Part shown: piece by piece, positions 1-64,000 of the stretch
Layout of the letters: each line of letters opens with the position of its first letter
Numbering within the stretch: position 1 is the first letter of the stretch
IMG/VR virus record: IMGVR_UViG_3300048838_001413
Location: 1 to 64,000 of that record
Direction: 5' to 3' (one strand)
Source of the DNA: a virus
DNA length: 64,000 nucleotides
Translations under genes and position numbers: made by a program
Notes under the pieces: generated by a model
What the model saw: only the letters and a program-made list of their open reading frames with translations
What the model was told of the DNA's origin: nothing
The model's database searches: none

Positions 1-47
1 TTTACCCATGTGGGTAATTCTCTGATTTGAATTTGGCTGAATCCCAT
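1..47 (-). CDS. Partial CDS, N-terminus only
   Basis: The first 15 codons of a minus-strand gene that leaves the window at base 1; the reading starts M-G-F-S-Q-I-Q-I. The ATG is at 45-47. It is supported mainly by context: a pseudoknot leader (66-98) lies 18 nt upstream, the same arrangement as in front of thirteen other left-arm genes. No function can be read from so short a piece. Confidence 0.5.
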   Translation of the reverse strand, partial: MGFSQIQIRELPTWV

Positions 48-65
48 TGTTTTGGTGTTATTATT

Positions 66-98
66 GGCAGGGTTAACGCTGACCGGCTGCCACTCAGC
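66..98 (-). promoter_or_regulatory. Leader pseudoknot, copy 1
   Basis: Crossing arms on the plus strand: GGCAG 66-70 with CTGCC 87-91, and GCTGA 78-82 with TCAGC 94-98. It precedes the start codon of the truncated left-edge gene by 18 nt. A degenerate TTGGAAATTTTT block follows at about 103-112 without a clear TATAA box. Confidence 0.6.
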
Positions 99-133
99 TG
101 AAAAATTTCCAATTATTCGCTATTCAAAAATAG

Positions 134-2074
134 TTAAAATATCGACAACTGATCGGGATTGTTGAATACTTCGATCAGTTCGTTATCGTCGGCCGTATCT
201 TCCTCGAGTTCAATTTCAGGCACTTCGCCCAGGCAAACTACCGGCGTTTTGATAAGTTCAGGATAATCGGCCAGAACTTCCACGGGAACGGGCAGCCCTT
301 CGTTAAATGCTTTTTTCACCAATAATTTATGTGTGAGTTTTGCTGTTTCCAATGCCTGTGAGGCTTTATACCCACGGGTTTTGCTGGCCTCAGATTCGCG
401 TTTCCAGGCATTTAATGTGCTGTAGTGTTCATCCATCTTTGCCCGATAGGGTTTGATGAACTCACTGAGGGTAATACGCCAAACTTCGGGGCTGTCGGGA
501 GTATGTTTGGCGGCTTGCTGAGGGGGAGCTGCCGATGGCTTAGCTTTTGCCCGGTCAGCAGGTTTCATGGCTTCGGGCAATGGATATCCAAGCAGTTTGG
601 CAATACGCTGATTGAAACGCGCCCACAGGTCACGGTCTTTAAACCGGAAGTGCATGGTACCTTTTTTATACGCCCGTATTTCGAAATATGCCCAGGTAAA
701 TAATTGGCCGTACAGGGGTTCAGAATGTTCCAATATCACTTTTTTACCTTCGTCCTCGAGCTTTTTCTTTCCCTCGAGCGCGCCTCCGTAATGAATATCA
801 TCCCTGAAGTATTTCACCTGCCCATCGAAATGAAGTTTGTAAGGATATCGGATGTGATCTTGCAGAGATCCGAATTGTTTCCAGTTGTCGCCGCTGATGT
901 AGCAAAGCGCTTTTACCATATCTTCAACCAGCCCGAAATAACTACCATAGCTTGCCTGAATATGTGAACCCTTATGCCATTTGTCAGTTCCGCAAAGGTT
1001 TGGAAGGATAAACTTTTCGTTCAGGAGATATTGACTGTTGGTTTTCCAGCCCTCGAGGTTGAAACGGTTTTCGCTGTAGTGTTTAGTCGCGCGCTCAAAC
1101 ACTTCGAGCAATGCTTTATCCATGCGCTGTTCGGTGGTTGCGAAAACAATATCGAGCATACGGTAAATGTTTCGCATTGTGAAGGGGATCTGCTGGTTTT
1201 GTTCGACGAATTTATTAATCGATTCGGATAAACCCTGCGTTGTGTTTCTTGTCAGGTCCATTTTATTGAAAACAAAACGCCATGCACTTTTCTGAAGTTC
1301 TTTTTTGAACTCATTGCGAAGTTTTGGAATCCCGTTTTGCGTGCATTGAAAAGCAAGGTTATGGCCATAAAAGCTGCCCAGCATTTCGTTGAGTTTCAGC
1401 GCCGAGGTCAGCTGTTCATCGTAAATTTTAACGGCACCCACGTACCGGTTAACAATATCGCGGATAAAGTTATACGGCATGATTGCATTGGCTTGCTGTT
1501 CGGCAGGATCTTCCTCGAGGAAAAAGCCATCAAATTCGGTTTCGTAATTACCACCGGGTTTAATCAGTGTAATCATGGCCACTTCAACGTCGGTTTTGCG
1601 TTCGGCATTGCTGAAACATTCGCCCAGCTCAACCATGTTGCCATACTCATTGATAATAGTATTGAGTTCAGACCATGTGCCGTAAAAGCGATCACTTGCT
1701 GATTTTGATTTGCACAGCGAAACAATGCGGCAACCATCGGGGGCAATATTCCAGGCATGAAGAATGTGCCTTGAATCGCTTGAAAACGGGGGGTTCATGT
1801 AAATGGCATCGATATGGCTGACATGCTCAGCCTTAACCGTGAAAAAATCATTTGCCAGTAACCGGCATTTGTTGGCCAGTAATTTTGCAAAATCCTCGTC
1901 CTTTTCACAGGCGATCACTTCGGCAGCGCCATTATGCTGAAGCCAGGAAACAATGTTTCCACTTCCGGCCGAGGGTTCGAGAATTACTTTACCCGCGATG
2001 GTTTCGGAGGCCAGCATGGTTTCAATAACCTCTGGCGGGGTTGGATAAAAATCTTTGTCAAAGATTGATTTCAT
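134..2074 (-). CDS. DUF4942-type DNA adenine methyltransferase-like protein
   Basis: A 646-aa protein. The N-terminal third is an amino-methyltransferase domain: SAM-binding motif EPSAGSG at residues 33-39, catalytic NPPF at 94-97. By family knowledge NPPF/NPPY enzymes methylate exocyclic amino groups, usually N6 of adenine. The rest resembles DUF4942, with a W-A-Y-F-E-I-R then GTMHFRF segment and a PLPE stretch near residue 500. The last ~140 residues are low-complexity and helical. It is the last complete gene of the left arm and has its own block-plus-pseudoknot leader (2089-2157). Inference: it protects phage DNA or modulates methylation. The target sequence is unknown, but the 43-site GATC array at 16.6-17.1 kb makes GATC worth testing. 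The family call is firm; the specificity is not. Confidence 0.8.
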   Translation of the reverse strand: MKSIFDKDFYPTPPEVIETMLASETIAGKVILEPSAGSGNIVSWLQHNGAAEVIACEKDEDFAKLLANKCRLLANDFFTVKAEHVSHIDAIYMNPPFSSDSRHILHAWNIAPDGCRIVSLCKSKSASDRFYGTWSELNTIINEYGNMVELGECFSNAERKTDVEVAMITLIKPGGNYETEFDGFFLEEDPAEQQANAIMPYNFIRDIVNRYVGAVKIYDEQLTSALKLNEMLGSFYGHNLAFQCTQNGIPKLRNEFKKELQKSAWRFVFNKMDLTRNTTQGLSESINKFVEQNQQIPFTMRNIYRMLDIVFATTEQRMDKALLEVFERATKHYSENRFNLEGWKTNSQYLLNEKFILPNLCGTDKWHKGSHIQASYGSYFGLVEDMVKALCYISGDNWKQFGSLQDHIRYPYKLHFDGQVKYFRDDIHYGGALEGKKKLEDEGKKVILEHSEPLYGQLFTWAYFEIRAYKKGTMHFRFKDRDLWARFNQRIAKLLGYPLPEAMKPADRAKAKPSAAPPQQAAKHTPDSPEVWRITLSEFIKPYRAKMDEHYSTLNAWKRESEASKTRGYKASQALETAKLTHKLLVKKAFNEGLPVPVEVLADYPELIKTPVVCLGEVPEIELEEDTADDNELIEVFNNPDQLSIF

Positions 2075-2088
2075 TGTATTTGATTTTC

Positions 2089-2157
2089 GGCAGGGTTAAC
2101 GCTGACCGGCTGCCACTCAGCTTGAAAAATTTCCAATAATTGAGATAGTCCCTTATA
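2089..2157 (-). promoter_or_regulatory. Leader: pseudoknot copy 2 plus TATAAGGG/TTGGAAA block
   Basis: Pseudoknot arms GGCAG 2089-2093 / CTGCC 2110-2114 and GCTGA 2101-2105 / TCAGC 2117-2121, ending 14 nt before the methyltransferase ATG. Upstream in mRNA sense is TATAAGGG (TATAA at 2153-2157), a 13-nt gap, then TTGGAAATTTTT. The TAA inside TATAA is also the stop codon of the upstream gene. Confidence 0.7.
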
Positions 2158-2965
2158 GGGCTTTTCTTCTGATGATTTTCACTGCTGCATGAAACACAGC
2201 TGATTCAATACGTTCGCCAATAGCTTGCGAAAGCCTGGCTGCTGTTTCTTTGTAGGTTTCGCCTTCTTCCCTGGAGATAAGTACTGCATATTCGGCAGCA
2301 ATGCGGGAAACACGCTCTTTGTTGATTCTGCTTGCTTCGTCGGCCACTTTAGCCCAAGCAAGTTTCTGATTTTCGCGGCCAGCTCTCACCATTTCTTTTT
2401 TGCGAAGAATAGATGTGGCCACTTCTTCCGATACCTCCCATTGTTCAGCCATGTGTTCAACAATAGCCTCAAATGCTTCCTCTTTTGAATCGAAGTATGA
2501 AGTATCGCGCTGATCGTCGGTTGAAAATTCATGCTCAAAAGTACGTTCAAAGATAAAATCATCGGCTTCTTCATGCGTTTCAAATGACATGATCATTTTT
2601 GGATACTGGCCACGAAAGCCCCAATCCCATACCTGATAGACAATCTCCGTGCCTTCGTAGCATTTCTTGCACTCAGGATCGAAAGTATCTTCCTCAATGG
2701 TATTCCAGCAGGAACATTCCTGCTCAACTTCCCGTGTATGCCATTTGCGTTCAACCCCGCGTGGTGATGTTGTTTCCTCGGCTGATTCCATTACAAAATC
2801 GAGCAGGTTTGTTTCCTCGATTTTAAGATCAAAGCTGATCAGCCGGCTTGAAAGATGAATGATTTTCCCATCCTTGCGGGTCATGGTGCGGGGTTCGTAA
2901 ACCTCGTTTTCTTTTGCCAAAATATAAATTTTGGTTTCTTTTGCTTCTTTAGCTGTTGTTTTCAT
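2153..2965 (-). CDS. Hypothetical protein with Cys-rich patch
   Basis: A 270-aa protein I do not recognise. It is highly charged. A possible zinc-binding patch lies near residues 83-102 (C-x-C ... C-x-x-C: ECSCW then PECKKC). The second half (about 150-270) is predicted helical with many Glu, Ala and Arg. The codons end CTA TAA, and the stop is part of the downstream leader block. Its own leader has the TATAATG/TTGGAAA block (3048-3083) but, instead of the pseudoknot, a plain hairpin CCCC-TGCC-TGGGG just before the ATG. It is probably an early accessory protein. Confidence 0.65.
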   Translation of the reverse strand: MKTTAKEAKETKIYILAKENEVYEPRTMTRKDGKIIHLSSRLISFDLKIEETNLLDFVMESAEETTSPRGVERKWHTREVEQECSCWNTIEEDTFDPECKKCYEGTEIVYQVWDWGFRGQYPKMIMSFETHEEADDFIFERTFEHEFSTDDQRDTSYFDSKEEAFEAIVEHMAEQWEVSEEVATSILRKKEMVRAGRENQKLAWAKVADEASRINKERVSRIAAEYAVLISREEGETYKETAARLSQAIGERIESAVFHAAVKIIRRKAL

Positions 2966-3047
2966 GTTTTTACGCCCCTGCCTGGGGTCTTTATTTAGCC
3001 GATGGCGTGGCTGGTTAAATGGTTTTTAAAAGGGTTAAAGTTATTAA

Positions 3048-3083
3048 AAAAATTTCCAATAATTAAAACGGTTCATTATAGGG
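3048..3083 (-). promoter_or_regulatory. Leader block without pseudoknot
   Basis: In mRNA sense TATAATGA, 13 nt, then TTGGAAATTTTTTT. No pseudoknot follows; the leader to the ATG at 2965 instead has two short nested hairpins, AGCC...GGCT and CCCC...GGGG. Confidence 0.55.
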
Positions 3084-3089
3084 TTTAAA

Positions 3090-3713
3090 TTACCCGTAAA
3101 TTACTTCTCCCATCACGATAAGCTGAAACAGGGAATCTGCTTCGGTGGCATCGGATCCTCCATCAAGCATATTGTCGGTTAAATAGAGTTTCAGTCCACG
3201 TTCAATGTTTTCGCGGGATATTACGCCCAAAATGTTGGTTTCATCTTCAATGTCATAAACCGGGACTTCTTCGCCGTACTCAATAACTGCCCTGACAATT
3301 TTTTCGGAAAGCGAAAGCCCCTCAAAACCAATCTTTCTTACCATTTCAATATCGGGAAAATAATACCAGTAATTGCTTCCTCCTTCGAGGGCTGTTATCA
3401 GCATATCTTTAACGGCATCGATATTCACATTGATGGCGATTTGCCAGGGTTGGTTCCTGTGCTCGGAAGAGCAGTGATAATTTTTCTCAACCCATTCCAC
3501 GAATTTCGATTGATTGGTGGTGGATAGGTCGTAAAACCATTTGATGATTTTCCCGGGAGTGCATGTTTCTGTATGCGGATGCAGCTTGCCAATCAAGTGC
3601 TGAGCCAGATTGGAATCATCATGCCATACTTCGGTAATGATATCGTCGAATGATTTCGGGAAATTCGACAGGAAATAGACGAAATTGATAACTGCGAGTG
3701 TTTTTGTTTCCAT
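3090..3713 (-). CDS. Hypothetical protein
   Basis: A 207-aa protein without a recognised domain. It is mixed alpha/beta and acidic, with aromatic-rich segments (N-Y-W-Y-Y-F near residue 118). It has no signal peptide or membrane segment. It is preceded by a block-only leader (3729-3762) with a T-rich spacer directly before the ATG at 3711-3713. The neighbours are other unassigned left-arm genes, so context points only to an early accessory role. Confidence 0.6.
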   Translation of the reverse strand: METKTLAVINFVYFLSNFPKSFDDIITEVWHDDSNLAQHLIGKLHPHTETCTPGKIIKWFYDLSTTNQSKFVEWVEKNYHCSSEHRNQPWQIAINVNIDAVKDMLITALEGGSNYWYYFPDIEMVRKIGFEGLSLSEKIVRAVIEYGEEVPVYDIEDETNILGVISRENIERGLKLYLTDNMLDGGSDATEADSLFQLIVMGEVIYG

Positions 3714-3728
3714 GTTTTTTTTTGTTTT

Positions 3729-3762
3729 AAAATTTTTCCAATAAATTTATTCAGCCCTTATA
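3729..3762 (-). promoter_or_regulatory. Leader block without pseudoknot
   Basis: In mRNA sense CTATAAGGG, 13 nt, then TTGGAAAAATTTT. TATAA (3758-3762) overlaps the last codon and stop (CTA TAA) of the upstream gene. No pseudoknot lies before the ATG at 3713. Confidence 0.6.
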
Positions 3763-4351
3763 GAGCCAGTATTGTTTTGATTTCGTGATTACTCAGGCCG
3801 AGTTCGCGGAGATCGTCGATGCTTTGCTGCATGGTTATTTTTGCAGCCCGAACGCGATTGTTACGGCGGCGTTCGTTTGCTTCGTAAACGGTGGTTTCCC
3901 GCCGTTCATATTCATTCCATGCCCGGGTTAAAACGGGTTTCATGTTTCGGCTGTAATCACGGGAAGCCCAATCGTCGGCTTCTTTTTTCGCTTTTACATA
4001 CTGCTTTACAGTTTTGGCGACTGCTTCGGCATAAGTGGCAGCCCAAACTTTGCAGAAACGCGATTTTTTATACATTTCCTCGCGTGACTCTCCGGCATCG
4101 GCAACCGGCTCCGGTGCGGGTTTCGGGTTGGGGTTGAACAGCGAATTGTAGTCGAATTCAAGGATGTAAAAATCCTTTTCCTTGCCGTTGAGCGTGACAT
4201 TATCAGCCCACGTGAGGCCAATAGAGTAATTGTTGTCGAGCCTTTTAATCAGGAATTGACCTTTCGAGTCTTTAATTACCTGATAACCGGCGTTACTCCA
4301 GCACACGGTTTGACCGTTTTCGACTGCTGTAATAATTTCGTTTAGGTTCAT
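3758..4351 (-). CDS. Hypothetical protein, basic helical C-terminus
   Basis: A 197-aa unrecognised protein. The first ~75 residues look like a small beta-rich domain, followed by a Pro-rich linker (P-N-P-K-P-A-P-E-P) and a basic helical C-terminal region (about 90-197) rich in Arg and Lys. A nucleic-acid-binding role is possible but unproven. Its leader is unusual: a pseudoknot (4367-4399) preceded not by the TATAANGG block but by the TGTCCTTT-type promoter otherwise found before structural operons (4402-4437). It ends CTA TAA. Confidence 0.65.
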   Translation of the reverse strand: MNLNEIITAVENGQTVCWSNAGYQVIKDSKGQFLIKRLDNNYSIGLTWADNVTLNGKEKDFYILEFDYNSLFNPNPKPAPEPVADAGESREEMYKKSRFCKVWAATYAEAVAKTVKQYVKAKKEADDWASRDYSRNMKPVLTRAWNEYERRETTVYEANERRRNNRVRAAKITMQQSIDDLRELGLSNHEIKTILAL

Positions 4352-4366
4352 GGTTTTAAATTTATC

Positions 4367-4399
4367 GGCAGGGTTAACGCTGACCAGCTGCCGCTCAGC
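4367..4399 (-). promoter_or_regulatory. Leader pseudoknot, copy 3
   Basis: Arms GGCAG 4367-4371 / CTGCC 4388-4392 and GCTGA 4379-4383 / TCAGC 4395-4399, 15 nt before the ATG at 4349-4351. Upstream is a TGTCCTTT promoter rather than the usual block, showing that the pseudoknot and the block are separable modules. Confidence 0.65.
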
Positions 4400-4401
4400 T
4401 T

Positions 4402-4437
4402 TAAAATTACGCAGGGGTAATAATGTGTGAAAGGACA
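4402..4437 (-). promoter_or_regulatory. TGTCCTTT-class promoter in the left arm
   Basis: In minus-strand sense TGTCCTTT (4437-4430), 20 nt, then TAATTTTA (4409-4402), a TAnnTTTN -7 box. It is the one good copy of the structural-gene promoter class found among the left-arm genes. The transcript would begin just upstream of, or inside, the pseudoknot. Confidence 0.5.
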
Positions 4438-4440
4438 GGT

Positions 4441-4713
4441 TTAAAGAAATATCCGGATGTTACTTACTTCCTTTTTCATTTGTTTTTCAAAGGAAGTGCC
4501 CCTTCCTTCGTATTGTGTGCTTTCGTTTTGCAGAACAGCCATAACAATACACTTTGGCAAAATCATGGAGTTATGGTTTTCGTCCCAGCTATCAATATCA
4601 ATTGCACCTGAATTTAGTGCTTTATCAATCTTTTGCAGCATATCTTCATGGGATTCATTCAGCATTTTAATAGCCAAAGATTTGATCGCGGCTTTTTTAC
4701 TTTCGTTTTTCAT
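4441..4713 (-). CDS. Hypothetical small protein
   Basis: A 90-aa charged, largely helical protein; residues 1-35 are Lys- and Glu-rich. There is no recognised family. The start at 4711-4713 is fixed by the pseudoknot leader ending 17 nt upstream. The gene is followed by the TGTCCTTT promoter of the next gene. Confidence 0.6.
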   Translation of the reverse strand: MKNESKKAAIKSLAIKMLNESHEDMLQKIDKALNSGAIDIDSWDENHNSMILPKCIVMAVLQNESTQYEGRGTSFEKQMKKEVSNIRIFL

Positions 4714-4730
4714 TGGTTTGAATGTATTTC

Positions 4731-4798
4731 GGCAGGGTTAACGGAGGCCAGCTGCTACTCTCCTGAGATTTTTCCAGTTATGGAACTAAGCCCTTATG
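4731..4798 (-). promoter_or_regulatory. Leader: pseudoknot copy 4 plus degenerate block
   Basis: Arms GGCAG 4731-4735 / CTGCT 4752-4756 and GGAG 4743-4746 / CTCC 4760-4763 (second stem-1 version). The block is weaker here: CATAAGGG, 13 nt, CTGGAAAAA. Stem 2 has lost its outer pair in the mRNA sense (A opposite C). Confidence 0.6.
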
Positions 4799-5145
4799 CT
4801 TTTTATCCTGCTGATGGAATTATTTACCCAATCATTAATCCTGATTTCATCGAAGGATTCAGGAAAGGGATAATCTTTCTGCATTGTATTATTATCAAAA
4901 CAATCGCAAAGGTTTGACCATGCAGCATGAAAGGCAAGCAATGATTCAACCTTTTGTCGTTGGTTATTGTCAGTACTAACCAACGATAAGTGTTCATTCC
5001 CATTCTCTATGTCAGTCATACATGAATAGACTCCAACCTGTTCGGGAGTAATCCATATTACTGTACCATTTTCGAGAATAACAAAGTTATGTGTTTCACC
5101 ACCGCCTGCTATTTCTGAATAAGTTTCTCTGATGTTTGTGTTCAT
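4786..5145 (-). CDS. Hypothetical protein
   Basis: A 119-aa protein without a recognised family. I place the start at the ATG 5143-5145 (M-N-T-N-I-R-E). A longer reading from a TTG would run backwards through the pseudoknot, which in every other copy is untranslated leader. The N-terminal half looks beta-rich (F-V-I-L-E-N-G-T-V-I-W) and the C-terminal half helical. The stop TAA forms part of the downstream CATAAGGG block. Confidence 0.6.
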   Translation of the reverse strand: MNTNIRETYSEIAGGGETHNFVILENGTVIWITPEQVGVYSCMTDIENGNEHLSLVSTDNNQRQKVESLLAFHAAWSNLCDCFDNNTMQKDYPFPESFDEIRINDWVNNSISRIKSIRA

Positions 5146-5161
5146 TTCGATTAAGATTTTC

Positions 5162-5232
5162 GGCAGGGTTAACGCTGGCCGGCTGCCACTCAGCTTTGAA
5201 AAATTTTCCAATTTTTAAATCTGATCTCTATA
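5162..5232 (-). promoter_or_regulatory. Leader: pseudoknot copy 5 plus block
   Basis: Arms GGCAG 5162-5166 / CTGCC 5183-5187 and GCTGG 5174-5178 / TCAGC 5190-5194, 16 nt before the ATG at 5145. The block reads TATAGAGA, 13 nt, TTGGAAAATTTTTC. The TATA part lies inside the last codons of the upstream gene. Confidence 0.65.
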
Positions 5233-5628
5233 GGGATCATTTAACGCATCGTTGACATCTTCCCAACATGCGAGATACCATTCCTGAGCATCTTCGCCCG
5301 AGAACCATGCGGGAGTAAAGCCCTTGATTCCGTGGGCTTCGTGAAATTCGCCGCTGATCTCGAAAGGTTCAGCAATGCCATGTTCGTCGAACTTGATGTC
5401 AAGCGATATTCCATACCCGTAAGGGTCGGGCAGGTGCTCAAACACCTGTTTCATCAGGGCATCAACTTTCGGGGCTTCTTCATCGGTAAAAAGCCGGTTG
5501 TTTCCTATGGTAATTACATCAGCAGCCGGATCGTCGGGGTGATATAGTTCACCATTTTTTGCTAACTGAGCGAGAAACCTTTTGGCTTCTGCCTCTGAAT
5601 TGATACTTTCGGGGAGGGTTGTTTTCAT
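5215..5628 (-). CDS. Hypothetical acidic protein
   Basis: A 137-aa acidic protein, not recognised. It contains a D-P-Y-G-Y-G segment near residue 71 and an aromatic C-terminal region (E-W-Y-L-A-C-W-E-D). Its ATG (5626-5628) overlaps the TGA of the upstream gene as ATGA, so the two are probably translationally coupled. It is the last gene of a three-gene unit 6384-5215. Confidence 0.6.
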   Translation of the reverse strand: MKTTLPESINSEAEAKRFLAQLAKNGELYHPDDPAADVITIGNNRLFTDEEAPKVDALMKQVFEHLPDPYGYGISLDIKFDEHGIAEPFEISGEFHEAHGIKGFTPAWFSGEDAQEWYLACWEDVNDALNDPYRDQI

Positions 5629-6146
5629 ACATAGAATTTGTTAATTGACCAATAAAGTTTTTCGCTGATCTGTTTTGCCTTATATAACGGGCAAAACTTT
5701 GCACCGGCCTCAAACTGTGACGGGGTGAGGGGTGTTTTGTATTCGTTTTCGCCATTCAACCAGGCGTTGAATTGCCCGAGAAGCGAAACGATGAAAGGGG
5801 ATTTTTGATTTTGTGCCCAACCATACCAAAATTTTAAACGATCGGATAAATCTGAAAATCTGATAAACGCATCTTTGCTTAGGCTGAGCACACATTTTCC
5901 GGCCAATGCAACCGAAAATTTGAGTGCAACTTCGTGCCGGAGGTAATCTGCCTCATTCATCCATTCGGGCAGAATTTCGGTGCGCTGCTTATACATAGGC
6001 ACATCGATAGACTGATCGAAGTCGTGAGAAACAAACTTTTTGGTAAGCTGTTTCAGGTCGCCGGTAAAGTTCTCAGCGAAGCATAAAGCACCGTAAGTGC
6101 CTTGATTTTCGCCATCGGCGTGATAGATGATAACTTGCTTTTTCAT
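5625..6146 (-). CDS. Hypothetical protein
   Basis: A 173-aa protein starting M-K-K-Q-V-I-I-Y-H-A-D-G at 6144-6146, one base after the stop of the upstream gene; a longer in-frame reading would overlap that gene. It is mostly helical with several Trp residues (F-W-Y-G-W-A near residue 110) and is not recognised. It is the middle member of a tightly packed three-gene operon and ends in the ATGA overlap with the next gene. Confidence 0.6.
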   Translation of the reverse strand: MKKQVIIYHADGENQGTYGALCFAENFTGDLKQLTKKFVSHDFDQSIDVPMYKQRTEILPEWMNEADYLRHEVALKFSVALAGKCVLSLSKDAFIRFSDLSDRLKFWYGWAQNQKSPFIVSLLGQFNAWLNGENEYKTPLTPSQFEAGAKFCPLYKAKQISEKLYWSINKFYV

Positions 6147-6147
6147 G

Positions 6148-6384
6148 TTATTTAGGATTAACTGCCTCTTCTTCCATGTGATAATTGGCAGATCTGTTTT
6201 GCGTTTGGTTGATGTGCTGCATATTATACACATCATCACTGAGAAGCTTGCCTTCTGTGCTTGCTTTTGCGTGTCGTTTGGCAAATGCAATGGCTTTTCC
6301 TTTCGAGGTAAACAGCCCCAAAATAGCCATGCTTGCGTATTCATGCCACGCATTACATGAATAAAGGATTGTTGTTTTTTTCAC
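6148..6384 (-). CDS. Hypothetical small protein, GTG start
   Basis: A 78-aa protein with a GTG start (6382-6384), read as M-K-K-T-T-I-L-Y-S-C. The pseudoknot leader (6402-6434) sits 17 nt upstream, which supports this start over the internal ATGs. It contains an aromatic and Ala-rich segment near residues 14-35 and has no recognised family. It is the first gene of the unit that continues into 5625-6146 and 5215-5628. Confidence 0.55.
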   Translation of the reverse strand: MKKTTILYSCNAWHEYASMAILGLFTSKGKAIAFAKRHAKASTEGKLLSDDVYNMQHINQTQNRSANYHMEEEAVNPK

Positions 6385-6401
6385 TTTTATTGGGTATTAA
6401 A

Positions 6402-6434
6402 GGCAGGGTTAACGGAGGCCGGCTGCCACTCTCC
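6402..6434 (-). promoter_or_regulatory. Leader pseudoknot, copy 6 (no block)
   Basis: Arms GGCAG 6402-6406 / CTGCC 6423-6427 and GGAG 6414-6417 / CTCC 6431-6434. It lies in the 58-nt gap between two genes of one transcription unit and has no TATAANGG block of its own, which argues for action on the RNA rather than as a promoter part. Confidence 0.65.
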
Positions 6435-6442
6435 TGATTGGG

Positions 6443-6571
6443 TTAAGGAATAACCTTGCTTTTCTTGTTATCGATTAAGCAGAAATACACACCTTTTTGG
6501 TTGATTTTTGCTTTTGCTATTTTGTAAAGCAGGTTTTTATTTTTCAGCGTTTCAAGTTTGATGATTTTCAT
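6443..6571 (-). CDS. Hypothetical 42-aa protein
   Basis: A 42-aa basic protein starting M-K-I-I-K-L-E-T and ending K-S-K-V-I-P, ATG at 6569-6571 and stop at 6443-6445. It is supported by an intact frame filling the gap between its leader block (6580-6611) and the next pseudoknot. It is Lys-rich (about 11 Lys), with a C-terminal V-Y-F-C-L-I strand. Function unknown. Confidence 0.5.
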   Translation of the reverse strand: MKIIKLETLKNKNLLYKIAKAKINQKGVYFCLIDNKKSKVIP

Positions 6572-6579
6572 GGCTGTAA

Positions 6580-6611
6580 AATTTTTCCAATTATTTTATT
6601 CAGCCATTATA
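6580..6611 (-). promoter_or_regulatory. Leader block without pseudoknot
   Basis: In mRNA sense TATAATGG, 13 nt, TTGGAAAAATTTT. The TATAA overlaps the final codons of the LPD29 gene. It serves the 42-aa gene 6443-6571 and, by read-through, the pseudoknot-led unit below it. Confidence 0.6.
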
Positions 6612-7993
6612 GCAGTTAAGTTGTTGGCAAAATCCCACAGTTCGTCGGTATGCTTTACCCACCACACTTTCGAGAAACGTGACCAGCGAAACCCTGTCAT
6701 TTTCAGCAATTCGATGATGGTATCATCCGGTTTGGATGAAAAGGAAATTTCAATGCCGTTTTTCTCTTCGTTTTTACGCACTACAATGCCGGCGTTATCG
6801 ATGGGTTCAGCGTGCATGGGTTCGGTTTCGTCCGGTTGCTCCGTGATGGCTTTCCATTTGTGATTTTCCTGATCACGAACGATAGAAAAGGGGGTTGATG
6901 GGATTTCGAGTTGATAGAAAATACGATTCAACTCTTCCCGCTCTGTACCAAATTCGTTTGTTTTGTGATTTTCTTTGACAAGCGCCGCTATAATAGCCTC
7001 GGTTTCGTCAGACATTGAGCGATCTTCAAACACATAATTGCATCCGCCGAAAACTTCGTTGAAAAGATCGGGGCTGTAGTCACGGAAATCGCCTGACGAA
7101 TCGGTAACGTGATCTTCATACTTTGAAGAGATCTCCTTCACCTGGTTTTTAGTTGGCCCGTCCGTCCAGCGAATATCACAGGAAGAATACGAACTTGTGA
7201 TGCTGAATTTTACTTCCGGAAAAAGGCGTTTCAATTCAATGCGAAGATTCACGGCCACATGCTTTCCACCGCCTGAATTTCGGGAAGGTTTCTGCAAATA
7301 CGGGTAACTTTGCTCAATCTCAGCGATCTGAGCATCGCGCTCAGCTTTGGCAGCGGCTTCACGGGCAGGGCGGGCATCCTCGTCGGCCTGAGCCTTGGCA
7401 AGTGCTTTTTCGAGTAATTCGGCAGCAAATTCAGGAGAAACAACATCGCCCTTTTTGTAGTATTTCCCAATGCCGGACTTGTGCTCAATATCACGCAGGT
7501 ATGACAAGCTATCATGCGTAATTTGAAGATTGGTTTCGTTTACGGTGTAATAGTCAAACTCGTCCAGTTTGTAAATAATTAATCGTTTATCATAACTTAC
7601 GTTCTGACCGGAATCATTCATGAAAACAACCTGCCCAACCTCGATTTTATACGCTTCGTCCTTTGATGGGAGTTCGTCGGTATTGGCCTGAAACTTTGCC
7701 AAAGCAGCCATATGCAGGGCTTTTACCTTTGCCTCTGTGGCTATTGCTTTTTCAGAACCGAGTTCGATGGTTTTTTCCATATCGCTCATTGAGAACGAAA
7801 CGCAATACATAGAGCCTGATGTTCCGGCATCGTTTACCTTCATGGCATAAGACCTTATGCCACCCCTGCCTTTAGAGGTTATTATCTCATAGCAATACCC
7901 TTTTATTTTGATAAGGGTTTCGCCCATCCACTCACCATGGCTGCGGGTAATTCGGGTTTTTGGTTCTTCGGTAATGAATTTTGATTTTTCCAT
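6596..7993 (-). CDS. LPD29-domain polyvalent-type protein
   Basis: A 465-aa multidomain protein. Residues ~245-300 match my memory of LPD29, a large-polyvalent-protein-associated domain: N-L-R-I-E-L-K-R-L-F-P, then V-K-F-S-I, then I-R-W-T-D-G-P-T. An Ala/Glu/Arg-rich helical linker (about 195-230) precedes it. The C-terminal ~45 residues carry a compact G-F-R-W-S-x-F-x-K-V-W-W motif, a small DNA/RNA-handling type domain seen in many phage and plasmid proteins. By family knowledge such proteins act early, often delivered with or acting on DNA; the exact role is not known. It has a block-plus-pseudoknot leader (8010-8078). Confidence 0.7.
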   Translation of the reverse strand: MEKSKFITEEPKTRITRSHGEWMGETLIKIKGYCYEIITSKGRGGIRSYAMKVNDAGTSGSMYCVSFSMSDMEKTIELGSEKAIATEAKVKALHMAALAKFQANTDELPSKDEAYKIEVGQVVFMNDSGQNVSYDKRLIIYKLDEFDYYTVNETNLQITHDSLSYLRDIEHKSGIGKYYKKGDVVSPEFAAELLEKALAKAQADEDARPAREAAAKAERDAQIAEIEQSYPYLQKPSRNSGGGKHVAVNLRIELKRLFPEVKFSITSSYSSCDIRWTDGPTKNQVKEISSKYEDHVTDSSGDFRDYSPDLFNEVFGGCNYVFEDRSMSDETEAIIAALVKENHKTNEFGTEREELNRIFYQLEIPSTPFSIVRDQENHKWKAITEQPDETEPMHAEPIDNAGIVVRKNEEKNGIEISFSSKPDDTIIELLKMTGFRWSRFSKVWWVKHTDELWDFANNLTAIMAE

Positions 7994-8009
7994 TGGTTTG
8001 AAATTTTTC

Positions 8010-8078
8010 GGCAGGGTTAACTGAGGCCAGCTGCTACTCTCGGTTAAAATTTTCCAATTCTGAGATTAAACCCTTATA
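8010..8078 (-). promoter_or_regulatory. Leader: pseudoknot copy 7 plus block
   Basis: Arms GGCAG 8010-8014 / CTGCT 8031-8035 and AACTGAG 8019-8025 / CTCGGTT 8039-8045 (third stem-1 version). The block is CTATAAGGG, 13 nt, TTGGAAAATTTT. The distance to the ATG is 16 nt. Confidence 0.65.
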
Positions 8079-8082
8079 GAGT

Positions 8083-8289
8083 TTATAATTCGTTAAAGAA
8101 AAAGTTGAAATACTCTTTGTTGTGCTCCTGATTATTCAGGTAATTACACATTTGCTTTTTTAACGCCTTTGGCATAGCTTTGAATTGCTCCCTTGCCTGA
8201 GCTCTTTGCCCGTTGATTACAGATTCGACACACATATCGAAGTACTGTTCTACTGTTTTAAATCCGTAAAATTTTAAAAGCTTTTTCAT
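8083..8289 (-). CDS. Hypothetical small helical protein
   Basis: A 68-aa Lys- and Phe-rich protein with repeated short helices. The start at 8287-8289 is fixed by the leader 16 nt upstream. It is not recognised. It sits alone between two complete block-plus-pseudoknot leaders, so it is probably expressed and controlled separately. Confidence 0.6.
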   Translation of the reverse strand: MKKLLKFYGFKTVEQYFDMCVESVINGQRAQAREQFKAMPKALKKQMCNYLNNQEHNKEYFNFFFNEL

Positions 8290-8305
8290 TGGTTTGAAAT
8301 TTTTC

Positions 8306-8374
8306 GGCAGGGTTAACTGAGGCCAGCTGCTACTCTCGGTTAAAATTTTCCAATATTTGAGATAGTCCCTTATA
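8306..8374 (-). promoter_or_regulatory. Leader: pseudoknot copy 8 plus block
   Basis: Arms GGCAG 8306-8310 / CTGCT 8327-8331 and AACTGAG 8315-8321 / CTCGGTT 8335-8341. The block is CCCTATAAGGG, 13 nt, TTGGAAAATTTT. Nearly identical to copy 7, suggesting recent duplication. Confidence 0.65.
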
Positions 8375-8378
8375 GGGT

Positions 8379-9644
8379 TTAAGCCACTTCCAATTCGAGG
8401 ACTTTCTTTATTTTCCGTATATTTTTTTTCACGGTTTTGATTATTTCGTCATGGTATTCCGTTGGCTGATTAAACTTTCCACGGGATTGCCTGATGTCGA
8501 AACTTTCGAGGTTAACTTCAATGGTTTCGAGCCTTTGTTCGCCTTTCTTTGCGCTAAGGATAAGGCTTTCGGGTTTTGCGTAATATTTGTTTTCAAATAC
8601 GCAATGGTGTAACACATCGCCCTCGATCTGAAATTCCTGCACACTTTTAAGCGGGGTAATTTCGATATCCTTGCTTTTGATAAGCAGGTCGAAGAATTTT
8701 TCTTTTTCCTGTTGAAATTGTGCTTCGGCTTCCCTGATCTTTTTCGCATTTTCCTCAGCCGTTTGTTTACGACGAAATTCAGCCCGTTTTTTTGCCCAAT
8801 AATCATGAGCCTGTTGCAGGTTTTCGGGGCATACATACTTCGGGTTGCGTGTATCTTTGCCGAAAACAGTGAGATTATCAACCATATCCTGCCAATTGGT
8901 TACGTCAGAAACGATGTAATTATTCCGGATGCAGATTTTAACGGTTGGCCAGTATTTATCAAGATTAAAACCTTTCACCAAATAATAGCCCAAAAGGTTC
9001 ATCTGCTTTGCTTTCAGCAGGGTTTCGGCTCTGCAATCCGTAATAATAGCCGGAAACAAATCAGAAAAGCTGATCGGGTGGCAGTCTTTTTCAAACCCGT
9101 TGCGCTTGATAATATCGATTACTTTTTGCCTCGGGTAAACGAACGGGAACAGGCGGTAACGCTGATGGAAATTCCGTATTTCCATTTCTGAGTTAAATGA
9201 CCATAAATCGTAATAAAAGTAACTCATGCCGGTACGTTTGGCGATGATGGTTTCTTTGCCATTGCTGTCGTACCACAACTGAACCACTTCGCTCCAAAAG
9301 TATTGGGCTTTTTTACCCACCTTGCAACTTTTTTCCACCCAAAAATATCTAACCACCTGATAGCCGTTTGATACGGTAAGAATTGCAGCATATTCTTTTC
9401 CGCTACAGGTTCGCGCTTTAGTACCGAGCAGTTCAAATGCTGAGCCACATTCGGGGCAGGTGTTTTCTTCGCCCTTATTAGGCCAGCGATGGCCGCACTC
9501 AAAACAAACGTACTCTTTTTTGGTGCGATAGCCCCAATTCGGGAAGCAGTTCTTAAACGCCCACGCCTTTTGCACTGCCGTGATTTTTGGCAGCTTTTTG
9601 CTCAGGCTGAGGATCTTTTCCTGTGTTTTATTTTTCGGCTTCAT
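8379..9644 (-). CDS. PcfJ-like protein with N-terminal zinc ribbon
   Basis: A 421-aa protein. A four-Cys zinc ribbon lies at C47, C50, C63 and C66. The C-terminal ~100 residues have the PcfJ signature: G-D-V-L-H-H-C-V, a Lys/Ser segment S-L-I-L-S, then E-T-I-E-V and Q-S-R-G-K-F-N. PcfJ-like proteins are common on conjugative plasmids and phages; their biochemical role is not settled. There is a coiled-coil Lys/Glu stretch around 300-335. It lies 11 nt after the stop of 9656-10072 without its own leader, so it is the second gene of that operon. Confidence 0.75.
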   Translation of the reverse strand: MKPKNKTQEKILSLSKKLPKITAVQKAWAFKNCFPNWGYRTKKEYVCFECGHRWPNKGEENTCPECGSAFELLGTKARTCSGKEYAAILTVSNGYQVVRYFWVEKSCKVGKKAQYFWSEVVQLWYDSNGKETIIAKRTGMSYFYYDLWSFNSEMEIRNFHQRYRLFPFVYPRQKVIDIIKRNGFEKDCHPISFSDLFPAIITDCRAETLLKAKQMNLLGYYLVKGFNLDKYWPTVKICIRNNYIVSDVTNWQDMVDNLTVFGKDTRNPKYVCPENLQQAHDYWAKKRAEFRRKQTAEENAKKIREAEAQFQQEKEKFFDLLIKSKDIEITPLKSVQEFQIEGDVLHHCVFENKYYAKPESLILSAKKGEQRLETIEVNLESFDIRQSRGKFNQPTEYHDEIIKTVKKNIRKIKKVLELEVA

Positions 9645-9655
9645 TTCAGGCAGTT

Positions 9656-10072
9656 TTAGAAAAGTGATAACTGGCTTTTGCTGTGGGATTGCTCCGGTTC
9701 GTCGGTTTCATCCGTTTCATCGGCCTCCGGTTCGGTTTCGTCGGGTTCATCGGTTTCATCGGTTTCATCGGTTTCCGTTTCCGTTTCGGGTTCAACCTCG
9801 ACAACAGCCTCGGGAGCATGAATTACTTCACAGTTAACCGGTTGGCCAACCTCGAGGTTATCTTCGTCAAAGTAATGCACCGCCATGCCGTACACTTCGG
9901 CATCGGTAAAGGCATTGCAGCCGCTTTTCTTCACCTGATTGAGAATATAGGTTACACAGTCGTCAATGTTTTTCCCCTCTTTGCCCAGGGAAATAGCGAA
10001 TTGATCATCACGAACGGCTCGCATGGCAATGTATTCGGTGATAACGTTTGTAAAACTTTCGGTAGCTTTCAT
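9656..10072 (-). CDS. Hypothetical protein with Thr-Asp-Glu repeat tail
   Basis: A 138-aa protein. Residues 1-85 form a small globular part with a D-D-C-V-T-Y-I-L-N-Q-V-K helix. Residues ~90-130 are an acidic repeat of the type E-T-D-E-T-D. The DNA repeat behind it (TCGGTTTCATCGG units around 9707-9778) is a likely slippage site. An acidic tail can mimic DNA charge or act as a flexible linker; this is speculative. It is the first gene of a two-gene unit with the PcfJ-like gene. Confidence 0.65.
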   Translation of the reverse strand: MKATESFTNVITEYIAMRAVRDDQFAISLGKEGKNIDDCVTYILNQVKKSGCNAFTDAEVYGMAVHYFDEDNLEVGQPVNCEVIHAPEAVVEVEPETETETDETDETDEPDETEPEADETDETDEPEQSHSKSQLSLF

Positions 10073-10086
10073 TGGTTTGATATTTC

Positions 10087-10155
10087 GGCAGGGTTAACTG
10101 AGGCCAGCTGCCACTCTCAGTGAAAATTTTCCAATATTTAATCAAAGCCCTTATA
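10087..10155 (-). promoter_or_regulatory. Leader: pseudoknot copy 9 plus block
   Basis: Arms GGCAG 10087-10091 / CTGCC 10108-10112 and ACTGAG 10097-10102 / CTCAGT 10116-10121, a perfect 6-bp stem 1. The block is CTATAAGGG, 13 nt, TTGGAAAATTTTC. The distance to the ATG is 14 nt. Confidence 0.7.
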
Positions 10156-10258
10156 GCAGTCTTACCAACTGAAAGGCCAGGTAAATTATCGCGATTGCGA
10201 TAACCGCGGGGGTAATTAAACCCATGGCTGTGTTGCAGATTTTAATTGCTTTTTTCAT
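10151..10258 (-). CDS. 35-aa single-pass membrane protein
   Basis: A 35-aa reading starting M-K-K-A-I-K-I-C-N at 10256-10258 and ending L-V-R-L-L with CTA TAA. Residues ~11-30 form one hydrophobic span (G-L-I-T-P-A-V-I-A-I-A-I-I-Y-L-A). Its ATG overlaps the 3' end of 10242-10451 by 17 nt, so it is likely coupled to it. It is the last gene of the clamp operon; function unknown. Supported by operon position and by the stop codon falling exactly in the next leader block. Confidence 0.5.
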   Translation of the reverse strand: MKKAIKICNTAMGLITPAVIAIAIIYLAFQLVRLL

Positions 10259-10451
10259 GGCTGAGGAAGTTGTAAAATTTATTTTCGTTTTCAACATCGA
10301 GCATCCGGACGAAAGTGGTAATCGACCGGTTGCTTTTTAGGGTAAACTTATTCCATAAGTGAGCGGCCAAATCATTCCCGAATATTTTAGAGAATAAATC
10401 CGGTGTTGCTGTGCTCTCAAATGAAAGTAGTTTTTGGATTTCAGTTTTCAT
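10242..10451 (-). CDS. Hypothetical small protein
   Basis: A 69-aa protein starting M-K-T-E-I-Q-K-L-L at 10449-10451, overlapping the end of the upstream gene by 11 nt. A longer in-frame reading exists but would run through that gene. It is not recognised. It is mixed helical with a basic F-T-L-K-S-N-R-S segment. Third gene of the clamp operon. Confidence 0.5.
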   Translation of the reverse strand: MKTEIQKLLSFESTATPDLFSKIFGNDLAAHLWNKFTLKSNRSITTFVRMLDVENENKFYNFLSHEKSN

Positions 10452-10665
10452 TTTTATCCTCCCGTAATTTAGCTGCATAATACAGCGAATCAGGTTTCGA
10501 GAATCCGGCTTCCACGTAAGCGATAACCCATGCTTTATTTTCGGGATATCCCTGTTTTTGATAGTGAGTGGCGAGCCGGTTTGCTTTGTCAATTTTGACA
10601 AGCATGAAACAGCATATCACGATAACCAGCATGACTGCTTTCGCTATGATTTTTTCGGTTTTCAT
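10441..10665 (-). CDS. Small membrane-anchored protein
   Basis: A 74-aa protein with one N-terminal hydrophobic span (about residues 9-24, A-V-M-L-V-I-V-I-C-C-F-M-L-V) followed by a charged helical tail. By topology it is a type II membrane protein or an uncleaved signal anchor. It starts 12 nt after the clamp-like gene and overlaps the next gene, so it belongs to that operon. No family recognised. Confidence 0.55.
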   Translation of the reverse strand: MKTEKIIAKAVMLVIVICCFMLVKIDKANRLATHYQKQGYPENKAWVIAYVEAGFSKPDSLYYAAKLREDKNEN

Positions 10666-10677
10666 ACTTCCGCCCCC

Positions 10678-12381
10678 TTATATTGCGTGATAACTGAGGC
10701 CGACGGTCTGCATGGCTTCATCAAGCTGAGCACGACGTTTCTTGGAAAACAAATAACCATCCCTGCGCTCAGTACCAACGAGGATTTTGCATTTACTTCC
10801 GTATTTGAGCAAAAATTCATCGGGCAGTAAATCGGTTAAGCCGACTACGCCAAATGCTTTTTCGGTAACGCTTTCAATTACCGTGAGTAATTCAGGAAGA
10901 TCTTCCTGCTCCGGCTCCGGTTCGGTTTCATCCACGATAGCCTCGGGAATTTCTTCGGCTTCGGGTTCGGGTTTCGGCATTCTTGCGATAATAATTTCCC
11001 CGATTTTTCTTTCGGGCTGAATAGGGTTCTCAACTACTTCGGCCGGTGCTTCGGCCTCGGGTGAAATTTCCCCGTTTTCATTTTCGGGCTGAATAGTGGT
11101 TTCGGCAGGGGTTTCGGCAGGGGTTTCAGCTGCGATGATTTCGTCGAAACGGGCTTTCACCTCGCTTGCCAAAATAGTTACACCGCACTTTGATTTCAGG
11201 ACATCAAGCCCGTGTAAATGCGATAATACTGAATGCCGGCTGCTTTTGTTGCCATCGCCTGAACAATTCATGATGATTTCGTTACTCCAATCCCGCTCGC
11301 TTTTGCGATACATAGCCAACCATTTCTCCAAAAGAGATTCAGCTTGTACGTTGGAACCCTTGCCGATTTTGCTACCAAATACCGGCTCTCCGATCGCTGC
11401 ATCATCGATCATAAGCGGCATTAACAGCGTATTGCCGTTAATAATCATTGCCCTGTTTGAAGCCGACATTTCTATCGTAGTTGATTCGCTTGAAGTGTCG
11501 ATGCCCTTTATCATATACGAGCCATTAAAAGCGATAGGGAAGTACTTTGCACCAAACAGTACGCACGGCAATTCTGTGCGATATTCTGTATTCAAATCCA
11601 AATCCTCGGATTCGATTACCAAGCGATCAGGATGGGCAATCATGAGAACATTTTGCGTTACCTTGTTTGCCGATTTCAGCGCGTTTTTAACAGCGGATAC
11701 AAAATCCGAAGTTTTTACAATCAGGCTTGCCGGATTGTCGATCGGTATTACATTCCAATACTCAGGGTATCTACCCTCGATTAACCTGAAATTAATAATC
11801 TGTTTTTCAGAGATTATTTCCAAGCGAGGGTATTGCGAATTGTCAAAACTCACAACACCCGCTGCTATATTCGCAGCTGCAGCTTTCGGGATAATGACAT
11901 TGCTGACCGTGGTCTGCTTATCTTTAAACCAGCGAAGCATATGGGCATCGGTAGCTGCAATTTGTTTTCCGCCTAAAAATACGCCTGACATTGCCGGCCG
12001 CAGATCATCATTTCCTGTGAAAGGCACAAGGCTTGCTACCTGAGCGGCCTCTTCCTCGCTAATTGTGTCGATGTAATCTTTGCAAGGAATAGCAAGCGGA
12101 AATTCATCAATATTGCCAATCAACGCAAATTTGCTTGCAGAGTTTCCTTTTTTTACGTGAAGAAACCCGTCACGGATTTCGGCGGAATCGTAACTGCCCA
12201 CTTTGTTCAGGGATGTCAGGTCAATTACCCCTTCGCCCTTGATGTCCGTTTGCACGGAAAGACGAATTTCGAGGTTGTCACTGGTCGCCCATCCGTTTTG
12301 AATTAAGGCGGTTTGATCGATGATCGGCAGGGTGCTGCCTTTGGTAAGTTTCATCATTCGTTTGATGTCACTGTTTTTCAT
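10678..12381 (-). CDS. DNA sliding clamp (beta/DnaN-like) with C-terminal extension
   Basis: A 567-aa protein. The first ~325 residues align by eye with bacterial beta clamps: N-D-D-L-R-P-A-M-S-G-V-F-L at 124-136, A-T-D-A-H-M-L-R at 143-150, E-G-R-Y-P-E-Y at 202-208 followed by V-I-P, and a terminal M-P-L-M-I near 321-325, where DnaN ends M-P-M-R-L. A clamp encircles DNA and tethers polymerase. Unlike DnaN (about 370 aa) it continues for ~240 residues: a linker, an acidic Pro/Glu-rich stretch (about 430-505) and a small C-terminal domain (about 510-567). I found no DNA polymerase gene in the window, so the clamp may recruit the host enzyme or one encoded outside it. Block-plus-pseudoknot leader 12399-12468. 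Confidence 0.75.
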   Translation of the reverse strand: MKNSDIKRMMKLTKGSTLPIIDQTALIQNGWATSDNLEIRLSVQTDIKGEGVIDLTSLNKVGSYDSAEIRDGFLHVKKGNSASKFALIGNIDEFPLAIPCKDYIDTISEEEAAQVASLVPFTGNDDLRPAMSGVFLGGKQIAATDAHMLRWFKDKQTTVSNVIIPKAAAANIAAGVVSFDNSQYPRLEIISEKQIINFRLIEGRYPEYWNVIPIDNPASLIVKTSDFVSAVKNALKSANKVTQNVLMIAHPDRLVIESEDLDLNTEYRTELPCVLFGAKYFPIAFNGSYMIKGIDTSSESTTIEMSASNRAMIINGNTLLMPLMIDDAAIGEPVFGSKIGKGSNVQAESLLEKWLAMYRKSERDWSNEIIMNCSGDGNKSSRHSVLSHLHGLDVLKSKCGVTILASEVKARFDEIIAAETPAETPAETTIQPENENGEISPEAEAPAEVVENPIQPERKIGEIIIARMPKPEPEAEEIPEAIVDETEPEPEQEDLPELLTVIESVTEKAFGVVGLTDLLPDEFLLKYGSKCKILVGTERRDGYLFSKKRRAQLDEAMQTVGLSYHAI

Positions 12382-12398
12382 TTTGATATGGTTTTTTT

Positions 12399-12468
12399 GG
12401 CAGGGTTAACTGAGGCCGGCTGCCACTCTCGGTTGAAAATTTTCCAATATTTTAATTAAGCCCTTATA
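12399..12468 (-). promoter_or_regulatory. Leader: pseudoknot copy 10 plus block
   Basis: Arms GGCAG 12399-12403 / CTGCC 12420-12424 and AACTGAG 12408-12414 / CTCGGTT 12428-12434. The block is CCCTATAAGGG, 13 nt, TTGGAAAATTTTC. It lies before the clamp gene, 17 nt from its ATG. Confidence 0.7.
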
Positions 12469-12471
12469 GGG

Positions 12472-13452
12472 TTAATCAATCCAAAAAGTTCCGCAGTCGA
12501 GGCACTTGTTTCCGCATGGGTAATTGTTTATATAAATCACGTTTCGGTGCCGGGTATATTTCATATCACATGGGGTGCATTTACCGGCTTTGAATGTGGC
12601 CTCATAAATGCGATCTCTTTCGAGAATAGCATTGAGGCTGCTTTTGGGCGCTTCGATCGCAATTTCGTCATGCTTAAACGAAAAGCAGGTATCATCGCAC
12701 CAGTTCGAGAACATTCCGCAAACATCATAAGTGTAATTATAGCTGATGCTGCGTTCAAATTTCAGATTATCTCTATCGAAAGGAAGCTGAAATTCATGGC
12801 CGTTGATTTGGCAATTATCGCCGGAACCATTGCCTGTATTAATAATTGCGATATGTGCATTTTTGAAAATGACCACATTCATATCGTCTGAAATGTCGAG
12901 CAGATCATCAATTCCTGATGTAAAATATACGACCAACTGGCCGCCATAACTTGCCTGTTGCAGCATCATATCAATCGCACTATCGTGTATTGAATTTGTA
13001 ATTGACAGCGCTTTTTTTATGATTATTCTATCAAGGCGATATGCAGCAGCACTTTGACCCCAACCATCAAATTCAAGCCCCGTATCGTAAAAGAAAATTT
13101 CGTCGCCGGTGTTTTTAATCAGCTGTTTAATGTCGAGATCAACGCTGATAAGATCACGTGCCCAATCTTTGAAATCATCCTCCCATTCGGTTTGTTCGCC
13201 AAGTTCGGCTTCAATTTGTTGCGCGAAGTATTCGAGCACTTCGGTAACTGCATCTCTTTCAAGACCGCAGATATGCTCGAGGTTGCAATCCCACAACTCA
13301 TTCTCAACCTCCAATAATCCTTCCTTTGAGGAAATAATCTTTTCGATTTGCTCTTTGCCCAATTCCTCGCGATAATCCCAATAAACTTCCGGCTGATGTT
13401 TTTCGATGTAAGCGATGATCTCTGCTTTTAGGTTTTCTGAAAGGTTTTCCAT
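12472..13452 (-). CDS. Hypothetical protein with C-terminal Cys cluster
   Basis: A 326-aa acidic protein, not recognised. The C-terminus has a probable zinc site (C-T-P-C-D near 292-296 and C-G-N-K-C-L-D-C-G near 313-321). The first ~120 residues are strongly helical and Glu-rich. It is the second gene after 13511-13666 and is preceded by a pseudoknot (13468-13500) without a promoter-like block. Confidence 0.6.
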   Translation of the reverse strand: MENLSENLKAEIIAYIEKHQPEVYWDYREELGKEQIEKIISSKEGLLEVENELWDCNLEHICGLERDAVTEVLEYFAQQIEAELGEQTEWEDDFKDWARDLISVDLDIKQLIKNTGDEIFFYDTGLEFDGWGQSAAAYRLDRIIIKKALSITNSIHDSAIDMMLQQASYGGQLVVYFTSGIDDLLDISDDMNVVIFKNAHIAIINTGNGSGDNCQINGHEFQLPFDRDNLKFERSISYNYTYDVCGMFSNWCDDTCFSFKHDEIAIEAPKSSLNAILERDRIYEATFKAGKCTPCDMKYTRHRNVIYINNYPCGNKCLDCGTFWID

Positions 13453-13467
13453 TTTCGTAATTATTTC

Positions 13468-13500
13468 GGCAGGGGTAACGCTGGCCAGCTGCCACTCAGC
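13468..13500 (-). promoter_or_regulatory. Leader pseudoknot, copy 11 (no block)
   Basis: Arms GGCAG 13468-13472 / CTGCC 13489-13493 and GCTGG 13480-13484 / TCAGC 13496-13500, 15 nt before the ATG. It sits in the short gap after a 51-aa gene. The GTTAAC hexamer of copies 1-10 is GTTACC here in mRNA sense. Confidence 0.65.
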
Positions 13501-13510
13501 TTGAAATTAA

Positions 13511-13666
13511 TTACCAGATTTCAGTCCCGTTTGGTAGCCGGTCAACTTTAAGCCAGTTTTTAATCCATTGCTTTGCAGCGTTGAGGCTTGATTGACTTTC
13601 CGGAAAGTTATAACCGTAAAAATTGCCCTGAAGCCGGAACCACCTGTATTCTTTTCGTTTTGCCAT
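13511..13666 (-). CDS. Hypothetical 51-aa Trp-rich protein
   Basis: A 51-aa protein starting M-A-K-R-K-E-Y-R-W-F at 13664-13666, stop 13511-13513. It is basic and aromatic, with four Trp. The pattern R-W-F-R-L-Q-G-N-F-Y-G-Y then A-K-Q-W-I-K-N-W-L resembles a tiny DNA-binding fold such as the AP2-like or integrase N-terminal types, but this is only an impression. It is supported by its own block-plus-pseudoknot leader 15 nt upstream. Confidence 0.55.
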   Translation of the reverse strand: MAKRKEYRWFRLQGNFYGYNFPESQSSLNAAKQWIKNWLKVDRLPNGTEIW

Positions 13667-13681
13667 TTTCGTAATTATTTC

Positions 13682-13751
13682 GGCAGGGGTAACTGAGGCC
13701 GGCTGCCACTCTCGGTTGAAAATTTTCCAATTATTTTAAATTCTCATTATA
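13682..13751 (-). promoter_or_regulatory. Leader: pseudoknot copy 12 plus block
   Basis: Arms GGCAG 13682-13686 / CTGCC 13703-13707 and AACTGAG 13691-13697 / CTCGGTT 13711-13717. The block is CCCTATAATGA, 13 nt, TTGGAAAATTTTC. Confidence 0.7.
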
Positions 13752-14009
13752 GGGATATTTCCCCACACCATAAGGAAATTGAACTTTTTGCAAAATGGGC
13801 ACATGCGCATTCCAAACAACGCGGATAGTTTGCCCATTATAAAGCAACGAAATATCACCGGCTGAATAGAACGATCTTTGCACCAATCGTTTCCAATTGG
13901 CAATGAGTTCCTTTTTCGTTTTTATACGCCACCCAATGTAGCTGTTTCCATACCTGACAACGTATTTGTCGGGTAAACTGTCGCTATAAGCATTCCAAAT
14001 TCTTTCCAT
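13731..14009 (-). CDS. Hypothetical small protein
   Basis: A 92-aa basic protein starting M-E-R-I-W-N-A-Y-S at 14007-14009. A longer reading would translate back through the leader block at 14027-14060, so I reject it. It has aromatic and basic segments (Y-V-V-R-Y-G-N-S-Y-I-G-W-R-I) and is not recognised. It has a block-only leader. Confidence 0.55.
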   Translation of the reverse strand: MERIWNAYSDSLPDKYVVRYGNSYIGWRIKTKKELIANWKRLVQRSFYSAGDISLLYNGQTIRVVWNAHVPILQKVQFPYGVGKYPYNENLK

Positions 14010-14026
14010 TTTATTTCGTTTTAAGT

Positions 14027-14060
14027 GAAAATTTTCCAATATTTTGAAACGGCCTTTATA
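14027..14060 (-). promoter_or_regulatory. Leader block without pseudoknot
   Basis: CTATAAAGG, 13 nt, TTGGAAAATTTTCAC in mRNA sense, 18 nt or more before the ATG at 14009. Confidence 0.6.
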
Positions 14061-14064
14061 GAGA

Positions 14065-14367
14065 TTATAATCTCGGCCTGACCTGTTCAACAAACCACCG
14101 GTTTTGCGGCCAATTCAACGGCATGTTATATTTTTCGGCGATCAGCTGATCGTACCTTTCGCTAAATCTTTCGTATTGTACCTCTCCGGCTCTTTTGCTT
14201 GAAATTCGTTGAACCAGTACAAGCTTTGTCCCGAAAAGTTTACGAAAGTTTCCGTCGGTTGTTTTCGGCAGCCTTGCGAAATTCCTTTCGCTGATAATGG
14301 TAACGCTCTCTTTCCCTTCGTAAGAAAGGTCGCTGAGCAAAACATGAAATTGTCGGTTGTTATACAT
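14065..14367 (-). CDS. Hypothetical basic protein
   Basis: A 100-aa protein starting M-Y-N-N-R-Q-F-H-V-L-L at 14365-14367, 11 nt after the stop of the upstream gene. It is rich in Arg/Lys with an L-P-K-T-T-D-G-N-F-R-K-L-F segment. Not recognised. Third gene of a compact three-gene unit starting at 14831. Confidence 0.55.
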   Translation of the reverse strand: MYNNRQFHVLLSDLSYEGKESVTIISERNFARLPKTTDGNFRKLFGTKLVLVQRISSKRAGEVQYERFSERYDQLIAEKYNMPLNWPQNRWFVEQVRPRL

Positions 14368-14378
14368 CGCTTTAATTT

Positions 14379-14585
14379 TTAAACGTTTATAATTATCCTG
14401 GGCGCAATGTCCCAAAATTTACTTTCCGGTGTGTCGGCCGGTGCTGTGAATGATTTCCGGTATTCTTGTCCGGTATCTCTCTCGTAATAAGAGAAAACAG
14501 CCCATGCAACCTTTTTGCGGCGATCTTTGCTATCCCTGCGGGAATGATCGTATTTCTCGAGGGATTTTCGGATTAAGTGCGACAT
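14379..14585 (-). CDS. Hypothetical basic protein
   Basis: A 68-aa, strongly basic N-terminus (R-R-D-S-K-D-R-R-K-K), then a V-A-W-A-V-F-S-Y-Y strand. It lies 3 nt after the preceding gene. Unrecognised; middle gene of a three-gene unit. Confidence 0.55.
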   Translation of the reverse strand: MSHLIRKSLEKYDHSRRDSKDRRKKVAWAVFSYYERDTGQEYRKSFTAPADTPESKFWDIAPRIIINV

Positions 14586-14588
14586 TTT

Positions 14589-14831
14589 TTAGCCCTCCAT
14601 TGCGAAAAATACACGAACCTTTGCGGGAAAGTATTGCAGATTTTGTTCAGTGATTACCACTTTCCCTTTATATATCGCCATTGTGCTCTCGTAAATATAT
14701 TCGAGCTGTCGATAATGAATACGCTCGATAGGGCTGTTGTGGTTTTTGGCAAGTTCCTCGAAAGATTTAGTTCCGGCAGCTGTAGCCCGCTGCATGGTTG
14801 CCACCTCTCTACGCAAAAATGAAATATTCAT
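14589..14831 (-). CDS. Hypothetical protein
   Basis: An 80-aa protein, N-terminal half helical and basic, C-terminal half beta-like (A-I-Y-K-G-K-V-V-I-T-E-Q). First gene of the unit that continues into 14379-14585 and 14065-14367. Its pseudoknot leader ends 15 nt before the ATG. Confidence 0.55.
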   Translation of the reverse strand: MNISFLRREVATMQRATAAGTKSFEELAKNHNSPIERIHYRQLEYIYESTMAIYKGKVVITEQNLQYFPAKVRVFFAMEG

Positions 14832-14846
14832 GATATAAATAATTTC

Positions 14847-14913
14847 GGCAGGGGTAACGGAGGCCGGCTGCCACTCTCCAAATTTTTTCCAATTTTTTTC
14901 AAAGCCCTTTATA
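14847..14913 (-). promoter_or_regulatory. Leader: pseudoknot copy 13 plus block
   Basis: Arms GGCAG 14847-14851 / CTGCC 14868-14872 and GGAG 14859-14862 / CTCC 14876-14879. The block is CCCTATAAAGG, 13 nt, TTGGAAAAAATTT. Confidence 0.7.
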
Positions 14914-15676
14914 GGGATTTAATAATCCATTCCTTACGGTCGTTTTCCTCACGTTCCTCACGGGCTTTTGTTTCGAGTTTTTCAACCGATAGCATTAAAT
15001 TCCATACGAAAATTGAGCCCCGAAGTTCATCCATCATCTGCTGAACAGGTATCAAGCGCTTTTTAAACGATTGAATGAATTTATCTTTTGGCACCTCGGT
15101 TATTTTGCCATTATTCCCGATAAAGAACCGGTCATTTCCCAACACGCTCGAAAGTAAGCTAACAACCTCCAAGGTTACATCTTCGGCCTTAATTTCTCCG
15201 TTATATATCCACCGCAATCCCCTGCTTGTGAAAAATGATGTCGTTCTGCAAGCCAGTAAGCTTTTCAATGCTTTTTCAAGCTTTTCAACGCAAAATATAT
15301 TGGTTCCGGTATCTCTCATGCCGTAATAGAATTCGCCGGTATAGCCAGCAAGTTCTTTCTTATCGTGATATGTAAAATCACGATGAAAATGTTTCAGGTA
15401 AGGGGTTACGATTGGCTGTAATTGCTCATGGTAAGGCTTTACTATCGGGTTTACATAACCCAAACCGCCGAGAGTTACCCCTTTCATGTAATACTTCGAG
15501 CGGGTAAAGTGGTTTCGCTCTGCAATGCTCATTACGATTTCGCAAATGTGTTTTCCATTCACCTTAACCTCGAATTTGCAATAATTCGTGGTTTTAATCG
15601 AAGAGGTAAATTGTTCGGGGTTGCCGTATTTTTTCAGCATTTTCTCCCGCAAATTCGTGTAATTAATAGCGTTCAT
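14909..15676 (-). CDS. Hypothetical protein
   Basis: A 255-aa protein, unrecognised. It is mixed alpha/beta with many Lys and aromatic residues. The last ~40 residues form a charged helix (E-K-L-E-T-K-A-R-E-E-R-E-E-N-D-R-K). It follows the 30-aa membrane-protein gene by only 4 nt, so both probably share the block leader at 15797-15833. Its stop codon precedes the TATAAAGG block of the next gene. Confidence 0.6.
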   Translation of the reverse strand: MNAINYTNLREKMLKKYGNPEQFTSSIKTTNYCKFEVKVNGKHICEIVMSIAERNHFTRSKYYMKGVTLGGLGYVNPIVKPYHEQLQPIVTPYLKHFHRDFTYHDKKELAGYTGEFYYGMRDTGTNIFCVEKLEKALKSLLACRTTSFFTSRGLRWIYNGEIKAEDVTLEVVSLLSSVLGNDRFFIGNNGKITEVPKDKFIQSFKKRLIPVQQMMDELRGSIFVWNLMLSVEKLETKAREEREENDRKEWIIKSL

Positions 15677-15680
15677 GGTT

Positions 15681-15773
15681 TCAGGGTTTTAAGTTGATTA
15701 GCAATATTGTTGCGAAAAATACCATCGCGACAATTACAAACAATTTTTCGGCTGTTGACGGTTCAGTTTCCAT
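15681..15773 (-). CDS. 30-aa membrane peptide
   Basis: A 30-aa reading, M-E-T-E-P-S-T-A-E-K then a hydrophobic span L-F-V-I-V-A-M-V-F-F-A-T-I-L-L-I, ATG 15771-15773, TGA 15681-15683. A clean acidic N-tail plus one transmembrane span, a block leader directly upstream and tight coupling to the next gene support it. Function unknown. Confidence 0.45.
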   Translation of the reverse strand: METEPSTAEKLFVIVAMVFFATILLINLKP

Positions 15774-15796
15774 TTTCGTAATTATTTTCGGCATTT

Positions 15797-15833
15797 GTGA
15801 AAATTTTCCAATTATTTTAAATTCGCTTAATAG
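15797..15833 (-). promoter_or_regulatory. Leader block without pseudoknot (degenerate)
   Basis: CTATTAAGC (one base longer than TATAANGG), then TTGGAAAATTTTCAC. A stub of the pseudoknot region (TCGGCA) remains at 15788-15793, but the rest is missing, so this may be a decayed leader. Confidence 0.45.
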
Positions 15834-16070
15834 TTATTCCCAATAAGCAATTTCAGACAACCGGTTCATGTTTTGCAAACCGGTGAAATGGTTGATAATT
15901 ACCACGCTGAAAATGAAATTAGACGGGATATTAAGTACATTCGAGCAATAGCACTTGGCAACATTTACCGATTCAAACGCAGCCCCTTTTTCGATGTGAT
16001 TATTCACATAATATGCAAGCCACGAAAGGGCTAAAAATTGCTGCGAGGTGAGATTTTTTTTGTAATCCAT
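15834..16070 (-). CDS. Hypothetical small protein
   Basis: A 78-aa protein starting M-D-Y-K-K-N-L-T-S-Q-Q-F-L-A-L-S-W-L, mostly helical with a hydrophobic segment (F-I-F-S-V-V-I-I-N-H-F) near residues 52-62. Not recognised. First gene of the left arm after the repeat-rich region; its pseudoknot copy 14 lies 16 nt upstream and the nearest block about 340 nt further. Confidence 0.55.
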   Translation of the reverse strand: MDYKKNLTSQQFLALSWLAYYVNNHIEKGAAFESVNVAKCYCSNVLNIPSNFIFSVVIINHFTGLQNMNRLSEIAYWE

Positions 16071-16086
16071 TTTCGTAATTATTATC

Positions 16087-16119
16087 GGCAGGGGTAACGG
16101 AGGCCGGCTGCCACTCTCC
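16087..16119 (-). promoter_or_regulatory. Leader pseudoknot, copy 14 (no adjacent block)
   Basis: Arms GGCAG 16087-16091 / CTGCC 16108-16112 and GGAG 16099-16102 / CTCC 16116-16119. A second partial copy (CCGGCTGTCGTTCAGC, 16142-16157) lies immediately upstream. Confidence 0.65.
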
Positions 16120-16556
16120 TTATTATTACGTATATATATAACCGGCTGTCGTTCAGCGGTTTACAAATGCAAAGTTAACACTAAATTTGCATATGTCAAG
16201 CATTTACAGAAATATTTTTTATTCAGCTGATTTTCAGTACTTTGCAAGGCTTAATATATATGTTACCGACATACTAAAAAATGCCACAATATAAGGAACG
16301 GGCGCGCACGAATGGATTATATAGTGCAGATACTTTTTGCTGCATACTGGATTATTTTTTACCCGAAAATTAATCACGGGAAAAATTATCCCGAAAATAG
16401 TTATTCACGTTTGAGTGATCGGCCAAAAATTTTCCAATTTTTTTAAAAGCCCTTTATAGTATTATTCAAACGCACGTGAACACACGTACACGTATAGCCA
16501 ACAGCTTGATAATCAAGCAGTTGCAAACGGCCGTTTACCTGGTAAGGGGGTAAAAA
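16120..16556. other. Gene-free stretch at the right end of the left arm
   Basis: 437 bp without a convincing gene. It holds a partial pseudoknot copy (16142-16157), an inverted repeat ATGCAAA/TTTGCAT (16167-16173, 16186-16192), AT-rich DNA and one TATAAAGG/TTGGAAAA block (16426-16458). A 23-codon minus-strand reading from 16345 exists but has no leader or context. Confidence 0.6.
16426..16458 (-). promoter_or_regulatory. Leader block, rightmost copy
   Basis: CTATAAAGG, 13 nt, TTGGAAAATTTTTGG in minus-strand sense. No start codon follows within the usual distance; the next gene begins at 16070. Its transcript would have a leader of roughly 370 nt. Confidence 0.5.
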
Positions 16557-16567
16557 TTGAGTAATTC

Positions 16568-17080
16568 AGGCAAACGATCAGGCAAACGATCAGGCAAACG
16601 ATCAGGCAAACGATCAGGCCAACGATCAGGCCAACGATCAGGGAAACGATCAGGAAACGATCAGGAAACGATCAGGGAAACGATCAGGAAACGATCAGGC
16701 AAACGATCAGGCAAACGATCAGGCAAACGATCAGGGAAACGATCAGGGAAACGATCAGGCAAACGATCAGGGAAACGATCAGGGAAACGATCAGGCAAAC
16801 GATCAGGCAAACGATCAGGAAACGATCAGGGAAACGATCAGGAAACGATCAGGGAAACGATCAGGCAAACGATCAGGGAAACGATCAGGGAAACGATCAG
16901 GGAAACGATCAGGGAAACGATCAGGCAAACGATCAGGGAAACGATCAGGCAAACGATCAGGCAAACGATCAGGGAAACGATCAGGAAACGATCAGGGAAA
17001 CGATCAGGCAAACGATCAGGCAAACGATCAGGCAAACGATCAGGAAACGATCAGGGAAACGATCAGGGAAACGATCAGGC
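16568..17080. repeat. GATC-containing tandem repeat array
   Basis: About 43 tandem units of 11-12 bp with the core ACGATCAGG followed by CAA, GAA, CCA or AA; counted by eye as 43 GATC sites from 16576 to 17076. The 11-bp units lack one base, so the frame shifts repeatedly. Every unit keeps GATC intact while the flanking bases vary (C/G/absent). It lies between the terminator of 17138-17626 and the first left-arm block. Candidate roles: replication origin iterons, a methylation-sensitive switch or methylase/SeqA-like sink. Confidence 0.9.
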
Positions 17081-17086
17081 ATAAAA

Positions 17087-17116
17087 AAAACCGGCCGCAA
17101 ATTTGCGGCCGGTTTT
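17087..17116 (-). terminator. Rho-independent terminator
   Basis: A perfect palindrome with arms of 15 bases (core CCGGCCGCAAA/TTTGCGGCCGG) followed in minus-strand sense by a run of eight T. It terminates the 17138-17626 transcript and insulates the GATC array. Confidence 0.85.
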
Positions 17117-17137
17117 AATACGGGAAAAAATAATTTT

Positions 17138-17626
17138 TTAGCTTAATGCCGCCTGAACATCGGGCAAATGTTTAACACTAAATATCCAGCCGGCTACCTT
17201 TTGGCCGTTTACGTTTAAAAACCCATTGAAGCGGCCGTTTAACGATTTTAAAACGTCCTTTATTGGCTTTGTGTCACCAATAACGGCAAAGCATTTTTCA
17301 GAATAGCTTATAATCTGAATTTCGGCGGGGGCTGCTGCTGCTTTTGCTTTTGGGGCTGCTGCTGCTTTTGGAAGTTGTTTTTTTACTTTTGGGGCTGCTG
17401 CTGCTTTTGGGGCTGCTGCTGCTTTTGGGGCTGCTGCTGCTTTTGGGGCTGCTGCTGCTTTTGGGGCTGCTGCTGCTTTTGGGGCTGCTGCTGCTGCTGC
17501 TGCTTTTGTTAGTACTGTAGTTGTTGTTGTCTTGTTTTCGTTAATTAATGCCATTATCATTGTAGCGGCATCTTTATCGCTGAGGTTCAGCGACTTAACG
17601 TAAGAAATTGTTTCATGTGTGTTCAT
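17138..17626 (-). CDS. Ala/Pro/Lys-repeat protein with C-terminal GWIFS domain
   Basis: A 162-aa protein in three parts. Residues 1-35 are a helical head. Residues ~40-100 are a repeat of P-K-A-A-A-A, like histone-H1 or Alba-type tails, built on an 18-bp DNA repeat. Residues ~103-162 are a compact domain with D-T-K-P-I-K-D, G-R-F-N, and G-W-I-F-S, a motif I know from many Bacteroidota phage and plasmid proteins. The basic tail suggests DNA binding. It is flanked by the GATC array and the 18-bp repeats at 17.8 kb, so it could bind either. Single-gene unit ended by the terminator at 17087-17116. Confidence 0.7.
   Translation of the reverse strand: MNTHETISYVKSLNLSDKDAATMIMALINENKTTTTTVLTKAAAAAAAPKAAAAPKAAAAPKAAAAPKAAAAPKAAAAPKVKKQLPKAAAAPKAKAAAAPAEIQIISYSEKCFAVIGDTKPIKDVLKSLNGRFNGFLNVNGQKVAGWIFSVKHLPDVQAALS
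17330..17515 (-). repeat. 18-bp coding repeat
   Basis: Tandem GGGGCTGCTGCTGCTTTT units (plus strand) encode the P-K-A-A-A-A repeat of the overlying gene. One unit is interrupted by a K-V-K-K-Q-L insertion. Copy number is likely unstable through slippage. Confidence 0.85.
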
Positions 17627-17778
17627 AACGTATTGATTTTAAGTGTGTTAGGTTCGTGACCGGCAGAACCTCGAAGCCGTTTGAAAGGACAAAGATAATA
17701 TACATTTGCTGCTTTTGTCAAGTGTTATTTTTTATCCGGCATATTATGTAATTGATTTTCAAGCTATTGACAAACGAA

Positions 17779-17797
17779 ATTTAGAATCATTCTAAAT
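17779..17797. promoter_or_regulatory. Perfect palindrome, likely operator
   Basis: ATTTAGAAT-C-ATTCTAAAT, perfect 9-bp arms around one base, typical of a dimeric regulator site. A TTGACA hexamer lies just upstream at 17767-17772. The gene it would control is not clear: the nearest minus-strand start is 17626, 153 bp away. Confidence 0.5.
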
Positions 17798-17834
17798 AAG
17801 CCGTTCTATGTGTACCCGCCTGGGCGCGCGATAT

Positions 17835-17906
17835 GTATCGCACATGCGAAACATATCGCACATGCGAAACATATCGCACATGCGAAACATATCGCGCACA
17901 CGAATT
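17835..17906. repeat. 18-bp tandem repeats with internal dyad
   Basis: Three copies of a TATCGCACATGCGAAAC-type 18-bp unit (17835-17852, 17853-17870, 17871-17888) plus a degenerate fourth. Each carries the dyad TCGCA-CA-TGCGA. The 18-bp period puts successive dyads on different helix faces. Confidence 0.85.
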
Positions 17907-18154
17907 AAATCACCCGCGCGAATCATTACGCGCGCGCGCGATCATTTCGCGAAGGTATTCGTATGTAGGTAGGCTGCATATATCACCGAACAAACCGCAC
18001 ACAAACACACCATTCCATTAGGGCAAGCGCGGGATCAATCAACACATAAACAGATCAAAAACGGTGGTTTTACGAGGGCTTACGGCCATATGCGTTTGAG
18101 CATGTGCGGTTTAAGCCCGGCTACATATGCAGGTAGAATGGATGGGATTTTGCC

Positions 18155-19870
18155 TTAAAAGCGAGGGTCAACGAAGGTGCTTTGGCGATGCAGGCGCGAG
18201 CCGTATTTTGTCCAGATGCGCTTGTCAACGGCATCGCCGAAGTGCGTAGCTTCTTCGGGGAGGACTGATTTGCGCTGCTCCGAACGCTTGTCTTTTTCGA
18301 ACTTGCCGTTTGTTTCGCGCAAGCCCGTGTTTGTCATGCTTATGAGCGTGTATTTACAGTTTTTGCCATTGAAAATGACCTTTGGGAAACCACTGTTTTC
18401 GCCTTTGAGTATGTTGAGCCAAAGCAGATATTTTTCGTGCTGAGGCGGTTCCATGCCCTTATGCACCTGCTGGCGAACTACCCATTTGTTTCGTATAAAA
18501 CGATCTATGGCTTGTTCGTTGTAGGGTTTTGAGTTTTTGGCATTGGGCTGGCGGTGATCTCCGTACCTGTCGCGGAAGTAAATGACTTCTTTTTTGATGT
18601 GATTTTCGTAGTATTGGCAGAAATCATCAACCAGGTCGTCGATCATAACGCCGGAAGATTCGTCGGGTTTGACGTAAAATTCGTTTATGACACAATCCAC
18701 GGGTTCAACCATGTTGTTTACGAAGTTGAAGTTCCGCTCCTGGCCAACGGAGAAGAGGCTGATCTTCGCGCCCCAATCGGGGCATACCTCGAGGGGTGCA
18801 TTGGGATTGCAATCGAGATCCATTTGGGAATTGTGTTTCCCGAGTTTTTCGAAATCGTAATTTGAGTTTAAGGCCAGTGATTGAATAAACGCGTCGTTGG
18901 TTGCGCTGTAGTACACATGGCGGGTGTTGTCGATGTGGTAGTAACAGTTTTCGACGCGATCGATAACCCAGTTGAGAATTTCGATAAGGAAAGTGAGCAG
19001 GGCTTGTTTATCGTATTCACGGACGATGTAGCTCATTCCAAGGTTTTCGATGTTGTCGAACGCATTGGCCAGGGTAAAGAGAACGCCGCTTTTGGAAGTG
19101 AACGGAGTAATTTTCTGCTTCAGGCGGATGATTTCGTTCCAAAGGGATTTGAAGAAAGCGCGGTCGCTGTTTTTGTAGGCTGAAATAAGGTCGAGCTGAA
19201 GTTTAACAATGCGGTTCCATATCTCGAAAAGCCTGATTCCGGCTTCTTCTTCGTAGTAATCGGCATATTGAAGGAGCCATTTTTGTTCGGGCATGAAGGG
19301 CATTGAACTGACGTACCTGAAGCCGTGGTGCTGTTTGATGGGGTTTTTACACCTGATGCCGAAATGTTCCTCGTTGCCACGGTTTGTGGGCGATGTTTCC
19401 TGATCGTATCGCTCTTTGTTGATGGTGAGGGCTTCGTCAACGATTTCGCGGTCAACGTTGGGTCCTCTGGAGCTTCCGATCCTTTCCTGGGAAAGCATGA
19501 GGAACCCGGTGCCATTGCTGAACGAAATGAAGTTTTCGTATTTAAGCACAGGCTCGAGAGGGGTAATGAAGCTTCGCGGTGGTTTTTGGCCGATCACGTA
19601 ATGTCCTCCGACACCGGGTTCGTACTTTTTATAGCCAATTTGTTCGAGAAACTTAAAGGTAGATGGGAGTGTACGTGTGAGCAGCTGGCCGTATGTTTGT
19701 CCGGTAATTGAACAAATAGACCGTGGCATTTCGCGCGAAACTTTGTTCATTTCCCAACCCACGATGAAGCTTTTCCCGGTACCACGCCCCCATATATCGA
19801 CTTCGGATTTTGGGTTGTTGGCAATGGAGATCAGCTGAGGATTATTGAGTTTAATGAGTTCAGGAATCAT
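18155..19870 (-). CDS. Terminase large subunit
   Basis: A 571-aa packaging motor. Walker A G-R-G-T-G-K-S at residues 28-34 and Walker B with catalytic acid I-V-D-E-A at 143-147 form the ATPase. The C-terminal half has the nuclease-type D-W-G-A-K-I (about 378-383) and later acidic clusters (D-D-L-V-D-D-F). It drives DNA into the prohead and cuts concatemers. It starts one base after the stop of the small-subunit gene, so the two are coupled. Last gene of the operon that begins with the glycosyltransferases. Length fits the family. Confidence 0.93.
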   Translation of the reverse strand: MIPELIKLNNPQLISIANNPKSEVDIWGRGTGKSFIVGWEMNKVSREMPRSICSITGQTYGQLLTRTLPSTFKFLEQIGYKKYEPGVGGHYVIGQKPPRSFITPLEPVLKYENFISFSNGTGFLMLSQERIGSSRGPNVDREIVDEALTINKERYDQETSPTNRGNEEHFGIRCKNPIKQHHGFRYVSSMPFMPEQKWLLQYADYYEEEAGIRLFEIWNRIVKLQLDLISAYKNSDRAFFKSLWNEIIRLKQKITPFTSKSGVLFTLANAFDNIENLGMSYIVREYDKQALLTFLIEILNWVIDRVENCYYHIDNTRHVYYSATNDAFIQSLALNSNYDFEKLGKHNSQMDLDCNPNAPLEVCPDWGAKISLFSVGQERNFNFVNNMVEPVDCVINEFYVKPDESSGVMIDDLVDDFCQYYENHIKKEVIYFRDRYGDHRQPNAKNSKPYNEQAIDRFIRNKWVVRQQVHKGMEPPQHEKYLLWLNILKGENSGFPKVIFNGKNCKYTLISMTNTGLRETNGKFEKDKRSEQRKSVLPEEATHFGDAVDKRIWTKYGSRLHRQSTFVDPRF

Positions 19871-19871
19871 G

Positions 19872-20465
19872 TTAAGTATTCATAATTTCCTCGGCCTGCA
19901 CGTCGGTTATTTCGGCACCTGCAAACAGAATACGGTTAAGTTCCTGAAGCGTTGCATCGGGAAGGCTTTTGAGTTTTGAGAAGTCGAGTTTAACTTCCTG
20001 ATTGTTTTGCTGAATGAGGATGTAGAACTCATGTTTTTCGGTGAGGCGCGGATCGTTTGGGTCGTCGGGTTTTTTGCCCAGGGCTTTAATGAGGTTGGCG
20101 TGCTCCATGGCAATAACGCGTTGCGCGTTGGGTTCGTTGTTGGTTTTTGCCCGGTCGATATTTTTGATGATGTCGTTAATGAGCCAGGTTTGCCAAAAGT
20201 CGAAATCGAAGCTGTGTATCGTGTTGAACAGTCGTTTGGCGATAGAAATATCGAGATAGGCACGCGACCGGCCTATCTCGGGATATTTGGCCATGTGCAG
20301 GGCGACCGCGTTTTTGGTAACGGGTGAGTTGTCGAGGACTCTGGCCGCTGAAAGGATACGGCTGAACATGACCTGTTGTTCGTGGTTAAGCGGCGATGCT
20401 TCGGGCGTAAGTATATGGGCTTTGATCAGCTCATAGTTTACTTCGTCGATTGGTGTACGTGGCAT
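19872..20465 (-). CDS. Probable terminase small subunit
   Basis: A 197-aa protein directly upstream of the large subunit. The N-terminal ~90 residues are helical, with a helix-turn-helix-like K-N-A-V-A-L-H-M-A-K-Y-P-E-I-G-R-S-R-A-Y segment, as in DNA-recognising small terminases. The middle is helical (oligomerisation) and the C-terminus acidic. Function is inferred from position, size and the HTH-like segment; no family signature was recognised with certainty. Confidence 0.65.
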   Translation of the reverse strand: MPRTPIDEVNYELIKAHILTPEASPLNHEQQVMFSRILSAARVLDNSPVTKNAVALHMAKYPEIGRSRAYLDISIAKRLFNTIHSFDFDFWQTWLINDIIKNIDRAKTNNEPNAQRVIAMEHANLIKALGKKPDDPNDPRLTEKHEFYILIQQNNQEVKLDFSKLKSLPDATLQELNRILFAGAEITDVQAEEIMNT

Positions 20466-20489
20466 TTTGCTGAGTTTTTTAGGGAGTTA

Positions 20490-20657
20490 TTACCACCAAA
20501 ATATTCCGCCCCAAATGAGGACGAAAATAATGAGGATGGCGAGGGTGATTTGAGCAATAATGTTTCGGAAAGATTTATCGCCGCTGATTTTGTTAAAGAT
20601 TTGAATAAGCAGCGCGGTGATTACAAATGTGAACGGAATCCATGACCAGTGTATCAT
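20490..20657 (-). CDS. 55-aa two-TM membrane protein
   Basis: A 55-aa protein starting M-I-H-W-S-W-I-P-F at 20655-20657 and ending I-F-W-W. It has two hydrophobic spans (about 6-20 and 36-53) joined by a short polar loop with K-I-S-G-D-K-S. Its ATG overlaps the TGA of 20654-21319 as ATGA. Two-TM topology and size fit small class II holins, but a place before the terminase is unusual for one. Function unassigned. Confidence 0.6.
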   Translation of the reverse strand: MIHWSWIPFTFVITALLIQIFNKISGDKSFRNIIAQITLAILIIFVLIWGGIFWW

Positions 20658-21319
20658 TGTTTTTTTGGTTTTGGTTTTGTTTTGGTTGATTTTGGTTGTT
20701 TGGGTTTGGCAACAGGAGCCTCACCTTCAGGAGCCTGCTCAGGGAAAAGAATGCTCATATCGGGCTGGATTGAGCGTTCGTAGTAATCTTCTTTGGCATT
20801 GTAAAGCATTTCGATGCGAAGCGAATGCTGCTGAATGGATTCGGAAAGCAGTTTGCGTTTAAGGTTGTACGTGGGGTGGTTTTTCTGCGGAATGGCCTCA
20901 CGTTCAGACGAAAGCTTGCTTCGTAACTTGAAAAGCTTCGCGTGCTCTTTGATGATTCGGGTGATAAATGCCGGCGTTGTTTTGTTTTTGTTGCTGACCT
21001 GTTTTGTTTTGATAGGAGCAGCCGGAGCCGATGGGATGGGGGGTTCAGGGGTTTTTGCCGGAACGGTTTTCTGTTCAGGTTCGGGGATCTTTGCTTTGGG
21101 ATCTTCGACCGGAGGTTCGGGTTTGGTTTCGGTGGGAGTTACATTTGTAATTCCGGCCAGTTTTTTAAGTTCATACTCGAGCTTACCGGCATAGGTTTTT
21201 TCGCGGCCACGGAATATTCGTGACATCTGCGGGCGATAGGCGAACATGATCTCGATTCCTTCATCGTAATTTTTGGTTTTGAGCCATTCTTCTACGATTT
21301 GTTTGAGGGTGTGTGTCAT
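20654..21319 (-). CDS. Hypothetical protein, Pro-rich middle and basic tail
   Basis: A 221-aa protein, unrecognised. The first ~50 residues are helical and basic; ~50-110 is a Pro/Glu/Lys low-complexity linker; ~115-190 is helical; the tail is K-P-K-Q-P-K-S-T-K-T-K-type. It overlaps the upstream glycosyltransferase gene by 4 nt (ATGA) and the downstream membrane-protein gene by 4 nt. A place just before the terminase suggests a packaging- or head-related role, without direct evidence. Confidence 0.6.
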   Translation of the reverse strand: MTHTLKQIVEEWLKTKNYDEGIEIMFAYRPQMSRIFRGREKTYAGKLEYELKKLAGITNVTPTETKPEPPVEDPKAKIPEPEQKTVPAKTPEPPIPSAPAAPIKTKQVSNKNKTTPAFITRIIKEHAKLFKLRSKLSSEREAIPQKNHPTYNLKRKLLSESIQQHSLRIEMLYNAKEDYYERSIQPDMSILFPEQAPEGEAPVAKPKQPKSTKTKPKPKKQ

Positions 21320-22248
21320 AAAGTGTTGATGAATTGAGTGAGTTTGAAACGAAGTTTAACTTCAAGGGCAGGCGTTTTGTATTTTGTAAAAAGCCTGGTG
21401 ATGTTGTGGTTATGAAAGTAGTTGTTAAAAATTTCGATCCCGAATAGATACTGCTGGCCATTGTGATACCATTTTGCAATGTCGGCGACTTTATCGCCAT
21501 CAATATCGATGCTCTCGTAAATTGATCTCTCGGGAAACTGCGAGATCATCCAGTACTTAAAGCTGTTGTTGAGCGCTGCATCGTTGTAGCCGACAAATTG
21601 GGCGTTTTCTGTACGTTTGATAATATCGGCGAGGCTGTATGTTTTGTATAACGTAACCTTTTGATCGACCAGGTGATCGGCAGGCAGCGCGAGTACATTG
21701 CCGTAAATAGATCGAAAGGTGATTCCGATATCGTCGATAAAGTCGAACGCGCTCATAACTTCGGGAAACTTATATTTATTCATAAGCATGGGCGCATGGT
21801 AATCGTATTGCAGTGTAGGCAGCCCGGAGATCTGCAAGAGATCGAAAGTACGCCTGAGCCTGAACCTGTAGTGCTGAGTAACCCAAAAGCCTGACGGACG
21901 ATCTTTCATATCGCCTTTGTGCATCCATGGAATCTGACTGGCAATCATTGGTTTGTTGATGATGAAATCGTCGTTCATAAAGAGGAAATCATCGGAGAGG
22001 TCTTTTTCCTGGCACGCCCTGAGAATTTTGAGGGTCATGTTGCCATCGGCGTTGATGCTTGAAAGTTCGTCGGGGTGATAGATGTGAATTACCTTATCGG
22101 ACAAGAACCCGGGGTTTTCGCCGATGATGTAGATGTTCCTTACCCCTTTGAGGTTTTTTTGCACGGACCGGAGGGAAACCCTGAGTTCGTTGTTGTGCCA
22201 GGCAGAGCCGGAGCCAAGGATATAAACGAGGTCAATTCTGCGCTTCAT
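21316..22248 (-). CDS. Stealth-like sugar-phosphate/glycosyl transferase
   Basis: A 310-aa protein. The N-terminus I-D-L-V-Y-I-L-G-S-G-S-A-W then N-N-E-L-R-V-S-L-R-S-V and D-D-F-L-F-M-N-D-D-F (about 86-95) matches the Stealth/CR-type family of hexose-phosphotransferases that act in capsule synthesis. The acidic D-D-x-x-x-x-N-D-D cluster would bind metal and donor. It is the third of three consecutive transferases with ATGA overlaps. Likely modifies either the host surface or virion proteins; the sequence does not decide. Confidence 0.7.
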   Translation of the reverse strand: MKRRIDLVYILGSGSAWHNNELRVSLRSVQKNLKGVRNIYIIGENPGFLSDKVIHIYHPDELSSINADGNMTLKILRACQEKDLSDDFLFMNDDFIINKPMIASQIPWMHKGDMKDRPSGFWVTQHYRFRLRRTFDLLQISGLPTLQYDYHAPMLMNKYKFPEVMSAFDFIDDIGITFRSIYGNVLALPADHLVDQKVTLYKTYSLADIIKRTENAQFVGYNDAALNNSFKYWMISQFPERSIYESIDIDGDKVADIAKWYHNGQQYLFGIEIFNNYFHNHNITRLFTKYKTPALEVKLRFKLTQFINTL

Positions 22249-23009
22249 AAGTTCTGTAATTGACGATAAAGCTTTTGCAATTTGGGGTTGAGCCTGATGT
22301 CGTTCTGTTCGTTTTCGGGAAAAATAAACCCGCGTTCGTCGAGTACACGATAATGCTTTCCGTATTTGAGGTCAAGCCCGTTTGCCCACGCCAGCTGACG
22401 TCTTTTGAGGTTTTCGATACGGTTTCGGATTGGTTTACCGGCATTCATTTCGAAGATGCAGCCACCTTTGTCGAAGTAATTCTTTTCGTTATCGATTAGG
22501 ATTTTGTCGGGTTTAATGACAATTTCGTGGCTATACTTTGCAATGAAAGTGCGAATGCTGTTATCGCGATAAAACAGGTTTCTGCGGAAAGGATTAACCG
22601 GGGTATCCGGATTGAGGCGACTGTATTGGAGCAGCGTGTCGGGTTTTGTATGGTAGAAGGTGATTTGCTGCATTGATACCGAGTTATACCCTAAAATGTT
22701 AGCCAGGACTGTCATTTGGGGTATTGTTATTCTTTCGGTAACAAAGAACATATCCATGCCGGCATAAATGAACCATTTGGGTCTATCGATGTGAATTTGC
22801 AGGGTCATGGCCTCGAGCAGGGGTGTGAGGTGAAATGCGCCATCGGTATCGATAGAAATGTGCCTGATGTTGTTTTTTTCGAGGTATTCTTTGGTACCAT
22901 CGGTGCTCATGTTGTCGATAACGAACATTTCGATTCGCTGCTGATTGCACCACTGGTGCTGAAGCGGCAGGAGGTTAATTTCGTTGTAAGCGAGGAAGTA
23001 TGCAATCAT
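22245..23009 (-). CDS. GT2-like glycosyltransferase
   Basis: A 254-aa protein beginning M-I-A-Y-F-L-A-Y-N-E-I-N-L-L-P, with V-I-D-N-M-S-T-D-G-T (about 31-40), the Glyco_tranf_2_4 type start of a GT-A fold, and a D-M-F-F-V acidic site near residue 90. Overlaps both neighbours by 4 nt. Middle gene of the transferase trio. Donor and acceptor unknown. Confidence 0.7.
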   Translation of the reverse strand: MIAYFLAYNEINLLPLQHQWCNQQRIEMFVIDNMSTDGTKEYLEKNNIRHISIDTDGAFHLTPLLEAMTLQIHIDRPKWFIYAGMDMFFVTERITIPQMTVLANILGYNSVSMQQITFYHTKPDTLLQYSRLNPDTPVNPFRRNLFYRDNSIRTFIAKYSHEIVIKPDKILIDNEKNYFDKGGCIFEMNAGKPIRNRIENLKRRQLAWANGLDLKYGKHYRVLDERGFIFPENEQNDIRLNPKLQKLYRQLQNL

Positions 23010-24127
23010 GGCCGTAAAGCGTTATAAGTTGAAAGATACTGTTTGAGGTATAAAGGGTTTTTGGCTTTTGCAAAAACTCTTTCCATGAAAATACCATCGG
23101 CCTGATATAGATCGAGCCTCCACCGGGTATCTCCAATGAGGCTGAGATCCATAATGGCGTTTCCTGAGTCGATATGATTTACTTTGACGGTTCCGCCGAT
23201 ACGGTGGGAGCCATCGGTATTCTGCTGGTCGAAGTGGATGAAGTCGTTTTTAAGCCCGTTGATTGTTTTGTACAGATCGGGGTGCATGAGGGTATCATCG
23301 TCGAGGAAGTAAACGAAGTTTTTGTACTTTTTATCGGGCGGTGATTTGGTAATGAGGTCGAGTGCGAAATTACGCTGGCCGTTTCCTGACGAGCTTTTGT
23401 CTTTAAACCAATACGCTTCAGCGCTTTTGGGTATATTAACCAGGTCGGAAGGTTGTTTGTGGGCATCAATAACCACGATCCATCGGAACATGCGCCAGGG
23501 GATATTAATACTTTCGGCGATTTTAGCGAGGTTATTGAGCCTGGAGCAAGGAGTGATGATATTGATAAAGCTATGATATCCGAGGTGAGCGCGATAATTA
23601 TAACCTTCGCCGAGCCTGCAGTAATGCAGCACATAAATTCCGCGCATAAGCAGAATGGGCAGGTTTTGTGCGTGCAGTGCTTTTCCGATTGCTGTATCGA
23701 CGGCTTCGATGGTTTCGTGCCGGGTTCGGTGCAGCACATTATCGCGGATTTTTAACCAGGTATTTTTTTGGATAACCATGAGGTGCCCGGTGATGTTTCC
23801 GGATAAGGGTTTGACCTCGAATTTGAAATCGCGGGCATGGTTATCGGCCACTTTTTTATGAAACAATATATCGGCAGAGTTCTGATCACCATCTCTGGGG
23901 ATAATGTAATGATAGTGGCAGCGGGAGGCATAGCAAGTGAACATGCCTGTATCGGGAAACTTATTGATGTACTCCTGAATGTGATGTCCGAAGTCGGCAC
24001 GAAGGAAAGCGATGTCGCCATCCATAATGGCGAGCCAGTCGTTATCGTTTGGTAAACGGTTGAATTCCTGATCGTAAGCCAGTGCAAGTTTCTTATCGAA
24101 AGCGTAAGGCGTTGAGAAATAAAGCAT
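23006..24127 (-). CDS. Two-domain glycosyltransferase
   Basis: A 373-aa protein apparently made of two GT-A domains. The first (about 1-180) has the D-x-D motif I-M-D-G-D-I-A-F-L at 35-43. The second (about 180-373) begins F-I-N-I-I-T-P-C-S-R and has F-L-D-D-D-T-L-M-H-P-D near 275-285, a GT43-like metal-binding DDD. First gene of the operon after the promoter at 24148-24183. Fusion of two transferases is uncommon for a phage and fits stepwise addition of two sugars. Confidence 0.7.
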   Translation of the reverse strand: MLYFSTPYAFDKKLALAYDQEFNRLPNDNDWLAIMDGDIAFLRADFGHHIQEYINKFPDTGMFTCYASRCHYHYIIPRDGDQNSADILFHKKVADNHARDFKFEVKPLSGNITGHLMVIQKNTWLKIRDNVLHRTRHETIEAVDTAIGKALHAQNLPILLMRGIYVLHYCRLGEGYNYRAHLGYHSFINIITPCSRLNNLAKIAESINIPWRMFRWIVVIDAHKQPSDLVNIPKSAEAYWFKDKSSSGNGQRNFALDLITKSPPDKKYKNFVYFLDDDTLMHPDLYKTINGLKNDFIHFDQQNTDGSHRIGGTVKVNHIDSGNAIMDLSLIGDTRWRLDLYQADGIFMERVFAKAKNPLYLKQYLSTYNALRP

Positions 24128-24147
24128 ATATAAATCAATTGGTTAAG

Positions 24148-24183
24148 CGAATGTAGTATGGACGTAAAAGAAAGAAAAGGACA
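24148..24183 (-). promoter_or_regulatory. TGTCCTTT-class promoter (glycosyltransferase-terminase operon)
   Basis: TGTCCTTT (24183-24176), 20 nt, TACATTCG (24155-24148) in minus-strand sense, 21 nt before the ATG at 24127. It lies between the terminator at 24207-24228 and the first transferase gene. Confidence 0.65.
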
Positions 24184-24206
24184 GACGGAAAGGGCTAAAA
24201 ACGCAA

Positions 24207-24228
24207 CAAGCCCCGGTTAGGGGGCTTG
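24207..24228 (-). terminator. Rho-independent terminator
   Basis: CAAGCCCC/GGGGCTTG hairpin with a 6-nt loop, followed in minus-strand sense by TTGCGTTTTT. Ends the 24254-24673 transcript. Confidence 0.75.
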
Positions 24229-24253
24229 CAGATCGGATAGTTGAGGGCAGGGT

Positions 24254-24673
24254 TTAATAGTAGGGAATAGACAAGAGATTGGTGAGGTGAGGCAGCTCGT
24301 TGATAGAACAACTATATACCCAGGCTCGAGGTGCATGTACATCGACTGTTTCGTTCAGGTAGTTCTGATTATAAGATAGCAAGAGCAATTTGTTATCCTT
24401 ATCAGGGGGTTTAACAGCGACAAACAAAAACGCGGGTTGAGTTTCGCGGAAACTGAATACAGCTGCATAAACAGGCTCAATCGTTTGATCGGCCACAAGA
24501 TTTGGTGCCTGACTTGTGAAAACAAAGTCGGTTGTCGAATCGAAGTCAATATCGACATTAACCTGAATTCCAGGCGGTGCTTTTCCCAGGTTTGAATACT
24601 CAACCTGATTGGCGACGGCGCAAGTTCCAACAAAAATGAGAATCATTGCTAAAAATCCGAACACTCTTTGCAT
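24254..24673 (-). CDS. Secreted protein, single-gene unit (moron-like)
   Basis: A 139-aa protein starting M-Q-R-V-F-G-F-L-A-M-I-L-I-F-V at 24671-24673: a typical Sec signal peptide, with probable cleavage after A-V-A-N near residue 22. The mature ~115 residues look beta-rich and contain two Cys. It has its own TGTCCTTT promoter and a terminator on each side, so it is an independent unit, the layout of phage morons that alter the lysogen. No family recognised. Export across the inner membrane is likely; function unknown. Confidence 0.65.
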   Translation of the reverse strand: MQRVFGFLAMILIFVGTCAVANQVEYSNLGKAPPGIQVNVDIDFDSTTDFVFTSQAPNLVADQTIEPVYAAVFSFRETQPAFLFVAVKPPDKDNKLLLLSYNQNYLNETVDVHAPRAWVYSCSINELPHLTNLLSIPYY

Positions 24674-24714
24674 GGTTTTTCTTTTTAGATTAATAAATGG
24701 GTGAATAAGTGAAG

Positions 24715-24750
24715 CAAATATATAGAGAGTAGTATGGATGTGAAAGGACA
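24715..24750 (-). promoter_or_regulatory. TGTCCTTT-class promoter
   Basis: TGTCCTTT (24750-24743), 20 nt, TATATTTG (24722-24715): a perfect TAnnTTTG -7 box, 41 nt before the ATG of the secreted-protein gene and directly after the terminator at 24770-24797. Confidence 0.75.
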
Positions 24751-24769
24751 GATAACAGCGGGAAAAGAT

Positions 24770-24797
24770 GAAGCCCCGCTGGGAGAGGCGGGGCTTC
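24770..24797 (-). terminator. Rho-independent terminator
   Basis: GAAGCCCCGC/GCGGGGCTTC arms with an 8-nt loop, then ATCTTTT in minus-strand sense. Ends the head-gene operon after 24826-25179. Confidence 0.7.
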
Positions 24798-24825
24798 GGG
24801 CGCAAACTGAGAAACGGGATCCGGA

Positions 24826-25179
24826 TTAAAGATGATTTGAGCGACGATTTTTTTTATTACCGCGGGGGCTTTTGATTTTATCAGTACCGGGAACGGTTTT
24901 TATTTTTTCTTCGATATATTCATCAGTGTTGGAGGCACTATCACAGGGATCATCAGTTTGCTTTTGGGTATCTTCCTGATCGTTTGAATTATCGGGAGCG
25001 ACACCATAGAATTCGGTTAATCCGAGCGGGGTCGGTTGCAGATAGATGCAGTTATTTTCAAAGAGTTCTTTAACCAGCTGAAGGTCAAGATTTGGGTTAG
25101 CAAAGTCGATACGTCCATGTTTCGGGAAGATAACGGGACCCGGAACAATTCCGACGACTTTAAAATATTTCTGCCACAT
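24826..25179 (-). CDS. Hypothetical head/neck-region protein
   Basis: A 117-aa protein. The first ~65 residues are a small folded part; the rest is acidic then basic low-complexity (K-S-P-R-G-N-K-K-N-R-R). It follows the tube-like gene by 11 nt and ends the head operon before a terminator. The position is that of head-completion or connector proteins, but no family signature is visible. Confidence 0.55.
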   Translation of the reverse strand: MWQKYFKVVGIVPGPVIFPKHGRIDFANPNLDLQLVKELFENNCIYLQPTPLGLTEFYGVAPDNSNDQEDTQKQTDDPCDSASNTDEYIEEKIKTVPGTDKIKSPRGNKKNRRSNHL

Positions 25180-25190
25180 GGTTACAAGGA

Positions 25191-25751
25191 TTATACTCCA
25201 CTACCGCTTGAAGCGATTGTGAGGGGCACGGTTCCGGTGTAAGCGAGGATGTTGGAAGTTTTGTAAGTAAATTCCATACCTACACCCCTTCTGGCAGCGG
25301 TTTCTTTACCTGTACCTGCACCTTCGGCATCGCTTTCGAGGGTAGCGGGACGGATGGCATCACCGAGGAGGAACATCTGGCCGTTGTTATCGGGTACGAT
25401 AAAGACCATGTTTTCGTTTTTGGTGGCGTTGCGGAAACCAAGGATTTTCTCGAGTAAGCCAGGGTGGAAAAGGCGGAGGTGCATCACGAAAGATTTACCA
25501 TCTTTTTCGCCTACAGTTTCCATTTGAAGTTCACCGGTATCGTCGGTGATGTACATTTCAAACATTCTTTTGCCAGGCTTCATGGTAATATTTCCGGTTA
25601 AGGCTCCGAGTGCCTCGAGGTCAGCAGCTTCGGTAGTTGGTTTTGTCGGCCATGTTGCAACATCGGCATGAAGTCCGAAGTACAGCTTTTGAGCGATACC
25701 GCCCATGTTTTCGCCGTTGATAAGGTTTTTGTTTATGTCCTGAAAGTTCAT
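25191..25751 (-). CDS. Possible tail tube-like structural protein
   Basis: A 186-aa protein downstream of the capsid gene. It is beta-rich with Gly-poor strands: G-A-L-T-G-N-I-T-M-K-P-G, F-E-M-Y-I-T-D-D-T-G-E-L-Q, M-V-F-I-V-P-D-N-N-G-Q-M-F-L-L-G-D, and a final strand run Y-T-G-T-V-P-L-T-I. The pattern and size fit tail tube (gpV/gp19-like) or capsid decoration proteins. It shares a pattern (D-x-N-x-W/Q ... L-G-D ... F-T) with 28155-28598, so the two may be distant paralogues. Confidence 0.5.
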   Translation of the reverse strand: MNFQDINKNLINGENMGGIAQKLYFGLHADVATWPTKPTTEAADLEALGALTGNITMKPGKRMFEMYITDDTGELQMETVGEKDGKSFVMHLRLFHPGLLEKILGFRNATKNENMVFIVPDNNGQMFLLGDAIRPATLESDAEGAGTGKETAARRGVGMEFTYKTSNILAYTGTVPLTIASSGSGV

Positions 25752-25836
25752 GGTAGATTGATGTTAGGATTGTTTGAGTTTTTAATTTTGAGAACCGGGC
25801 GGTTTTCAGGCCGCCCGTTTTCCCGAGAGAATCAGA

Positions 25837-26817
25837 TTATAAACTTCCAGATCCAGCCGGTCTGAGATTCGTCCAAACGGCAGCATCCATCCCGAAACCA
25901 ATACCTTCCCACCAGTCAGCCATAAGGAAAACCGAACGTTTGGATTCCTCGATGTTGAATTTGGTTTTGTTTTCACCTTTTTTGGTAAGGTGAATAAGGT
26001 TGGCTTTAGGGGTAGCAAAAATAACATCTGAGCCAGAAAGAGAAGGCAGGGGAACGATTTGTTGCGGGGTGAAGTCAATTGCACCAGTGATGCCTTTTTT
26101 AATATCACCTTCGCCGGCGAAAGAGTAGAACCCTTGCACCCTTTTATCGCGGTGGTAATATTTAGCCCATTTAGGTGACATATGAACGTTCATTGCAACA
26201 TTCTGATAAATTTCGGAAATACCGTCAACGAAAAGTTCAACCTGATCGAAGATGGAATCTTTGTCAAGCGCACCGATGTTAACGGAGTTGATGGTTTCAC
26301 CATTTACTCCCTGCTGAAGGAGATAGATAATACCATTCATAGAGTTACCGGTAATGCCGGCAGCATTTGGGGTGGGTTCAATAAACACACCGTTACCGTA
26401 TTCTTTCAGCTCCATGTCGCGGTTGATGGCGGCAATGTAACCCTGTTCGGGATGCTCGATAAGGAATTTAACGATGGGCCAATCTTTGCGAGTGACTGAA
26501 CCACTTGCAAGGAATCCAAGCCATGTGGCTTCGATGTCGTCGGGATCGATTTCTTCGTCGATCTTCATCTTGTAAAGACGAAGTTCGTTGGCGGTGAACG
26601 ATGCAGGGTTTTTGGGAGTCCAACCTTTCTGGAAAGACTGCACGATGTTACCCATTACGAGTTTACCGAGTTTGAATACGGTATCGTCGGTTTTTACGGC
26701 AGTGCAAAAGCCCGGGGTAACAAGCCCCTGGGTAAGCATACCAAGAATCCGCGCTTTGTTTTGACCAGCCTGTTCGTAGTAGGCTCCGTATTCGGTGATG
26801 ATGTCAGCGATGTTCAT
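25837..26817 (-). CDS. Major capsid protein, HK97-fold type
   Basis: A 326-aa protein placed as expected just after the protease-scaffold gene. It has an N-terminal helix, then the mixed sheet pattern of HK97-like shell proteins (N-V-A-M-N-V-H-M-S-P-K-W-A-K-Y-Y near residue 213; S-D-V-I-F-A-T-P-K-A-N-L-I-H-L near 264). It forms the icosahedral shell. The assignment is by gene order, length and these patterns; I cannot confirm the fold from sequence alone. Confidence 0.75.
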   Translation of the reverse strand: MNIADIITEYGAYYEQAGQNKARILGMLTQGLVTPGFCTAVKTDDTVFKLGKLVMGNIVQSFQKGWTPKNPASFTANELRLYKMKIDEEIDPDDIEATWLGFLASGSVTRKDWPIVKFLIEHPEQGYIAAINRDMELKEYGNGVFIEPTPNAAGITGNSMNGIIYLLQQGVNGETINSVNIGALDKDSIFDQVELFVDGISEIYQNVAMNVHMSPKWAKYYHRDKRVQGFYSFAGEGDIKKGITGAIDFTPQQIVPLPSLSGSDVIFATPKANLIHLTKKGENKTKFNIEESKRSVFLMADWWEGIGFGMDAAVWTNLRPAGSGSL

Positions 26818-26873
26818 TTTGGAAGATTGTTTAGGTTAACGAGAAGAGTATCTGAGAGGTGAAAGAGAGATTT

Positions 26874-28079
26874 TTATTTTAGAGCAAATTGCTGATTGTG
26901 TGGCAGTTTGTCGATGGTATTCCAATCGACATCGTTGGAAGAAGTGTGGGGATCCTGAGTGCTCATGTTTCCGATAGGATTGTCGCCTGGTTTGCTGGCG
27001 ATGATCTGCCTTATGGCAACGACTTTTTCGGAGAATGTGGCAGCTGCGGCAACAGATTCGTGGATTGCATCGATGGCAGTATTGTTTTCGGCCATTTCGG
27101 TATTAATCCGCTGAGCTTCGGTTCTTTCGGTTTCGACATTTTGCTGAGCGGTGGTGAGTTCGTTGGCGATTCTGGTGATTTCGGCATCGCGCAGGGCGAT
27201 GGTGGAATTTGCAGTACCAAGGTCGTCGTTGGCGGTACCAAGGTCGGCCTGAGCCTGAGCGAGGTTGTCGGTAGCGATTTTCAGTTCGTTGGTAAAGCGG
27301 AGGATTTCGGTATTGTGGAAATTTCCTTTGTCGTTGATGGTTTGCAGTTGCTCGAGGGATAAGAATACACCATCGGCAGAGCTTTCAATGCCTTCAAAGC
27401 CAAGAAGATCATTGATAAAATTAAAATTTGTGTTCATAACGGGAGGAGATTTTTGTACGGGGTTGGATTGATTTTTACGAGTTGGTGAGGGAAGTCCACA
27501 AGCAGTAATCATGGCAACCCTTGATAAATCATTTAAGAAGTTGGTTTGAGAACCTGACATGGTTTTGATTTCGTGGACGAAGCCCCATTCGAGGGCTTCA
27601 TCGGCGGTAAGCCATGTACTTTGTTTCATAAGGTCGAGTAAATCTTTGATAGGTTTACCGGTAGCGCCAGCATAAATTTTGGCTATCTGCAGGGTCATTT
27701 TGGCATTTTCGTTTTTTTCTTTTTCGAGGCGCTGTATAAGCGCATCGATATCATCTTCGTTCATGTAACCGAACTCGTCGATCCATGACATTGCTTTGTG
27801 AACGAGGAAAAAAGCGTTGGAGGATATTACACGTTTTTTCGCACCCATAGGAAATATGGTAGCGGCAGAAGCGCTGAAGCCGCTAAAAAACACAGACACA
27901 TTTCCGTGTAATGCGAATTTATCGAGCATCGCGAGTGCATCGTCGAGTTTACCACCGAGCGAGCTGACGGTACAATCGACTTCATCACCATCGTGACCAT
28001 CGAGCATCTGGTTGAGCCACTGTTTAGAGTAGCCCCAGGATCCTATGAATCCATCTATATTGAGCGATAATTTAGCCAT
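26874..28079 (-). CDS. ClpP-type prohead protease fused to scaffold
   Basis: A 401-aa protein. Residues 1-170 are a ClpP/S14-like peptidase: nucleophile in G-F-S-A-S-A-A (Ser71), histidine in F-L-V-H-K-A (His94), acid near 149. Residues ~210-400 are a scaffold-like region with a long heptad coiled coil (about 265-355, built of A-D-L-G-T-A-N-type repeats). By family knowledge such fusions assemble the prohead and then digest the scaffold. First gene of the head operon, promoter at 28096-28131. Confidence 0.85.
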   Translation of the reverse strand: MAKLSLNIDGFIGSWGYSKQWLNQMLDGHDGDEVDCTVSSLGGKLDDALAMLDKFALHGNVSVFFSGFSASAATIFPMGAKKRVISSNAFFLVHKAMSWIDEFGYMNEDDIDALIQRLEKEKNENAKMTLQIAKIYAGATGKPIKDLLDLMKQSTWLTADEALEWGFVHEIKTMSGSQTNFLNDLSRVAMITACGLPSPTRKNQSNPVQKSPPVMNTNFNFINDLLGFEGIESSADGVFLSLEQLQTINDKGNFHNTEILRFTNELKIATDNLAQAQADLGTANDDLGTANSTIALRDAEITRIANELTTAQQNVETERTEAQRINTEMAENNTAIDAIHESVAAAATFSEKVVAIRQIIASKPGDNPIGNMSTQDPHTSSNDVDWNTIDKLPHNQQFALK

Positions 28080-28095
28080 TGCTGTAAATTTTCAG

Positions 28096-28131
28096 CAAAT
28101 AACGCATAAGGTTAATAATATAAAAAGGACA
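28096..28131 (-). promoter_or_regulatory. TGTCCTTT-class promoter (head operon)
   Basis: TGTCCTTT (28131-28124), 20 nt, GTTATTTG (28103-28096). The -7 box keeps TTTG but not the leading TA. It precedes the protease-scaffold ATG by 16 nt. Confidence 0.55.
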
Positions 28132-28154
28132 AAAAGCGCTATAAATCAGCTGAA

Positions 28155-28598
28155 TCAGAACGATTGAGCAATGTTGGGCATAGATTTATAGGGCAATTCA
28201 CCAACAAACATAATGTCGTAACCCGGTTTGTCGGTATTGAAGTCGCCGGTGAAAGAGAGTGCGTTTTCTTTATCACCAAGACGAATCCATGTGTTTTCGT
28301 CGGTTAACAAGAGGAGAACCACGTTGGGCACCGAGATTTCGCTGAGGGCTGAATCGTTGTTGTTGTTGTAGCCCTGAAGCCTTGCAGAAACGGTGTGTTC
28401 GTAGAATTTACCGTTTTCGTTTTCGATATGCCTGGCTTCATGATTGATAGAATCTATTGAACACTGAATAAGGTACACATTGTTATTTGAAATAACATTG
28501 ACCTGATTGCTTTCGATAGAAACGATGTTTGATGTCGGGATTACGATTAATTTAACGTAACCGGGCAACAGTTCCGAGTTTTTAGTTATTGTTTTCAT
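28155..28598 (-). CDS. Hypothetical structural-type protein
   Basis: A 147-aa beta-rich protein. Features: an R-L-Q-G-Y-N-N-N-N loop (about 82-90), V-V-L-L-L-L-T-D-E-N-T-W-I-R-L-G-D, then L-S-F-T-G-D-F-N-T. This resembles small tail-tube or connector subunits of Bacteroidota phages, and loosely the 25191-25751 product. It overlaps the upstream gene by 17 nt. Confidence 0.5.
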   Translation of the reverse strand: MKTITKNSELLPGYVKLIVIPTSNIVSIESNQVNVISNNNVYLIQCSIDSINHEARHIENENGKFYEHTVSARLQGYNNNNDSALSEISVPNVVLLLLTDENTWIRLGDKENALSFTGDFNTDKPGYDIMFVGELPYKSMPNIAQSF

Positions 28599-29127
28599 TT
28601 GCTAATATATGTGGTGTTTCAATTGTCCCTAATTCATACAGGTGTCCCAAAGATTTTTTCTCTAATTCGACCCTGATAATATCAATAATTTTGAGTCTTG
28701 AAATATCGGCGTTGCGAAAATAGTCTTTTTTTATTGAATCGAAAGACCAAATATCTTCGGAAAAGCCAAATTTTTCCTGAAAGGTTCTTATTGCCTGATT
28801 CTGAAGCATAACAGAATCGTAAACAGCGACCATTGATCTCATAAAGAATTTTGCTTTTGCTTCGACTTCGCGGTGAAAAGCGCGTGCATCGGTGGTCGTA
28901 ATTTCCCAGCCATAGCGATAGAAGTCGTCCTCAGAGATAATAATATCGACTTTATCTTTATAAAGCCAAACGGGCACCGGTCTTGATTTTCGTCGGTTTG
29001 ATTTACGTTGCAATCTTCGGCGAAGATTGTTGTAGAGTTCCTGGTTCTTTTTGAGATCGACGGGAGATCCGTAATTGAGTTCGAGGAATCGTTTAACGTA
29101 AGACTTGCAAGTGATAGATAAGATCAT
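28582..29127 (-). CDS. Hypothetical basic protein
   Basis: A 181-aa protein, N-terminal half very basic (L-R-R-R-L-Q-R-K-S-N-R-R-K-S-R), C-terminal half helical. Not recognised, though proteins of this size with a basic N-terminus and W-E-I-T-T-T-D segment recur in Bacteroidota prophages. Third gene of the short unit that starts at 29647. Confidence 0.55.
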   Translation of the reverse strand: MILSITCKSYVKRFLELNYGSPVDLKKNQELYNNLRRRLQRKSNRRKSRPVPVWLYKDKVDIIISEDDFYRYGWEITTTDARAFHREVEAKAKFFMRSMVAVYDSVMLQNQAIRTFQEKFGFSEDIWSFDSIKKDYFRNADISRLKIIDIIRVELEKKSLGHLYELGTIETPHILANENNN

Positions 29128-29167
29128 TTTTTTTGAGTTGAGTGTTAAGTCAAAAAGATGGATAAGT

Positions 29168-29416
29168 TCATGGCAGAGCAGGATCAGGAGGTTTTATGAG
29201 TTTAGATTTTTTGAATATCCGAATGAGGCTATTCATTTCCATTTGGTTTTTATTTCCGTTGCTTAGGTTTTTGACGGTGTGAATAACATCGTGCGGACCG
29301 GGACCGGTGGAATCGGAAGCTACAATACTGTAGCAAACGCCATCGACTTCGAATTCGTTCTGACCTAACTCAAAAGAGAATATGGCCATATCGTTGCGGA
29401 TCGTCATAACCATCAT
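29168..29416 (-). CDS. Hypothetical small protein
   Basis: An 82-aa protein with several possible in-frame starts (residues 1, 2, 4, 10). Beta-like N-terminal half (A-I-F-S-F-E-L-G-Q-N-E-F-E-V-D-G-V-C-Y), S-T-G-P-G-P-H-D segment, basic C-terminus. It begins 3 nt after the upstream gene. Not recognised. Confidence 0.5.
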   Translation of the reverse strand: MMVMTIRNDMAIFSFELGQNEFEVDGVCYSIVASDSTGPGPHDVIHTVKNLSNGNKNQMEMNSLIRIFKKSKLIKPPDPALP

Positions 29417-29419
29417 GGC

Positions 29420-29647
29420 TCAGATGCGATTTGGATTGATACGGAGGTAAAGCCACTGAATATTATACCTGCGGCTTGCCGTGAGCTTGCTTTGCTTGTT
29501 TTCGATAAGGGAGAAGTGATCGCTGAGCTGCTGATAGGATTTAATGCCGATTTCGCTGGTGATAATTTTCTGACGACCCATTGCAGTGAGTTCTCTGAAC
29601 CTTTTTTCGAATTTTTCGGTACCGGTTGATTTTTTCTTTTTGGCCAT
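29420..29647 (-). CDS. Hypothetical basic protein
   Basis: A 75-aa, strongly basic protein (M-A-K-K-K-K-S-T-G-T-E-K at the start). Residues ~28-65 could be a helix-turn-helix (S-E-I-G-I-K-S-Y-Q-Q-L-S-D-H-F then L-T-A-S-R-R-Y-N-I-Q-W-L). A small DNA-binding regulator is plausible. It is the first gene after the TGTAGTT repeat region and might bind it. Confidence 0.55.
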   Translation of the reverse strand: MAKKKKSTGTEKFEKRFRELTAMGRQKIITSEIGIKSYQQLSDHFSLIENKQSKLTASRRYNIQWLYLRINPNRI

Positions 29648-29737
29648 GGATTCAATTTTTAAGGGGTTAAACGGAGGTGTAATTCACAAAAAAAATAAAT
29701 ATTCACAGGGTTGAGGCTATAAATGCCACCTACAATC

Positions 29738-29954
29738 AACTACACTCAACTACAAGCATTAAAGTGCTAATAAACAGACGACTAACGGAACTACAAAGGA
29801 CATAAAAGTGTAGCTATTGTAGTTATTTGTAGTTTTTAAGTTAATTTGTAGTTGAGTGTAGTTGCTTGTAGTTTTGGGCAATGTGGTTGTAGTTTTCATA
29901 AGTAGCTGATTTTGTGTTTTTATGGGTTTGTAGTTGAGTGTAGTTGAGTGTAGC
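29738..29954. repeat. 10-bp-phased TGTAGTT heptamers
   Basis: TGTAGTT in plus orientation at 29818, 29828, 29847, 29857, 29867, 29888, 29929 and 29939, with TGTAGC variants at 29809 and 29949, and in inverse orientation (AACTACA) at 29738, 29748 and 29789. Spacings are 10, 19-21 or 41 bp, i.e. near-integral helical turns, so a protein could bind them on one DNA face. Iteron-like or an activator array. Confidence 0.85.
29767..29802 (-). promoter_or_regulatory. Weak TGTCCTTT-class promoter inside the repeats
   Basis: TGTCCTTT (29802-29795), 20 nt, TTTATTAG (29774-29767). The -7 box is poor, but the upstream box is perfect and the spacing correct. Ten heptamers lie upstream and three inverted ones within or downstream, so the repeats may control it. 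Confidence 0.45.
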
Positions 29955-29968
29955 TGGGGTTTTTTACT

Positions 29969-32900
29969 TTAAAAAGGTGGTATAATTTCACCGCTTTTGT
30001 TAAACAGGTCATTTTGAGGCTGTTGAGTTGTGCCGGGTAAATTCTGGTTATTTTCGTCGTCAACCTGAGTGGTTATTACATTTATGCCATAATTTTTGAC
30101 GATGTTTTCGTAATGGAAGGCGTGAGCTGTTGTAATCTGCCTTTTTACTTTACCGCTCATATCGAAGTCGGAGCTTTCGCCTTCTTTCATGATAAACGGG
30201 CATGATAATTTTTTGCCGAGGTATTCTTTTGAGTTCATAAGGTAGAACTCGAGGGTTTTGATGGGCAGCACAAAATCGCGGGTAGATGCACCATGCTTAC
30301 GATACTTCTGAAATATGCGTGTGTGGTTGAGGTAGATTACATCGGCCGGAGGGGTAAAGTCGTAGTTTCGTTCACCGATGTTAACTTTGGTTTCGGTTTT
30401 AACGAGGAAGTCCACTTTTTCGAGCAGTTCTCTTTCTTTGACGAGGAAGTTAAATATTTCCCAGAAATTGGCTACATCGTTTGTTTTTTTGGTTTCGGAG
30501 TTCTGCCTGAGAATAAGAGGCACTGTCATTTCGAGCAGGGATTTGAAGGAGAAATTCACGGGCACTTTATCAGCAAGTGTATGGAAAGCGGCGAGAATAA
30601 TCGCCCAATTGCGGAAGATACGATCTTCGATCACCTGGTCGTCGAGCAAGCTGTTGATTTGTGTACAAACGAAGTCGTAGCTTTCGAAAAATGTATTTAG
30701 GAAGTGTTCGCGATGTGAAAGCACCTGATGTGTAAGGTGTGTAACGCCGGCATTGAGAATAACCTTCAGGTCGTTGAAGTTTGTTTTTTCGGTGTCGGAG
30801 TATTCGGTTTGGTTGAATGTTAGAAATATAAGCCTTGAAAACAGCGCAATGTCGGCGGTGGGCATTTCCTGACCGGTAAGCATTAAACCTATGTCAACAT
30901 TGGTGGTTTCTTTTTTCTTGTCTTTTTCCATGTTCATGCGTGTACGTCCGGTGCCATCCCAAATGCCTTTGAGGAATTCTATTTTTTCGAACTCGACATT
31001 GTTTTTGTATTCGTCGATGTGGCAAAGTGCATTGGCGTGCTGAGCCACGTGATCGGCGAGGGCAGCTTTTGACGTATTGTTGATGTTTGGTCCTTTTTGG
31101 AGTTTACCAAAGAAGTGCAGCATAGAAATTGCCATTTCGGTTTTTCCGGCACCTTTTGGACCGAAGAGGTTTAGCACGGGGAAGAATCCGAAACGGTTGG
31201 CAATAATATCGCGGTAGCATGTGGCAAGGAAGAAACAATATGCTATGCGTGCATTCTGGCCGAAAACGGTTTCGAGTTTAAAAACCACTTCAGCCATGGA
31301 TATTTGCCCTGGCATGTGAATAAATTTTCGTTCGGCCACAAAAAGAGAATCTTCGCGTTCGTAAATTTTGGAGAAAGCGGGAATGTAGTAGTTGGTGTCG
31401 TGATGTCTGACGATTCCGAATTCGTTTACTTTAGAGAACTGGCCGTTGTAAATTCCGTTTCCCCACGCCCAAAAACCGTGCTTTTGCCAACCGAGTTGTT
31501 TGATTTCGGTGCAGGTTTCTGTTTTTTCGTAGATGTATCTTTTGAGTTTATTGAGTTCAATTTCGGAAGCCTCCCACAGGAAGTTGCCAAGCGATTCGAC
31601 CCGGAGCCTGAACGACTGCATACTGACGAGATCCTTTTGCATGAATTCAATGATCTGAGAATATCCGAATTCATTTTTTATTTCGAACAAGCGTTTTGAA
31701 TCGATTACGGATTGAACGTGAAACAGTGGTTTCATGGTGAAGTTTGAGCCTCTGACAACCCCGTTTTTGGTATTGAAGAAGTACTGATTATCATCTTCGT
31801 AGAATCCAAATTTTTCGAAATCATCGGCTTTGACGAATTCGGGAATTTTGAACCGGTTATCTTCTTTTTTTTCGTCGGGAGCGTTTAGTTTATTGATTTG
31901 TTTGAGTTCGTCAGTCCAGGCTTTTTTTGGTTTGATGATTGCGCTTACCTGTTCGATATATAGTTCCTGAGTGCTGGATGAAAATTTGCCGATCAGATCG
32001 CTGACATAGGCAATGATCTGTTGTTTCTGATCGGGTTTGCTTGCCAGTGTGGCTTTGTTCTTACAGAACCACAGGATGTAATCGGAGATATTTTGTGCTT
32101 CGTATTCATAGAAATCGGTTTTGGCGAAGAAAGAATCGGGATCCTCTTTTTTCTCTTTCTCCTTAAACATGGGCAGGGTAATGACATTGACGAATAATCC
32201 TGCATTGATGAATTTGACTGCATGATTATCGACTGCGAGCATACCTGGCGCATCGCCATCGCCTATAATGGTAACACGGGTGCAGTACTTTGCGATAAAG
32301 GTTACATGCTGATCGGTTAGCCCGGTGCCGAGGGGTGCGATTGTGTTGATTGGGCCGACTTCCTGCATACGTATCACATCGGGGTTTCCTTCGACCAGAT
32401 AGGCATGTTTGGTTTTGCGGATCTCGTTGATGGCGGTAGTGATTCCGTAAAAAGATTTGCTTTTGCTGTAAATTTCTGTTTCGCGTGAGTTGATGAATTT
32501 TGGTGTTTTGGGGTCTTTTTCGTGTGGTGTAACTCTTCCGGAGAAAGCGATAATGCTTCCGGATTCGTTGGTGATCGGGAACATGATACGGTTTCGGAAA
32601 GTGTCGAAGGTTTTATCATTTTTTTGCGAAACAAGCCCGACGGCCATGAGATCGGCGATATTATGTCCTTTGCTGATTGCGTAGTCGGAGAGCGCCTGCC
32701 AACTATCGGGCGCATATCCGATAGACCATTTAACGATGATGTCCTCGGAGAATCGTTCCTTTACATAAATGAGGGCATTTTCGTTTTCGGGAAGCCTGAG
32801 CTGATCGACAAAGAACTGCTGAGCCATTCTCATAATGGAGAAAAGCTTTTCGCGTTTGGCGTTTGCTTCGGGATCGTAAGGAATATCTGATTTCAGATCG

Positions 32901-33166
32901 ATGGTAAGTGCATGGTCTTTTGCAATGGTTTTGCAGGCTTCGATAAAGTCGAAGTGTTTGTGCAGCATCACGAATTTAATTGCATCACCCCCGACGCCGC
33001 ACCCGAAACATTTAAAGGTGTTTGTACGCGGAAACACGAACATTGAAGGTGTTTTCTCGTCGTGAATCGGGCAGCAACCTTTGTAATTAACGCCGGCTTT
33101 ATTAAGGGTTATATACCGACTGATGATGTCGTAAATTGGTGTGTCGTGTATTTCGTCGGTTTTCAT
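29969..33166 (-). CDS. DNA primase-helicase
   Basis: A 1065-aa replication protein. CHC2 zinc finger at residues ~31-57 (C-P-I-H ... F-K-C-F-G-C), DnaG-type catalytic core with TOPRIM motifs V-E-G-N-P-D (258-263) and G-D-G-D-A-P-G (302-308), then a C-terminal ATPase with Walker A G-P-K-G-A-G-K-T (669-676) and Walker B C-H-I-D-E-Y (715-720). It would prime and unwind at the replication fork. It lies between the cytosine methylase gene and the TGTAGTT repeats, a place fitting an origin nearby. The ATPase seems DUF927/D5-like rather than DnaB-like; this subtype call is tentative. Confidence 0.88.
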   Translation of the reverse strand: MKTDEIHDTPIYDIISRYITLNKAGVNYKGCCPIHDEKTPSMFVFPRTNTFKCFGCGVGGDAIKFVMLHKHFDFIEACKTIAKDHALTIDLKSDIPYDPEANAKREKLFSIMRMAQQFFVDQLRLPENENALIYVKERFSEDIIVKWSIGYAPDSWQALSDYAISKGHNIADLMAVGLVSQKNDKTFDTFRNRIMFPITNESGSIIAFSGRVTPHEKDPKTPKFINSRETEIYSKSKSFYGITTAINEIRKTKHAYLVEGNPDVIRMQEVGPINTIAPLGTGLTDQHVTFIAKYCTRVTIIGDGDAPGMLAVDNHAVKFINAGLFVNVITLPMFKEKEKKEDPDSFFAKTDFYEYEAQNISDYILWFCKNKATLASKPDQKQQIIAYVSDLIGKFSSSTQELYIEQVSAIIKPKKAWTDELKQINKLNAPDEKKEDNRFKIPEFVKADDFEKFGFYEDDNQYFFNTKNGVVRGSNFTMKPLFHVQSVIDSKRLFEIKNEFGYSQIIEFMQKDLVSMQSFRLRVESLGNFLWEASEIELNKLKRYIYEKTETCTEIKQLGWQKHGFWAWGNGIYNGQFSKVNEFGIVRHHDTNYYIPAFSKIYEREDSLFVAERKFIHMPGQISMAEVVFKLETVFGQNARIAYCFFLATCYRDIIANRFGFFPVLNLFGPKGAGKTEMAISMLHFFGKLQKGPNINNTSKAALADHVAQHANALCHIDEYKNNVEFEKIEFLKGIWDGTGRTRMNMEKDKKKETTNVDIGLMLTGQEMPTADIALFSRLIFLTFNQTEYSDTEKTNFNDLKVILNAGVTHLTHQVLSHREHFLNTFFESYDFVCTQINSLLDDQVIEDRIFRNWAIILAAFHTLADKVPVNFSFKSLLEMTVPLILRQNSETKKTNDVANFWEIFNFLVKERELLEKVDFLVKTETKVNIGERNYDFTPPADVIYLNHTRIFQKYRKHGASTRDFVLPIKTLEFYLMNSKEYLGKKLSCPFIMKEGESSDFDMSGKVKRQITTAHAFHYENIVKNYGINVITTQVDDENNQNLPGTTQQPQNDLFNKSGEIIPPF

Positions 33167-33236
33167 ATTCGGGAGAGGTTATGGAAAGGGGTGTTGGCTT
33201 TAGCTTTTGTGGGACGAGGGGGACGGGTGTGGACGC

Positions 33237-34862
33237 TCATATAGCTTGTTGTTTGCTGCTGATGAACTGATTCAATGCTTTTACAACCGGTTCAATAATA
33301 ATTCGTGCCCATTCGGGCGGGACTGCATTTCCAATGAGTTTGGTTTGCTGTTTGCGGGATAATCCAAGTTGTTTATTGGTAAAATAACCTTTTGGGAAGG
33401 TGCTGATCTGCGCCAGTTCTTCGGGATCGAGGAAACGCATTTTGATGTCGAAATCAATTTCGCCGTTCAGTATAGCGGTAATGAGTGCTTTGTTGGTTGG
33501 GCTTGTGGTGATTGTACCGAGGGGATATTCAAGGTTTTGGCTTTGTGATTGCTGGTTTCCTGAACTTGAAAAGTGAGCCGTAATGAATTGAATCTTTTCC
33601 TTAGTGGTAATTGAATTTAGAGGCTCGTCGATGGATTGGTTATTGCCCGTTGAAAAATGATGGCTGATAAGCTGAAACTTTTCTTCAGTACTTGTTGCTC
33701 CGAGCGGTTCTTCCAGGCTTTTTGCATTTGCACCGGGATTGCCGTTGCTGTTGTATTGTGCAGCAATAAACTGCTTTTCGATTGTAACCAGGTGTTTTGA
33801 ATTTTCGGTGGTAATTGTATTTGCTGGTCCATCAAGATCGTGAGCTGTTGTTTCGCGGCCATAATAATCGCTGAGGAATTGAAGTTTTTCAACGGTAATA
33901 AGTTGTTTGGTTTCGCGTGTCAGGATTGGATTGAGGGGTTCGTCGGGGGTGTTGAAATTGTCGGTATAGCAATGATCGGTAACGAATTGTTTTTTATCAA
34001 CAGTAACCAGAACATGCCGGTCTTTTGTGGTAATGGTATTTAAAGGAGCGTGGATTGTCTGAGCGTTTAATCCGCTTCCGTAATACTGAAAAATGAAGCA
34101 GAGTTCGGGTGCATATTTTTTTATACCTCCGGCAATTCGTTTGAGTGAATTAGGCACAAGCGGAACGCGCTTTCCTTTTCTGACATTAGGATTAAACTGC
34201 CTTCCGAAAATGCTTTCGCCCTCTTTTTCGAGATTGATAAATGATTTGCAGGCCACCCATTTTTTGAGTCCACCTTTACCGGTTTTGCTATGTGTTGGCT
34301 TTGGCCAATCGATTGGTAATCCTATTTCGACCTGAATAAAGAAAGCGAAGTATCTTACTCTTCGGGTAGGTATTCCGAAATCTGCGGCATTGCAAATCAT
34401 TTCGTGGTATTCATACCCGAGGGCTTTGATTGCATTTTTCCATCGTTCGAATTCCTGCCCTTTTTTTGATTTATCGATTGTGCCATCGGGTTCAACGGGA
34501 GCCCAATCACGAAATTCCGGGACATTTTCAATCCCCACGGCCAAAGGCATACCGTGTTTGATATATCGCACAAGTTCCCAGCCGAGGGTATAAGAACCTA
34601 TCTTTTTATTTTTCCCGCCATTGGCCCGTGAATGTTGTGTACATTCGATTGAAGCCCACATAAAATCGACCTTTTCGACTTCGTGTTCGTCCTGTTTGTA
34701 AATGTCGGCCCAAAAGTGTTTAATTCCTTTGTGGTTGAATAAATTGGTTCGGATAGCAAGTTTGTCGTGATTGAGCACATACTTAACCTTTAGACCAGGT
34801 ATCTTGCTCATTGCTTCAGTAACTCCGCCACCACCGGCTAAAAAATCTCCCGCTGTTATCAT
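33237..34862 (-). CDS. DNA cytosine-C5 methyltransferase with tandem repeats
   Basis: A 541-aa C5 methylase. Motif I F-L-A-G-G-G-G (7-13), catalytic cysteine in S-I-E-C-T-Q-H-S (Cys74, replacing the usual P-C-Q), motif VI I-E-N-V (111-114), motif X I-G-N-A-V-P-P near the C-terminus. Between the methylase halves, in the target-recognition region, are about six repeats of ~30-40 residues with the pattern (D/E)-x-P-L-x-T-I-T-T-K. Likely protects phage DNA from restriction. The repeats may give several or adjustable target sites. Confidence 0.85.
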   Translation of the reverse strand: MITAGDFLAGGGGVTEAMSKIPGLKVKYVLNHDKLAIRTNLFNHKGIKHFWADIYKQDEHEVEKVDFMWASIECTQHSRANGGKNKKIGSYTLGWELVRYIKHGMPLAVGIENVPEFRDWAPVEPDGTIDKSKKGQEFERWKNAIKALGYEYHEMICNAADFGIPTRRVRYFAFFIQVEIGLPIDWPKPTHSKTGKGGLKKWVACKSFINLEKEGESIFGRQFNPNVRKGKRVPLVPNSLKRIAGGIKKYAPELCFIFQYYGSGLNAQTIHAPLNTITTKDRHVLVTVDKKQFVTDHCYTDNFNTPDEPLNPILTRETKQLITVEKLQFLSDYYGRETTAHDLDGPANTITTENSKHLVTIEKQFIAAQYNSNGNPGANAKSLEEPLGATSTEEKFQLISHHFSTGNNQSIDEPLNSITTKEKIQFITAHFSSSGNQQSQSQNLEYPLGTITTSPTNKALITAILNGEIDFDIKMRFLDPEELAQISTFPKGYFTNKQLGLSRKQQTKLIGNAVPPEWARIIIEPVVKALNQFISSKQQAI

Positions 34863-34920
34863 AATTGATTTGGTTAATGCACGCGCTCAGACAGCGCGTG
34901 CATATGGATTGAATGAATGC

Positions 34921-35241
34921 TTAGAATTCTGCTTCCGGATCAGCTTCGTGGCCTGGCAGCTGAATTTTCATTTTGCTGACATACTCTTTTATGTCCCATG
35001 CCTGAATAGGAGCAACCCTGAGATTACGTGCCATTTCCCGTGCAAGATCTTCGGTGATTGGGTTGATGGCGTAGATTGCTGTAATGTTGACGATTCGGGT
35101 GAACTGAGCTGAAGATTCTGTTTCGGGAACGTCGATACGTACCATCGCGCCTCCGGCGATAGATTCTTCGGTAACTAATCCGGCAATGCGTGTGTGGCCA
35201 AACAATTCGACCAAAGCCCATGCTGAAAATTTATCGTTCAT
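34921..35241 (-). CDS. Conserved phage protein, function unknown
   Basis: A 106-aa protein starting M-N-D-K-F-S-A-W-A-L-V-E-L-F-G-H-T-R-I-A-G. The A-x-V-E-L-F-G-H-x-R-I-A-G start, M-V-R-I-D-V-P and A-I-Y-A-I-N-P-I-T-E segments are familiar to me from many phages and prophages, always as a small gene of unknown role near methylases or DUF5131 genes. Probably a DNA-metabolism accessory protein. Confidence 0.65.
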   Translation of the reverse strand: MNDKFSAWALVELFGHTRIAGLVTEESIAGGAMVRIDVPETESSAQFTRIVNITAIYAINPITEDLAREMARNLRVAPIQAWDIKEYVSKMKIQLPGHEADPEAEF

Positions 35242-35316
35242 AAAGATGATTTTTAAGTGACCTTTCGGCCACGGTTAGAAAAATTGAATTATTGAGAATT
35301 AAATCCGGGATTACAG

Positions 35317-36291
35317 CTAAGGAATCTGGTTCCATTCCATACCATTGAGCAGTCGGTTGTGGATGCCTTTTTTGGCTTTTGAGAGAATGGCAACAGGATA
35401 TTTACAGGTTTTCATGTCGCCTCCGCATTTTGGGATTGTGCCGTCGATGCTAACGAGTTTATCGCCGGGTTTTACCCACATTTTCTGCTGCCATTCGAGG
35501 AATCGGTTGAAGTATTTGAATTGTGGCACCCCGTTAGACATGTTGATCCATGAGGTATAATATGCACCCCAGCCTTTGAAGAAGAAAGGTTTATCGAACA
35601 GAACGCACTGCCGGCGGATATCTTCAACCCAATGCGGGTGCATGGGTGTGGCTTTGTTTCCGGTCATTCCTCCACAGATAACCCATTGTATGTTTGAGAT
35701 ATAGTTATAGAAGCGTGGGCTGATGAAGTCGAGCAGGAAATTGCGCCTGAGCAGGTGGGTGGTGGTGAGGTTGATGGGACCGGTGAGGGGTTCTATGCTG
35801 ACGAAGCGAACGTGTGCCGGCACATTAATAAGAACGGGAATTCTATCGTCGGCATCGGCCTGGTTTGTGACAGTAACGCCGCACCATATGTTTTGCGGCA
35901 GTTTTTTGAGGTCGTTGGCACTTAGCCATGTTTCGATGTAATTGAGCATGGTGTCGGCCTGCTGAGTAAGCAGCATGAAGGTGTGTTCGCGGTGCGTATT
36001 CATAACCCTCATAACCGCGAAGAATTGAGCTATGGTGAAAGCGGGATCGAATAAATCGCCCATTGAACCGACGAAAACGCGTTTTGGTTTTCTCCATTTA
36101 GAGGGTTCGTTGATCACTTCGGGATGGAAAGTTGGTAAAAAACCGTTTCGATACTTTTCGCGAACTTTCGGATTTGGATTGTTTTTCATCCGGTTGGCGA
36201 AACTTTTTGCATAGCAATTCGGGCATGATTTAGAACAACCAGTAATAGGATTCCAAACTGTGGGTGCCCATTCGATTTTACTGTCTGACAT
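35317..36291 (-). CDS. DUF5131 (phage Gp37/Gp68) family protein
   Basis: A 324-aa protein opening I-E-W-A-P-T-V-W-N-P-I-T-G-C, with a C-x3-C-x2-C motif (Cys19, Cys23, Cys26), then R-V-F-V-G-S-M-G-D-L-F and F-V-S-I-E-P-L-T-G. This is the Gp37/Gp68 family, whose cysteine triad and barrel-like pattern recall radical-SAM enzymes; the reaction is unknown to me. Its neighbours are a cytosine methylase and the small conserved gene 34921-35241, so a role in DNA base modification is a reasonable guess. Confidence 0.8.
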   Translation of the reverse strand: MSDSKIEWAPTVWNPITGCSKSCPNCYAKSFANRMKNNPNPKVREKYRNGFLPTFHPEVINEPSKWRKPKRVFVGSMGDLFDPAFTIAQFFAVMRVMNTHREHTFMLLTQQADTMLNYIETWLSANDLKKLPQNIWCGVTVTNQADADDRIPVLINVPAHVRFVSIEPLTGPINLTTTHLLRRNFLLDFISPRFYNYISNIQWVICGGMTGNKATPMHPHWVEDIRRQCVLFDKPFFFKGWGAYYTSWINMSNGVPQFKYFNRFLEWQQKMWVKPGDKLVSIDGTIPKCGGDMKTCKYPVAILSKAKKGIHNRLLNGMEWNQIP

Positions 36292-36334
36292 TGTTTGAGG
36301 TTTTGAGGGTTAAAGGGATTATTGGAATGAATCT

Positions 36335-37057
36335 TTAAGGTTTGCGGTGGTTTTCATGTTTTGCGGTTTCCTCGTTGATTAACAGGGTTACAAAATTTTC
36401 GGATTCTAAGAGAATTTTGGTATTGTTGTATAATTCCCATGTAGGGTTAAGGTTGCCTGTGTACATGGGGATTGCGGAAAGCGTGTCGTGAATGGAAAGC
36501 AGGGCAACTTGTATGGAGTTACGGACAATTTCACTGGGGTATTCGGTGCCTGTTATAAAGCTACTGCCGACAAATCCGTAAACGAAAGGGCGGAATTTTT
36601 CAAAGAGTTCCCGGGCTTTGATTTCTTTTTTTGACATTTGGCAATGATCGTTCACAATGATTTCGAATGTTTTGTTTCCGATGGTAATAGGGCCGATGCC
36701 TGATTCCAAATGTTCTCTGACCTGGGCTAAGAGTTGGTCGAACTTATCGGGGTTTTTTGAAGCAACTTGTCTGGTTTGTGTTTCAACCTGTTGCCAGAAT
36801 TGGGCTTGGGGGAATGGCTCAGGTTTTTTGATGATTGCAGTTTCGGCAGCTATGTATGACTCGGAGATCATGTATTTCTTTTTGTTTGGTTGTATGTGCA
36901 TGGTGTCAATGCAATTGATACAAGTTTTCATTCCCATGTATGTACTGCTGCAATCGCACCCACATCTATGACATTTTATTGACCGATCTTGCGCCAGTTC
37001 CCTGTCTTGCGCCATTTGTTTAAGGGTTTCTTCTGATAAGTTGTTTGATTTTTTCAT
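36335..37057 (-). CDS. Hypothetical protein with N-terminal zinc ribbon
   Basis: A 240-aa protein. Residues ~29-50 hold C-H-R-C-G-C-D-C then C-I-N-C, a zinc-binding cluster. The rest is helical. No further domain recognised. Part of the early/replication block that runs from 40172 to 29969 on the minus strand. Confidence 0.6.
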   Translation of the reverse strand: MKKSNNLSEETLKQMAQDRELAQDRSIKCHRCGCDCSSTYMGMKTCINCIDTMHIQPNKKKYMISESYIAAETAIIKKPEPFPQAQFWQQVETQTRQVASKNPDKFDQLLAQVREHLESGIGPITIGNKTFEIIVNDHCQMSKKEIKARELFEKFRPFVYGFVGSSFITGTEYPSEIVRNSIQVALLSIHDTLSAIPMYTGNLNPTWELYNNTKILLESENFVTLLINEETAKHENHRKP

Positions 37058-37098
37058 GGTGGGGTTTGGGTTGGTTAATAGGATATATACTTTGTTTC

Positions 37099-37608
37099 CT
37101 ACTTATGTGCATCGCCTCCGGTAAGCTTGCACAGGAACTTCATAATCATTTCGAGTTCGGGATTTCGAAAGGCGTAAGAGAGATAATCAACCGGCTTTCT
37201 GTAATGATGTGCATTACATTTAATATGATGCCTGCAAGCCTTTGCTGATAAGAACGCATTGGTATAAACTTTTTGAGTTGATATATGAACTTTGCGGTAA
37301 TTGACCTCGAGAATATTTTCTCTGGCCAGCCAATCCATTTCGCTAAAAAGTTTTTCGTGTTTCTTGTTACCGATTTCCCATTCTTTGTATTCAAAAATGG
37401 CTTCTTTAATTTCTTTCTCGGTGCTAATTACGCTCCCATCGCAATGCCATGCTTCTTCACCCTGGCCTTCTCCTACCGATATTTCAACTTCGTCCTGTAC
37501 CTGAAATATGTAAGGCATGGCAGTTGCCCGGTGGTCTTGTGTATTTAATTCCTTTGATAAGTTCATTAAGAACTCATACATTTCGTCGCTTACCTGTATT
37601 GTTTTCAT
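37099..37608 (-). CDS. Hypothetical protein
   Basis: A 169-aa protein starting M-K-T-I-Q-V-S-D-E-M-Y-E-F-L. The start resembles antitoxin-like or ribbon-helix-helix peptides (I-Q-V-S-D-E), followed by a domain with A-C-R-H-H-I-K-C-N-A-H-H-Y-R-K, a His/Cys cluster near residue 125-140 that could bind zinc. Not otherwise recognised. Confidence 0.55.
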   Translation of the reverse strand: MKTIQVSDEMYEFLMNLSKELNTQDHRATAMPYIFQVQDEVEISVGEGQGEEAWHCDGSVISTEKEIKEAIFEYKEWEIGNKKHEKLFSEMDWLARENILEVNYRKVHISTQKVYTNAFLSAKACRHHIKCNAHHYRKPVDYLSYAFRNPELEMIMKFLCKLTGGDAHK

Positions 37609-37615
37609 GTTTTAA

Positions 37616-37873
37616 TTATTTGAATAAATCAAGTTGATCAAGTTTTTTCTTACTGGTTTTTGAGTCGATAACTTCGACTTCGTTCAGGTACATTACCGGA
37701 TTTTTAGGATCGAGCAGAAAAGATGCGAGAATCATTTTGGTTCCGATATATTCGTCGAGAAGTTGTTGTGCTTCTCTCCTGGCTTCGGATATACTGCCGA
37801 CGATAACGCCTTCGTGTTGCTTGTATCTTGAATCGATACAGAATACAATGTATCGTAAATCCGTGATATCCAT
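37616..37873 (-). CDS. Hypothetical small protein ending in clamp-binding-like motif
   Basis: An 85-aa alpha/beta protein. The last residues L-D-Q-L-D-L-F-K resemble the Q-L-x-L-F motif by which polymerases and repair proteins bind the bacterial sliding clamp; here it sits exactly at the C-terminus, a common place for it. This could link it to the phage clamp-like protein or the host clamp. It lies 7 nt after the upstream gene 37882-38139 ends. Confidence 0.55.
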   Translation of the reverse strand: MDITDLRYIVFCIDSRYKQHEGVIVGSISEARREAQQLLDEYIGTKMILASFLLDPKNPVMYLNEVEVIDSKTSKKKLDQLDLFK

Positions 37874-37881
37874 TTTGCGCT

Positions 37882-38139
37882 TTATTTTTCGGGTTCGGGA
37901 GATTCAATAAGTTCTACAGTTGCGGCCATGAATAACAATTGATTCATTCCGGCCTGGTTGTAAACCTCCGTGTCACTTATTTTTAATAGTGCCGGAATTT
38001 CTTCGATGTTATTGGCTTTCATCACAACCTGTATAAGATCCTTAAAGGGTTTTATCCGATCGTTGTATTTATCTCCGAAGAAGTTTTTTGCAGTATCTCT
38101 ACAGTCGTAAAGCTTTGCTGCCATTTGTACTTTGTTCAT
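37882..38139 (-). CDS. Hypothetical helical protein
   Basis: An 85-aa protein, start taken at M-N-K-V-Q-M-A-A-K-L-Y-D (38137-38139), 13 nt after the preceding stop. An upstream start at 38202 would overlap that gene by 50 nt. Helical, not recognised. Confidence 0.5.
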   Translation of the reverse strand: MNKVQMAAKLYDCRDTAKNFFGDKYNDRIKPFKDLIQVVMKANNIEEIPALLKISDTEVYNQAGMNQLLFMAATVELIESPEPEK

Positions 38140-38152
38140 GCGGTGGGAATTA

Positions 38153-38719
38153 TTAATCGTGATAAATGGTTGGCCTTTCGACGTTTTTTGCTTTTGCTTC
38201 ATTTTTAAGCTTTTTGATAAGGTCGTCGTTTGGGTGCGGGGGGATGATTGCGGTTCTATCTATTTGCGGGATTTGGGCAACCGGCTCCGGCTGAGCTTCG
38301 GTTTCTCCGGTGGGTGCCTGATCGGTGGTTTTGGGTTCTGATGGTTGGGGGTGTTTGCGGCGCGCTGAAAGTGGTTTGAGGTTGTGCCCCCGTTGCTGGT
38401 GTGCATATTTCATCTGATGGCTTCTGCAGCAAAATTTATGTCCCTGAACCGGGGTAATCTTGTCGCAAAACAGGCAGCGAGAAGTAATTTCATTTTCATT
38501 AAGAGAAGCTATTGCTTTGGTTTTGGTGGTTTGTACCTGAAGCTTATCCATGGCTTGACGCAGCTGTTTGTTATATTCTTCAAGTTCGGCTCTGGAACAT
38601 TTCAGGTCATTCATCTTGCTGATTAATTTTTCCATTTCATTCGCGCTCTCAATGAGCGCCTTGGAAAGAGAATTGATTGCCTGTACGAATCCGATAATTG
38701 TTTTGGTGTTGATTTTCAT
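38153..38719 (-). CDS. Coiled-coil protein with C-terminal zinc knuckle
   Basis: A 188-aa protein starting M-K-I-N-T-K-T-I-I-G-F at 38717-38719, two bases after the HD gene. Residues ~15-75 form a coiled coil. A zinc site follows (C-L-F-C ... F-C-C-R-S-H, about 80-105). The tail is Pro/Glu-rich. Unrecognised; possibly a DNA-binding accessory factor. Confidence 0.55.
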   Translation of the reverse strand: MKINTKTIIGFVQAINSLSKALIESANEMEKLISKMNDLKCSRAELEEYNKQLRQAMDKLQVQTTKTKAIASLNENEITSRCLFCDKITPVQGHKFCCRSHQMKYAHQQRGHNLKPLSARRKHPQPSEPKTTDQAPTGETEAQPEPVAQIPQIDRTAIIPPHPNDDLIKKLKNEAKAKNVERPTIYHD

Positions 38720-38721
38720 GG

Positions 38722-39321
38722 TTATTTGATTATTGGGTTTTTTAAAAGGTACATCCATGTTTCGAGGAATGCTTTTTGGGCAAATCGTGGTTCCCAGTTC
38801 CATTTGTCGGGCTTATATTTACAAAAGACAGAGCTTTTGAATTGTATGTCTTTTTGAAATAGGGTGTTGTTGTAAAATAGTGCCTGTTCTTCGAGATCAA
38901 GGGCGAGATCGTCGAATTCTTTAATGAGCGGATATTTGTCGTAGTTCAGGTAAAGTGACTTAAAAACAGCCCTGAGAATGCGATCTTCGATTACGCTGTA
39001 TTTTGAGCCGAGCATGATTTTGAGGGGACGTATAACATCGCCGCAATAGGCTTCAGCGGCATCGTGCATCATTGCGATTTTTGCGAGTTCGGGACCGGCG
39101 AGCCAGGCCACGAGGCATGAGTGCTGAGCGACTGAGTAGAAACAATTAATGTTTCCGCCAAACCTGCACATTTTGGAGAGCGCGCTGGATATGTCGAAAA
39201 TACTGATCTCTGTTGGGTCGGGGTCGAGCAAATTGATGATGTGCCCCGAAGCTGTTGTCATGTGGCCAAATGGCAGTGATTTAAGGAAACTGCTGTTGGT
39301 TAACTGGATTTTTTGCACCAT
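38722..39321 (-). CDS. HD-domain nucleotide hydrolase (YfbR-like)
   Basis: A 199-aa protein with the phage HD pattern: T-A-S-G-H-I-I-N-L-L-D-P-D-P, I-S-S-A-L-S-K-M-C-R-F-G-G, F-Y-S-V-A-Q-H-S, and the metal pair M-M-H-D-A-A-E-A-Y-C-G-D near residues 84-95. Such enzymes are metal-dependent 5'-nucleotidases, probably shaping the nucleotide pool during phage replication. The exact substrate is unknown. Overlaps the upstream small gene by 22 nt. Confidence 0.8.
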   Translation of the reverse strand: MVQKIQLTNSSFLKSLPFGHMTTASGHIINLLDPDPTEISIFDISSALSKMCRFGGNINCFYSVAQHSCLVAWLAGPELAKIAMMHDAAEAYCGDVIRPLKIMLGSKYSVIEDRILRAVFKSLYLNYDKYPLIKEFDDLALDLEEQALFYNNTLFQKDIQFKSSVFCKYKPDKWNWEPRFAQKAFLETWMYLLKNPIIK

Positions 39322-39470
39322 TCGTGTATTAGTTTAAGATGAAGCTTTTGCAGATAAAAGTACCGGTAGGCCATTAATTGAATGGTGAGGAATCGGGGAT
39401 CTTGCCGCTGCATGATTGCATTGACTTTATTGATTTTTTGCCAAATGCAAATTTCCTCAGCGGTCATCAT
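39300..39470 (-). CDS. Hypothetical small protein
   Basis: A 56-aa helical protein starting M-M-T-A-E-E-I-C-I-W-Q-K (39468-39470), overlapping the stop of the upstream gene as ATGA. A longer frame would overlap that gene by 120 nt and is not used. Function unknown. Confidence 0.5.
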   Translation of the reverse strand: MMTAEEICIWQKINKVNAIMQRQDPRFLTIQLMAYRYFYLQKLHLKLIHEWCKKSS

Positions 39471-39715
39471 GGATAGATGTTTTTGATGTCGAGGCGAATC
39501 AGCTTGTTGTCGTGCGAAACAATCACATGATTGCTTGCGATTTCGGATATGGTGCATGCTTCCCGGTTTCCGCCCAGGAAGAAGGTGCATTTCTGACCTT
39601 TTGAGAGGTTCCGGATGAATTTTTTGTGTTTGAGGTTTTCTCTGATATAGTATGCGACTATCAGAACATTCGCAATGACGATAAACGCGAGCAAAAATTT
39701 GGTAGCGTTGTTCAT
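39467..39715 (-). CDS. Small membrane-anchored protein
   Basis: An 82-aa protein with one N-terminal span (about 7-23, F-L-L-A-F-I-V-I-A-N-V-L-I-V-A-Y-Y), then a small beta-rich cytoplasmic domain with a C-T-F-F-L-G-G-N-R-E-A-C-T-I-S segment. Unrecognised; coupled to the next gene. Confidence 0.55.
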   Translation of the reverse strand: MNNATKFLLAFIVIANVLIVAYYIRENLKHKKFIRNLSKGQKCTFFLGGNREACTISEIASNHVIVSHDNKLIRLDIKNIYP

Positions 39716-39719
39716 GGCT

Positions 39720-39908
39720 TTATGAATAAGAGTGAATAATAAGATCGTCGATTTCGTTGAAGTCGATTTTTGATTTTAGAATTGCCAGCGCACCTTCATT
39801 TGAAGTTGTCTTGATGGTGATGGTTCTTGGCGATTCGGCTCCATGTACCATTAGTGAGTAACTGATGGTTATGGGTCTGGCCTTTTTTCTTTTTTTGAGG
39901 GGATTCAT
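39720..39908 (-). CDS. Hypothetical small protein
   Basis: A 62-aa protein with a basic start (K-K-R-K-K-A-R-P) and a beta-beta-alpha-like remainder. It lies 4 nt from the next gene. Not recognised. Confidence 0.5.
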   Translation of the reverse strand: MNPLKKRKKARPITISYSLMVHGAESPRTITIKTTSNEGALAILKSKIDFNEIDDLIIHSYS

Positions 39909-39947
39909 ACCTAAAAAGGTTTTATGATTACACTAATGTGGATATGC

Positions 39948-40172
39948 TCAATTGAGGGAATTGATATTTTGTTTGATGTCGTTAAGGTTTTTCTGATGAT
40001 TTTCGGCCATCTCGATCAGGTGTTTCATGATCTCGATATTGTGCCTTTTAAGGGTTGCCACTTTTTGGATGTGGCTTTTGGAAAACTTCTTATCCATTGA
40101 CTCCCAGCATATTTTGACGTAACGTGCTGGAAGTTTATTTGTTAAATTTTCTAAAGAATTGCAACTATTCAT
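39948..40172 (-). CDS. Probable Cro-like DNA-binding regulator
   Basis: A 74-aa protein. Residues ~14-58 read L-P-A-R-Y-V-K-I-C-W-E then F-S-K-S-H-I-Q-K-V and R-H-N-I-E-I-M-K-H-L-I-E-M-A, the pattern of a small helix-turn-helix common in Bacteroidota phages (L-P-x-x-W/Y ... S-x-x-Y/H-I-x-x-V ... N-x-x-I). It is divergent from the CI-like gene, so it probably acts as Cro. First gene of the leftward early operon. Confidence 0.6.
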   Translation of the reverse strand: MNSCNSLENLTNKLPARYVKICWESMDKKFSKSHIQKVATLKRHNIEIMKHLIEMAENHQKNLNDIKQNINSLN

Positions 40173-40328
40173 GAGAGAGTGTTGTTTTTGTGTGTAGTTT
40201 GTGCTACCTTAGTGCATAATTTGTGCGTCAAATGTACAACCAAAAAGACGAAAATCTACTTTAGTTGATAAAAAAAGTGGATTATCGAGAAATTTATATT
40301 CAGTCTAAATAAAAACAACAGAGCAAAA
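40173..40328. promoter_or_regulatory. Divergent lysis-lysogeny control region
   Basis: 156 bp between Cro-like and CI-like genes. A leftward -7 box TACATTTG lies at 40236-40229. Two direct TTTGTGC repeats at 40198-40204 and 40220-40226, 22 bp apart (two helical turns), are candidate operators overlapping it. A rightward -7-like TAATTTG lies at 40217-40223. Confidence 0.55.
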
Positions 40329-40703
40329 ATGGATTTCAAGAAGATCGAAACACTTGTAAACAAGCGATTTGCATTTGTTTCAGAGTTTGTCGCAGCGTCG
40401 GGTATTGCGAATGCGACCTACTACAAAATGATGAAAACGCAAAATACTAACGTAGATACCCTGGAAAAGATCAGTTCAGCGCTTGGTGTGTCACCGGCAT
40501 ATTGGTGGACGGAAAGCGAAGAGCTTGTTACTCAGGAACAAAAGCCTCAATATGGCTATGTGAGTAAACGGGTTTATGATGATTTGATGGATAAATGGAA
40601 CGAAGATCGAAGCCGCATGACGCGACAGATCGATTTTCTTCATAATCTGATCAATCAGCATAATATCAAGGATGCGAAATCGGTAAAGGAAAGCATTGGT
40701 TAA
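40329..40703 (+). CDS. CI-like HTH repressor (XRE type)
   Basis: A 124-aa protein. N-terminal HTH (about 5-60) with F-V-A-A-S-G-I-A-N-A-T-Y-Y-K-M-M then N-V-D-T-L-E-K-I-S-S-A-L-G-V-S-P-A-Y-W-W, the XRE/Cro-CI pattern. The C-terminal half is a helix likely used for oligomerisation; there is no LexA-type peptidase part. It is one of only three plus-strand genes and opposes the Cro-like gene, so it is the likely prophage repressor. Confidence 0.75.
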   Translation: MDFKKIETLVNKRFAFVSEFVAASGIANATYYKMMKTQNTNVDTLEKISSALGVSPAYWWTESEELVTQEQKPQYGYVSKRVYDDLMDKWNEDRSRMTRQIDFLHNLINQHNIKDAKSVKESIG

Positions 40704-40730
40704 ACAACTAATGTAGATATTCCTCCACTT

Positions 40731-40753
40731 TAATACATTGAAATATAATGTAT
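40731..40753. promoter_or_regulatory. Inverted repeat in the lysogeny module
   Basis: AATACATT/AATGTATT, perfect 8-bp arms with a 7-bp centre, in the AT-rich gap between the CI-like gene and 40790-41017. A candidate operator or AT-rich regulator site. Confidence 0.45.
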
Positions 40754-40789
40754 TAGTAATATATAACTAACACATAAACTAATAGAAAG

Positions 40790-41017
40790 ATGTTGAAAAG
40801 TGTATTAAAAAGAGTAAAAACAAATTCACAATACGCTGAGAATCAGGTATTGGGTGGTGTTGTAGCGTGTCCTGCTCCCGCTACCAATAACAGTTACAAT
40901 GTTGAAAATGAGGCGTTTGCGATGTGCGAACGCCTTTGTTTTAATACAGAAAAATCAGACACATGGATTTGGATTGTATGTGTTGGGGTTTTTGGTGTTT
41001 ATCGTTTAGTAGAGTAA
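40790..41017 (+). CDS. Hypothetical small membrane-associated protein
   Basis: A 75-aa protein with a basic start, a Cys/Pro/Ala middle and a C-terminal hydrophobic span (W-I-W-I-V-C-V-G-V-F-G-V-Y). It is co-oriented with the repressor and ends 6 nt before the integrase. Not recognised; a role in superinfection exclusion is possible but not shown. Confidence 0.55.
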   Translation: MLKSVLKRVKTNSQYAENQVLGGVVACPAPATNNSYNVENEAFAMCERLCFNTEKSDTWIWIVCVGVFGVYRLVE

Positions 41018-41023
41018 TAAGTT

Positions 41024-42148
41024 ATGGAAAAGTACAGAAAAGCAAAGCTTAATGACCGGGACAATGATTTGTTGAAACAATGGTATGTTGAGTATATGTT
41101 TGAGCATCCGGAAAAGGGTGTTCTTGTTCCCTTCAGGAAGTATATTTCATTAAAACTTAAAACAGGTACGGCACGCAGAATGAAAGCGGATCAGTTGGTT
41201 CGTGAGTTAAATGAGTGGCTGGCTATGGGCGGAGATCCGTTTGCAACGGAGAGCCTGGGAAAAACAAAAACACTTACGGCCGTAAAACGGATTCTTGCGC
41301 TGAAGAAAGCCACCAGCCGGCCACGGACTTATACTACCTATAAGGATGCTGTAAATAAGATTGAGAACTTTTTGATTGAGCGAAAGCTGACTGATCTGGC
41401 GGTTGAGGATGTTTCGGTAACGGTTGGCCAACAATTTTCGGATTACCTGATAGAGAAGCTCCGGCTCGGGAACCGGAGCCATAACAATATGATTAATAAT
41501 ATGCGAACGATGTGGACGATGATGAACAAGCGATTTAACGTTCATATCAATCCATGGCAGGCGGTTGATTTTTTGCCGGAAACAGAGCCAAGTATCGTGA
41601 TGTTTACGCCGGCAGAAATGAAAAAGGTAAGAACGCAGCTTCGCAAAGATGATTTCCAGTTGTGGCTTTGCGCGGGATTGGTTTTTTATTGTGCTTTGCG
41701 GCCACAGGAGATTGTAAGATTGAAGGTGTTTAATATTATAACCGAGGAAGAGGGTTTGCTGCTTGACGGGCGAATAACGAAGAATAAGAAAAGCACATGG
41801 GTGAATATTCCATCGCCTGAACTTGTGAAAGATTTTAAAAGCCTGAAGCTTGAAAGCCTGGATTCGGAAATGTATATTTTCGCGAAGAATTTGTTACCAG
41901 GTACAAAAGAGATAGCGCCTACCCGAATAGCTGAGCGTTGGCGAAAGTGGGCTGATGCGAATAAGATAGATAAGGGAATTTATGATTTGAAACACAATGC
42001 TGCCGGGATGGCCAGTGATGCAGGAATACCCTTGCGGGAATTGCAGCTGCATTTCAGGCATCATTCGCTGGAGCAGACAGAGCAGTATATAAAGCGATTC
42101 AGGCGGGAGGTAAATACAGGATTTAATAAGCGCTACCCGAAGATGTAA
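41024..42148 (+). CDS. int: Tyrosine integrase
   Basis: A 374-aa site-specific recombinase. SAM-like core-binding domain at about 100-180, catalytic domain at 195-370. Active-site residues: Arg226 (A-L-R-P-Q-E-I), Lys in the beta-hairpin near 253-256, box II Y-D-L-K-H (320-324), His346/347 (R-H-H-S) and nucleophile Tyr355 (T-E-Q-Y-I). Box II has Tyr and Lys where the classic H-x-x-R has His and Arg, a variant I recall from Bacteroidota integrases. It inserts and excises the phage. The attachment site is not identified. Its 3' end overlaps 42123-42536 by 26 nt, tail to tail. Confidence 0.9.
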   Translation: MEKYRKAKLNDRDNDLLKQWYVEYMFEHPEKGVLVPFRKYISLKLKTGTARRMKADQLVRELNEWLAMGGDPFATESLGKTKTLTAVKRILALKKATSRPRTYTTYKDAVNKIENFLIERKLTDLAVEDVSVTVGQQFSDYLIEKLRLGNRSHNNMINNMRTMWTMMNKRFNVHINPWQAVDFLPETEPSIVMFTPAEMKKVRTQLRKDDFQLWLCAGLVFYCALRPQEIVRLKVFNIITEEEGLLLDGRITKNKKSTWVNIPSPELVKDFKSLKLESLDSEMYIFAKNLLPGTKEIAPTRIAERWRKWADANKIDKGIYDLKHNAAGMASDAGIPLRELQLHFRHHSLEQTEQYIKRFRREVNTGFNKRYPKM

Positions 42149-42536
42149 CAATCACCTCCGGTTCAACGATCTCGAGATCTTCCATTTCAGCATATTCATT
42201 ATTTAATCGTGCATGTTCGTTAAAACAAGCGTTGGCCTCTGTTGGCCCGGCTACATGCTTTTTCCACATCTCAAACATTGCTTTTTCGTATTGTTCATCA
42301 GCGTGAAGCATGTAACCGTGTTTTACGCCTTTTGAATAAGCAATCTTTATCCGGTGCGAAATGATTCTTTTATGAGAATTTTCGCGCTGTGTTTTTTCAA
42401 GTTGTGCTTGGGATTTTGAAAGCTGAACTGCATATCGTTCCGCAATTTTGATGATGTCGCTGCGCGATATGGAAAGATACTGGTTATCCTTACCGGTAAC
42501 TTCGCGAATTATTCCGTTGAGCAGCGGCTTTGACAT
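42123..42536 (-). CDS. Hypothetical protein
   Basis: A 137-aa helical charged protein starting M-S-K-P-L-L-N-G-I-I-R at 42534-42536, two bases after the membrane protein gene. The central part (L-S-K-S-Q-A-Q-L-E-K-T-Q-R-E-N-S) looks coiled-coil. Last gene of the tail operon; its end overlaps the convergent integrase gene. Not recognised. Confidence 0.55.
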   Translation of the reverse strand: MSKPLLNGIIREVTGKDNQYLSISRSDIIKIAERYAVQLSKSQAQLEKTQRENSHKRIISHRIKIAYSKGVKHGYMLHADEQYEKAMFEMWKKHVAGPTEANACFNEHARLNNEYAEMEDLEIVEPEVIVTSSGSAY

Positions 42537-42538
42537 CT

Positions 42539-42754
42539 TCAGAAGTAAGTATGCACCTGAACATTTTTGAACAAGATCCCATCCACCCACAGCGCGATTA
42601 CCAACAATGCCGCGAGCGCAAGCATTATGATTGTTGACCAGTTTAAAAACTTTTTGCTGAGCCAGGGCTTTTTAAGCCAGTATAGCACACTGCTTACTAA
42701 GAACACCAGTGCAAAAACTGCAAATGCAATACTGATTACGGTTGTTGCGGTCAT
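42539..42754 (-). CDS. Small two-TM membrane protein, holin-like
   Basis: A 71-aa protein with two spans (about 7-27 and 42-60) separated by a basic W-L-K-K-P-W-L-S-K-K loop. Size and topology match class II holins, and it is encoded at the end of the tail genes. No lysin lies directly beside it, so the role is uncertain. Confidence 0.5.
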   Translation of the reverse strand: MTATTVISIAFAVFALVFLVSSVLYWLKKPWLSKKFLNWSTIIMLALAALLVIALWVDGILFKNVQVHTYF

Positions 42755-42783
42755 TGTTTGTGTATGAATTTTACAAAGTTGAA

Positions 42784-43176
42784 CTAAACTGCTTTTGTTT
42801 CAATATAGATTGCGCCTCCTGAGCCATCAATTAATGCCTGATGTTCGGATTCGATATAATTGCAATATATCAGCACTTCGCTATCTCGTTGTTCCATTTG
42901 CAGTTTTCTGACCACTGCCAGATCGAATAACAAAGCGGGATAAACTGTTACAATTGATTCAGGTGCAACGATGCGGAATTGGCAATCATCGTGATGCCAA
43001 TCATTTATGGGCATTGATGGCATTACCCATTCACCGTTTATAAGTTGCTTGCCGATTGCGTAAAAGCCGGATTCATCGGGTATAATTTCATCGTGCGGAA
43101 ATGGATAGGATGGAGTTCCTTCATCCCATATCATACGTGTGATTACCTCGTTGTTGTATATTACTGCGTATTTCAT
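42784..43176 (-). CDS. Hypothetical tail-region protein
   Basis: A 130-aa protein starting M-K-Y-A-V-I-Y-N-N-E-V-I-T at 43174-43176, one base after the stop of the Gly-rich fibre gene. It is small and beta-rich at the start. Position right after a fibre gene suggests a fibre chaperone or tail-fibre assembly role; no signature. Confidence 0.5.
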   Translation of the reverse strand: MKYAVIYNNEVITRMIWDEGTPSYPFPHDEIIPDESGFYAIGKQLINGEWVMPSMPINDWHHDDCQFRIVAPESIVTVYPALLFDLAVVRKLQMEQRDSEVLIYCNYIESEHQALIDGSGGAIYIETKAV

Positions 43177-43177
43177 G

Positions 43178-44515
43178 TTACCCTCCATATATTTCCATTA
43201 CAATACAAAGTCCATCAGCACCATCACCACCATTGCCACCTGAGTAGCCGTTTGTTGAAGCTGCACCGCCTCCGCCTCCGCCTCCGTAATTACCTCCGTT
43301 ACCTCCGTTGCCTGAGTTGGCTGCTGATGCGCTGCCGCCTCCCGACCCTGACGTACCGTAGCCATGCGTGGTTGCAAATAATCCGTAGGCTTGTAGTAAT
43401 TGATCGCCCCAATTATCAACACCGTTATTCCCACCGCCTCCTCCTGCTGTTCCAAATAATATTGCTGCGCTTTGGGCATCCGAAGCGTTGTACATTCGTG
43501 CCCCTACTCCGCCATTCCTTTGCGTATTTGAAGCGTCGAGCCCACCCCCCCCTGATCCACCAAAATACCCAAACCCGGTAGTTTTTAATACAGTTGAAAT
43601 CGTTCCTCCTCCTACTCCTCCTGTTGGATTTGCTGATGCGCCGCTGTAATAAGCTATCGGGTGAATAGAATAAAATTCTTGCGGAGGAATTTGATTAGCA
43701 GTTGATAGAGGTGCGCTTACTTCTCCACCTGAAGTAATCCCGCCTCCTTTACCGTTACTTCCTCCAAGTGCTTTGCATAGTATCCCAAATGTGGTATCTC
43801 CCCCAGCATTTCCATTACCCCCATCAGTATTATCTGCCGATATTGTACCGCCTGATCCAGCAGAACCGACAGTAATAGTTTCAGTATCGCCCAACTGACT
43901 TGCTAATATTAATCTTTTTATAATAATGCCTGCACCGCCTCCGCCGCCACCCCTTCTAACTGTTCCTGCTGCGCCCCTTCTGCCTGCGCCACCGCCTGCA
44001 CCTGCACCAATACAAACCACCACTATAGCATAAAGCCCCGTAGGTTTAGTCCAAGTCGCACCGGATGTATAATATCGCACTATCGGGTCGGTGCCGCCGC
44101 CGCCGGATTCAACCGTTCCTGTTACGCCAAGAATAATAATATCTTTTTTGATATTTGCAGCGATAATCTTAGCCTGTTCGGTTGCAGAAATCTTTACAAC
44201 GCCACTTCCTGAGTGTTTCCCGGATGCGATGGTTACTTCCTGAGCAACGGTTGTTATGTCGGTTGAAACAGTACCCCGATCAACCATTGTTCCTGTTTTA
44301 CGGGGTGTTGTGCCTGCATAAAAGGTTTTTGAAGCGACAACATCGCCAACGGCTGCATCGGCATCGGATATATCAGTACCGGCAGGAATGCTTGCAATAA
44401 GGGTGTCGTATTCGTCAAGTTTGGTTGTTCCGACTGTCACACCTTTAGCCTCTAAAGCTGTTTTCATGTCAGCTTTGGCAGTTTGAAGTCTTGTTATTTC
44501 GCTGGCTATACTCAT
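43178..44515 (-). CDS. Glycine-rich tail fibre protein
   Basis: A 445-aa protein. The N-terminal ~150 residues contain a Bacteroidota-fibre type helix and T-L-I-A-S-I-P-A-G-T region. From ~155 on it is Gly/Ser/Asn-rich with many G-G-G-G stretches, as in polyglycine-II adhesin tips of phage fibres (gp38-like), and short G-x-x-G-A variable loops. It likely contacts the host surface. Overlaps the upstream gene by 4 nt. Confidence 0.75.
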   Translation of the reverse strand: MSIASEITRLQTAKADMKTALEAKGVTVGTTKLDEYDTLIASIPAGTDISDADAAVGDVVASKTFYAGTTPRKTGTMVDRGTVSTDITTVAQEVTIASGKHSGSGVVKISATEQAKIIAANIKKDIIILGVTGTVESGGGGTDPIVRYYTSGATWTKPTGLYAIVVVCIGAGAGGGAGRRGAAGTVRRGGGGGGAGIIIKRLILASQLGDTETITVGSAGSGGTISADNTDGGNGNAGGDTTFGILCKALGGSNGKGGGITSGGEVSAPLSTANQIPPQEFYSIHPIAYYSGASANPTGGVGGGTISTVLKTTGFGYFGGSGGGGLDASNTQRNGGVGARMYNASDAQSAAILFGTAGGGGGNNGVDNWGDQLLQAYGLFATTHGYGTSGSGGGSASAANSGNGGNGGNYGGGGGGGAASTNGYSGGNGGDGADGLCIVMEIYGG

Positions 44516-44718
44516 AAGGCTGCTAATAAGGTTTCGATGTCACCTAAATCTGCTTCGTTTGGCATGGTTGTGTAAGTGTTTACACCCGTACCGACGGCGA
44601 TTCTTTGTTCATCAGTAATCCAATAGGGTTCAGCCTCAAATAAGTCGTTGGCTGTTTTCTGCGCTTCGAGGTTTGCCCTCGTTGTGCGAAGAAGCTGAAT
44701 TCTTATTTTCCTGGCCAT
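44512..44718 (-). CDS. Short fibre-attachment domain protein (Mtd_N-like)
   Basis: A 68-aa protein. R-T-T-R-A-N-L-E-A-Q-K then E-A-E-P-Y-W-I-T-D-E-Q-R-I-A-V-G-T-G matches the phage fibre N-terminal attachment module (major tropism determinant N-type; typical ending L-G/A-I/V-G-T-G). It would be a stand-alone connector, or one half of a split fibre. Confidence 0.6.
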   Translation of the reverse strand: MARKIRIQLLRTTRANLEAQKTANDLFEAEPYWITDEQRIAVGTGVNTYTTMPNEADLGDIETLLAAL

Positions 44719-44728
44719 CGAAATTTAA

Positions 44729-45313
44729 TTAGAAAGTTCCACCATCAACGGTTGTAACCCATGTTGGATTTTGGCCTGCGCCACCTGTTTGAAGAAATGC
44801 GCCAGCAGTACCGGCAGCAAGTCGGGCATAAGCACTTGCCCCGCGATACATGATGTCGCCCTGCGCTTCAGAAGCAAATGAAAGCGCTACGGTAACATAG
44901 GCATTTGCAGCACCAGCAACCATTTTCAGTCCGGCTGCATCAACACGCAAAACTCCATTCGATCCGTTTGATCCTAAATAATCGGCTGTAGCTCCGGCAG
45001 CTGCGGCTACTTTTTCATCAGAGCTGCCCGGAGGGATGTTCAGCGCAGATTTAAAATCGCTGAATGCCACTTTCTTTTGCCTTGGTGCATTGGCGGCCAC
45101 GCTGGTGTCGCTGATTAACAAAAGATCATCATCAGCAATTACTCCGATGGCATCCAGAGGCGCAAGGTCGGTTTTTACGGGAACTTTGGTTTCAGCTCCG
45201 GTACCAAAGTACAATTCCTGGGTGTCGGTACAAAAAAGAGGTTCGCCACTTTCCATTCCGGAAGTGGGAAGCGCTGCTTTTGTTCCTTGTCTGACTTTAA
45301 TTTTTACTGACAT
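44729..45313 (-). CDS. Tail fibre protein with Mtd_N-like start
   Basis: A 194-aa protein. It starts with K-I-K-V-R-Q-G-T-K-A-A-L-P then E-P-L-F-C-T-D-T-Q-E-L-Y-F-G-T-G, the same attachment module as its neighbour. The remainder is Ala/Gly-rich and short for a fibre. Probably a minor fibre or fibre base. Confidence 0.65.
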   Translation of the reverse strand: MSVKIKVRQGTKAALPTSGMESGEPLFCTDTQELYFGTGAETKVPVKTDLAPLDAIGVIADDDLLLISDTSVAANAPRQKKVAFSDFKSALNIPPGSSDEKVAAAAGATADYLGSNGSNGVLRVDAAGLKMVAGAANAYVTVALSFASEAQGDIMYRGASAYARLAAGTAGAFLQTGGAGQNPTWVTTVDGGTF

Positions 45314-45338
45314 TTTGATTGGTTTTTATTGGTGATTA

Positions 45339-45602
45339 TTAAGGTTGAAAAAGCCCTCCGAATATTACTCCGGTCAGGTGTTCTGCATTTACTTGTTTTG
45401 CGTCTTTTGGTTTGATTGTGGTTAAAGTGTCAGCCTCCCAAAGAGTATCGCCCGATGGTCCGGGTAGTCCTTGTGGTCCAACTTCTAATCCCATCTGCAC
45501 CGCCTGTAAATGAATAGGTTCTTCAATCTTAACAGATTGAAGATTTATGGCCGGTTCAACGCGCACATTTAATGGAATAGGAATGTCAACACCTTCGCTC
45601 AT
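45339..45602 (-). CDS. Small fibre/baseplate protein with collagen-like patch
   Basis: An 87-aa protein with a G-P-Q-G-L-P-G-P-S-G segment (about 42-51) typical of collagen-like trimerising fibres. Overlaps the upstream gene by 4 nt. Likely a fibre linker. Confidence 0.55.
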   Translation of the reverse strand: MSEGVDIPIPLNVRVEPAINLQSVKIEEPIHLQAVQMGLEVGPQGLPGPSGDTLWEADTLTTIKPKDAKQVNAEHLTGVIFGGLFQP

Positions 45603-45919
45603 TTTATCAGTTCTTTTGTGATTGTGAAGGTGCCTGCCAGTATAGTGATTGGACCTTGCTGGTTAACAACTTCAACCTCGTAGTTGTGACTTCCTGCCTT
45701 TCCCTTTGTATCAACAGGCAGCAGAGGAATGGTAATTGTTTGAGCCTCGATTGTTAAACCAGCCGGGTTTTTTATGAGTATCCTTCCGGCTTTATCAGTT
45801 ACGCGAAAGTTAACGGTACGGCCAGTCATATTAAGCGCTTCAGGCACAATGATTACAATATCGGCGATATCGCCGGCCTGTCGCGTGAGATTGATGTTAG
45901 CTTTTAAATAAGTTGGCAT
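45599..45919 (-). CDS. Baseplate-type protein (BppU-like)
   Basis: A 106-aa protein starting M-P-T-Y-L-K-A-N-I-N-L-T-R-Q-A-G-D at 45917-45919. A 13-codon longer frame is rejected because the promoter -7 box (45938-45945) lies inside it. The strand pattern (V-N-F-R-V-T-D-K-A-G-R ... Y-E-V-E-V-V-N-Q-Q-G) resembles upper baseplate proteins. First gene of the last tail sub-operon. Confidence 0.55.
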   Translation of the reverse strand: MPTYLKANINLTRQAGDIADIVIIVPEALNMTGRTVNFRVTDKAGRILIKNPAGLTIEAQTITIPLLPVDTKGKAGSHNYEVEVVNQQGPITILAGTFTITKELIK

Positions 45920-45937
45920 ACCGGTGTGTTTTTCGTG

Positions 45938-45974
45938 CAAATATATTATTACAGGCATGAGAAATAAAAGGACA
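45938..45974 (-). promoter_or_regulatory. TGTCCTTT-class promoter
   Basis: TGTCCTTT (45974-45967), 21 nt, TATATTTG (45945-45938), a perfect TAnnTTTG. It fixes the start of 45599-45919 at the downstream ATG. Confidence 0.7.
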
Positions 45975-45989
45975 GATTAAAGCTTGCGT

Positions 45990-48080
45990 TTATTCAAAAT
46001 TCCAGCCGGTGTTATTCCCTGAGTTGGTTGAGTTTCGTGCTATCCATGCGCTGTTTACATTAATGCCCATGATGCGCCTGATGCTTGCCTTTGCAATGCC
46101 GGCAGCTTTGTTTATTGATGCCCAGGTTTTGCCGAGGAAGGTTTTGATGCGGGGAGATCCGGTGACGCTTGACCAGGATATATTGCAGTATTCGACTGTG
46201 AAATCGTTTGTAGAAAGGTTGACGATCTTATGCTGAGCGGCTGTCATGCTTGTAATTGTGATCGGTAAAAGTTCTGTTCCGTTCGCCGTAAGGTTATATA
46301 ATTCATTTGTACCCATTTCCGAAAAGCGCACTCTTTTGCCTGCATCTATAATTAAACTGTTTATTCTTGTCTTTACTAAGGTGCCAAGACTGCTTATTTC
46401 AGTAAAGCCTGTGTTAGATCCTTCAAATATCAAAATATTAAGCTGTAGTGTGGTAGAATTAAAATAATTAGTTGCGTTAGCGACGCTTGATGAAGGTGAT
46501 ATTCGAATTGTTGATGTACCACATTCAACTCCGTTTCCGGAAATATATAGAGCAATACCATAAGCACAGGTTAATGTTAGTGTACCGCTACGTAAAAAAA
46601 ACGCCCTTCCAAAGTAGTTTAACTGTCCTGCAATTAAATTATAATCATTCATATCAATCCCGCCAAGTGTATTAGCAAGAAATTGGATGCTGTTTGAACA
46701 AGTAACATCTGAAAGGAAAATAAGATTTACATTATAATTAGCCACGGTTATTGCTTTAATATCAACCCCGCTTGTATTCAAATAAGTGTTAATTCTGCTG
46801 TAGAAGTAAATAGAAAAAGTTGAACTTGTAAAGTCTAAAAGAGAACTTAAATAAATGGAACCGAAGACAATAAACCTAAAGTGATTTGAGGACCCTGTGG
46901 CAATATTTAAGTTATAAGTAATTGCCGAACAATCAAAATCAGTGCATGTTGACGTTGAATCGTAATTAATATCAGTAATCCCAAGTAAACTATTTTCGTC
47001 AATTATAACATTATCGTGGCAAAGAGGGTAATAATTACCTGTTCCGCTTCCACCCGTTGCTGAAAACCATTTTGAAGTATCTGACCAGTTGCCCCCTGCA
47101 CCATACCAATAGCAAGTTTTGCTCGCTGAAAATAAAATTCCCGAATTGTTGCCTGCGTTTCCTATACCGCCTGTTACTGCTGACAAATCCCAACTTGCAC
47201 TACCTGCTCCAGTTATATTCATAAAGTCAGCATACCGGATATTATTACTGTTAGATGTAATTGTTCTCCTTGTATTTATTGCAGATGAACGTATCCAGGT
47301 TCTTCTTTTGTTGCTTAACCCATCAACAGTAAATAAATTTAGAATATTGATGTTAGCTGATAATTCAACAGATTTCCAACCATCAGAATCATGACTTTCT
47401 ATTATTAAATTATAAAATGTTGTAGCCCCTGAAATTTCGGCTATACCGCTCCTTATTTTAATAGTGCCTGTGTTGTAATTAAATGTAAAATTTATAGAAT
47501 TTGAATTTTGCCACCTGAATACGCTTATTGTTCCGGACCCTAAAGTAAGCGTTTTTGTTCCTGCAGCTGTAACTATTGTATTGAGTATAATTGTATAATT
47601 ATTAACATTTAATTCGCCATTGAATAATGTAATTGAAGCTGTTGTTGATTGAAAGTTATTTAATAGGGTCCAACTGCCTCCAACTCCATTAAAATGGATA
47701 GCACTGAATGAAAGAACAGCAGGGATATTGATAGTTTCCGCTGATGTTGAACGAAAAATAATTTGAGAAGTGCTTGACCAATTCAATATTACGCTTCCTG
47801 GTATATCAATTGAACCATAAATGTTTAACTTTTTATTGTTAGATGAATTATTAAATGTTAAAACCTTTGATGTTAAACCGGAAGTATCAAAATCATGACA
47901 ATTACCATCAACATTAAGGCTTATTGTAAAGTTTGTTGTATGACTATTATTGTCGATATACACATCATCCGCACTCGTCGGCAAAAATCCCGCGCCTGGT
48001 GATCCGCCAGAAGAATCTGACCAATGGTTCGTAGCATCGCTCCAGTTTCCTGTACCTCCAACCCAATATCTTGCTGCCAT
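45990..48080 (-). CDS. Large adhesin/fibre, beta-helix-like
   Basis: A 696-aa protein. Two copies of a short Trp module (Y-W-V-G-G-T-G-N-W-S-D at the start, Y-W-Y-G-A-G-G-N-W-S-D near residue 325) each head a long Ser/Thr/Asn/Ile-rich beta-helix-like region. The DNA is visibly AT-richer than the neighbouring genes, which suggests recent acquisition. Likely the receptor-binding or surface-glycan-binding fibre. Confidence 0.7.
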   Translation of the reverse strand: MAARYWVGGTGNWSDATNHWSDSSGGSPGAGFLPTSADDVYIDNNSHTTNFTISLNVDGNCHDFDTSGLTSKVLTFNNSSNNKKLNIYGSIDIPGSVILNWSSTSQIIFRSTSAETINIPAVLSFSAIHFNGVGGSWTLLNNFQSTTASITLFNGELNVNNYTIILNTIVTAAGTKTLTLGSGTISVFRWQNSNSINFTFNYNTGTIKIRSGIAEISGATTFYNLIIESHDSDGWKSVELSANINILNLFTVDGLSNKRRTWIRSSAINTRRTITSNSNNIRYADFMNITGAGSASWDLSAVTGGIGNAGNNSGILFSASKTCYWYGAGGNWSDTSKWFSATGGSGTGNYYPLCHDNVIIDENSLLGITDINYDSTSTCTDFDCSAITYNLNIATGSSNHFRFIVFGSIYLSSLLDFTSSTFSIYFYSRINTYLNTSGVDIKAITVANYNVNLIFLSDVTCSNSIQFLANTLGGIDMNDYNLIAGQLNYFGRAFFLRSGTLTLTCAYGIALYISGNGVECGTSTIRISPSSSVANATNYFNSTTLQLNILIFEGSNTGFTEISSLGTLVKTRINSLIIDAGKRVRFSEMGTNELYNLTANGTELLPITITSMTAAQHKIVNLSTNDFTVEYCNISWSSVTGSPRIKTFLGKTWASINKAAGIAKASIRRIMGINVNSAWIARNSTNSGNNTGWNFE

Positions 48081-48081
48081 A

Positions 48082-49329
48082 TTACAAAAGTTCTACCTGA
48101 ACCAGTTCGGGCTTGAAATAAATATGCGTTGCGCTTATTGCGAGGCCAAGCAGCTGACCCACATCGTTTGATCCGGATACCAGTGTTTGAGTAAATGCGC
48201 CGGATGAAGTGCTCAGGTAAACCGGAGCTCCGACTGTTAAACCGGTTAATCCGGCTATAACTCCTATGAGCAGAAATTCTCCCGAGGCATCAGCCGCCGT
48301 TGTTGCAACAGAAACGGCAAAAGCAAAAGAAGTTGCGACTGCATCGGCATCTGCTTTGTAGAGTTTACCTGCATTCATGTAACAAACATCGCCGGGTGCA
48401 AGGTTTTCGCCTGCTGTAAACATTGCCGTAAATCCCTGAAAGGTAAGTGTGCTGGTATCGAGCAAAAGGCTGGCACCGCCTCCGGAGGGAGTTTGCCATT
48501 CGGTGTCCCAATCGTCGGCACTCTTTTTCGCAAGTACCTGGTTTATGGTACCGCCAGCCGGGACTTGATGAATTATCGAGGTGGTAAGCCGTTCACGCCA
48601 AAATCCATTAAAATCGGCTTCAACCGGTTTAGCAATTTCTTCATGAGTTATGAGAATTGCTTCATATGCCGCCGTTAAATTTGGAACTAAAGTAAACGCA
48701 TCGCCAGGTGCATCGCGCCAGGCAATGTAACAATAATGGCCAAGAGCACCAGCTGTGGCATCTTCGCCAATGTATTTCACCCAAAGCCCGGTAAAATTAC
48801 CTGCAGCCGGAGCCGGAATTTCGGTATCGGTTGTAAGTACTGCAATGTATTTCAGCGCAGCATCAGGCGTTAATGAAAAATCAGTTCCCTCATCATCGGA
48901 AGCGTAAGCGATATAAAGATATGCGCTGTCGCCATCCTCACCAGCCGCCTGAACGCCTGTGTCCGTTTCGCCTATCCACCAGTTGCCGTTTGGCCCGATA
49001 AATGGGGTTTCTCCGTCAAGCCCTTCAGGAAGATCGACGAGTTCGATGGCGCCGGTTTCGGCATTGGTGTGGAGCCATTTATTGCGTTTTGCAAGGGGTA
49101 CCGATGGGTGGTCGAGTGGTTCGTCGATTTGGTGGGCGCGCTGGTGCGATTGTACCGGCGGAACAGATCCACCACCGAGGCAGATAATCTGTTCGGTGCC
49201 ATCGAGCAGAATCCTTTTGCTGAACCACAGTCCATCGACTTCGTTGTGCACAAGGGTTTCGGTGTCAATTTGATTGACGGTTGGGATTGCCCCCTGAACT
49301 CTTGTCCGTTTTATTTTCAGATAAGCCAT
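48082..49329 (-). CDS. Tail fibre/spike with DUF2190-like C-terminus
   Basis: A 415-aa protein. N-terminal attachment-like part, central region with E-T-P-F-I-G-P-N-G-N-W-W-I-G-E-T-D-T-G (a fibre G-x-N-G-x-W-W motif), and a last ~115 residues with L-A-P-G-D-V-C-Y, A-V-A-T-S-F-A-F-A-V and G-A-P-V-Y-L-S-T-S-S-G, the pattern of DUF2190-like trimeric caps. Its ATG overlaps the stop of the upstream gene by one base. Confidence 0.65.
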   Translation of the reverse strand: MAYLKIKRTRVQGAIPTVNQIDTETLVHNEVDGLWFSKRILLDGTEQIICLGGGSVPPVQSHQRAHQIDEPLDHPSVPLAKRNKWLHTNAETGAIELVDLPEGLDGETPFIGPNGNWWIGETDTGVQAAGEDGDSAYLYIAYASDDEGTDFSLTPDAALKYIAVLTTDTEIPAPAAGNFTGLWVKYIGEDATAGALGHYCYIAWRDAPGDAFTLVPNLTAAYEAILITHEEIAKPVEADFNGFWRERLTTSIIHQVPAGGTINQVLAKKSADDWDTEWQTPSGGGASLLLDTSTLTFQGFTAMFTAGENLAPGDVCYMNAGKLYKADADAVATSFAFAVSVATTAADASGEFLLIGVIAGLTGLTVGAPVYLSTSSGAFTQTLVSGSNDVGQLLGLAISATHIYFKPELVQVELL

Positions 49330-50510
49330 CAGGAAGCGGTTTCGATTTTATGTATGGGCAGGTAATTGTAAGTAAACTGAAAATAGTACATTCCCTGGCG
49401 GTCGGTTTTGCGGATGATCTGCTGCTTAGGGAAGCCGATGGGGTAAAGTTTGCCGCTGATGATTTCGTAAGCATCGTCAGACTCGAAGAATTGCGGCATA
49501 GCTGCCATAGTTTCGGCAGAAACGAAACCTGAGTTACATTCCACAGTTTCCTCGTAAGCGGTTCTTATGGTTTTGCGTGCATTGCCCTGAATTCCATACC
49601 AGGGTAAAACGGTAATAATTTCGGGTTCGTAATCGCCTGACTGCTGTGTTTTTCCGGTAGCCACAAAAGTATCGTATCCGCCCAGGGAATTGCGGAAAAT
49701 AAATTCGCGGCGCTGAGGGTAATTTGTTTCGTCGAGGATGTAGGTGTGTTTTGAGCTTACTGCAACAGTTGGACTCTTACCGATTTCAACGTCATAGCTT
49801 TCGAGTGTTTCGTCGGGATAGTTGGCTGCCATGTAGGCATCGAGGCCAAGTGCGTTATGACCGACATGAAATTCGACAACGTGGTATGGCCTGCCAACTG
49901 GTCCAATCGGGCTTCCCATCGGTGTGCGTGTAACACGTGTGCCGCTTTTGAATTTAAGGGTAACGAGCATATACAGGCTATCCCCTTCTTCAGGCCAGTA
50001 ATAGCAAAAGAAAAGTTTTTCGGTTTGCGCTTTGCTGACGTAGTGAGTAGATGGCCAGAACGTTAAAAAATTATGGGTAGTTGTAAGATAATTGAGGAAG
50101 GATGTGTAATTGCGATAGAACCAGGTGTGCAGATATGCCGGAATACGGCCATAAACGACGTAGTATTCCTGTACATCGATTTGTGTATCTTCGATTGGCG
50201 GAGCTCCGTAAAATTCCTCGAAGGTAAGTCCGAAAATGGCAAAGTTACCGGTAGCGTATCGGGGGATATCTCCATCGGGGAAGAGGAAAACAGGGTTTAG
50301 TATAGATTTAAAGTATTCGCTGATTTCAAAAGCACAAATACCAGCAGAATCGGCGGGAGCGCTATCTTGTCCGATAGTCGCCTGCCCCTGCTTAATTGTG
50401 ACATCAACCCTGAGATTATCTTCGGTTGTTTCGTCGCTCTGAAGCCGCCATATTGAAGGGTTGTGGCTGAGTCCGAGCGCGGGAGGTTGAGATATTAGAG
50501 TCAATGCCAT
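49329..50510 (-). CDS. Baseplate/tail protein
   Basis: A 393-aa protein starting M-A-L-T-L-I-S-Q-P-P at 50508-50510; a longer frame would pass through the promoter at 50534-50569. Beta-rich with many aromatic residues, no family recognised. It lies between the 749-aa tail protein and the fibre genes, so a distal tail or baseplate component is likely. Confidence 0.6.
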   Translation of the reverse strand: MALTLISQPPALGLSHNPSIWRLQSDETTEDNLRVDVTIKQGQATIGQDSAPADSAGICAFEISEYFKSILNPVFLFPDGDIPRYATGNFAIFGLTFEEFYGAPPIEDTQIDVQEYYVVYGRIPAYLHTWFYRNYTSFLNYLTTTHNFLTFWPSTHYVSKAQTEKLFFCYYWPEEGDSLYMLVTLKFKSGTRVTRTPMGSPIGPVGRPYHVVEFHVGHNALGLDAYMAANYPDETLESYDVEIGKSPTVAVSSKHTYILDETNYPQRREFIFRNSLGGYDTFVATGKTQQSGDYEPEIITVLPWYGIQGNARKTIRTAYEETVECNSGFVSAETMAAMPQFFESDDAYEIISGKLYPIGFPKQQIIRKTDRQGMYYFQFTYNYLPIHKIETAS

Positions 50511-50533
50511 AATGTAAAACTTTAAAAACGTGA

Positions 50534-50569
50534 CGAAAATAGAAGCGCGAAATGATAAAAAAAAGGACA
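50534..50569 (-). promoter_or_regulatory. TGTCCTTT-class promoter
   Basis: TGTCCTTT (50569-50562), 20 nt, TATTTTCG (50541-50534), 23 nt before the ATG of 49329-50510. Opens the fibre sub-operon. Confidence 0.65.
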
Positions 50570-50589
50570 GACAGCAAAGCCGGTTAAGT

Positions 50590-52839
50590 TCAGGAATCAG
50601 GATCCATATTTCGCCTGACCGCGATAATTTCGGAAGTTGAGATATGATCTTCACGGATATTGAACCGGACCTCTTTTAAAAGGAAGTCCACGCCGTGAAC
50701 CCGGTGCCATTCAAAAAAGTCGAGCTGAGCAATTTCGAGGGGTGTTAATTGTTTATTAATGATAAAATCGCCGGGGCTTTTCAGTACAAAATCGACGAAT
50801 CGTTTCAGTTTATTGTTGAAGATTCCGTAAACAGATTCGAGGCGGAGTCCCTGATCGGTAATTCTATTGCCGGCATAATCGTAAACATCGTTTGATGCGA
50901 AAGGGTAGTTATCGCCGTTGCTATCGAGGTATCTGCCCCAATAGAAGAGTAGAGCCTGTAAATGATCGCCACGGTAAGCTTCGGGCAATTGCTTGAAATT
51001 GCCGGCATGGTGTACCAAAGGCACATGCCAGTCGCGCATAGGAGCGCTGATTGTTTTGTCGCCGTTTCCATCGATGGGATGCCAATAGTCCATGAGGACG
51101 GTATTGAGTTTATTTTCGATGGTAAACGGTTCGTTTTCGGAATTTTCGTCGATGTCTTTTACCTCGAGGGCGAAGTCGAAGCTATGGAAAACCCAGTTGA
51201 GGACGCCCATTTCGGGGTCGTAGTTCCAGACATACCAGGCGTGTCGTGTTGTGACATAATAGCAGTCGTTTATTTGCGGATCGGTGATTCCGCTGAGATC
51301 ATTTATTATGGTCACAGAGCCTTTAATGGTAAGCCCGTCGAGGGTTTTAACATACTTTTTCAGGTAGTCGCAATCCACGGGGGTATATTTGACAGAATAC
51401 CCGCTGTAAGATTTATTCTGCAGCAGCGGTTTTCCGATCACATTGTCGGAGAATTCGATGGCTCCGGGTTTGGTGATGATATCGTCGATAAACTGAAATT
51501 CGATTTTGCGCCGGGTAGAATCCACTTTGAAAGTAAGCCCGAGCGCCATAGTTATGTTTTTGAGGAAATCAGAAAGGGGTTCCTCGGGCATACATTCGTT
51601 GAGGGTGATGGGGGTGTTTTCGTAAAAGTAATTGTTGATGAAGTAATTGTGAACGTACACAAGCTGCCTGAGCTCGTTTGTGGTGAAAACGTTGTTGATG
51701 ATGTTATAGCCTATGTGTGCAAAAAGAGATTTAATCATATAGGCCACGTATGGGAAAGGAGAGAACAGGTTGAGCAAAGCGTACCATATACCCTGGTTCT
51801 GACCCATGATTACATACGGAAACTTGCCGTTGATGTAGTAATTGATATAAGGGGCGAATTTGCCGTAATATTCCTGCAGGTCGGAGAAGTCGATCTGATA
51901 CAGGCTTTCGGGGATATTGCCGAGGATGGTTGGGTTATTAACCGGAAAAACGGTGTAATTGTGATCGGGGTAAGCGTATGAAATTTCGGGCTGGAAAGGA
52001 GTAGAGCCATCGTCGATAACAATGGTAGATCCACCCATAATTGACATAATCACGTATTGAAAACCATAGCCCTGCACGGAATAGGCGGCCACGCAAAAGG
52101 TAAGGAAATCGCCCTGGTTAAAAGTCCATGTATGGTCATATCCATGGCTATCTGATTCAATGACATCCTGTTTTATCCGGATTCCGTTTTTATAAATTTC
52201 GAAAACTCTGGCGGTACCGGCGGGGAAAGTTTCGCCGAGCATGGTAATGGTACCGAATTTTGAATTGATAACCGCTTTAATGTTAAAATCGCCATCGTAG
52301 GGGATAGTCCATTGAAAGTTTGTCATGTTGAGGCAATTGAGGGTATCAATACGCCTGGCATCGGGTTGAATCCAAATATTTTCGATAAAGAAGTCAGGTT
52401 TTTCGAAGAAGAAATTCTGATCGATTGAGAATTGCGAATATGAGATTTTGGGTTCAAAAGTAACCTGTTGATCGAGGTTAAGGTCTTTAAGGGTAGAATT
52501 TTTGAGTACCCGGGCAATATCTCCGGTATCGACCGGCATACTGATTTCGATTGACTCTTCAGACATTTCGGTGACAGTGGCCGTGCCTGAATAGAACAAA
52601 GGACCGAAGCGAAGTTCGAAAGGTTTTTGAACGGATTGTTTGCCTTTGCGTGCCGGGCGATGGCCGAAGCTGAGTTCTGATTTCAGTTCGTTGGTAAAGG
52701 GTAGCGTAAAGTTAAAAATAAAGCTTCCCGGGATATTGTTTTCGGTGGTTTGAAATATAGGCGAACGCAGCACCACGGGAATATCGGCTCCGCTGGTTGA
52801 CACGTTTACAGAACCCAATTTAAGACTAAGGCGAATCAT
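50590..52839 (-). CDS. Large tail/baseplate protein
   Basis: A 749-aa beta-rich protein directly after the tape measure. N-terminal region: I-P-G-S-F-I-F-N-F-T-L-P-F-T-N-E-L-K-S. Several long aromatic strands follow. By position it is the distal tail / baseplate hub. I know similar-sized proteins from Bacteroidota siphophages at this place, without a named family. Confidence 0.65.
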   Translation of the reverse strand: MIRLSLKLGSVNVSTSGADIPVVLRSPIFQTTENNIPGSFIFNFTLPFTNELKSELSFGHRPARKGKQSVQKPFELRFGPLFYSGTATVTEMSEESIEISMPVDTGDIARVLKNSTLKDLNLDQQVTFEPKISYSQFSIDQNFFFEKPDFFIENIWIQPDARRIDTLNCLNMTNFQWTIPYDGDFNIKAVINSKFGTITMLGETFPAGTARVFEIYKNGIRIKQDVIESDSHGYDHTWTFNQGDFLTFCVAAYSVQGYGFQYVIMSIMGGSTIVIDDGSTPFQPEISYAYPDHNYTVFPVNNPTILGNIPESLYQIDFSDLQEYYGKFAPYINYYINGKFPYVIMGQNQGIWYALLNLFSPFPYVAYMIKSLFAHIGYNIINNVFTTNELRQLVYVHNYFINNYFYENTPITLNECMPEEPLSDFLKNITMALGLTFKVDSTRRKIEFQFIDDIITKPGAIEFSDNVIGKPLLQNKSYSGYSVKYTPVDCDYLKKYVKTLDGLTIKGSVTIINDLSGITDPQINDCYYVTTRHAWYVWNYDPEMGVLNWVFHSFDFALEVKDIDENSENEPFTIENKLNTVLMDYWHPIDGNGDKTISAPMRDWHVPLVHHAGNFKQLPEAYRGDHLQALLFYWGRYLDSNGDNYPFASNDVYDYAGNRITDQGLRLESVYGIFNNKLKRFVDFVLKSPGDFIINKQLTPLEIAQLDFFEWHRVHGVDFLLKEVRFNIREDHISTSEIIAVRRNMDPDS

Positions 52840-52851
52840 AGGGATCAGTTG

Positions 52852-55800
52852 TTAGAATGAAGAATCTTTTTCGATTGTATCTACTTTTTCAGTCATATCC
52901 TCATAATCCTGGTACACGAGTTTTGCGCGGATGTTTCCTGATTTAAGGATTTGGTTAAGGGTTGTAAGTGCAGCTGTGAGTTCCCTGTAATTGGGTATCT
53001 CAGTTTCGCGGGGGCTGATTGGTTTGGTGTTGGATGGCTTAGCACTACCGGCTCCTGAATCCTGATAGAAAAAACCTCCGTTAACTCTTCCGGGCAGCGA
53101 TGGGATGGCAGCTGACAGATCGACGGTTTTGAGGTTATGGCTGATGCGTGCCATTTCGAGCATTTGAATAAGTGGTGCGATGGATGGATTATCCATTGCT
53201 TCATCGGGAATCACGTATTCGCGTGAGCCGGGTTTTTCGCCGGCCAGAATTGTAGGTTTATCAATCCAACCTCTTTTATCGGGCTGGTATGAGGCTTTGA
53301 ATTTTTTCTTATCCTGAGCGCGGAAAACGTCGAAGAAACCACCTTCTTCCTTGCCGGGTAATTGAGGCAGCGGGGTTGATGCGATGATTCCGATCTGAAG
53401 TGCTCCGGCAGCTGCGGCCAGTGCCATGAGTGCGATATTTGGATTGGCTTCGGCGATGGCCGCTGCCATGTTGATGATTGCCTGAAACATGGCTACATTT
53501 CTGTCGCGTATGGCTTGCTTGCGTGCATAAATCGCCTTTTGATTATCGAGCTTGCTGTCGAGTTCATCGGTTTTTTTGTTGTAGAGATCCTGGCTGATGA
53601 TTCCCTTTTCGAGTTGATCGTCGAGCAGCTTTTTGCGGTAATTGATGCGTTTTTCGTATTCGGTAAGGGCTTTATCCTCTTTGTTTTTGATGATTGCATT
53701 GGTATCGGCCCAGGCATTAGACAAAGCATAAGCGGCCATAGCAATACTTTCGACCATATCTTCACCCTTTTTCAGGTTATCGAAAAGGGTTTTCCAGTCG
53801 TCGGTTGTGAATCCGAGGATATCGGTTTTGAACTTACCTTTCATTTTGATGTCGTGCTCTTTTTCATCATCTTCGCCGGTAGCCTCTTTGCGTTCTTTTT
53901 TGAGCTGACGTAGCTTTTCGATTATTTCGTTGATCAGCTCCATGGTGGTATCGAATTCCTCCTGGCTTATGATTCCATCGGCGAGGGAAAGCCCCTCGAG
54001 TGCACCTCCATCTTTGAACGACTGCATTTCGGTGAGCAGGGTTTCGAGGTGTTGGATGGTGAGATCGGTTTCCTTGATTTGCTGATCTTTCTGAATTTTT
54101 AATCGCGCCTGATTGAGGGTTTTGATGTCTTTAAGTTCCTCGTCGGAATAAGTTTTTTTCAGGTGAGCCATGCCCTCTTCGTAGGTAGTGATAAGGTCGA
54201 GCTCTTTGATATGTTCGAGTTTCATGGCTGCCAGCGTGGTATCGAATGCAAGTTGCTTATCGTCGATATTCTTTTTGATGGCATCGGCATCTATTTTGTC
54301 GATGGCCAGCTGGTGTTTTTGTTTGAGCGTTTCATAAGCCAGTGCTTCGGCTTCGGAGAGGTCTTTTTTCTGTTTGTGGAAGATGTTTAGTTTTTTGAGT
54401 TGATCGTTAAAATCGAGTTCAGCTTTTTGCACGGGCGATAATTCAATGCCGGCAGCATTGATTTCGTCGAGGCGTTTTTGTTTGTCGCGTTGAATTTCGA
54501 GTTCTTTATCGACGATTTTCTCCATGAGTTCGGTACGATCTTCGGCATCTTTATCCATTTGTTTGAGCCTGCCTCTCATAAAGCTGAGGCTGATCTGGTC
54601 GAGTTTGTTGTTGAGATCTTCTTCGGTTTTGATAAGCCCTTTCTGGTATCTGCGTTTTGCGTTTATGCGTGCATTCATTTCGGCTTCATCGGAATATTTA
54701 TCCTTTGTGCCTGAAACTCCACCTTCGTTTGTAAATCCGGTGGTAGCATTTATGAGCTGTTTTTCGAGGTTGGTGATGATTGTTTCGGTGGTAAGGATAC
54801 GGTTTAATAATTTTTCCTTCATTACTTCATCCGTAACGTGTTTGAGCGCAAATTGATAATCGGCTAAGGACTTCTTCTGAAGTTCTATTTCTTCTTTAAT
54901 GGAATCGGTTCGGGTATCTTTGGCTTTTTTGGCCAGCTCTTCCATTTGCTTTATATAATTTTTATTCAATCCCTCGAGGTGATTGTATTCTGATTCAAGA
55001 CTTTTAATGAGAGCAGTGTTCATCTGGGTTTGAGGATTTGCCCTCATATCGGCGAGATATTGTTCAATCTCGATTATTCTCACATTGTTGTCGATGATCT
55101 TTTGCTTGTAAGCTTCAGATTTTGCTTCAAGTGCAATGATTTTGAGGCGTGTATGATATTCACGGTTAAGCGCCTGCATAATCTGAAAAATATCATTATA
55201 CATTAGCTTTTCTTTATTAAGCCCTGCGAGCAATTCGGGATATTTCTGAATAAGGTCGCCTACCAGTTTATTGCGGAGTGCGCCGCCTTCGTTGGTGGCA
55301 TTGATCATATTAAACAATTCTTCCAGTTCAGATCTTTCCTGTTGAACAGCCCTTGATCTGTCGGCATGAATGCGATTGTATTCTTCGTTGAGCGACATGG
55401 CTTCCTTAATGGCATCGGAAATTCTCATTCTGTAAATGGAAACAGCGGCAACCACGGCCATGATTGCAGCGGCCAATAAAATCCATGGGTTTGTAAGTGT
55501 GATTGCCCTGAGTGCGATTTTTGCTTTCGCGGCCTTGTAAATACTTCCGGTCATGGCGAAATAGGCAACCTTTACGCGGAGCAAAGCGGCCTGTAAATAT
55601 CCGGAAGTGATAATCTGTAACTTCTGCAGGGCAACAATGGTTTTTAAGGCAGTACGGTAAACCAGGATGTAAGTAATGAGTGCTGCAATTGCGCTTCTGT
55701 GTTTATACACAAATCCGATAATTGCGCCGGTTGATTTCATAAACTGTTCCTGCACGCTGAGTCCGTGCATATAAACCGGGAATAGTTTTTCGCCCAGTTC

Positions 55801-57030
55801 AACACGAAGGGCCTGAATGGATTTTTGTTTTTTCTCAACCTTAGCGGCGCCTGTTTCGTTTTTAATGGTAAACTCCTTCATGATACTGGTATTCTCTTCC
55901 ATGGCTTTGCCTGCCAGGTTCATTTGCTCACGAATTTCATTTACTTTGTTGACCATTGTACCCATAACCTGTGTCATACGCTGACCTTCGAGATCGGTTT
56001 CGCCAAGCAGTTTAACCAGCTGGGCGAATGAAGCATTTCCTTCGCCTGCCCCTTTTAAGGTTTCAAAGAGCTGGAGCATGGTTTCGTTTGCATCGTTGGT
56101 AAACGCGGTAAGGTAATCCTCGATAGACATGCCCATAATTTTGGCCATAGATTCAGTTTCGGTGGCCATTTTACTCATAAGCTTTGAATAAGCTGTGGCT
56201 GAAACTTCTGATTTCTGACCAAACCGATCGAGTGCAGCAGCAAGTCCGAGAATCTTATCGATAGACACTCCGGCCAATGGTGCAATACCGGCGGTTCGTT
56301 CAACGAAGTTGATTAAGAACCCTTCCTGAGCCGTGCTGGCCATTCCGAGTGCATTGACCGCGCTACCTACGCGGAGCATAGCTTCTTCTATGCCATATAC
56401 TTTATCGAGGCTAAAGATTTCGACGGATTTACCGATGGCGCGAATGGCATCTTCGGCATTTCCCCCGAGTTCCTTGCTGAGTGCAACCGATATTTTATCT
56501 GCGGCATTGGCAAAGCCGAGGAGATCCTGCTGGCCTCTGACCCCGAGTTTACCGGCCACATAAGCAAGATCGAGTAAATCGTTCTGAGCAGTACGGGTAT
56601 TGATTTTCATCATTTCCTTGTTCAGCTCGATAACCTCCTGCCGTGTCATATCGGTTACTTTCATTACATCGGCGATTTTGTCGTCGAATTTCTGGAATTC
56701 GTCGGTGGCTCTTCGTGTACCCATAACGAGGCCTGTAATGGCACCGATTGTACCCATAATCACCGGCCAGTACTTGTTAAGGGCATTGGCCAGACCTTTG
56801 AGGCTGGTAAGGTTAATTTGAGTTACCCTCAGCTGTGCATTGTGCTGATCGATGATACCGCGGAGATTTCTGATTTGCGCCATTGTTCGGTTGTATTCGC
56901 GCGAGCCAATGGTCATTGTGCGGATGGTGCGGGAAAGCCTCAGAAATTCGGCATTGATGCTTTTTATATCATTTCGAACCTGCTTACCGTTGATATACAG
57001 GTTTATACGTCGGGTGTAGTTGCCAGCCAT
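52852..57030 (-). CDS. Tail tape measure protein
   Basis: A 1392-aa protein. Residues ~1-90 are helical; ~100-400 is the TP901-type tape-measure region (A-T-D-E-F-Q-K-F-D-D-K-I-A-D-V-M-K-V-T, G-A-G-E-G-N-A-S-F-A-Q-L). A hydrophobic segment lies at ~510-530 (P-W-I-L-L-A-A-A-I-M-A-V-V-A-A-V-S-I), then long coiled coils (600-1160) and an Ala/Gly-rich membrane-like stretch near 1200. It sets tail length and helps DNA passage. Length implies a long siphovirus-type tail. Confidence 0.92.
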   Translation of the reverse strand: MAGNYTRRINLYINGKQVRNDIKSINAEFLRLSRTIRTMTIGSREYNRTMAQIRNLRGIIDQHNAQLRVTQINLTSLKGLANALNKYWPVIMGTIGAITGLVMGTRRATDEFQKFDDKIADVMKVTDMTRQEVIELNKEMMKINTRTAQNDLLDLAYVAGKLGVRGQQDLLGFANAADKISVALSKELGGNAEDAIRAIGKSVEIFSLDKVYGIEEAMLRVGSAVNALGMASTAQEGFLINFVERTAGIAPLAGVSIDKILGLAAALDRFGQKSEVSATAYSKLMSKMATETESMAKIMGMSIEDYLTAFTNDANETMLQLFETLKGAGEGNASFAQLVKLLGETDLEGQRMTQVMGTMVNKVNEIREQMNLAGKAMEENTSIMKEFTIKNETGAAKVEKKQKSIQALRVELGEKLFPVYMHGLSVQEQFMKSTGAIIGFVYKHRSAIAALITYILVYRTALKTIVALQKLQIITSGYLQAALLRVKVAYFAMTGSIYKAAKAKIALRAITLTNPWILLAAAIMAVVAAVSIYRMRISDAIKEAMSLNEEYNRIHADRSRAVQQERSELEELFNMINATNEGGALRNKLVGDLIQKYPELLAGLNKEKLMYNDIFQIMQALNREYHTRLKIIALEAKSEAYKQKIIDNNVRIIEIEQYLADMRANPQTQMNTALIKSLESEYNHLEGLNKNYIKQMEELAKKAKDTRTDSIKEEIELQKKSLADYQFALKHVTDEVMKEKLLNRILTTETIITNLEKQLINATTGFTNEGGVSGTKDKYSDEAEMNARINAKRRYQKGLIKTEEDLNNKLDQISLSFMRGRLKQMDKDAEDRTELMEKIVDKELEIQRDKQKRLDEINAAGIELSPVQKAELDFNDQLKKLNIFHKQKKDLSEAEALAYETLKQKHQLAIDKIDADAIKKNIDDKQLAFDTTLAAMKLEHIKELDLITTYEEGMAHLKKTYSDEELKDIKTLNQARLKIQKDQQIKETDLTIQHLETLLTEMQSFKDGGALEGLSLADGIISQEEFDTTMELINEIIEKLRQLKKERKEATGEDDEKEHDIKMKGKFKTDILGFTTDDWKTLFDNLKKGEDMVESIAMAAYALSNAWADTNAIIKNKEDKALTEYEKRINYRKKLLDDQLEKGIISQDLYNKKTDELDSKLDNQKAIYARKQAIRDRNVAMFQAIINMAAAIAEANPNIALMALAAAAGALQIGIIASTPLPQLPGKEEGGFFDVFRAQDKKKFKASYQPDKRGWIDKPTILAGEKPGSREYVIPDEAMDNPSIAPLIQMLEMARISHNLKTVDLSAAIPSLPGRVNGGFFYQDSGAGSAKPSNTKPISPRETEIPNYRELTAALTTLNQILKSGNIRAKLVYQDYEDMTEKVDTIEKDSSF

Positions 57031-57057
57031 GGTAGAGTTTGTATTAGAATTCGGTAG

Positions 57058-57093
57058 CTAAAGTAAAATGAGGCATCAGTGAATAAAAGGACA
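57058..57093 (-). promoter_or_regulatory. TGTCCTTT-class promoter (tape measure)
   Basis: TGTCCTTT-type box (57093-57086), 20 nt, TACTTTAG (57065-57058), 28 nt before the tape-measure ATG. A separate start for the long tail gene. Confidence 0.6.
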
Positions 57094-57108
57094 AGCAACG
57101 AAATGCTG

Positions 57109-57402
57109 TCAATCAGGAATCAGCACGAGCCAGTATAGTTGGCCTTCGACTGATTTGTTGATAAAACCCTGGTTAATCATTTCATCGAAAATGGCTTCTT
57201 TGGATGCGTCGCAATGTTGCAGAACGGAATCAAACAGTTCGGAAGCCGAGATAAGGTCGTCGCAATGAGCAGCAGATCCGGCCGGTAAAAACAGGCTTGA
57301 AATAACCTGCGGCAGATTAGCGGGAGGACCACCAATAATAATCACGCCACCTTCACCGGGAGGCGTATCGTCGTTGAAATCTGATTTTTTCTTTTTAGAC
57401 AT
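57109..57402 (-). CDS. Probable tail assembly protein
   Basis: A 97-aa protein immediately before the tape measure, the position of tail assembly chaperones. It has a Pro/Gly-rich front (P-P-G-E-G-G-V-I-I-I-G-G-P-P) and a helical back. No slippery site linking it to a second frame was noticed. Assignment by position only. Confidence 0.5.
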   Translation of the reverse strand: MSKKKKSDFNDDTPPGEGGVIIIGGPPANLPQVISSLFLPAGSAAHCDDLISASELFDSVLQHCDASKEAIFDEMINQGFINKSVEGQLYWLVLIPD

Positions 57403-57408
57403 TTTGTT

Positions 57409-57888
57409 TTAGTTTATACGCATACGTGCTGCATTAACAGCGGCATCGGCATTTACTGAGGCTAAATCGTTGGCCAGTTTGGGAACGTTGCTGTCGATGA
57501 TGTTGTTGAACCAGTCAACCGGTTTGCGACCTATGCCGGTTGAGTTTCCGCCACCCATTCTCACCACCATTCCATTCACCATTTTATATCCTTTTCCCAC
57601 GCCTTTATGTACAAAAACGCCATGCCTTTCAAAACGGAAGCTTGCACCTTCGGCAATTCCCTGGGCGTAGAAAATACGTTGGCGGATGCTATCGATAAGT
57701 TTTTCTTCATCGCGAACGGAGCCGAATTTATTTTTTCGCTGAACCGTTCCTTTTTTTCCTTTCGTGAACTGAGCTGCAGAAGCTTTGAGCTTACCGCGGA
57801 CATTGGTGGTCCAGTCTTTCAGCAGTTGGTTTTGCTGCATGAAAGTATCCCAGGATATAACCGCGTTGGATGATGGATATGCGCTCAT
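57409..57888 (-). CDS. Tail completion / neck protein (HK97 gp10-like)
   Basis: A 159-aa protein starting M-S-A-Y-P-S-S-N at 57886-57888, overlapping the upstream stop as ATGA. Basic N-terminal half (K-G-K-K-G-T-V-Q-R-K-N-K) and V-F-V-H-K-G-V-G-K-G-Y segment fit gp10-type tail-completion proteins. Moderate confidence. Confidence 0.55.
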   Translation of the reverse strand: MSAYPSSNAVISWDTFMQQNQLLKDWTTNVRGKLKASAAQFTKGKKGTVQRKNKFGSVRDEEKLIDSIRQRIFYAQGIAEGASFRFERHGVFVHKGVGKGYKMVNGMVVRMGGGNSTGIGRKPVDWFNNIIDSNVPKLANDLASVNADAAVNAARMRIN

Positions 57889-58391
57889 GATGAAATCCAT
57901 TTATCGGTGTCAACCGCTTCGGGGAAGAATGAATCAATATCAAAAGTGTAACGGATTCCGTAAAGGTTTCCGAGTTCGGAAGAGATAAGCCTGGCTTCGA
58001 CAGAAGAGATATCGAAGCTTCGTACCGGGTTATCCGGCAATTGTTTATCGGCGCGGATACGAGCCAGAATATCGTCGCCAATTTCTTCGAGGTCGTCCCA
58101 GGTCTGATGGATTTTTTCGTAATCGTCCCTATCGGACACATGACTGGCAAGCAGGAACCCGCTGGATCGTTTTTTAGAGATATTGTCGCTTTTCTGATCG
58201 GTAAGGGTGAAGCTATATCCCTCCATCACGAGCAATGGATAACAGGCAGATTCAGGCAGCCCGGTAATTACTTCGTCGAGTTCGAGGCGGAAGAAGTGTT
58301 TTTCCTCGTTGCTGTGCCTGATTGCAATATGCTCAGTGGCGATGGTTCTGAAGTAATCGACCAGCGCCGAGAATTTACGACCTTTTTGCAT
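57885..58391 (-). CDS. Hypothetical head-tail joining protein
   Basis: A 168-aa protein. Alpha/beta with a L-V-M-E-G-Y-S-F-T-L-T-D-Q-K-S strand pair and a helix D-L-E-E-I-G-D-D-I-L-A-R-I. Part of the connector cluster; overlaps both neighbours (17 nt upstream, 4 nt downstream). Family not recognised. Confidence 0.55.
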   Translation of the reverse strand: MQKGRKFSALVDYFRTIATEHIAIRHSNEEKHFFRLELDEVITGLPESACYPLLVMEGYSFTLTDQKSDNISKKRSSGFLLASHVSDRDDYEKIHQTWDDLEEIGDDILARIRADKQLPDNPVRSFDISSVEARLISSELGNLYGIRYTFDIDSFFPEAVDTDKWISS

Positions 58392-59136
58392 TTTCTTTGA
58401 TTTTTCGGGTTATGTAGCGGAGTACATCGTGCAGGAGCATACCTGCATATTTTTCGGAATTGATGATATCATCGTTCACTATGCTATCGAAAACCTTCAG
58501 CCAGGATGAATTTTTCTTTGACACTTTGGTTTTATCATCATCGATATTTTTTGTAAAAATGAGCGGGTACCTATCGGTGAGCCAATCTTTAATGAGGCGA
58601 TAATTGATGGCCACGGCCTGTTTTACAAAGGGATCTGTTTTGGCTGCTGCTTTGGTTCGTTGTTCGATCAGGTTTTCGTTGAACCGTTTGTTACCCGGCC
58701 AGTAAAGGGTAGCGATGAATTTGTTAAGCGCTTCATCGGCCTTTATTTTATCGGGTTCGATGGCATATTCGTTGAAATAGGTATCGATAAAGATAAACCG
58801 TCCGAATGTAAGGCCGTCTAATCCCTTTTTGGGAGGAATACCACAGGCGAGTTTTTTGATGATAAAGCTTTCGCGCGGGGTGAAGTCGCGGATAAAGTCG
58901 ATGGCATCGATGATATTGTACACCATAAACGGGCTTAATCGTTTTGCGATGAAGCGTGGAATACCAAAGAATCCGGAGAGGAAAGTAACGTCGTCGTTTT
59001 TTTCTTCGGTGAGGTAGAATTTGGCGACAGTAACGAGCTGAGCCGGGGAAACCTCGGACCAGCTTTCGGGGTATTCTCTATCCCATTTAAGTGGGATAAA
59101 ACCGAACAAATCATATTTTATCTGAATGGTTTTCAT
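58375..59136 (-). CDS. Hypothetical connector-cluster protein
   Basis: A 253-aa protein with a helical middle (F-G-R-F-I-F-I-D-T-Y-F-N-E-Y ... A-L-N-K-F-I-A-T-L-Y-W-P-G), a pattern I have seen in Bacteroidota phage head-tail regions without a named role. Start overlaps the stop of the DUF6712 gene by one base. Confidence 0.55.
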   Translation of the reverse strand: MKTIQIKYDLFGFIPLKWDREYPESWSEVSPAQLVTVAKFYLTEEKNDDVTFLSGFFGIPRFIAKRLSPFMVYNIIDAIDFIRDFTPRESFIIKKLACGIPPKKGLDGLTFGRFIFIDTYFNEYAIEPDKIKADEALNKFIATLYWPGNKRFNENLIEQRTKAAAKTDPFVKQAVAINYRLIKDWLTDRYPLIFTKNIDDDKTKVSKKNSSWLKVFDSIVNDDIINSEKYAGMLLHDVLRYITRKIKENAKRS

Positions 59137-60182
59137 CAGGTGAAGAAGGTTCGTTTTCCTGAATTATCGCGGTTGTGAAGCGCGTTAGATCGCGGGTTTG
59201 CATCTTCGGCCCAGCTTGCGGCATTATCGGCCAGATACTTTTTAAGGCGGATAAAATACTCCTGGGCAATACGTTTGTTGCGTTCGATCAGGTCTTTCAC
59301 CCTTGCTTCGTCGGTATTGATCTCGAGGTCGGAATTTGTGAGGTTTTTGATTCCTTTGAGGTACAAACCACGCTCGGTGAGTTCAGCGCCGGAATCCTCC
59401 ATCAGCATAGCCGTGCTGAGATAGGCCACCGGATCTCTGAGGTATGGCATTATTGCCTTGACCTTATCTGCCGGGTTTTCCTTTTTCAGTTCCTCAAAAA
59501 TATAGGCCAGTGTTGACTCTCTGATATACTTAGAGAGTTCAAGTTCCTCCACGGTTTTCATGTACTGCCGCAAACGGTCGAAAACAATGCGCGAGTTGTT
59601 GATGTGGTAATGTACCTGAAAGGTTTTTGTGTCGGCAATAATCCGGCCTTTGTGCCTGTACATTTCGGTTTTGTAGGCATCGAAATACTGAATTCGGGTT
59701 TCGAGGATCTCGAGAATCACGTCAATGCCATCAATACCCGAGTTGCGGAAGTATTTTTTCAGGTTATCCTCCTGATACTTGAAAAGGGATTTCACTTGTT
59801 CGGATTCGCTTCTTTTGAATCCGGCATCGGAAGTGCTTACATTCAATTGATCGAATCCAATCCACAGGGCAATATTGGCGATTGATTTCTGCGTATAATA
59901 AAGCAGCATTGACCATGCCTTTTCTTCAGGGTTTAGATTGTTGTCGTCGAGATCTCCTGAAGTGGCTCCGATCAGGAAATTGTTATCCTGGATATCGGCA
60001 GTAATTTTATAGGTTTCAGGATTGTTGTGATAGGCAATGAGCATGGCATACATATCGCTTCCGAGGGCGGGTGCGATAAACGACATTTCAGCCTGCGCCA
60101 GGTGCGCCGAAATACGGTCGAATTCAAGCGCTTTGCCAACCCTGACAACTGCGCGAACTTCATCGATGGATTTGAGTAACAT
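59136..60182 (-). CDS. DUF6712-like head-tail connector
   Basis: A 348-aa protein starting M-L-L-K-S-I-D-E-V-R-A-V-V-R-V at 60180-60182, one base after the portal stop; a longer frame would overlap the portal gene by 138 nt and is rejected. The S-I-D-E-V-R-A-V ... L-E-F-D-R-I-S-A-H-L-A-Q-A-E start fits DUF6712, found next to portal genes in Bacteroidota phages. Probably a head-tail adaptor. Confidence 0.65.
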   Translation of the reverse strand: MLLKSIDEVRAVVRVGKALEFDRISAHLAQAEMSFIAPALGSDMYAMLIAYHNNPETYKITADIQDNNFLIGATSGDLDDNNLNPEEKAWSMLLYYTQKSIANIALWIGFDQLNVSTSDAGFKRSESEQVKSLFKYQEDNLKKYFRNSGIDGIDVILEILETRIQYFDAYKTEMYRHKGRIIADTKTFQVHYHINNSRIVFDRLRQYMKTVEELELSKYIRESTLAYIFEELKKENPADKVKAIMPYLRDPVAYLSTAMLMEDSGAELTERGLYLKGIKNLTNSDLEINTDEARVKDLIERNKRIAQEYFIRLKKYLADNAASWAEDANPRSNALHNRDNSGKRTFFT

Positions 60183-60183
60183 A

Positions 60184-61533
60184 TCAGGAAAGGGTTTTAG
60201 ATGTTCCGGCCCCGGTGTCGAGGGTAGTAAGAATTGTTGATCTGAAACGGAGTTGTACATCGGTAATGCCGTTGTACTCGAGGAAGATTTCGAGCGGATC
60301 GAGGATATTTTGCCTGTCAATCCACGCGTTCGCGATATTTACGAGGAATGCTTCGCGTATGTTTGAGCCGCCCTGATTGCTTGAATAGGTTCCCCCAGGC
60401 ATACCAGCTCCCAAAACGTTTGGATTAATCATAAGTGCAAACAAGATCTCAGAGTTTGCCGCTGCTGAAGTAATGAGTTTGTCTCCGTCCTTGTATTTGT
60501 TGTCGAGGGGTTCGATGATCCATTGCTCTTCTGCTTTTCCGGAATTGGGGTTAATTTCAAAGAAAGTGAAAATTGGTTTATCGGCATTTTCGACACCGCA
60601 AAGATTTTCTTCGAGGCTATCCATGTAGGTTTCAATGGCGGCTCGTCTAAGCGCGGGATCGGGGTAATCTTCTTTGGCGAATTTACGGTCCCAGAATGCG
60701 TAGGGTATTTTGACATGCCATTTCCAGGTGATTTGGTTCTGGTATGCTTTTTTGAGGAATGAAGGAACGCTTTTGGCAATATCAATCCAGCCGGCAAGGT
60801 AGGCCGACCACCATATAGGTTCGCCGTAATACTCAGCATTTGACCAGCTATCGCGGATTGCGAACACGAGGCTTTTGTTTGATATTTTGCCGGCCATTTT
60901 ACGCCGGTTAATGTCGCCGAGGGGATCGTATTCGTCGAGCAGATCGAGCACTTCGAATTCACCATCTCCGGGAGTATCAGGCCATTTTCCGGAAACAACA
61001 ACCTTTTCCATCACACCTTTTTTGGCGATGCTGATGCGGCAGAACATTGAATTGATGGCATTGAGGCCAACCATTTTGGAACCATCTTCGTTGGGGATCA
61101 GCTGTACGTTTCCGCATCCGAACTTAAAGTAATCGCGGGTAGCCTTTTCGAGGTAACGCCTGACCATGCGCGAATTACAGAATCTAACGATTTCCTCGTC
61201 GTCGATTACCTCGAGCTGTTCGTTACCCTGATCGTCGTAGCCTTTCACATGGCAAGGGAAAACACCCTGGCCGAGTGTAAAATTGCGGATAAATTTAAGC
61301 CCGGTATTGAGCACGCCCACCGAACGAATAAGATCGTAAGCGGTTTTCGGGAAATCGTTGTTTGGTCCCCATGCAGCAACTTCGATGTTACCGACAGTGA
61401 GTTTATCTTCGGTAATTTCGGTTTGTGTAGTAACCTTTGGCTTTACCTCGGGAGCACCTGAAGTTGAGGCAAAATATTTGGTTCCGTAGGCAATGAGAGG
61501 AACACCGTGGTCATTAAATAGTATCTTGGTCAT
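60184..61533 (-). CDS. Portal protein
   Basis: A 449-aa protein. Features of portals: N-terminal W-G-P-N-N-D-F-P then L-N-T-G-L-K-F-I-R-N-F-T-L-G-Q-G, a central stem-type helix region, and C-terminal S-N-I-R-E-A-F-L-V-N-I-A-N-A-W. It forms the dodecameric ring at one capsid vertex. Overlaps the small upstream gene by 4 nt (ATGA). Confidence 0.8.
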   Translation of the reverse strand: MTKILFNDHGVPLIAYGTKYFASTSGAPEVKPKVTTQTEITEDKLTVGNIEVAAWGPNNDFPKTAYDLIRSVGVLNTGLKFIRNFTLGQGVFPCHVKGYDDQGNEQLEVIDDEEIVRFCNSRMVRRYLEKATRDYFKFGCGNVQLIPNEDGSKMVGLNAINSMFCRISIAKKGVMEKVVVSGKWPDTPGDGEFEVLDLLDEYDPLGDINRRKMAGKISNKSLVFAIRDSWSNAEYYGEPIWWSAYLAGWIDIAKSVPSFLKKAYQNQITWKWHVKIPYAFWDRKFAKEDYPDPALRRAAIETYMDSLEENLCGVENADKPIFTFFEINPNSGKAEEQWIIEPLDNKYKDGDKLITSAAANSEILFALMINPNVLGAGMPGGTYSSNQGGSNIREAFLVNIANAWIDRQNILDPLEIFLEYNGITDVQLRFRSTILTTLDTGAGTSKTLS

Positions 61534-61805
61534 AGCTTTACTTTTTGATCGTTGAATTCAATGATGTTATCAATATGCACAGGATAAACGTGGCCGGTTG
61601 CATTGCCATCGGCATCGATTGGTCTTACACCGCGGAATCTGTTTTGCGACATATTGAATCGCAATCCGGTAGCCACAGCTTTCGGGAAGAAAACGATCTG
61701 TCCGTTTTTTTTAATGAATTTAATTGAGAAAACCACCTGCTTACCGTAGGGGGTTTCCTTAATATCCATTTCGCGCAAAGCCTGAACCCGGAGAATAGCA
61801 GCCAT
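61530..61805 (-). CDS. Hypothetical small protein before portal
   Basis: A 91-aa beta-rich protein (V-V-F-S-I-K-F-I-K-K-N-G-Q-I-V-F-F). Coupled on both sides: one-base overlap with the holin-like gene, ATGA overlap with the portal. Function unknown. Confidence 0.55.
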   Translation of the reverse strand: MAAILRVQALREMDIKETPYGKQVVFSIKFIKKNGQIVFFPKAVATGLRFNMSQNRFRGVRPIDADGNATGHVYPVHIDNIIEFNDQKVKL

Positions 61806-62401
61806 TAGTATCCTTTTTCTTTGTCGCGTTCGTTACCATCGTTCAGGCGATAGAGAAACTTAGCTGTTCGCCGGTCGCCAAACCACCAGGTAATTACAGA
61901 AACGGTGAGGTAAATCACCACGTCGCTTATTTCGGTGAACATTGCTCTGGCTTGTTCGGCCGACAATAAAGGTTCTTTGGCTGTAATGATTTCGATAACC
62001 TTGAACGTGAGGATTGTGGTGAGGGCAGTGAGATACATTGTAAGTCCGGGACGGATAGAAGCACGCACAGTGTCAACCAGACCCATAAGGAACGCAATGA
62101 GTTTGCCGGTTTTGCTGCCATTGGCAGTAAGCAGGGAAAGTTTTTCGGCGGTAAGTACATCGGCCTGAGCGCCTTTGAGGCTTTCGAGATAAGCAGAAGC
62201 TTCGGCTTGCTCGATGGCAGCTTCGGTTCGGGTAGTTTCGACAGCGATCAGCAGTTTGGCTTCCTGTTCGCGTTCTTTGATGTCGAATTCCCTCATTTTG
62301 AGGTCGTGTTCGTTTTTGAGTTTCTGAGTTTTCAGATTGGTGAAGCTGGTGATGATGTTTCCGAGGAATCCGGTAGCGACACCGAGGATTGTTTCAATCA
62401 T
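61805..62401 (-). CDS. 3-TM holin-like protein
   Basis: A 198-aa protein: short N-terminal amphipathic/hydrophobic segment (I-L-G-V-A-T-G-F-L-G-N-I-I), a charged coiled coil (about 30-75), then two or three spans (about 100-130, 150-175) ending V-I-T-W-W-F-G-D-R-R-T-A-K. The terminal W-W-F-G-D-R motif is typical of 3-TM phage holins. It would time lysis by opening the inner membrane. It lies next to the DUF5675 gene. Confidence 0.65.
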   Translation of the reverse strand: MIETILGVATGFLGNIITSFTNLKTQKLKNEHDLKMREFDIKEREQEAKLLIAVETTRTEAAIEQAEASAYLESLKGAQADVLTAEKLSLLTANGSKTGKLIAFLMGLVDTVRASIRPGLTMYLTALTTILTFKVIEIITAKEPLLSAEQARAMFTEISDVVIYLTVSVITWWFGDRRTAKFLYRLNDGNERDKEKGY

Positions 62402-62819
62402 TGTTGATGATTTTGAGGTTAAAACTATTGGAGAGTCCTATTTTTAGTGACATTTCGGAAAAAGCTTTGGTAGAATTGAGGATAGCCCTCTGATTTTTGA
62501 TTTTACCCTGGTATGCACCGGGTAAAATGCAGCCACGGGAATGGGTGAGGAAGTTTTTGCGGGTATCTCCGGCCAGATTGCCCTTGTGAAAGAGGACATA
62601 TGATCGACCGGGGACATTGGAAACGATCCAGCATCGTCCGAATTTCGGGCTTTTGTAGGGTTTGCAGATATAATCCCCAGCAGGGATACGCGAAAAGCCA
62701 ACCTCGTTATCGCGTTCGGGCAATTCGATGATGTGTACTTTGAGGCCAACTGAAGGCGCGATAAGTACAGCGAATGTACCCTGATCGGTAGGTTTTGAAC
62801 GAATAAGGAAAGCATCCAT
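62394..62819 (-). CDS. DUF5675 protein (L,D-carboxypeptidase-like lysis protein)
   Basis: A 141-aa protein with I-P-A-G-D-Y-I-C, F-G-R-C-W-I-V-S-N-V-P-G-R-S, L-F-H-K-G-N and the T-H-S-R-G-C-I-L-P-G-A segment containing S-R-G-C, recalling the catalytic H-x-x-x-S-x-G-C motif of L,D-transpeptidases. DUF5675 genes sit in many Bacteroidota phages next to holins. Likely peptidoglycan-acting; activity unproven. Confidence 0.7.
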   Translation of the reverse strand: MDAFLIRSKPTDQGTFAVLIAPSVGLKVHIIELPERDNEVGFSRIPAGDYICKPYKSPKFGRCWIVSNVPGRSYVLFHKGNLAGDTRKNFLTHSRGCILPGAYQGKIKNQRAILNSTKAFSEMSLKIGLSNSFNLKIINND

Positions 62820-63085
62820 TATTTACCTCCTTTTTCGATAAGTTTTTTAATCTCAGTCAGCTTATCGTTGATGTTTTGGAGCTGGTTTTCAACCAGCTCT
62901 TTGTTGGCTTTACATTCCACCGCTTTATCCATTCGTTCAATATCTTTTTCCATTTTGGTCATTTTGATATTGCCTGCTTCAAATCGGGTAGAAACGGATC
63001 TGTTGTGTGAAGAAATCATCTTAAAAACGATTATGAGAAGTGCGATGTATGAGGCGATAACACCCAATAATTGTTCGGCGGACAT
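62819..63085 (-). CDS. Membrane-anchored coiled-coil protein
   Basis: An 88-aa protein: one span (about 5-23, L-L-G-V-I-A-S-Y-I-A-L-L-I-I-V-F), then a coiled coil to the end. Layout resembles XhlA-type or spanin-like lysis accessory proteins. First gene of the lysis-portal operon; overlaps the next gene by one base. Confidence 0.6.
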   Translation of the reverse strand: MSAEQLLGVIASYIALLIIVFKMISSHNRSVSTRFEAGNIKMTKMEKDIERMDKAVECKANKELVENQLQNINDKLTEIKKLIEKGGK

Positions 63086-63101
63086 AGTTCTTGTTTTTCA
63101 G

Positions 63102-63137
63102 CAAAACTAAAGTGAGAAAGCGGCGATGGAAAGGACA
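63102..63137 (-). promoter_or_regulatory. TGTCCTTT-class promoter (lysis-portal operon)
   Basis: TGTCCTTT (63137-63130), 20 nt, TAGTTTTG (63109-63102), a perfect TAnnTTTG, 16 nt before the ATG at 63085 and just downstream of the terminator at 63168-63188. Confidence 0.75.
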
Positions 63138-63167
63138 GACGAAAAGTGCGGATTGGAAGGCAATAAA

Positions 63168-63188
63168 AAAGGCCGCTGAGCGGCCTTT
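63168..63188 (-). terminator. Rho-independent terminator
   Basis: AAAGGCCGC/GCGGCCTTT with a 3-nt loop, followed by TTT ATT in minus-strand sense. Ends the transcript of 63196-63576. Confidence 0.8.
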
Positions 63189-63195
63189 CGTGTAA

Positions 63196-63576
63196 TTATA
63201 ACAGGTTGGAATCGGGAGGAGGGAGAGGTTCTTTTTTGGCAGTGGGTACCAGGTATGTAAACCGGTACCAATCGGCCAGGCGATTAACAGCAGGGGTGAG
63301 GGCGGCTATATCGGCAAGGTCGGGGCTGAGAGATCCGGGAAAAATTCTGACCGAGGCAATAAGCACGGCATCGCGGTTGGTGCCTGTAATGGTGCTGAGG
63401 AACTGCAGGTTGTGATACTGGTGGTATTTTTGCAGGTATTCCTGCTGATCGAGCGCTGATTGCCTTGACGTGTGCCTGAAAACCTGAAACAGCATAGCGG
63501 CTTTACTGTTCTGAAAGAAAATGAACTGTTTGTTGTCGGTGCTTGTGAGAAGTAATTTGGCGTTTTGTTTTGGCAT
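63196..63576 (-). CDS. Hypothetical protein
   Basis: A 126-aa protein starting M-P-K-Q-N-A-K-L-L-L-T-S at 63574-63576. A 20-codon longer frame starts at another ATG but has a poor N-terminus. Helical, with D-Q-Q-E-Y-L-Q-K-Y-H-Q-Y-H-N-L-Q in the middle. Not recognised. Followed by a strong terminator. Confidence 0.5.
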   Translation of the reverse strand: MPKQNAKLLLTSTDNKQFIFFQNSKAAMLFQVFRHTSRQSALDQQEYLQKYHQYHNLQFLSTITGTNRDAVLIASVRIFPGSLSPDLADIAALTPAVNRLADWYRFTYLVPTAKKEPLPPPDSNLL

Positions 63577-63696
63577 TGCGGGTTTTTTTTGGTGATGTGA
63601 ATGAGTTGCGTATATATTTTTGGTGATACACGCCAAATGGTTTCCGCGATTAGCGGGGGATTGGGGTTATTGCGGGTATATATTCGTTGGCAGCAA

Positions 63697-63930
63697 TTAA
63701 AGCCCCAACGAGCGGCATATTTCAAACCTTTTTTGATCTTTCCCCTGTTCATGTACATATTTAAGCACATCTGACCATCGATTGAATTTATCCACTTTAA
63801 TATCACCCCAGCCGGATAATTCATAGGTTGAGAAATATTTGTGTTTAAATCCTAAGTTGATTAAGGCATCAACAACATCTTTTTGAAATTTTGTGAGCTT
63901 TTGATATTGCTCTAATTCGTCTTTTTCCAT
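63697..63930 (-). CDS. Hypothetical small protein
   Basis: A 77-aa helical protein starting M-E-K-D-E-L-E-Q-Y-Q-K-L-T-K-F at 63928-63930; a 14-codon longer reading starts at another ATG (63972). Contains F-S-T-Y-E-L-S-G-W-G-D-I-K-V-D-K-F-N-R-W. Unrecognised. Rightmost gene in the window. Confidence 0.5.
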   Translation of the reverse strand: MEKDELEQYQKLTKFQKDVVDALINLGFKHKYFSTYELSGWGDIKVDKFNRWSDVLKYVHEQGKDQKRFEICRSLGL

Positions 63931-64000
63931 CTGATTAAAATTAACTGCTGCCAACAGGTCGGTATGAAACAAGCCGCCGACAGCGATTTACAACTTTGAA

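Follow-up and report, generated by a model that had tools for sequence, protein, structure and literature searches.

Repeated structured RNA elements before start codons of accessory genes in a phage, with differently folded counterparts in related phages

The E. coli rpsO (S15) operator forms a pseudoknot near the start codon and is recognised on the 30S platform; it serves one gene, contains the Shine-Dalgarno (SD) sequence within its structure and has a ribosomal protein as effector. The gene 32 operator of T4 and RB69 is an RNA pseudoknot of about 28 nt, with an A/U-rich and less structured initiation region downstream; it acts autogenously on a single gene, and the pseudoknot is followed by more than 40 nt with UUAAA repeats and an SD sequence (PMC535899). 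The SAS and ESAS repeats of cluster K mycobacteriophages occur in many copies per genome, mostly in one orientation, and their function is unknown; SAS is a 13-bp sequence, GGGATAGGAGCCC, that includes an SD and lies 3-7 bp from the start, and RNA pairing is unsupported for the ESAS repeats according to the authors (PMC3203893). The STAXI motif is a pseudoknot that recurs near genes for antirestriction and other DNA handling, with two to three tandem repeats and frequent UUCG loops (PMC2864571).

We analysed a window of 64,000 nt, positions 1 to 64,000 of IMG/VR virus record IMGVR_UViG_3300048838_001413, in which 14 copies of a short element had been predicted from the sequence. All 14 copies are present at the predicted coordinates on the minus strand, which corresponds to the mRNA sense, and a 28-nt consensus gives exactly 14 matches in the window, these same copies, with 0.00 expected from shuffles. 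We refer to them as family A; they are listed below together with the single window copy of a second family, B.

66-98, minus strand: family A; S1 GCTGA/TCAGC; start codon at 45-47
2089-2121, minus strand: family A; S1 GCTGA/TCAGC; upstream of the DUF4942 gene 134-2074
4367-4399, minus strand: family A; S1 GCTGA/TCAGC; S2 with an extra C-G; previous stop 38 nt before; no promoter-like block
4731-4763, minus strand: family A; S1 GGAG/CTCC; S2 pair 1 broken (A.C)
5162-5194, minus strand: family A; S1 GCTG/CAGC
6402-6434, minus strand: family A; S1 GGAG/CTCC; stop codon 5 nt before; GTG start downstream; no promoter-like block
8010-8044, minus strand: family A; S1 ACCGAG/CTCAGT with C.A mismatch; S2 pair 1 broken; upstream of the LPD29-domain gene 6596-7993
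8306-8340, minus strand: family A; same version as 8010 (S1 ACCGAG/CTCAGT with C.A mismatch; S2 pair 1 broken)
10087-10121, minus strand: family A; S1 ACTGAG/CTCAGT, perfect; upstream of the pcfK gene 9656-10072
12399-12433, minus strand: family A; S1 with C.A mismatch; upstream of the DnaN-like gene 10678-12381
13468-13500, minus strand: family A; S1 GCTG/CAGC; about 10 nt past the stop of gene 13511-13666; no promoter-like block
13682-13716, minus strand: family A; S1 with C.A mismatch
14847-14879, minus strand: family A; S1 GGAG/CTCC
16087-16119, minus strand: family A; S1 GGAG/CTCC; no promoter-like block
2973-3016, minus strand: family B, single window copy; P1 GCC/GGC, P2 CCCC/GGGG, loop AGGCA; 9 nt before the ATG of gene 2153-2965

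The remainder of the 68.8-kb contig contains two extra copies of family A, at 67711 and 68129, which brings the total to 16; a match at 68726, at the contig end, most probably reflects an assembly chimera that joins the flanking sequences of copies 66 and 2089. Every copy (16 of 16) is in sense orientation and ends 14-18 nt before a start codon, the distance given in the original prediction, and an ORF start lies at this distance from only 5.9% of random sense positions. The downstream start codon is ATG, with the GTG at copy 6402 as the sole exception, the intervening spacers are 57% A, and the proteins encoded downstream of the 16 copies have no mutual relationship. The element lies outside coding sequence, in a 5' leader or intercistronic gap, and follows the stop codon of the preceding gene, the gap being 10 nt or less in five copies. 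Inspection ruled out that family A is itself coding sequence, as its frames contain stops or non-synonymous changes, or a terminator, as no U-run comes after it. Where a promoter-like block is present, the element is positioned downstream of it; the block is missing at 4367, 6402, 13468 and 16087, as had been claimed, and likewise at 67711 and 68129. This modularity, together with a compensating S1 stem, supports the proposal of an independent start-associated module. All family A copies fall within a block of accessory genes, approximately 17 kb long, that runs across the contig ends, and a genome-wide look found no copies in the structural-gene region, so the element is not phage-wide as originally described.

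The arms of family A occur in the crossing order S1-S2-S1'-S2', and S1 is supported by compensatory changes among copies inside one genome. The S1 arms co-occur (permutation p = 3.5e-5), and the sites between the arms are shuffled relative to S1 type. The covariation score, which was computed from related copies of one genome with no homologue outside this phage, was 0.244, compared to 0.090 when shuffled and at most 0.043 when slid. Of the three S1 versions with matching partners that had been proposed, the compensating arms stand, but the matching is incomplete: S1 is CCGAG/CTCAG with an internal C.A mismatch in copies 8010, 8306, 12399 and 13682, and contains one mismatch in copy 67711. A fifth S1 pair (A-U) is found only in copies 66, 2089 and 4367. 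The proposed H-type pseudoknot stays a candidate. The crossing order is there and S1 covaries, but the 3' arm of S2 (GGCAG/CTGCC) is invariant, no compensatory change occurs inside the S2 core among the 16 copies, and the first pair of S2 is an A.C mismatch in 4 of 16 (4731, 8010, 8306 and 67711). In addition, alignment columns 14 and 20, both within the S1 loop, form a nested pair (GC 9, AU 3, GU 3) that is always satisfied and competes with S2 for the same base, the S2 pair at that position being broken in 4 of 16 copies. Family A has invariant loop and linker bases. By analogy, GGC(A) and (U)GCC are likely to make a long-range contact, because the analogous loop helix of family B covaries.

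Like the cluster K SAS, family A is multicopy, has a single orientation and adjoins start codons of unrelated non-structural genes, a likeness in placement that had been anticipated. Unlike the SAS, it is an RNA fold with stem compensation, lacks a conserved SD and lies 14-18 nt away; its consensus is GTRGCAGCYGGYCNNNGTTAMCCCTGCC rather than the 13-bp GGGATAGGAGCCC with an SD core. Family A shares with the gene 32 operator a fold upstream of a less structured, A-rich spacer, but is found at 16 genes, its spacer is short and no protein is known to bind it. The rpsO operator is similar in its closeness to the start codon, in having what is for family A a candidate pseudoknot and in a putative 30S-platform recognition; family A differs by its presence at 16 genes and by having no SD within the structure. 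Family A resembles STAXI in being repeated near antirestriction and other DNA-handling genes, and neither STAXI nor any other cis-regulatory Rfam family was matched in the window or the family B loci.

Searches for family A elsewhere were negative. Pattern scans of IMG/VR and GTDB representatives gave no homologues, the matches outside this phage all being due to chance, by inspection or in Saccharothrix. No match to phages was found by blastn, and the weak leads MT835895 and OY726023 (public records) were chance. A covariance model built from the family A copies, as had been proposed, and run against 1.26 Mb of related loci detected this phage only, with the next match at 15 bits versus at least 56. 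A de novo pseudoknot descriptor search of primase and DUF4942 relatives found no start-associated family. The Rfam 15 covariance models gave 0 matches on the window at the gathering threshold, consistent with the earlier statement that no known riboswitch class fits, and we found no descriptions of these elements in the open-access literature.

In the nearest relative the corresponding position is occupied by a different structured element (family B), including at a shared gene: the pcfK leader contains family A in the window and family B in the locus L002. There are 69 strong matches to family B across 31 phage records, which range from about 10 to 131 kb and differ in gene content, and the family B loci have no cis-regulatory Rfam match at the gathering threshold. 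Three helices of family B show covariation, among them a loop-loop GGC:GCC helix; the score was 0.480 versus 0.184 shuffled and at most 0.060 slid, with P1 and P2 100% paired. In phages from many samples, family B keeps its loops and junction whereas its stems change freely, a pattern that favours a reader on the host side, common to these phages. The window copy at 2973-3016 was the top match of a family B model (R2) built without that copy (E = 0.0069 for the window plus contig end, E = 0.00027 for the first 17 kb) and sits at a start codon, indicating that it belongs to family B. It alone matched this P1/P2 covariance model, to which the 14 family A copies gave no match. A third family, C, is a variable hairpin with RNA-type compensation, found in gut phages. 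Families B and C hold the same position in other phages as family A does here. Many homologous genes have no recognised element, indicating that the element is not required for translation as such.

We judge the chances to be about even that family A is a modular cis-acting RNA structure that affects how translation initiates at the start codon 14-18 nt beyond it. The S1 hairpin would present a GGCAG loop, paired to the downstream CUGCC, and the compact fold would adjoin the open A-rich spacer. The anti-SD is sequestered in Bacteroidia ribosomes (PMC9976891), and the host is probably a member of the Bacteroidota, as judged from relatedness of proteins only. Because Bacteroidota ribosomes work without Shine-Dalgarno pairing, the fold would most likely work through recognition, at or close to the 30S platform, by either the ribosome/bS1 or a conserved RNA-binding protein of the host. 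Such recognition would mark or tune the family A start sites, and its sign may be enhancing or repressing. We favour the reading that families A, B and C are cis-acting RNA modules that can replace one another and that affect translation initiation. A tentative and rather doubtful extension is that, in Bacteroidota phages, these sequence-unrelated, interchangeable folds are a structural equivalent of the Shine-Dalgarno sequence, marking starts for the ribosome or for a conserved protein of the host. The data point to an undescribed structure-based control of protein synthesis in bacteria that make little use of the standard ribosome-binding signal. Start-codon choice without Shine-Dalgarno pairing is only partly understood in Bacteroidota and their phages, and the elements, with at least three interchangeable designs of structured RNA at a fixed distance from many unrelated start codons, offer a direct handle on it.

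A possible explanation, though on balance an unlikely one, is a translational operator through which a phage-encoded RNA-binding regulator represses or activates the whole accessory set, in the manner of T4 gp32 on its own gene or RegA on many. The limitation of family A to one gene block, with many near-identical copies in the one genome and invariant loop and linker bases, would fit such an operator, as would the different families in different phages, which different regulators would give. However, the family B loops are unchanged over 31 records of such varied size and gene content, and a non-systematic look noticed no regulator gene common to the carriers. An mRNA processing or stability element, either an endonuclease site or a protective 5'/3' structure that cuts operons or shields new ends, is improbable: elements do stand directly after promoter-like blocks or stop codons, and one family B copy precedes a terminator rather than a start codon, but the short fixed distance to the next start codon is unneeded for processing. 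The repetition, and arms readable as inverted repeats, might suggest a DNA-level operator, recombination site or mobile repeat. We consider this very improbable given the sense-only orientation and fixed distance before starts in 16 of 16 copies, which is not the placement independent of gene starts and strand of a transposable repeat, the position downstream of the promoter-like block, the RNA-type compensation in S1 as well as in B and C, and the absence of copies elsewhere in the genome. A metabolite riboswitch is scarcely credible despite the compact pseudoknot-like fold upstream of starts, as no Rfam riboswitch class was matched, the downstream genes have no common pathway, the stems vary freely and no evidence was found for the small-molecule ligand once suggested.

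Family B is compact, strongly covarying and absent from Rfam, and can serve to pinpoint true start sites and to annotate phage accessory genes (antirestriction ArdC, RadC-like, PcfK). A family B copy of the relative G005 (L200 550-596) speaks against the start-site reading: a stop codon precedes it, a terminator follows, and it has no start codon.

The original prediction listed 14 window copies of the family A element, and all 14 were present on the same strand as the genes; zero matches to the consensus are expected by chance. The virus record containing the window is 68,835 bases long, of which the window represents 64 kb, and the remainder contained further matches:

67711, additional family A copy, outside the window in the same record
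68129, additional family A copy, outside the window in the same record
68726, third extra match, at the contig end, fusing the downstream flank of copy 66 with the upstream one of copy 2089

The most plausible reading of the match at 68726 is an assembly chimera. Positions 68660-68835 of the record (5161-5336 of L001, a locus from the same record) repeat the contig start and then switch to the flank of copy 2089, a probable circular overlap combined with an assembly chimera through the repeat. Family A copies were confined to one accessory-gene block that bridges the contig ends, the structural-gene region of the record containing none, and the exact element had no match elsewhere in IMG/VR or in GTDB representatives. 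The phage encodes a tape measure protein, an integrase, a head protease and a DnaG-type primase, as well as PcfJ, PcfK, DUF4942, DUF5131 and LPD29 proteins, and judged by these it is a temperate siphovirus. Several of its proteins have relatives in phages of Leeuwenhoekiella, Tenacibaculum, Riemerella, Cellulophaga, Polaribacter and gut Bacteroides, and its host group is probably the Bacteroidota.

As predicted, the 3' end of the element lies 14-18 nt from a start codon in every copy (15 ATG, 1 GTG), and the intervening spacer is 57% A. Of random sense positions from the same region, just 5.9% had an ORF start at this distance. The copies sit after the stop codon of the preceding ORF, the gap being no more than 10 nt for five of them; the sole ORF overlapping an element, at 13468, is 63 aa long and in an alternative frame. 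The 16 downstream proteins have no similarity to each other, indicating that the element is maintained independently of the gene.

In mRNA sense, family A has the layout S1 - GU - GGCAG - CYGGY - S1' - GUUAMCC - CUGCC. S1 occurs as GCUG/CAGC, GGAG/CUCC and UGAG/CUCA, and two further versions each carry a single mismatch; at two adjacent pairs both sides are swapped (GC for CG, AU for UA), and these are paired in all copies. Pairing of the S1 arms far exceeds that under permutation (p 3.5e-5), and polymorphic sites between the arms combine freely with the S1 types, which is not expected from simple descent of whole copies. The covariation score was 0.244, compared to 0.090 for shuffled and at most 0.043 for slid alignments. 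The compensatory changes demonstrate the S1 helix of the proposed pseudoknot; they do not extend to S2, in which 4 of 6 pairs are invariant and another is lost, as A.C, in 4 of 16 copies. The base concerned is instead paired in every copy with the Y of CYGG in the S1 loop, the nested pair being GC in 9, AU in 3 and GU in 3 of 15 distinct rows, a weak association (p 0.04). Nearest-neighbour energies permit both folds, with a nested minimum of about -5 to -11 kcal/mol and about -7 to -16 kcal/mol for the S1 plus S2 helices, the pseudoknot penalty not yet included. Family A is thus likely a pseudoknot, and switching between the nested and pseudoknot folds is possible.

A promoter-like block, CTATAAGGGCT...ATTGGAAAATTTT, lies immediately upstream of 10 window copies. 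Because the block is also found without the element, a few nt upstream of other start codons, family A looks like an insertion between the block and the A-rich start region. The block occurs about 16 times on the contig (for example at window 3742, 10135 and 14040, minus strand) and includes the near-palindromic CCCTATAAGGG; at blocks not followed by an element, the start codon is often only 5-18 nt downstream.

The closest relative by protein, the phage locus L002 (65% identity over 567 aa to the window protein 18155-19870), likewise encodes PcfK, PcfJ and DUF4942, and has a repeated element unlike family A at the same site relative to genes. A search with the consensus of this element yielded family B (GGYGNGCCAGAURCCAANAYAAGUCCNN-AGGGCA-NNGGC), usually located 8-12 nt upstream of a start codon. 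With a covariance model, 69 copies scored as strong (E 5e-10 or better); these come from 31 phage records, at most 7 from any one, and the carriers include L002, L011, L118, L120, L125, L129, L138, L154 and other IMG/VR loci. Copies found without a start-codon criterion had an ATG 5-13 nt past the model end, with one exception. Downstream genes include those for ArdC, RadC-like, DnaJ-domain, SLOG and unknown proteins. Family B is absent from Rfam 15. One copy also lies in the window:

2973-3016, family B copy, 9 nt upstream of the start codon of gene 2153-2965

This site was the top match of a model trained without it (E 0.0069; 0.00027 for the first 17 kb), indicating that the window phage carries both families.

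Family B is a real RNA. Across 48 gapless rows, helices P1 (GGC/GCC, GGU/ACC, GCU/AGC, AGC/GCU) and P2 (12 versions, for example CCGC/GCGG, CUCA/UGAG and CCAA/UUGG) were each 100% paired, and the covariation score was 0.480, compared to 0.184 shuffled and at most 0.060 slid. A third, crossing helix joins the P1 and P2 loops (GCC with GGC). Two phages (L040, L114) have AU in place of GC within it (p 0.003, copies taken as independent), and an additional U-A pair occurs only with the partner A (8 of 8; p 1.7e-5, copies taken as independent). In L200, from the relative G005, this helix is ACC/GGU.

The L200 copy (550-596; G005:C1:15249-15295), which is the exception mentioned above, has a stop codon just upstream, an intrinsic terminator directly downstream, and no start codon. 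The phage contigs L115, L126, L131, L134, L136, L137, L142 and L144 (10-131 kb) have a lone family B copy upstream of a conserved 93-94 aa protein (MNIFSSLRVYAGKW...), which had no Pfam match. Two copies in L002 are each preceded by a block of about 170 nt, near-identical between the two sites (~3660-3830 and ~8140-8310), which may represent a larger structured leader or promoter region.

The element preceding the gene pcfK belongs to family A in the window and to family B in L002; no recognised element precedes this gene in eight other relatives. A third design, family C, was found in gut phage contigs L030-L036 (for example L030 4097, L031 4207 and L035 376), and consists of TTAACC, a 5-bp hairpin and ACAAAA, 17-20 nt upstream of the start. 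Its stems compensate (GAGGG/CCCTC, GAGCC/GGCTC, GCCTC/GAGGC, GCGCC/GGCGC), with covariation of 0.669 compared to 0.140. All three families agree in placement and in combining freely drifting stems with a flank or loop that does not vary.

Position (a promoter or stop codon on one side, an open A-rich start region on the other), fixed distance, gene independence and RNA-level compensation suggest that the element would act on translation initiation, either enhancing or repressing it; a role in mRNA processing or stability is a main rival to this reading. Bacteroidia ribosomes keep the anti-Shine-Dalgarno concealed in a pocket of the platform (PMC9976891), and the effect of an upstream fold could therefore be greater there than elsewhere. 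The other main rival concerns the reader, which could be a phage-encoded regulator; that the family B loops are conserved in records ranging from 10 to 131 kb favors a host-side reader, which may be an RNA-binding protein of the host or the 30S platform/bS1. The nearest known systems are the cluster K start-associated sequences in behaviour (PMC3203893), whose defining features are shared in part, and the T4 gene 32 operator in shape (PMC535899), whose features are incompletely matched. Multi-copy, exchangeable start modules with conserved structure appear undescribed in the open-access literature searched.

The window also holds other repeats. A 12-bp unit, TCAGGCAAACGA, is repeated in tandem about 44 times at 16566-17081, adjoining the end of the element-bearing block; this array might serve as origin iterons or as a partition site. 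Close to it is a tandem 18-bp unit, TATCGCACATGCGAAACA, that forms a long dyad (17836-17933), and an 18-bp coding repeat (17337-17495) within gene 17138-17626 produces an alanine-rich low-complexity stretch.

What the first reader, a model, noticed from the sequence alone, without database searches (positions are those of the whole stretch)
16568..17080. Tandem array of 43 GATC sites
Seen: 11-12 bp units whose GATC core never varies while neighbouring bases do, ending at a strong terminator. All three plus frames are nearly open only because the unit has no stop. No iteron of this density is known to me in phages of this group. Inference: replication origin, methylation-dependent switch, or a titration site for a Dam-type methylase, SeqA-like or GATC-specific nuclease. 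A DUF4942 methylase is encoded in the same arm.
Basis: partly seen in the sequence, partly recalled or inferred. Interest (0 to 1): 0.78.

Follow-up and report, generated by a model that had tools for sequence, protein, structure and literature searches.

The report
Phage DNA array of 43 repeats
A bacterial virus carries 43 back-to-back copies of one 10-letter DNA word in its longest non-coding stretch, probably docking sites for one of its own proteins, perhaps where its DNA copying starts, but this is untested.

Summary
The array is real: window 16566-17081, 43 GATC sites, 35 spacings of 12 bp and 7 of 11 bp. What never varies is not GATC alone but the asymmetric 10-mer AACGATCAGG (43 of 43); only the 1-2 bases between copies vary. 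Slippage/duplication simulations that reproduce that linker pattern always also produced core variants (0 of 3,042 lacked them). This favours selection on a 10-11 bp site, unless the linker is hypermutable. GATC is not enriched elsewhere, no Dam-family gene was found, and a relative with the DUF4942 gene lacks the array, so the methylation reading is weak. The 'strong terminator' ends the neighbouring minus-strand gene. None of 82 terL relatives has such an array; it lies in a variable insert next to terL. Best reading (about 0.38): iteron-like binding array at a replication or initiation-control site, beside a very AT-rich stretch and at the sharpest GC-skew change of the record. That skew change also coincides with a module boundary and is not independent proof. 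Rivals: neutral minisatellite, operator or titration array, partition site, pac site.

The parts
16566..17081 (+). tandem array: 43 copies of AACGATCAGG separated by A, CA, GA or CC
17087..17116 (-). rho-independent terminator of the minus-strand gene 17138-17626; perfect 15-bp inverted repeat with T-tract on the minus strand
17138..17626 (-). 162-aa protein with an Ala/Lys/Pro repeat tail and a C-terminal domain also seen in Prevotella Lak phages and on a Flavobacterium plasmid (in an LPD29-domain protein)
   Evidence: low-confidence model
16171..16470 (.). AT-rich, easily melted stretch (69% A+T; within the least stable 1% of 300-bp stretches of the window) left of the array
16170..16199 (-). 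candidate Bacteroidota-type promoter (TTGACA ... TAACTTTG) of the leftward operon
   Evidence: this pattern is not enriched over chance in the window (12 found, 11.4 expected)
17690..17721 (-). candidate promoter of 17138-17626
17826..17897 (.). 18-bp near-palindromic tandem repeats upstream of the 17138-17626 promoter (operator-like)
14909..16070 (-). first two genes of the leftward operon (78 aa, 255 aa), no known family
18155..19870 (-). terminase large subunit
   Evidence: 31.6% to an annotated terminase; 42 phage records matched
29969..33166 (-). DnaG-type primase fused to a P-loop ATPase/helicase-like part; candidate reader of the array
134..2074 (-). DUF4942 protein with an N-terminal methyltransferase domain (EPSAGSGN and NPPF, read by eye)

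Best explanation
The array is a cis-acting set of about 43 directly repeated, asymmetric 10-11 bp binding sites (AACGATCAGG) for one phage-encoded DNA-binding protein. Copies are held at 11-12 bp, roughly one helical turn, so bound protein would line up along the DNA as a filament or solenoid. My best guess for its role is an iteron-type replication or initiation-control site: protein bound on the array melts or helps open the AT-rich stretch at 16171-16470, next to the leftward operon, and the phage's primase-ATPase protein (29969-33166) enters there. Shown: the array, its invariance, its place in the longest non-coding gap, the AT-rich neighbour, and the skew change. Inferred: that a protein binds, which protein, and that replication starts there.
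For: 43 of 43 identical 10-mers with variation confined to the linker. Under neutral duplication/slippage with equal site rates, 0 of 3,042 simulated arrays with an observed-like linker pattern had an invariant core (minimum 15 of 43 units with core changes). A gene-conversion-like model gives at most 0.002 for equal rates. Array in the largest gap between predicted genes (1,067 bp), behind a terminator. AT-rich stretch beside it in the least stable 1% of the window. Best single changepoint of fourfold-site GC skew over 4,117 sites is 16044-16047 (log-likelihood ratio 26.0; 300-permutation maximum 8.4; 25.6 at the array itself), skew 0.06 on 8-16 kb and 0.50 from there to 30 kb. The plus-strand integrase gene keeps the same strand bias as the minus-strand genes. 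A DnaG-type primase fused to a P-loop ATPase is encoded, with a 26-residue 42% match to phage P4 alpha around the P-loop (E 0.006).
Against: The skew step coincides with the border between the conserved core and a variable insert: the best two-point segmentation is 16050-63312, nearly the core. Inserts in array-less relatives also have weaker (less negative) skew than their core in 16 of 22. No clustered DnaA boxes. No known initiator family in the left operon. No relative carries the array. 43 copies is far more than the iteron counts I recall. The linker may simply be hypermutable: a linker/core rate ratio of 30 gives joint probability 0.28.
Confidence: 0.38

Rival explanations
1. Operator or titration array: the same repeated sites bind a phage regulator that represses or times the leftward operon, or soaks the regulator up (decoy), without being an origin.
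For: The array lies about 370 bp upstream of a candidate promoter of the leftward operon and behind the neighbour's terminator. The core invariance fits any binding protein. A second operator-like repeat block (17826-17897) lies in the next gap.
Against: Operators are usually few and overlap the promoter. Isolated near-copies elsewhere are not in excess (5 found; about 3.0 expected under order-2 to order-4 Markov models, 1.55 under order 1).
Confidence: 0.2
2. Neutral minisatellite: replication slippage expanded a 12-bp word in an otherwise idle gap; the invariant core only reflects youth and a mutable linker.
For: Private to this phage (0 of 82 relatives); sharp edges; GATC-bearing 12-bp arrays arise independently in many viral contigs (at least 120 stretches) and the same 10-mer appears in short arrays of two unrelated bacteria.
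Against: Neutral models with equal site rates do not reproduce it (0 of 3,042; at most 0.002). Linker variants are interspersed, not in blocks (identical neighbours 16 vs 13.2 shuffled; longest repeated block 4 units), though short-read assembly would favour arrays without long repeats.
Confidence: 0.22
3. Centromere-like partition site (parC type) for a plasmid-like prophage state.
For: ParR proteins bind 10-20 bp direct repeats: 11 bp in R1, 10 bp in pB171 (PMC9426499, passages read). The spacing fits.
Against: No ParM/ParA/ParB-type family among the proteins scanned with Pfam; an integrase is present, which suggests chromosomal lysogeny.
Confidence: 0.07
4. Packaging (pac) site recognised by the small terminase, like the GATC-containing repeats of phage P1 pac.
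For: The array lies 1.1 kb beyond the 3' end of terL. P1 pac cleavage is regulated by adenine methylation (title of Sternberg and Coulby 1990, seen only in a reference list; the TGATCA/G repeat details are recalled).
Against: The gene just upstream of terL (likely TerS) is conserved (about 57-59% in the best matches; 78 loci matched) yet 0 of 82 relatives have the array. No Dam-family gene.
Confidence: 0.05
5. GATC-specific methylation switch or sink (Dam/SeqA/nuclease titration), as first proposed.
For: 43 GATC sites in 516 bp; a DUF4942 protein with a methyltransferase domain is present.
Against: Six bases flanking GATC are equally invariant; GATC elsewhere is at 0.81 of expectation; DUF4942-bearing loci lack the array (7 of 7 loci, L237 being the same contig as L008).
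Confidence: 0.05
6. Coding repeat, (Gly-Lys-Arg-Ser)n, read on the plus strand from the TTG at 16557.
For: No stop in any of the three plus frames. In one frame the C/G variation is synonymous (GGC/GGG, read by eye).
Against: Seven single-base linker deletions shift the frame between three unlike peptides; the other synonymous positions never vary; neighbouring genes are on the other strand.
Confidence: 0.03

Closest known systems
Iteron-type phage/satellite replication origins with a primase-helicase (phage P4 ori and crr; PICI origins)
   Same: Short repeats in a non-coding region beside an AT-rich stretch, and a primase fused to an ATPase in the same genome. P4 record: 8-bp type 1 repeats, six within the annotated origin and ten in crr, crr lying next to the alpha terminator. 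[quoted passage not shown]
   Different: 43 head-to-tail copies on one side only, 10-bp core with 11-12 bp period; the primase-ATPase gene is about 13 kb away; binding not shown.
ParMRC partition sites (plasmid R1 parC, 11-bp repeats)
   Same: Direct repeats of about one helical turn that seed a protein solenoid (PMC9426499, passages).
   Different: Ten repeats in R1 (from a reference title); no ParM or ParR recognised here.
Phage P1 pac site
   Same: Repeated GATC-containing words near terminase genes (details recalled).
   Different: Here one invariant asymmetric 10-mer, not a hexamer; not conserved with the terminase.
GATC-bearing 12-bp minisatellites of other viral contigs
   Same: 12-bp GATC-bearing arrays exist in many viral contigs.
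   Different: Nearly all others keep spacings that are multiples of 3 and look coding; the longest other chain is 21 sites (L083) against 43 here; in the GATCAGGTCNGG class the GATC itself is often mutated.

Membership tests
iteron-type replication origin | cluster of identical direct repeats in non-coding DNA | tested here: met
iteron-type replication origin | adjacent AT-rich, easily unwound stretch | tested here: met
   300-bp stretch at 16171, 69% A+T, least stable 1%
iteron-type replication origin | strand-composition change at the site | tested here: inconclusive
   changepoint 16044-16047, but the same as the core/insert border
iteron-type replication origin | repeats bound by a cognate initiator and needed for replication | not testable with these tools
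   needs binding and replication assays; only a candidate primase-ATPase is seen
ParMRC partition locus | parM and parR genes beside the repeats | tested here: not met
   no such family among the proteins scanned with Pfam; short or divergent ones could be missed
P1-type pac site | site travels with its terminase | tested here: not met
   0 of 82 relatives with a related terL have the array; 42 of the 82 hold at least 3 kb beyond terL
P1-type pac site | terminase cuts within the site | not testable with these tools
   needs virion-end mapping
Dam/SeqA-type GATC site cluster | only GATC is constrained | tested here: not met
   AACGATCAGG invariant in 43 of 43
Dam/SeqA-type GATC site cluster | 6mA at GATC | not testable with these tools
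   no methylation data
protein-coding repeat | reading frame kept across units | tested here: not met
   7 of 42 linkers are one base shorter

The most novel reading that the evidence does not exclude
A temperate Bacteroidota-type phage uses a single-sided filament of about 43 initiator sites, each an invariant 10-mer with a free spacer base, as its replication origin: an origin architecture with many times more iterons than the ones I know of, acquired together with an accessory module in a terL-adjacent hotspot.
Probability: 0.2. Interest if true: 0.65.

Novelty: new variant of a known kind. Interest (0 to 1): 0.42.

Why it matters
If the array is a binding platform, it is an extreme, clean natural case: 43 identical sites with one free spacer base. 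It would allow direct tests of how repeat number and helical phase set the assembly of an initiator or regulator filament. It also shows the terL-adjacent region as a hotspot where such cis elements can enter a phage lineage.

Tried and rejected
GATC-specific selection: rejected as the main reading, since the whole 10-mer is invariant, GATC is not enriched elsewhere and no Dam family was found.

pac site: rejected as likely, because relatives with a conserved likely TerS lack the array.

Structured RNA: array RNA folds no better than shuffles (plus -97.2 against a mean of -97.3; minus -111.5 against -106.9, sd 6.4; 30 mononucleotide shuffles each). Rfam gave 8 matches with E up to 1, all well below gathering scores.

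Coding (GKRS)n: rejected because of frame-breaking linkers.

Homologous arrays elsewhere: the exact two-unit pattern in viral contigs gave 3 stretches, each a single isolated pair, L002 and L003 being the same sequence. The three-unit pattern in genome contigs gave 2 (Thalassolituus marinus, Bradymonadales MAG): the first has spacings of 12, 24 and 36 and looks coding (not formally tested), the second is a short run. blastn against phages: no match (BLAST masks simple repeats).

GC skew as proof of an origin: downgraded.

Relatives by left-arm proteins: none for 14909-15676 or 10678-12381 in viral contigs. Structure models of 17138-17626 and 14909-15676 were too poor to use (mean pLDDT 53 and 36), so no fold search was run. 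Isolated core copies elsewhere: no clear excess. Paper searches showed no described phage array of this kind in their listings; the library is partial.

Full report
WHERE IT IS. The window is bases 1-64000 of a 68,835-base virus record. Its terminase large subunit matches 42 phage records, mainly of Flavobacterium, Porphyromonas, Cellulophaga and Polaribacter, so the phage is of a Bacteroidota-infecting kind (inference). It encodes an integrase. Nearly all predicted genes run on the minus strand.

THE ARRAY. TRF finds one outstanding array, 16566-17081, period 12, 43.6 copies, score 850; 43 GATC sites lie in it. Splitting it at the recurrent word gives 43 perfect copies of AACGATCAGG. The 42 linkers are GA (17), CA (16), A (7) and CC (2), so 35 spacings are 12 bp and 7 are 11 bp. 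No plus frame has a stop over the 516 bp; all three minus frames do.

IS THE INVARIANCE MEANINGFUL? Linker variants are interspersed: 16 identical neighbours against 13.2 in shuffles (p 0.21), and the longest repeated block is 4 units. I simulated arrays growing or turning over by block duplication with equal mutation rates at one linker and ten core sites: 24,300 runs, of which 3,042 met a loose match to the observed linker pattern. None had an invariant core, and the minimum was 15 of 43 units with core changes. Under a gene-conversion-like model the joint probability of at least 3 linker alleles and ten invariant core sites is at most 0.002 for equal rates, 0.09 for a tenfold and 0.28 for a thirtyfold faster linker. 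So either the core is under selection or the linker is strongly hypermutable. A caveat: short-read assembly favours arrays without long internal repeats, and the copy number is unverified.

SURROUNDINGS. The array lies in the largest gap between predicted genes (16071-17137, 1,067 bp). To its right is a perfect hairpin whose T-tract is on the minus strand, so it terminates the minus-strand gene 17138-17626 before the array. That gene encodes 162 aa with an Ala/Lys/Pro repeat tail and a C-terminal domain found also in 15 Lak phage records and 2 plasmids. To the array's left is an AT-rich stretch (16171-16470, 69% A+T, least stable 1% of 300-bp stretches) and a candidate Bacteroidota promoter at 16170-16199 (the pattern is recalled and is not enriched over chance: 12 found, 11.4 expected). 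The leftward operon begins with two genes of no known family.

STRAND COMPOSITION. At fourfold-degenerate sites, plus-strand GC skew is 0.07 in 8-16.5 kb and 0.51 in 18-30 kb. The best single changepoint over 4,117 sites is 16044-16047, log-likelihood ratio 26.0 against a permutation maximum of 8.4; at the array itself it is 25.6. The plus-strand integrase gene shows the same bias as minus-strand genes, so the bias is not set by gene direction. This looked like an origin signal. However, in relatives a 91-aa gene and a 449-aa gene (portal by position only; no family hit) follow terL: each was matched in 34 loci, starting 0.1-8.4 kb and 0.4-8.6 kb after the end of terL. Here the homologues lie at 60184-61805, so on a circular map (inferred) the left arm plus 62-68.8 kb is an insert of about 25 kb between terL and that pair. 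The best two-point segmentation of skew (16050-63312) is nearly the core. In 22 array-less relatives with inserts over 2 kb, 16 have less negative sense-strand skew in the insert than in the core (pooled -0.047 against -0.125). The skew step is therefore at least partly a module effect, and I count it as weak support.

RELATIVES. Two scans of viral contigs gave 82 loci with a related terL in total (analysed together; 1.09 Mb). No tandem array of four or more copies in them scores above 135. Only 42 of 82 hold at least 3 kb beyond terL, so absence is tested best in those. The gene upstream of terL (likely TerS) matches 78 loci, about 57-59% in the best ones. Only L008 shares left-arm genes (DUF4942, PcfJ, PcfK), and its whole 27,694-base contig has no TRF array. 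Eight records searched for GATC triplets at 11-12 bp gave 2 with a single chance-like triplet and no array. Seven DUF4942-related loci (one being the L008 contig again) have no GATC array; L241 has other minisatellites.

ARRAYS OF LIKE FORM ELSEWHERE. In the 80 loci analysed, the longest chain is 21 sites (L083), and only one listed chain (L092) has spacings that are not multiples of three. A class with GATCAGGTCNGG units recurs, in which GATC is often mutated. The exact unit recurs only as isolated pairs in viral contigs and as short arrays in two unrelated bacteria.

WHO COULD READ IT? The phage encodes a 1,065-aa protein with DnaG-type primase domains and a P-loop ATPase part (GPKGAGKT, by eye). 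Its only notable local likeness to phage P4 alpha is 26 residues at 42% around the P-loop, E 0.006. [quoted passage not shown] That makes this protein a candidate reader, nothing more. No Dam family was found in the record (the control rang in E. coli). The DUF4942 protein has a methyltransferase-like N-terminus of unknown specificity, and a C5-cytosine methylase lies at 33237-34862. GATC outside the array is at 0.81 of expectation, rank 27 of 256 tetramers. High GATC density is a known mark of E. coli oriC (11 in 256 bp, PMC11447400, passages), but there it is GATC, not a 10-mer, that is repeated.

VERDICT. A real, private, extreme array of asymmetric 10-bp sites, best read as a binding platform, most plausibly for replication initiation or its control (0.38). 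A neutral minisatellite (0.22) and an operator or titration array (0.20) are live rivals. The GATC-methylation reading is disfavoured. No binding, methylation, replication or copy-number data exist here.

Noticed in passing
window 1-64000 and L024: CTAG is absent from the whole window (0 against about 30 expected) and from the remaining 4.8 kb (0 against 3); 17 of the 82 terL-relative loci have none despite an expectation of at least 5.
   Followed up: partly
window 17826-17897: 18-bp near-palindromic tandem repeats (TCGCACATGCGA core) upstream of the 17138-17626 gene, operator-like.
   Followed up: no
window 17138-17626: Histone-H1-like Ala/Lys/Pro repeat protein whose C-terminal domain recurs in 15 Lak megaphage records and, on a Flavobacterium plasmid, in an LPD29-domain protein.
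   Followed up: partly
terL-relative loci: The interval between terL and the next conserved gene pair is a hotspot of variable inserts (0.1 to 8.6 kb in relatives, about 25 kb here on a circular map).
   Followed up: partly
window 44729-45313: Major tropism determinant N-terminal domain (Mtd_N), a possible sign of a diversity-generating system.
   Followed up: no
L035, L045, L046, L059, L108, L116, L131: A recurrent class of 12-bp GATCAGGTCNGG / GATCAGGTTNGG arrays in IMG/VR contigs, with GATC often mutated to GCTC or GGTC.
   Followed up: partly
window 8379-10072: PcfJ- and PcfK-like genes (conjugative-element families) in a phage arm, near a DNA polymerase III beta-like protein at 10678-12381.
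   Followed up: no
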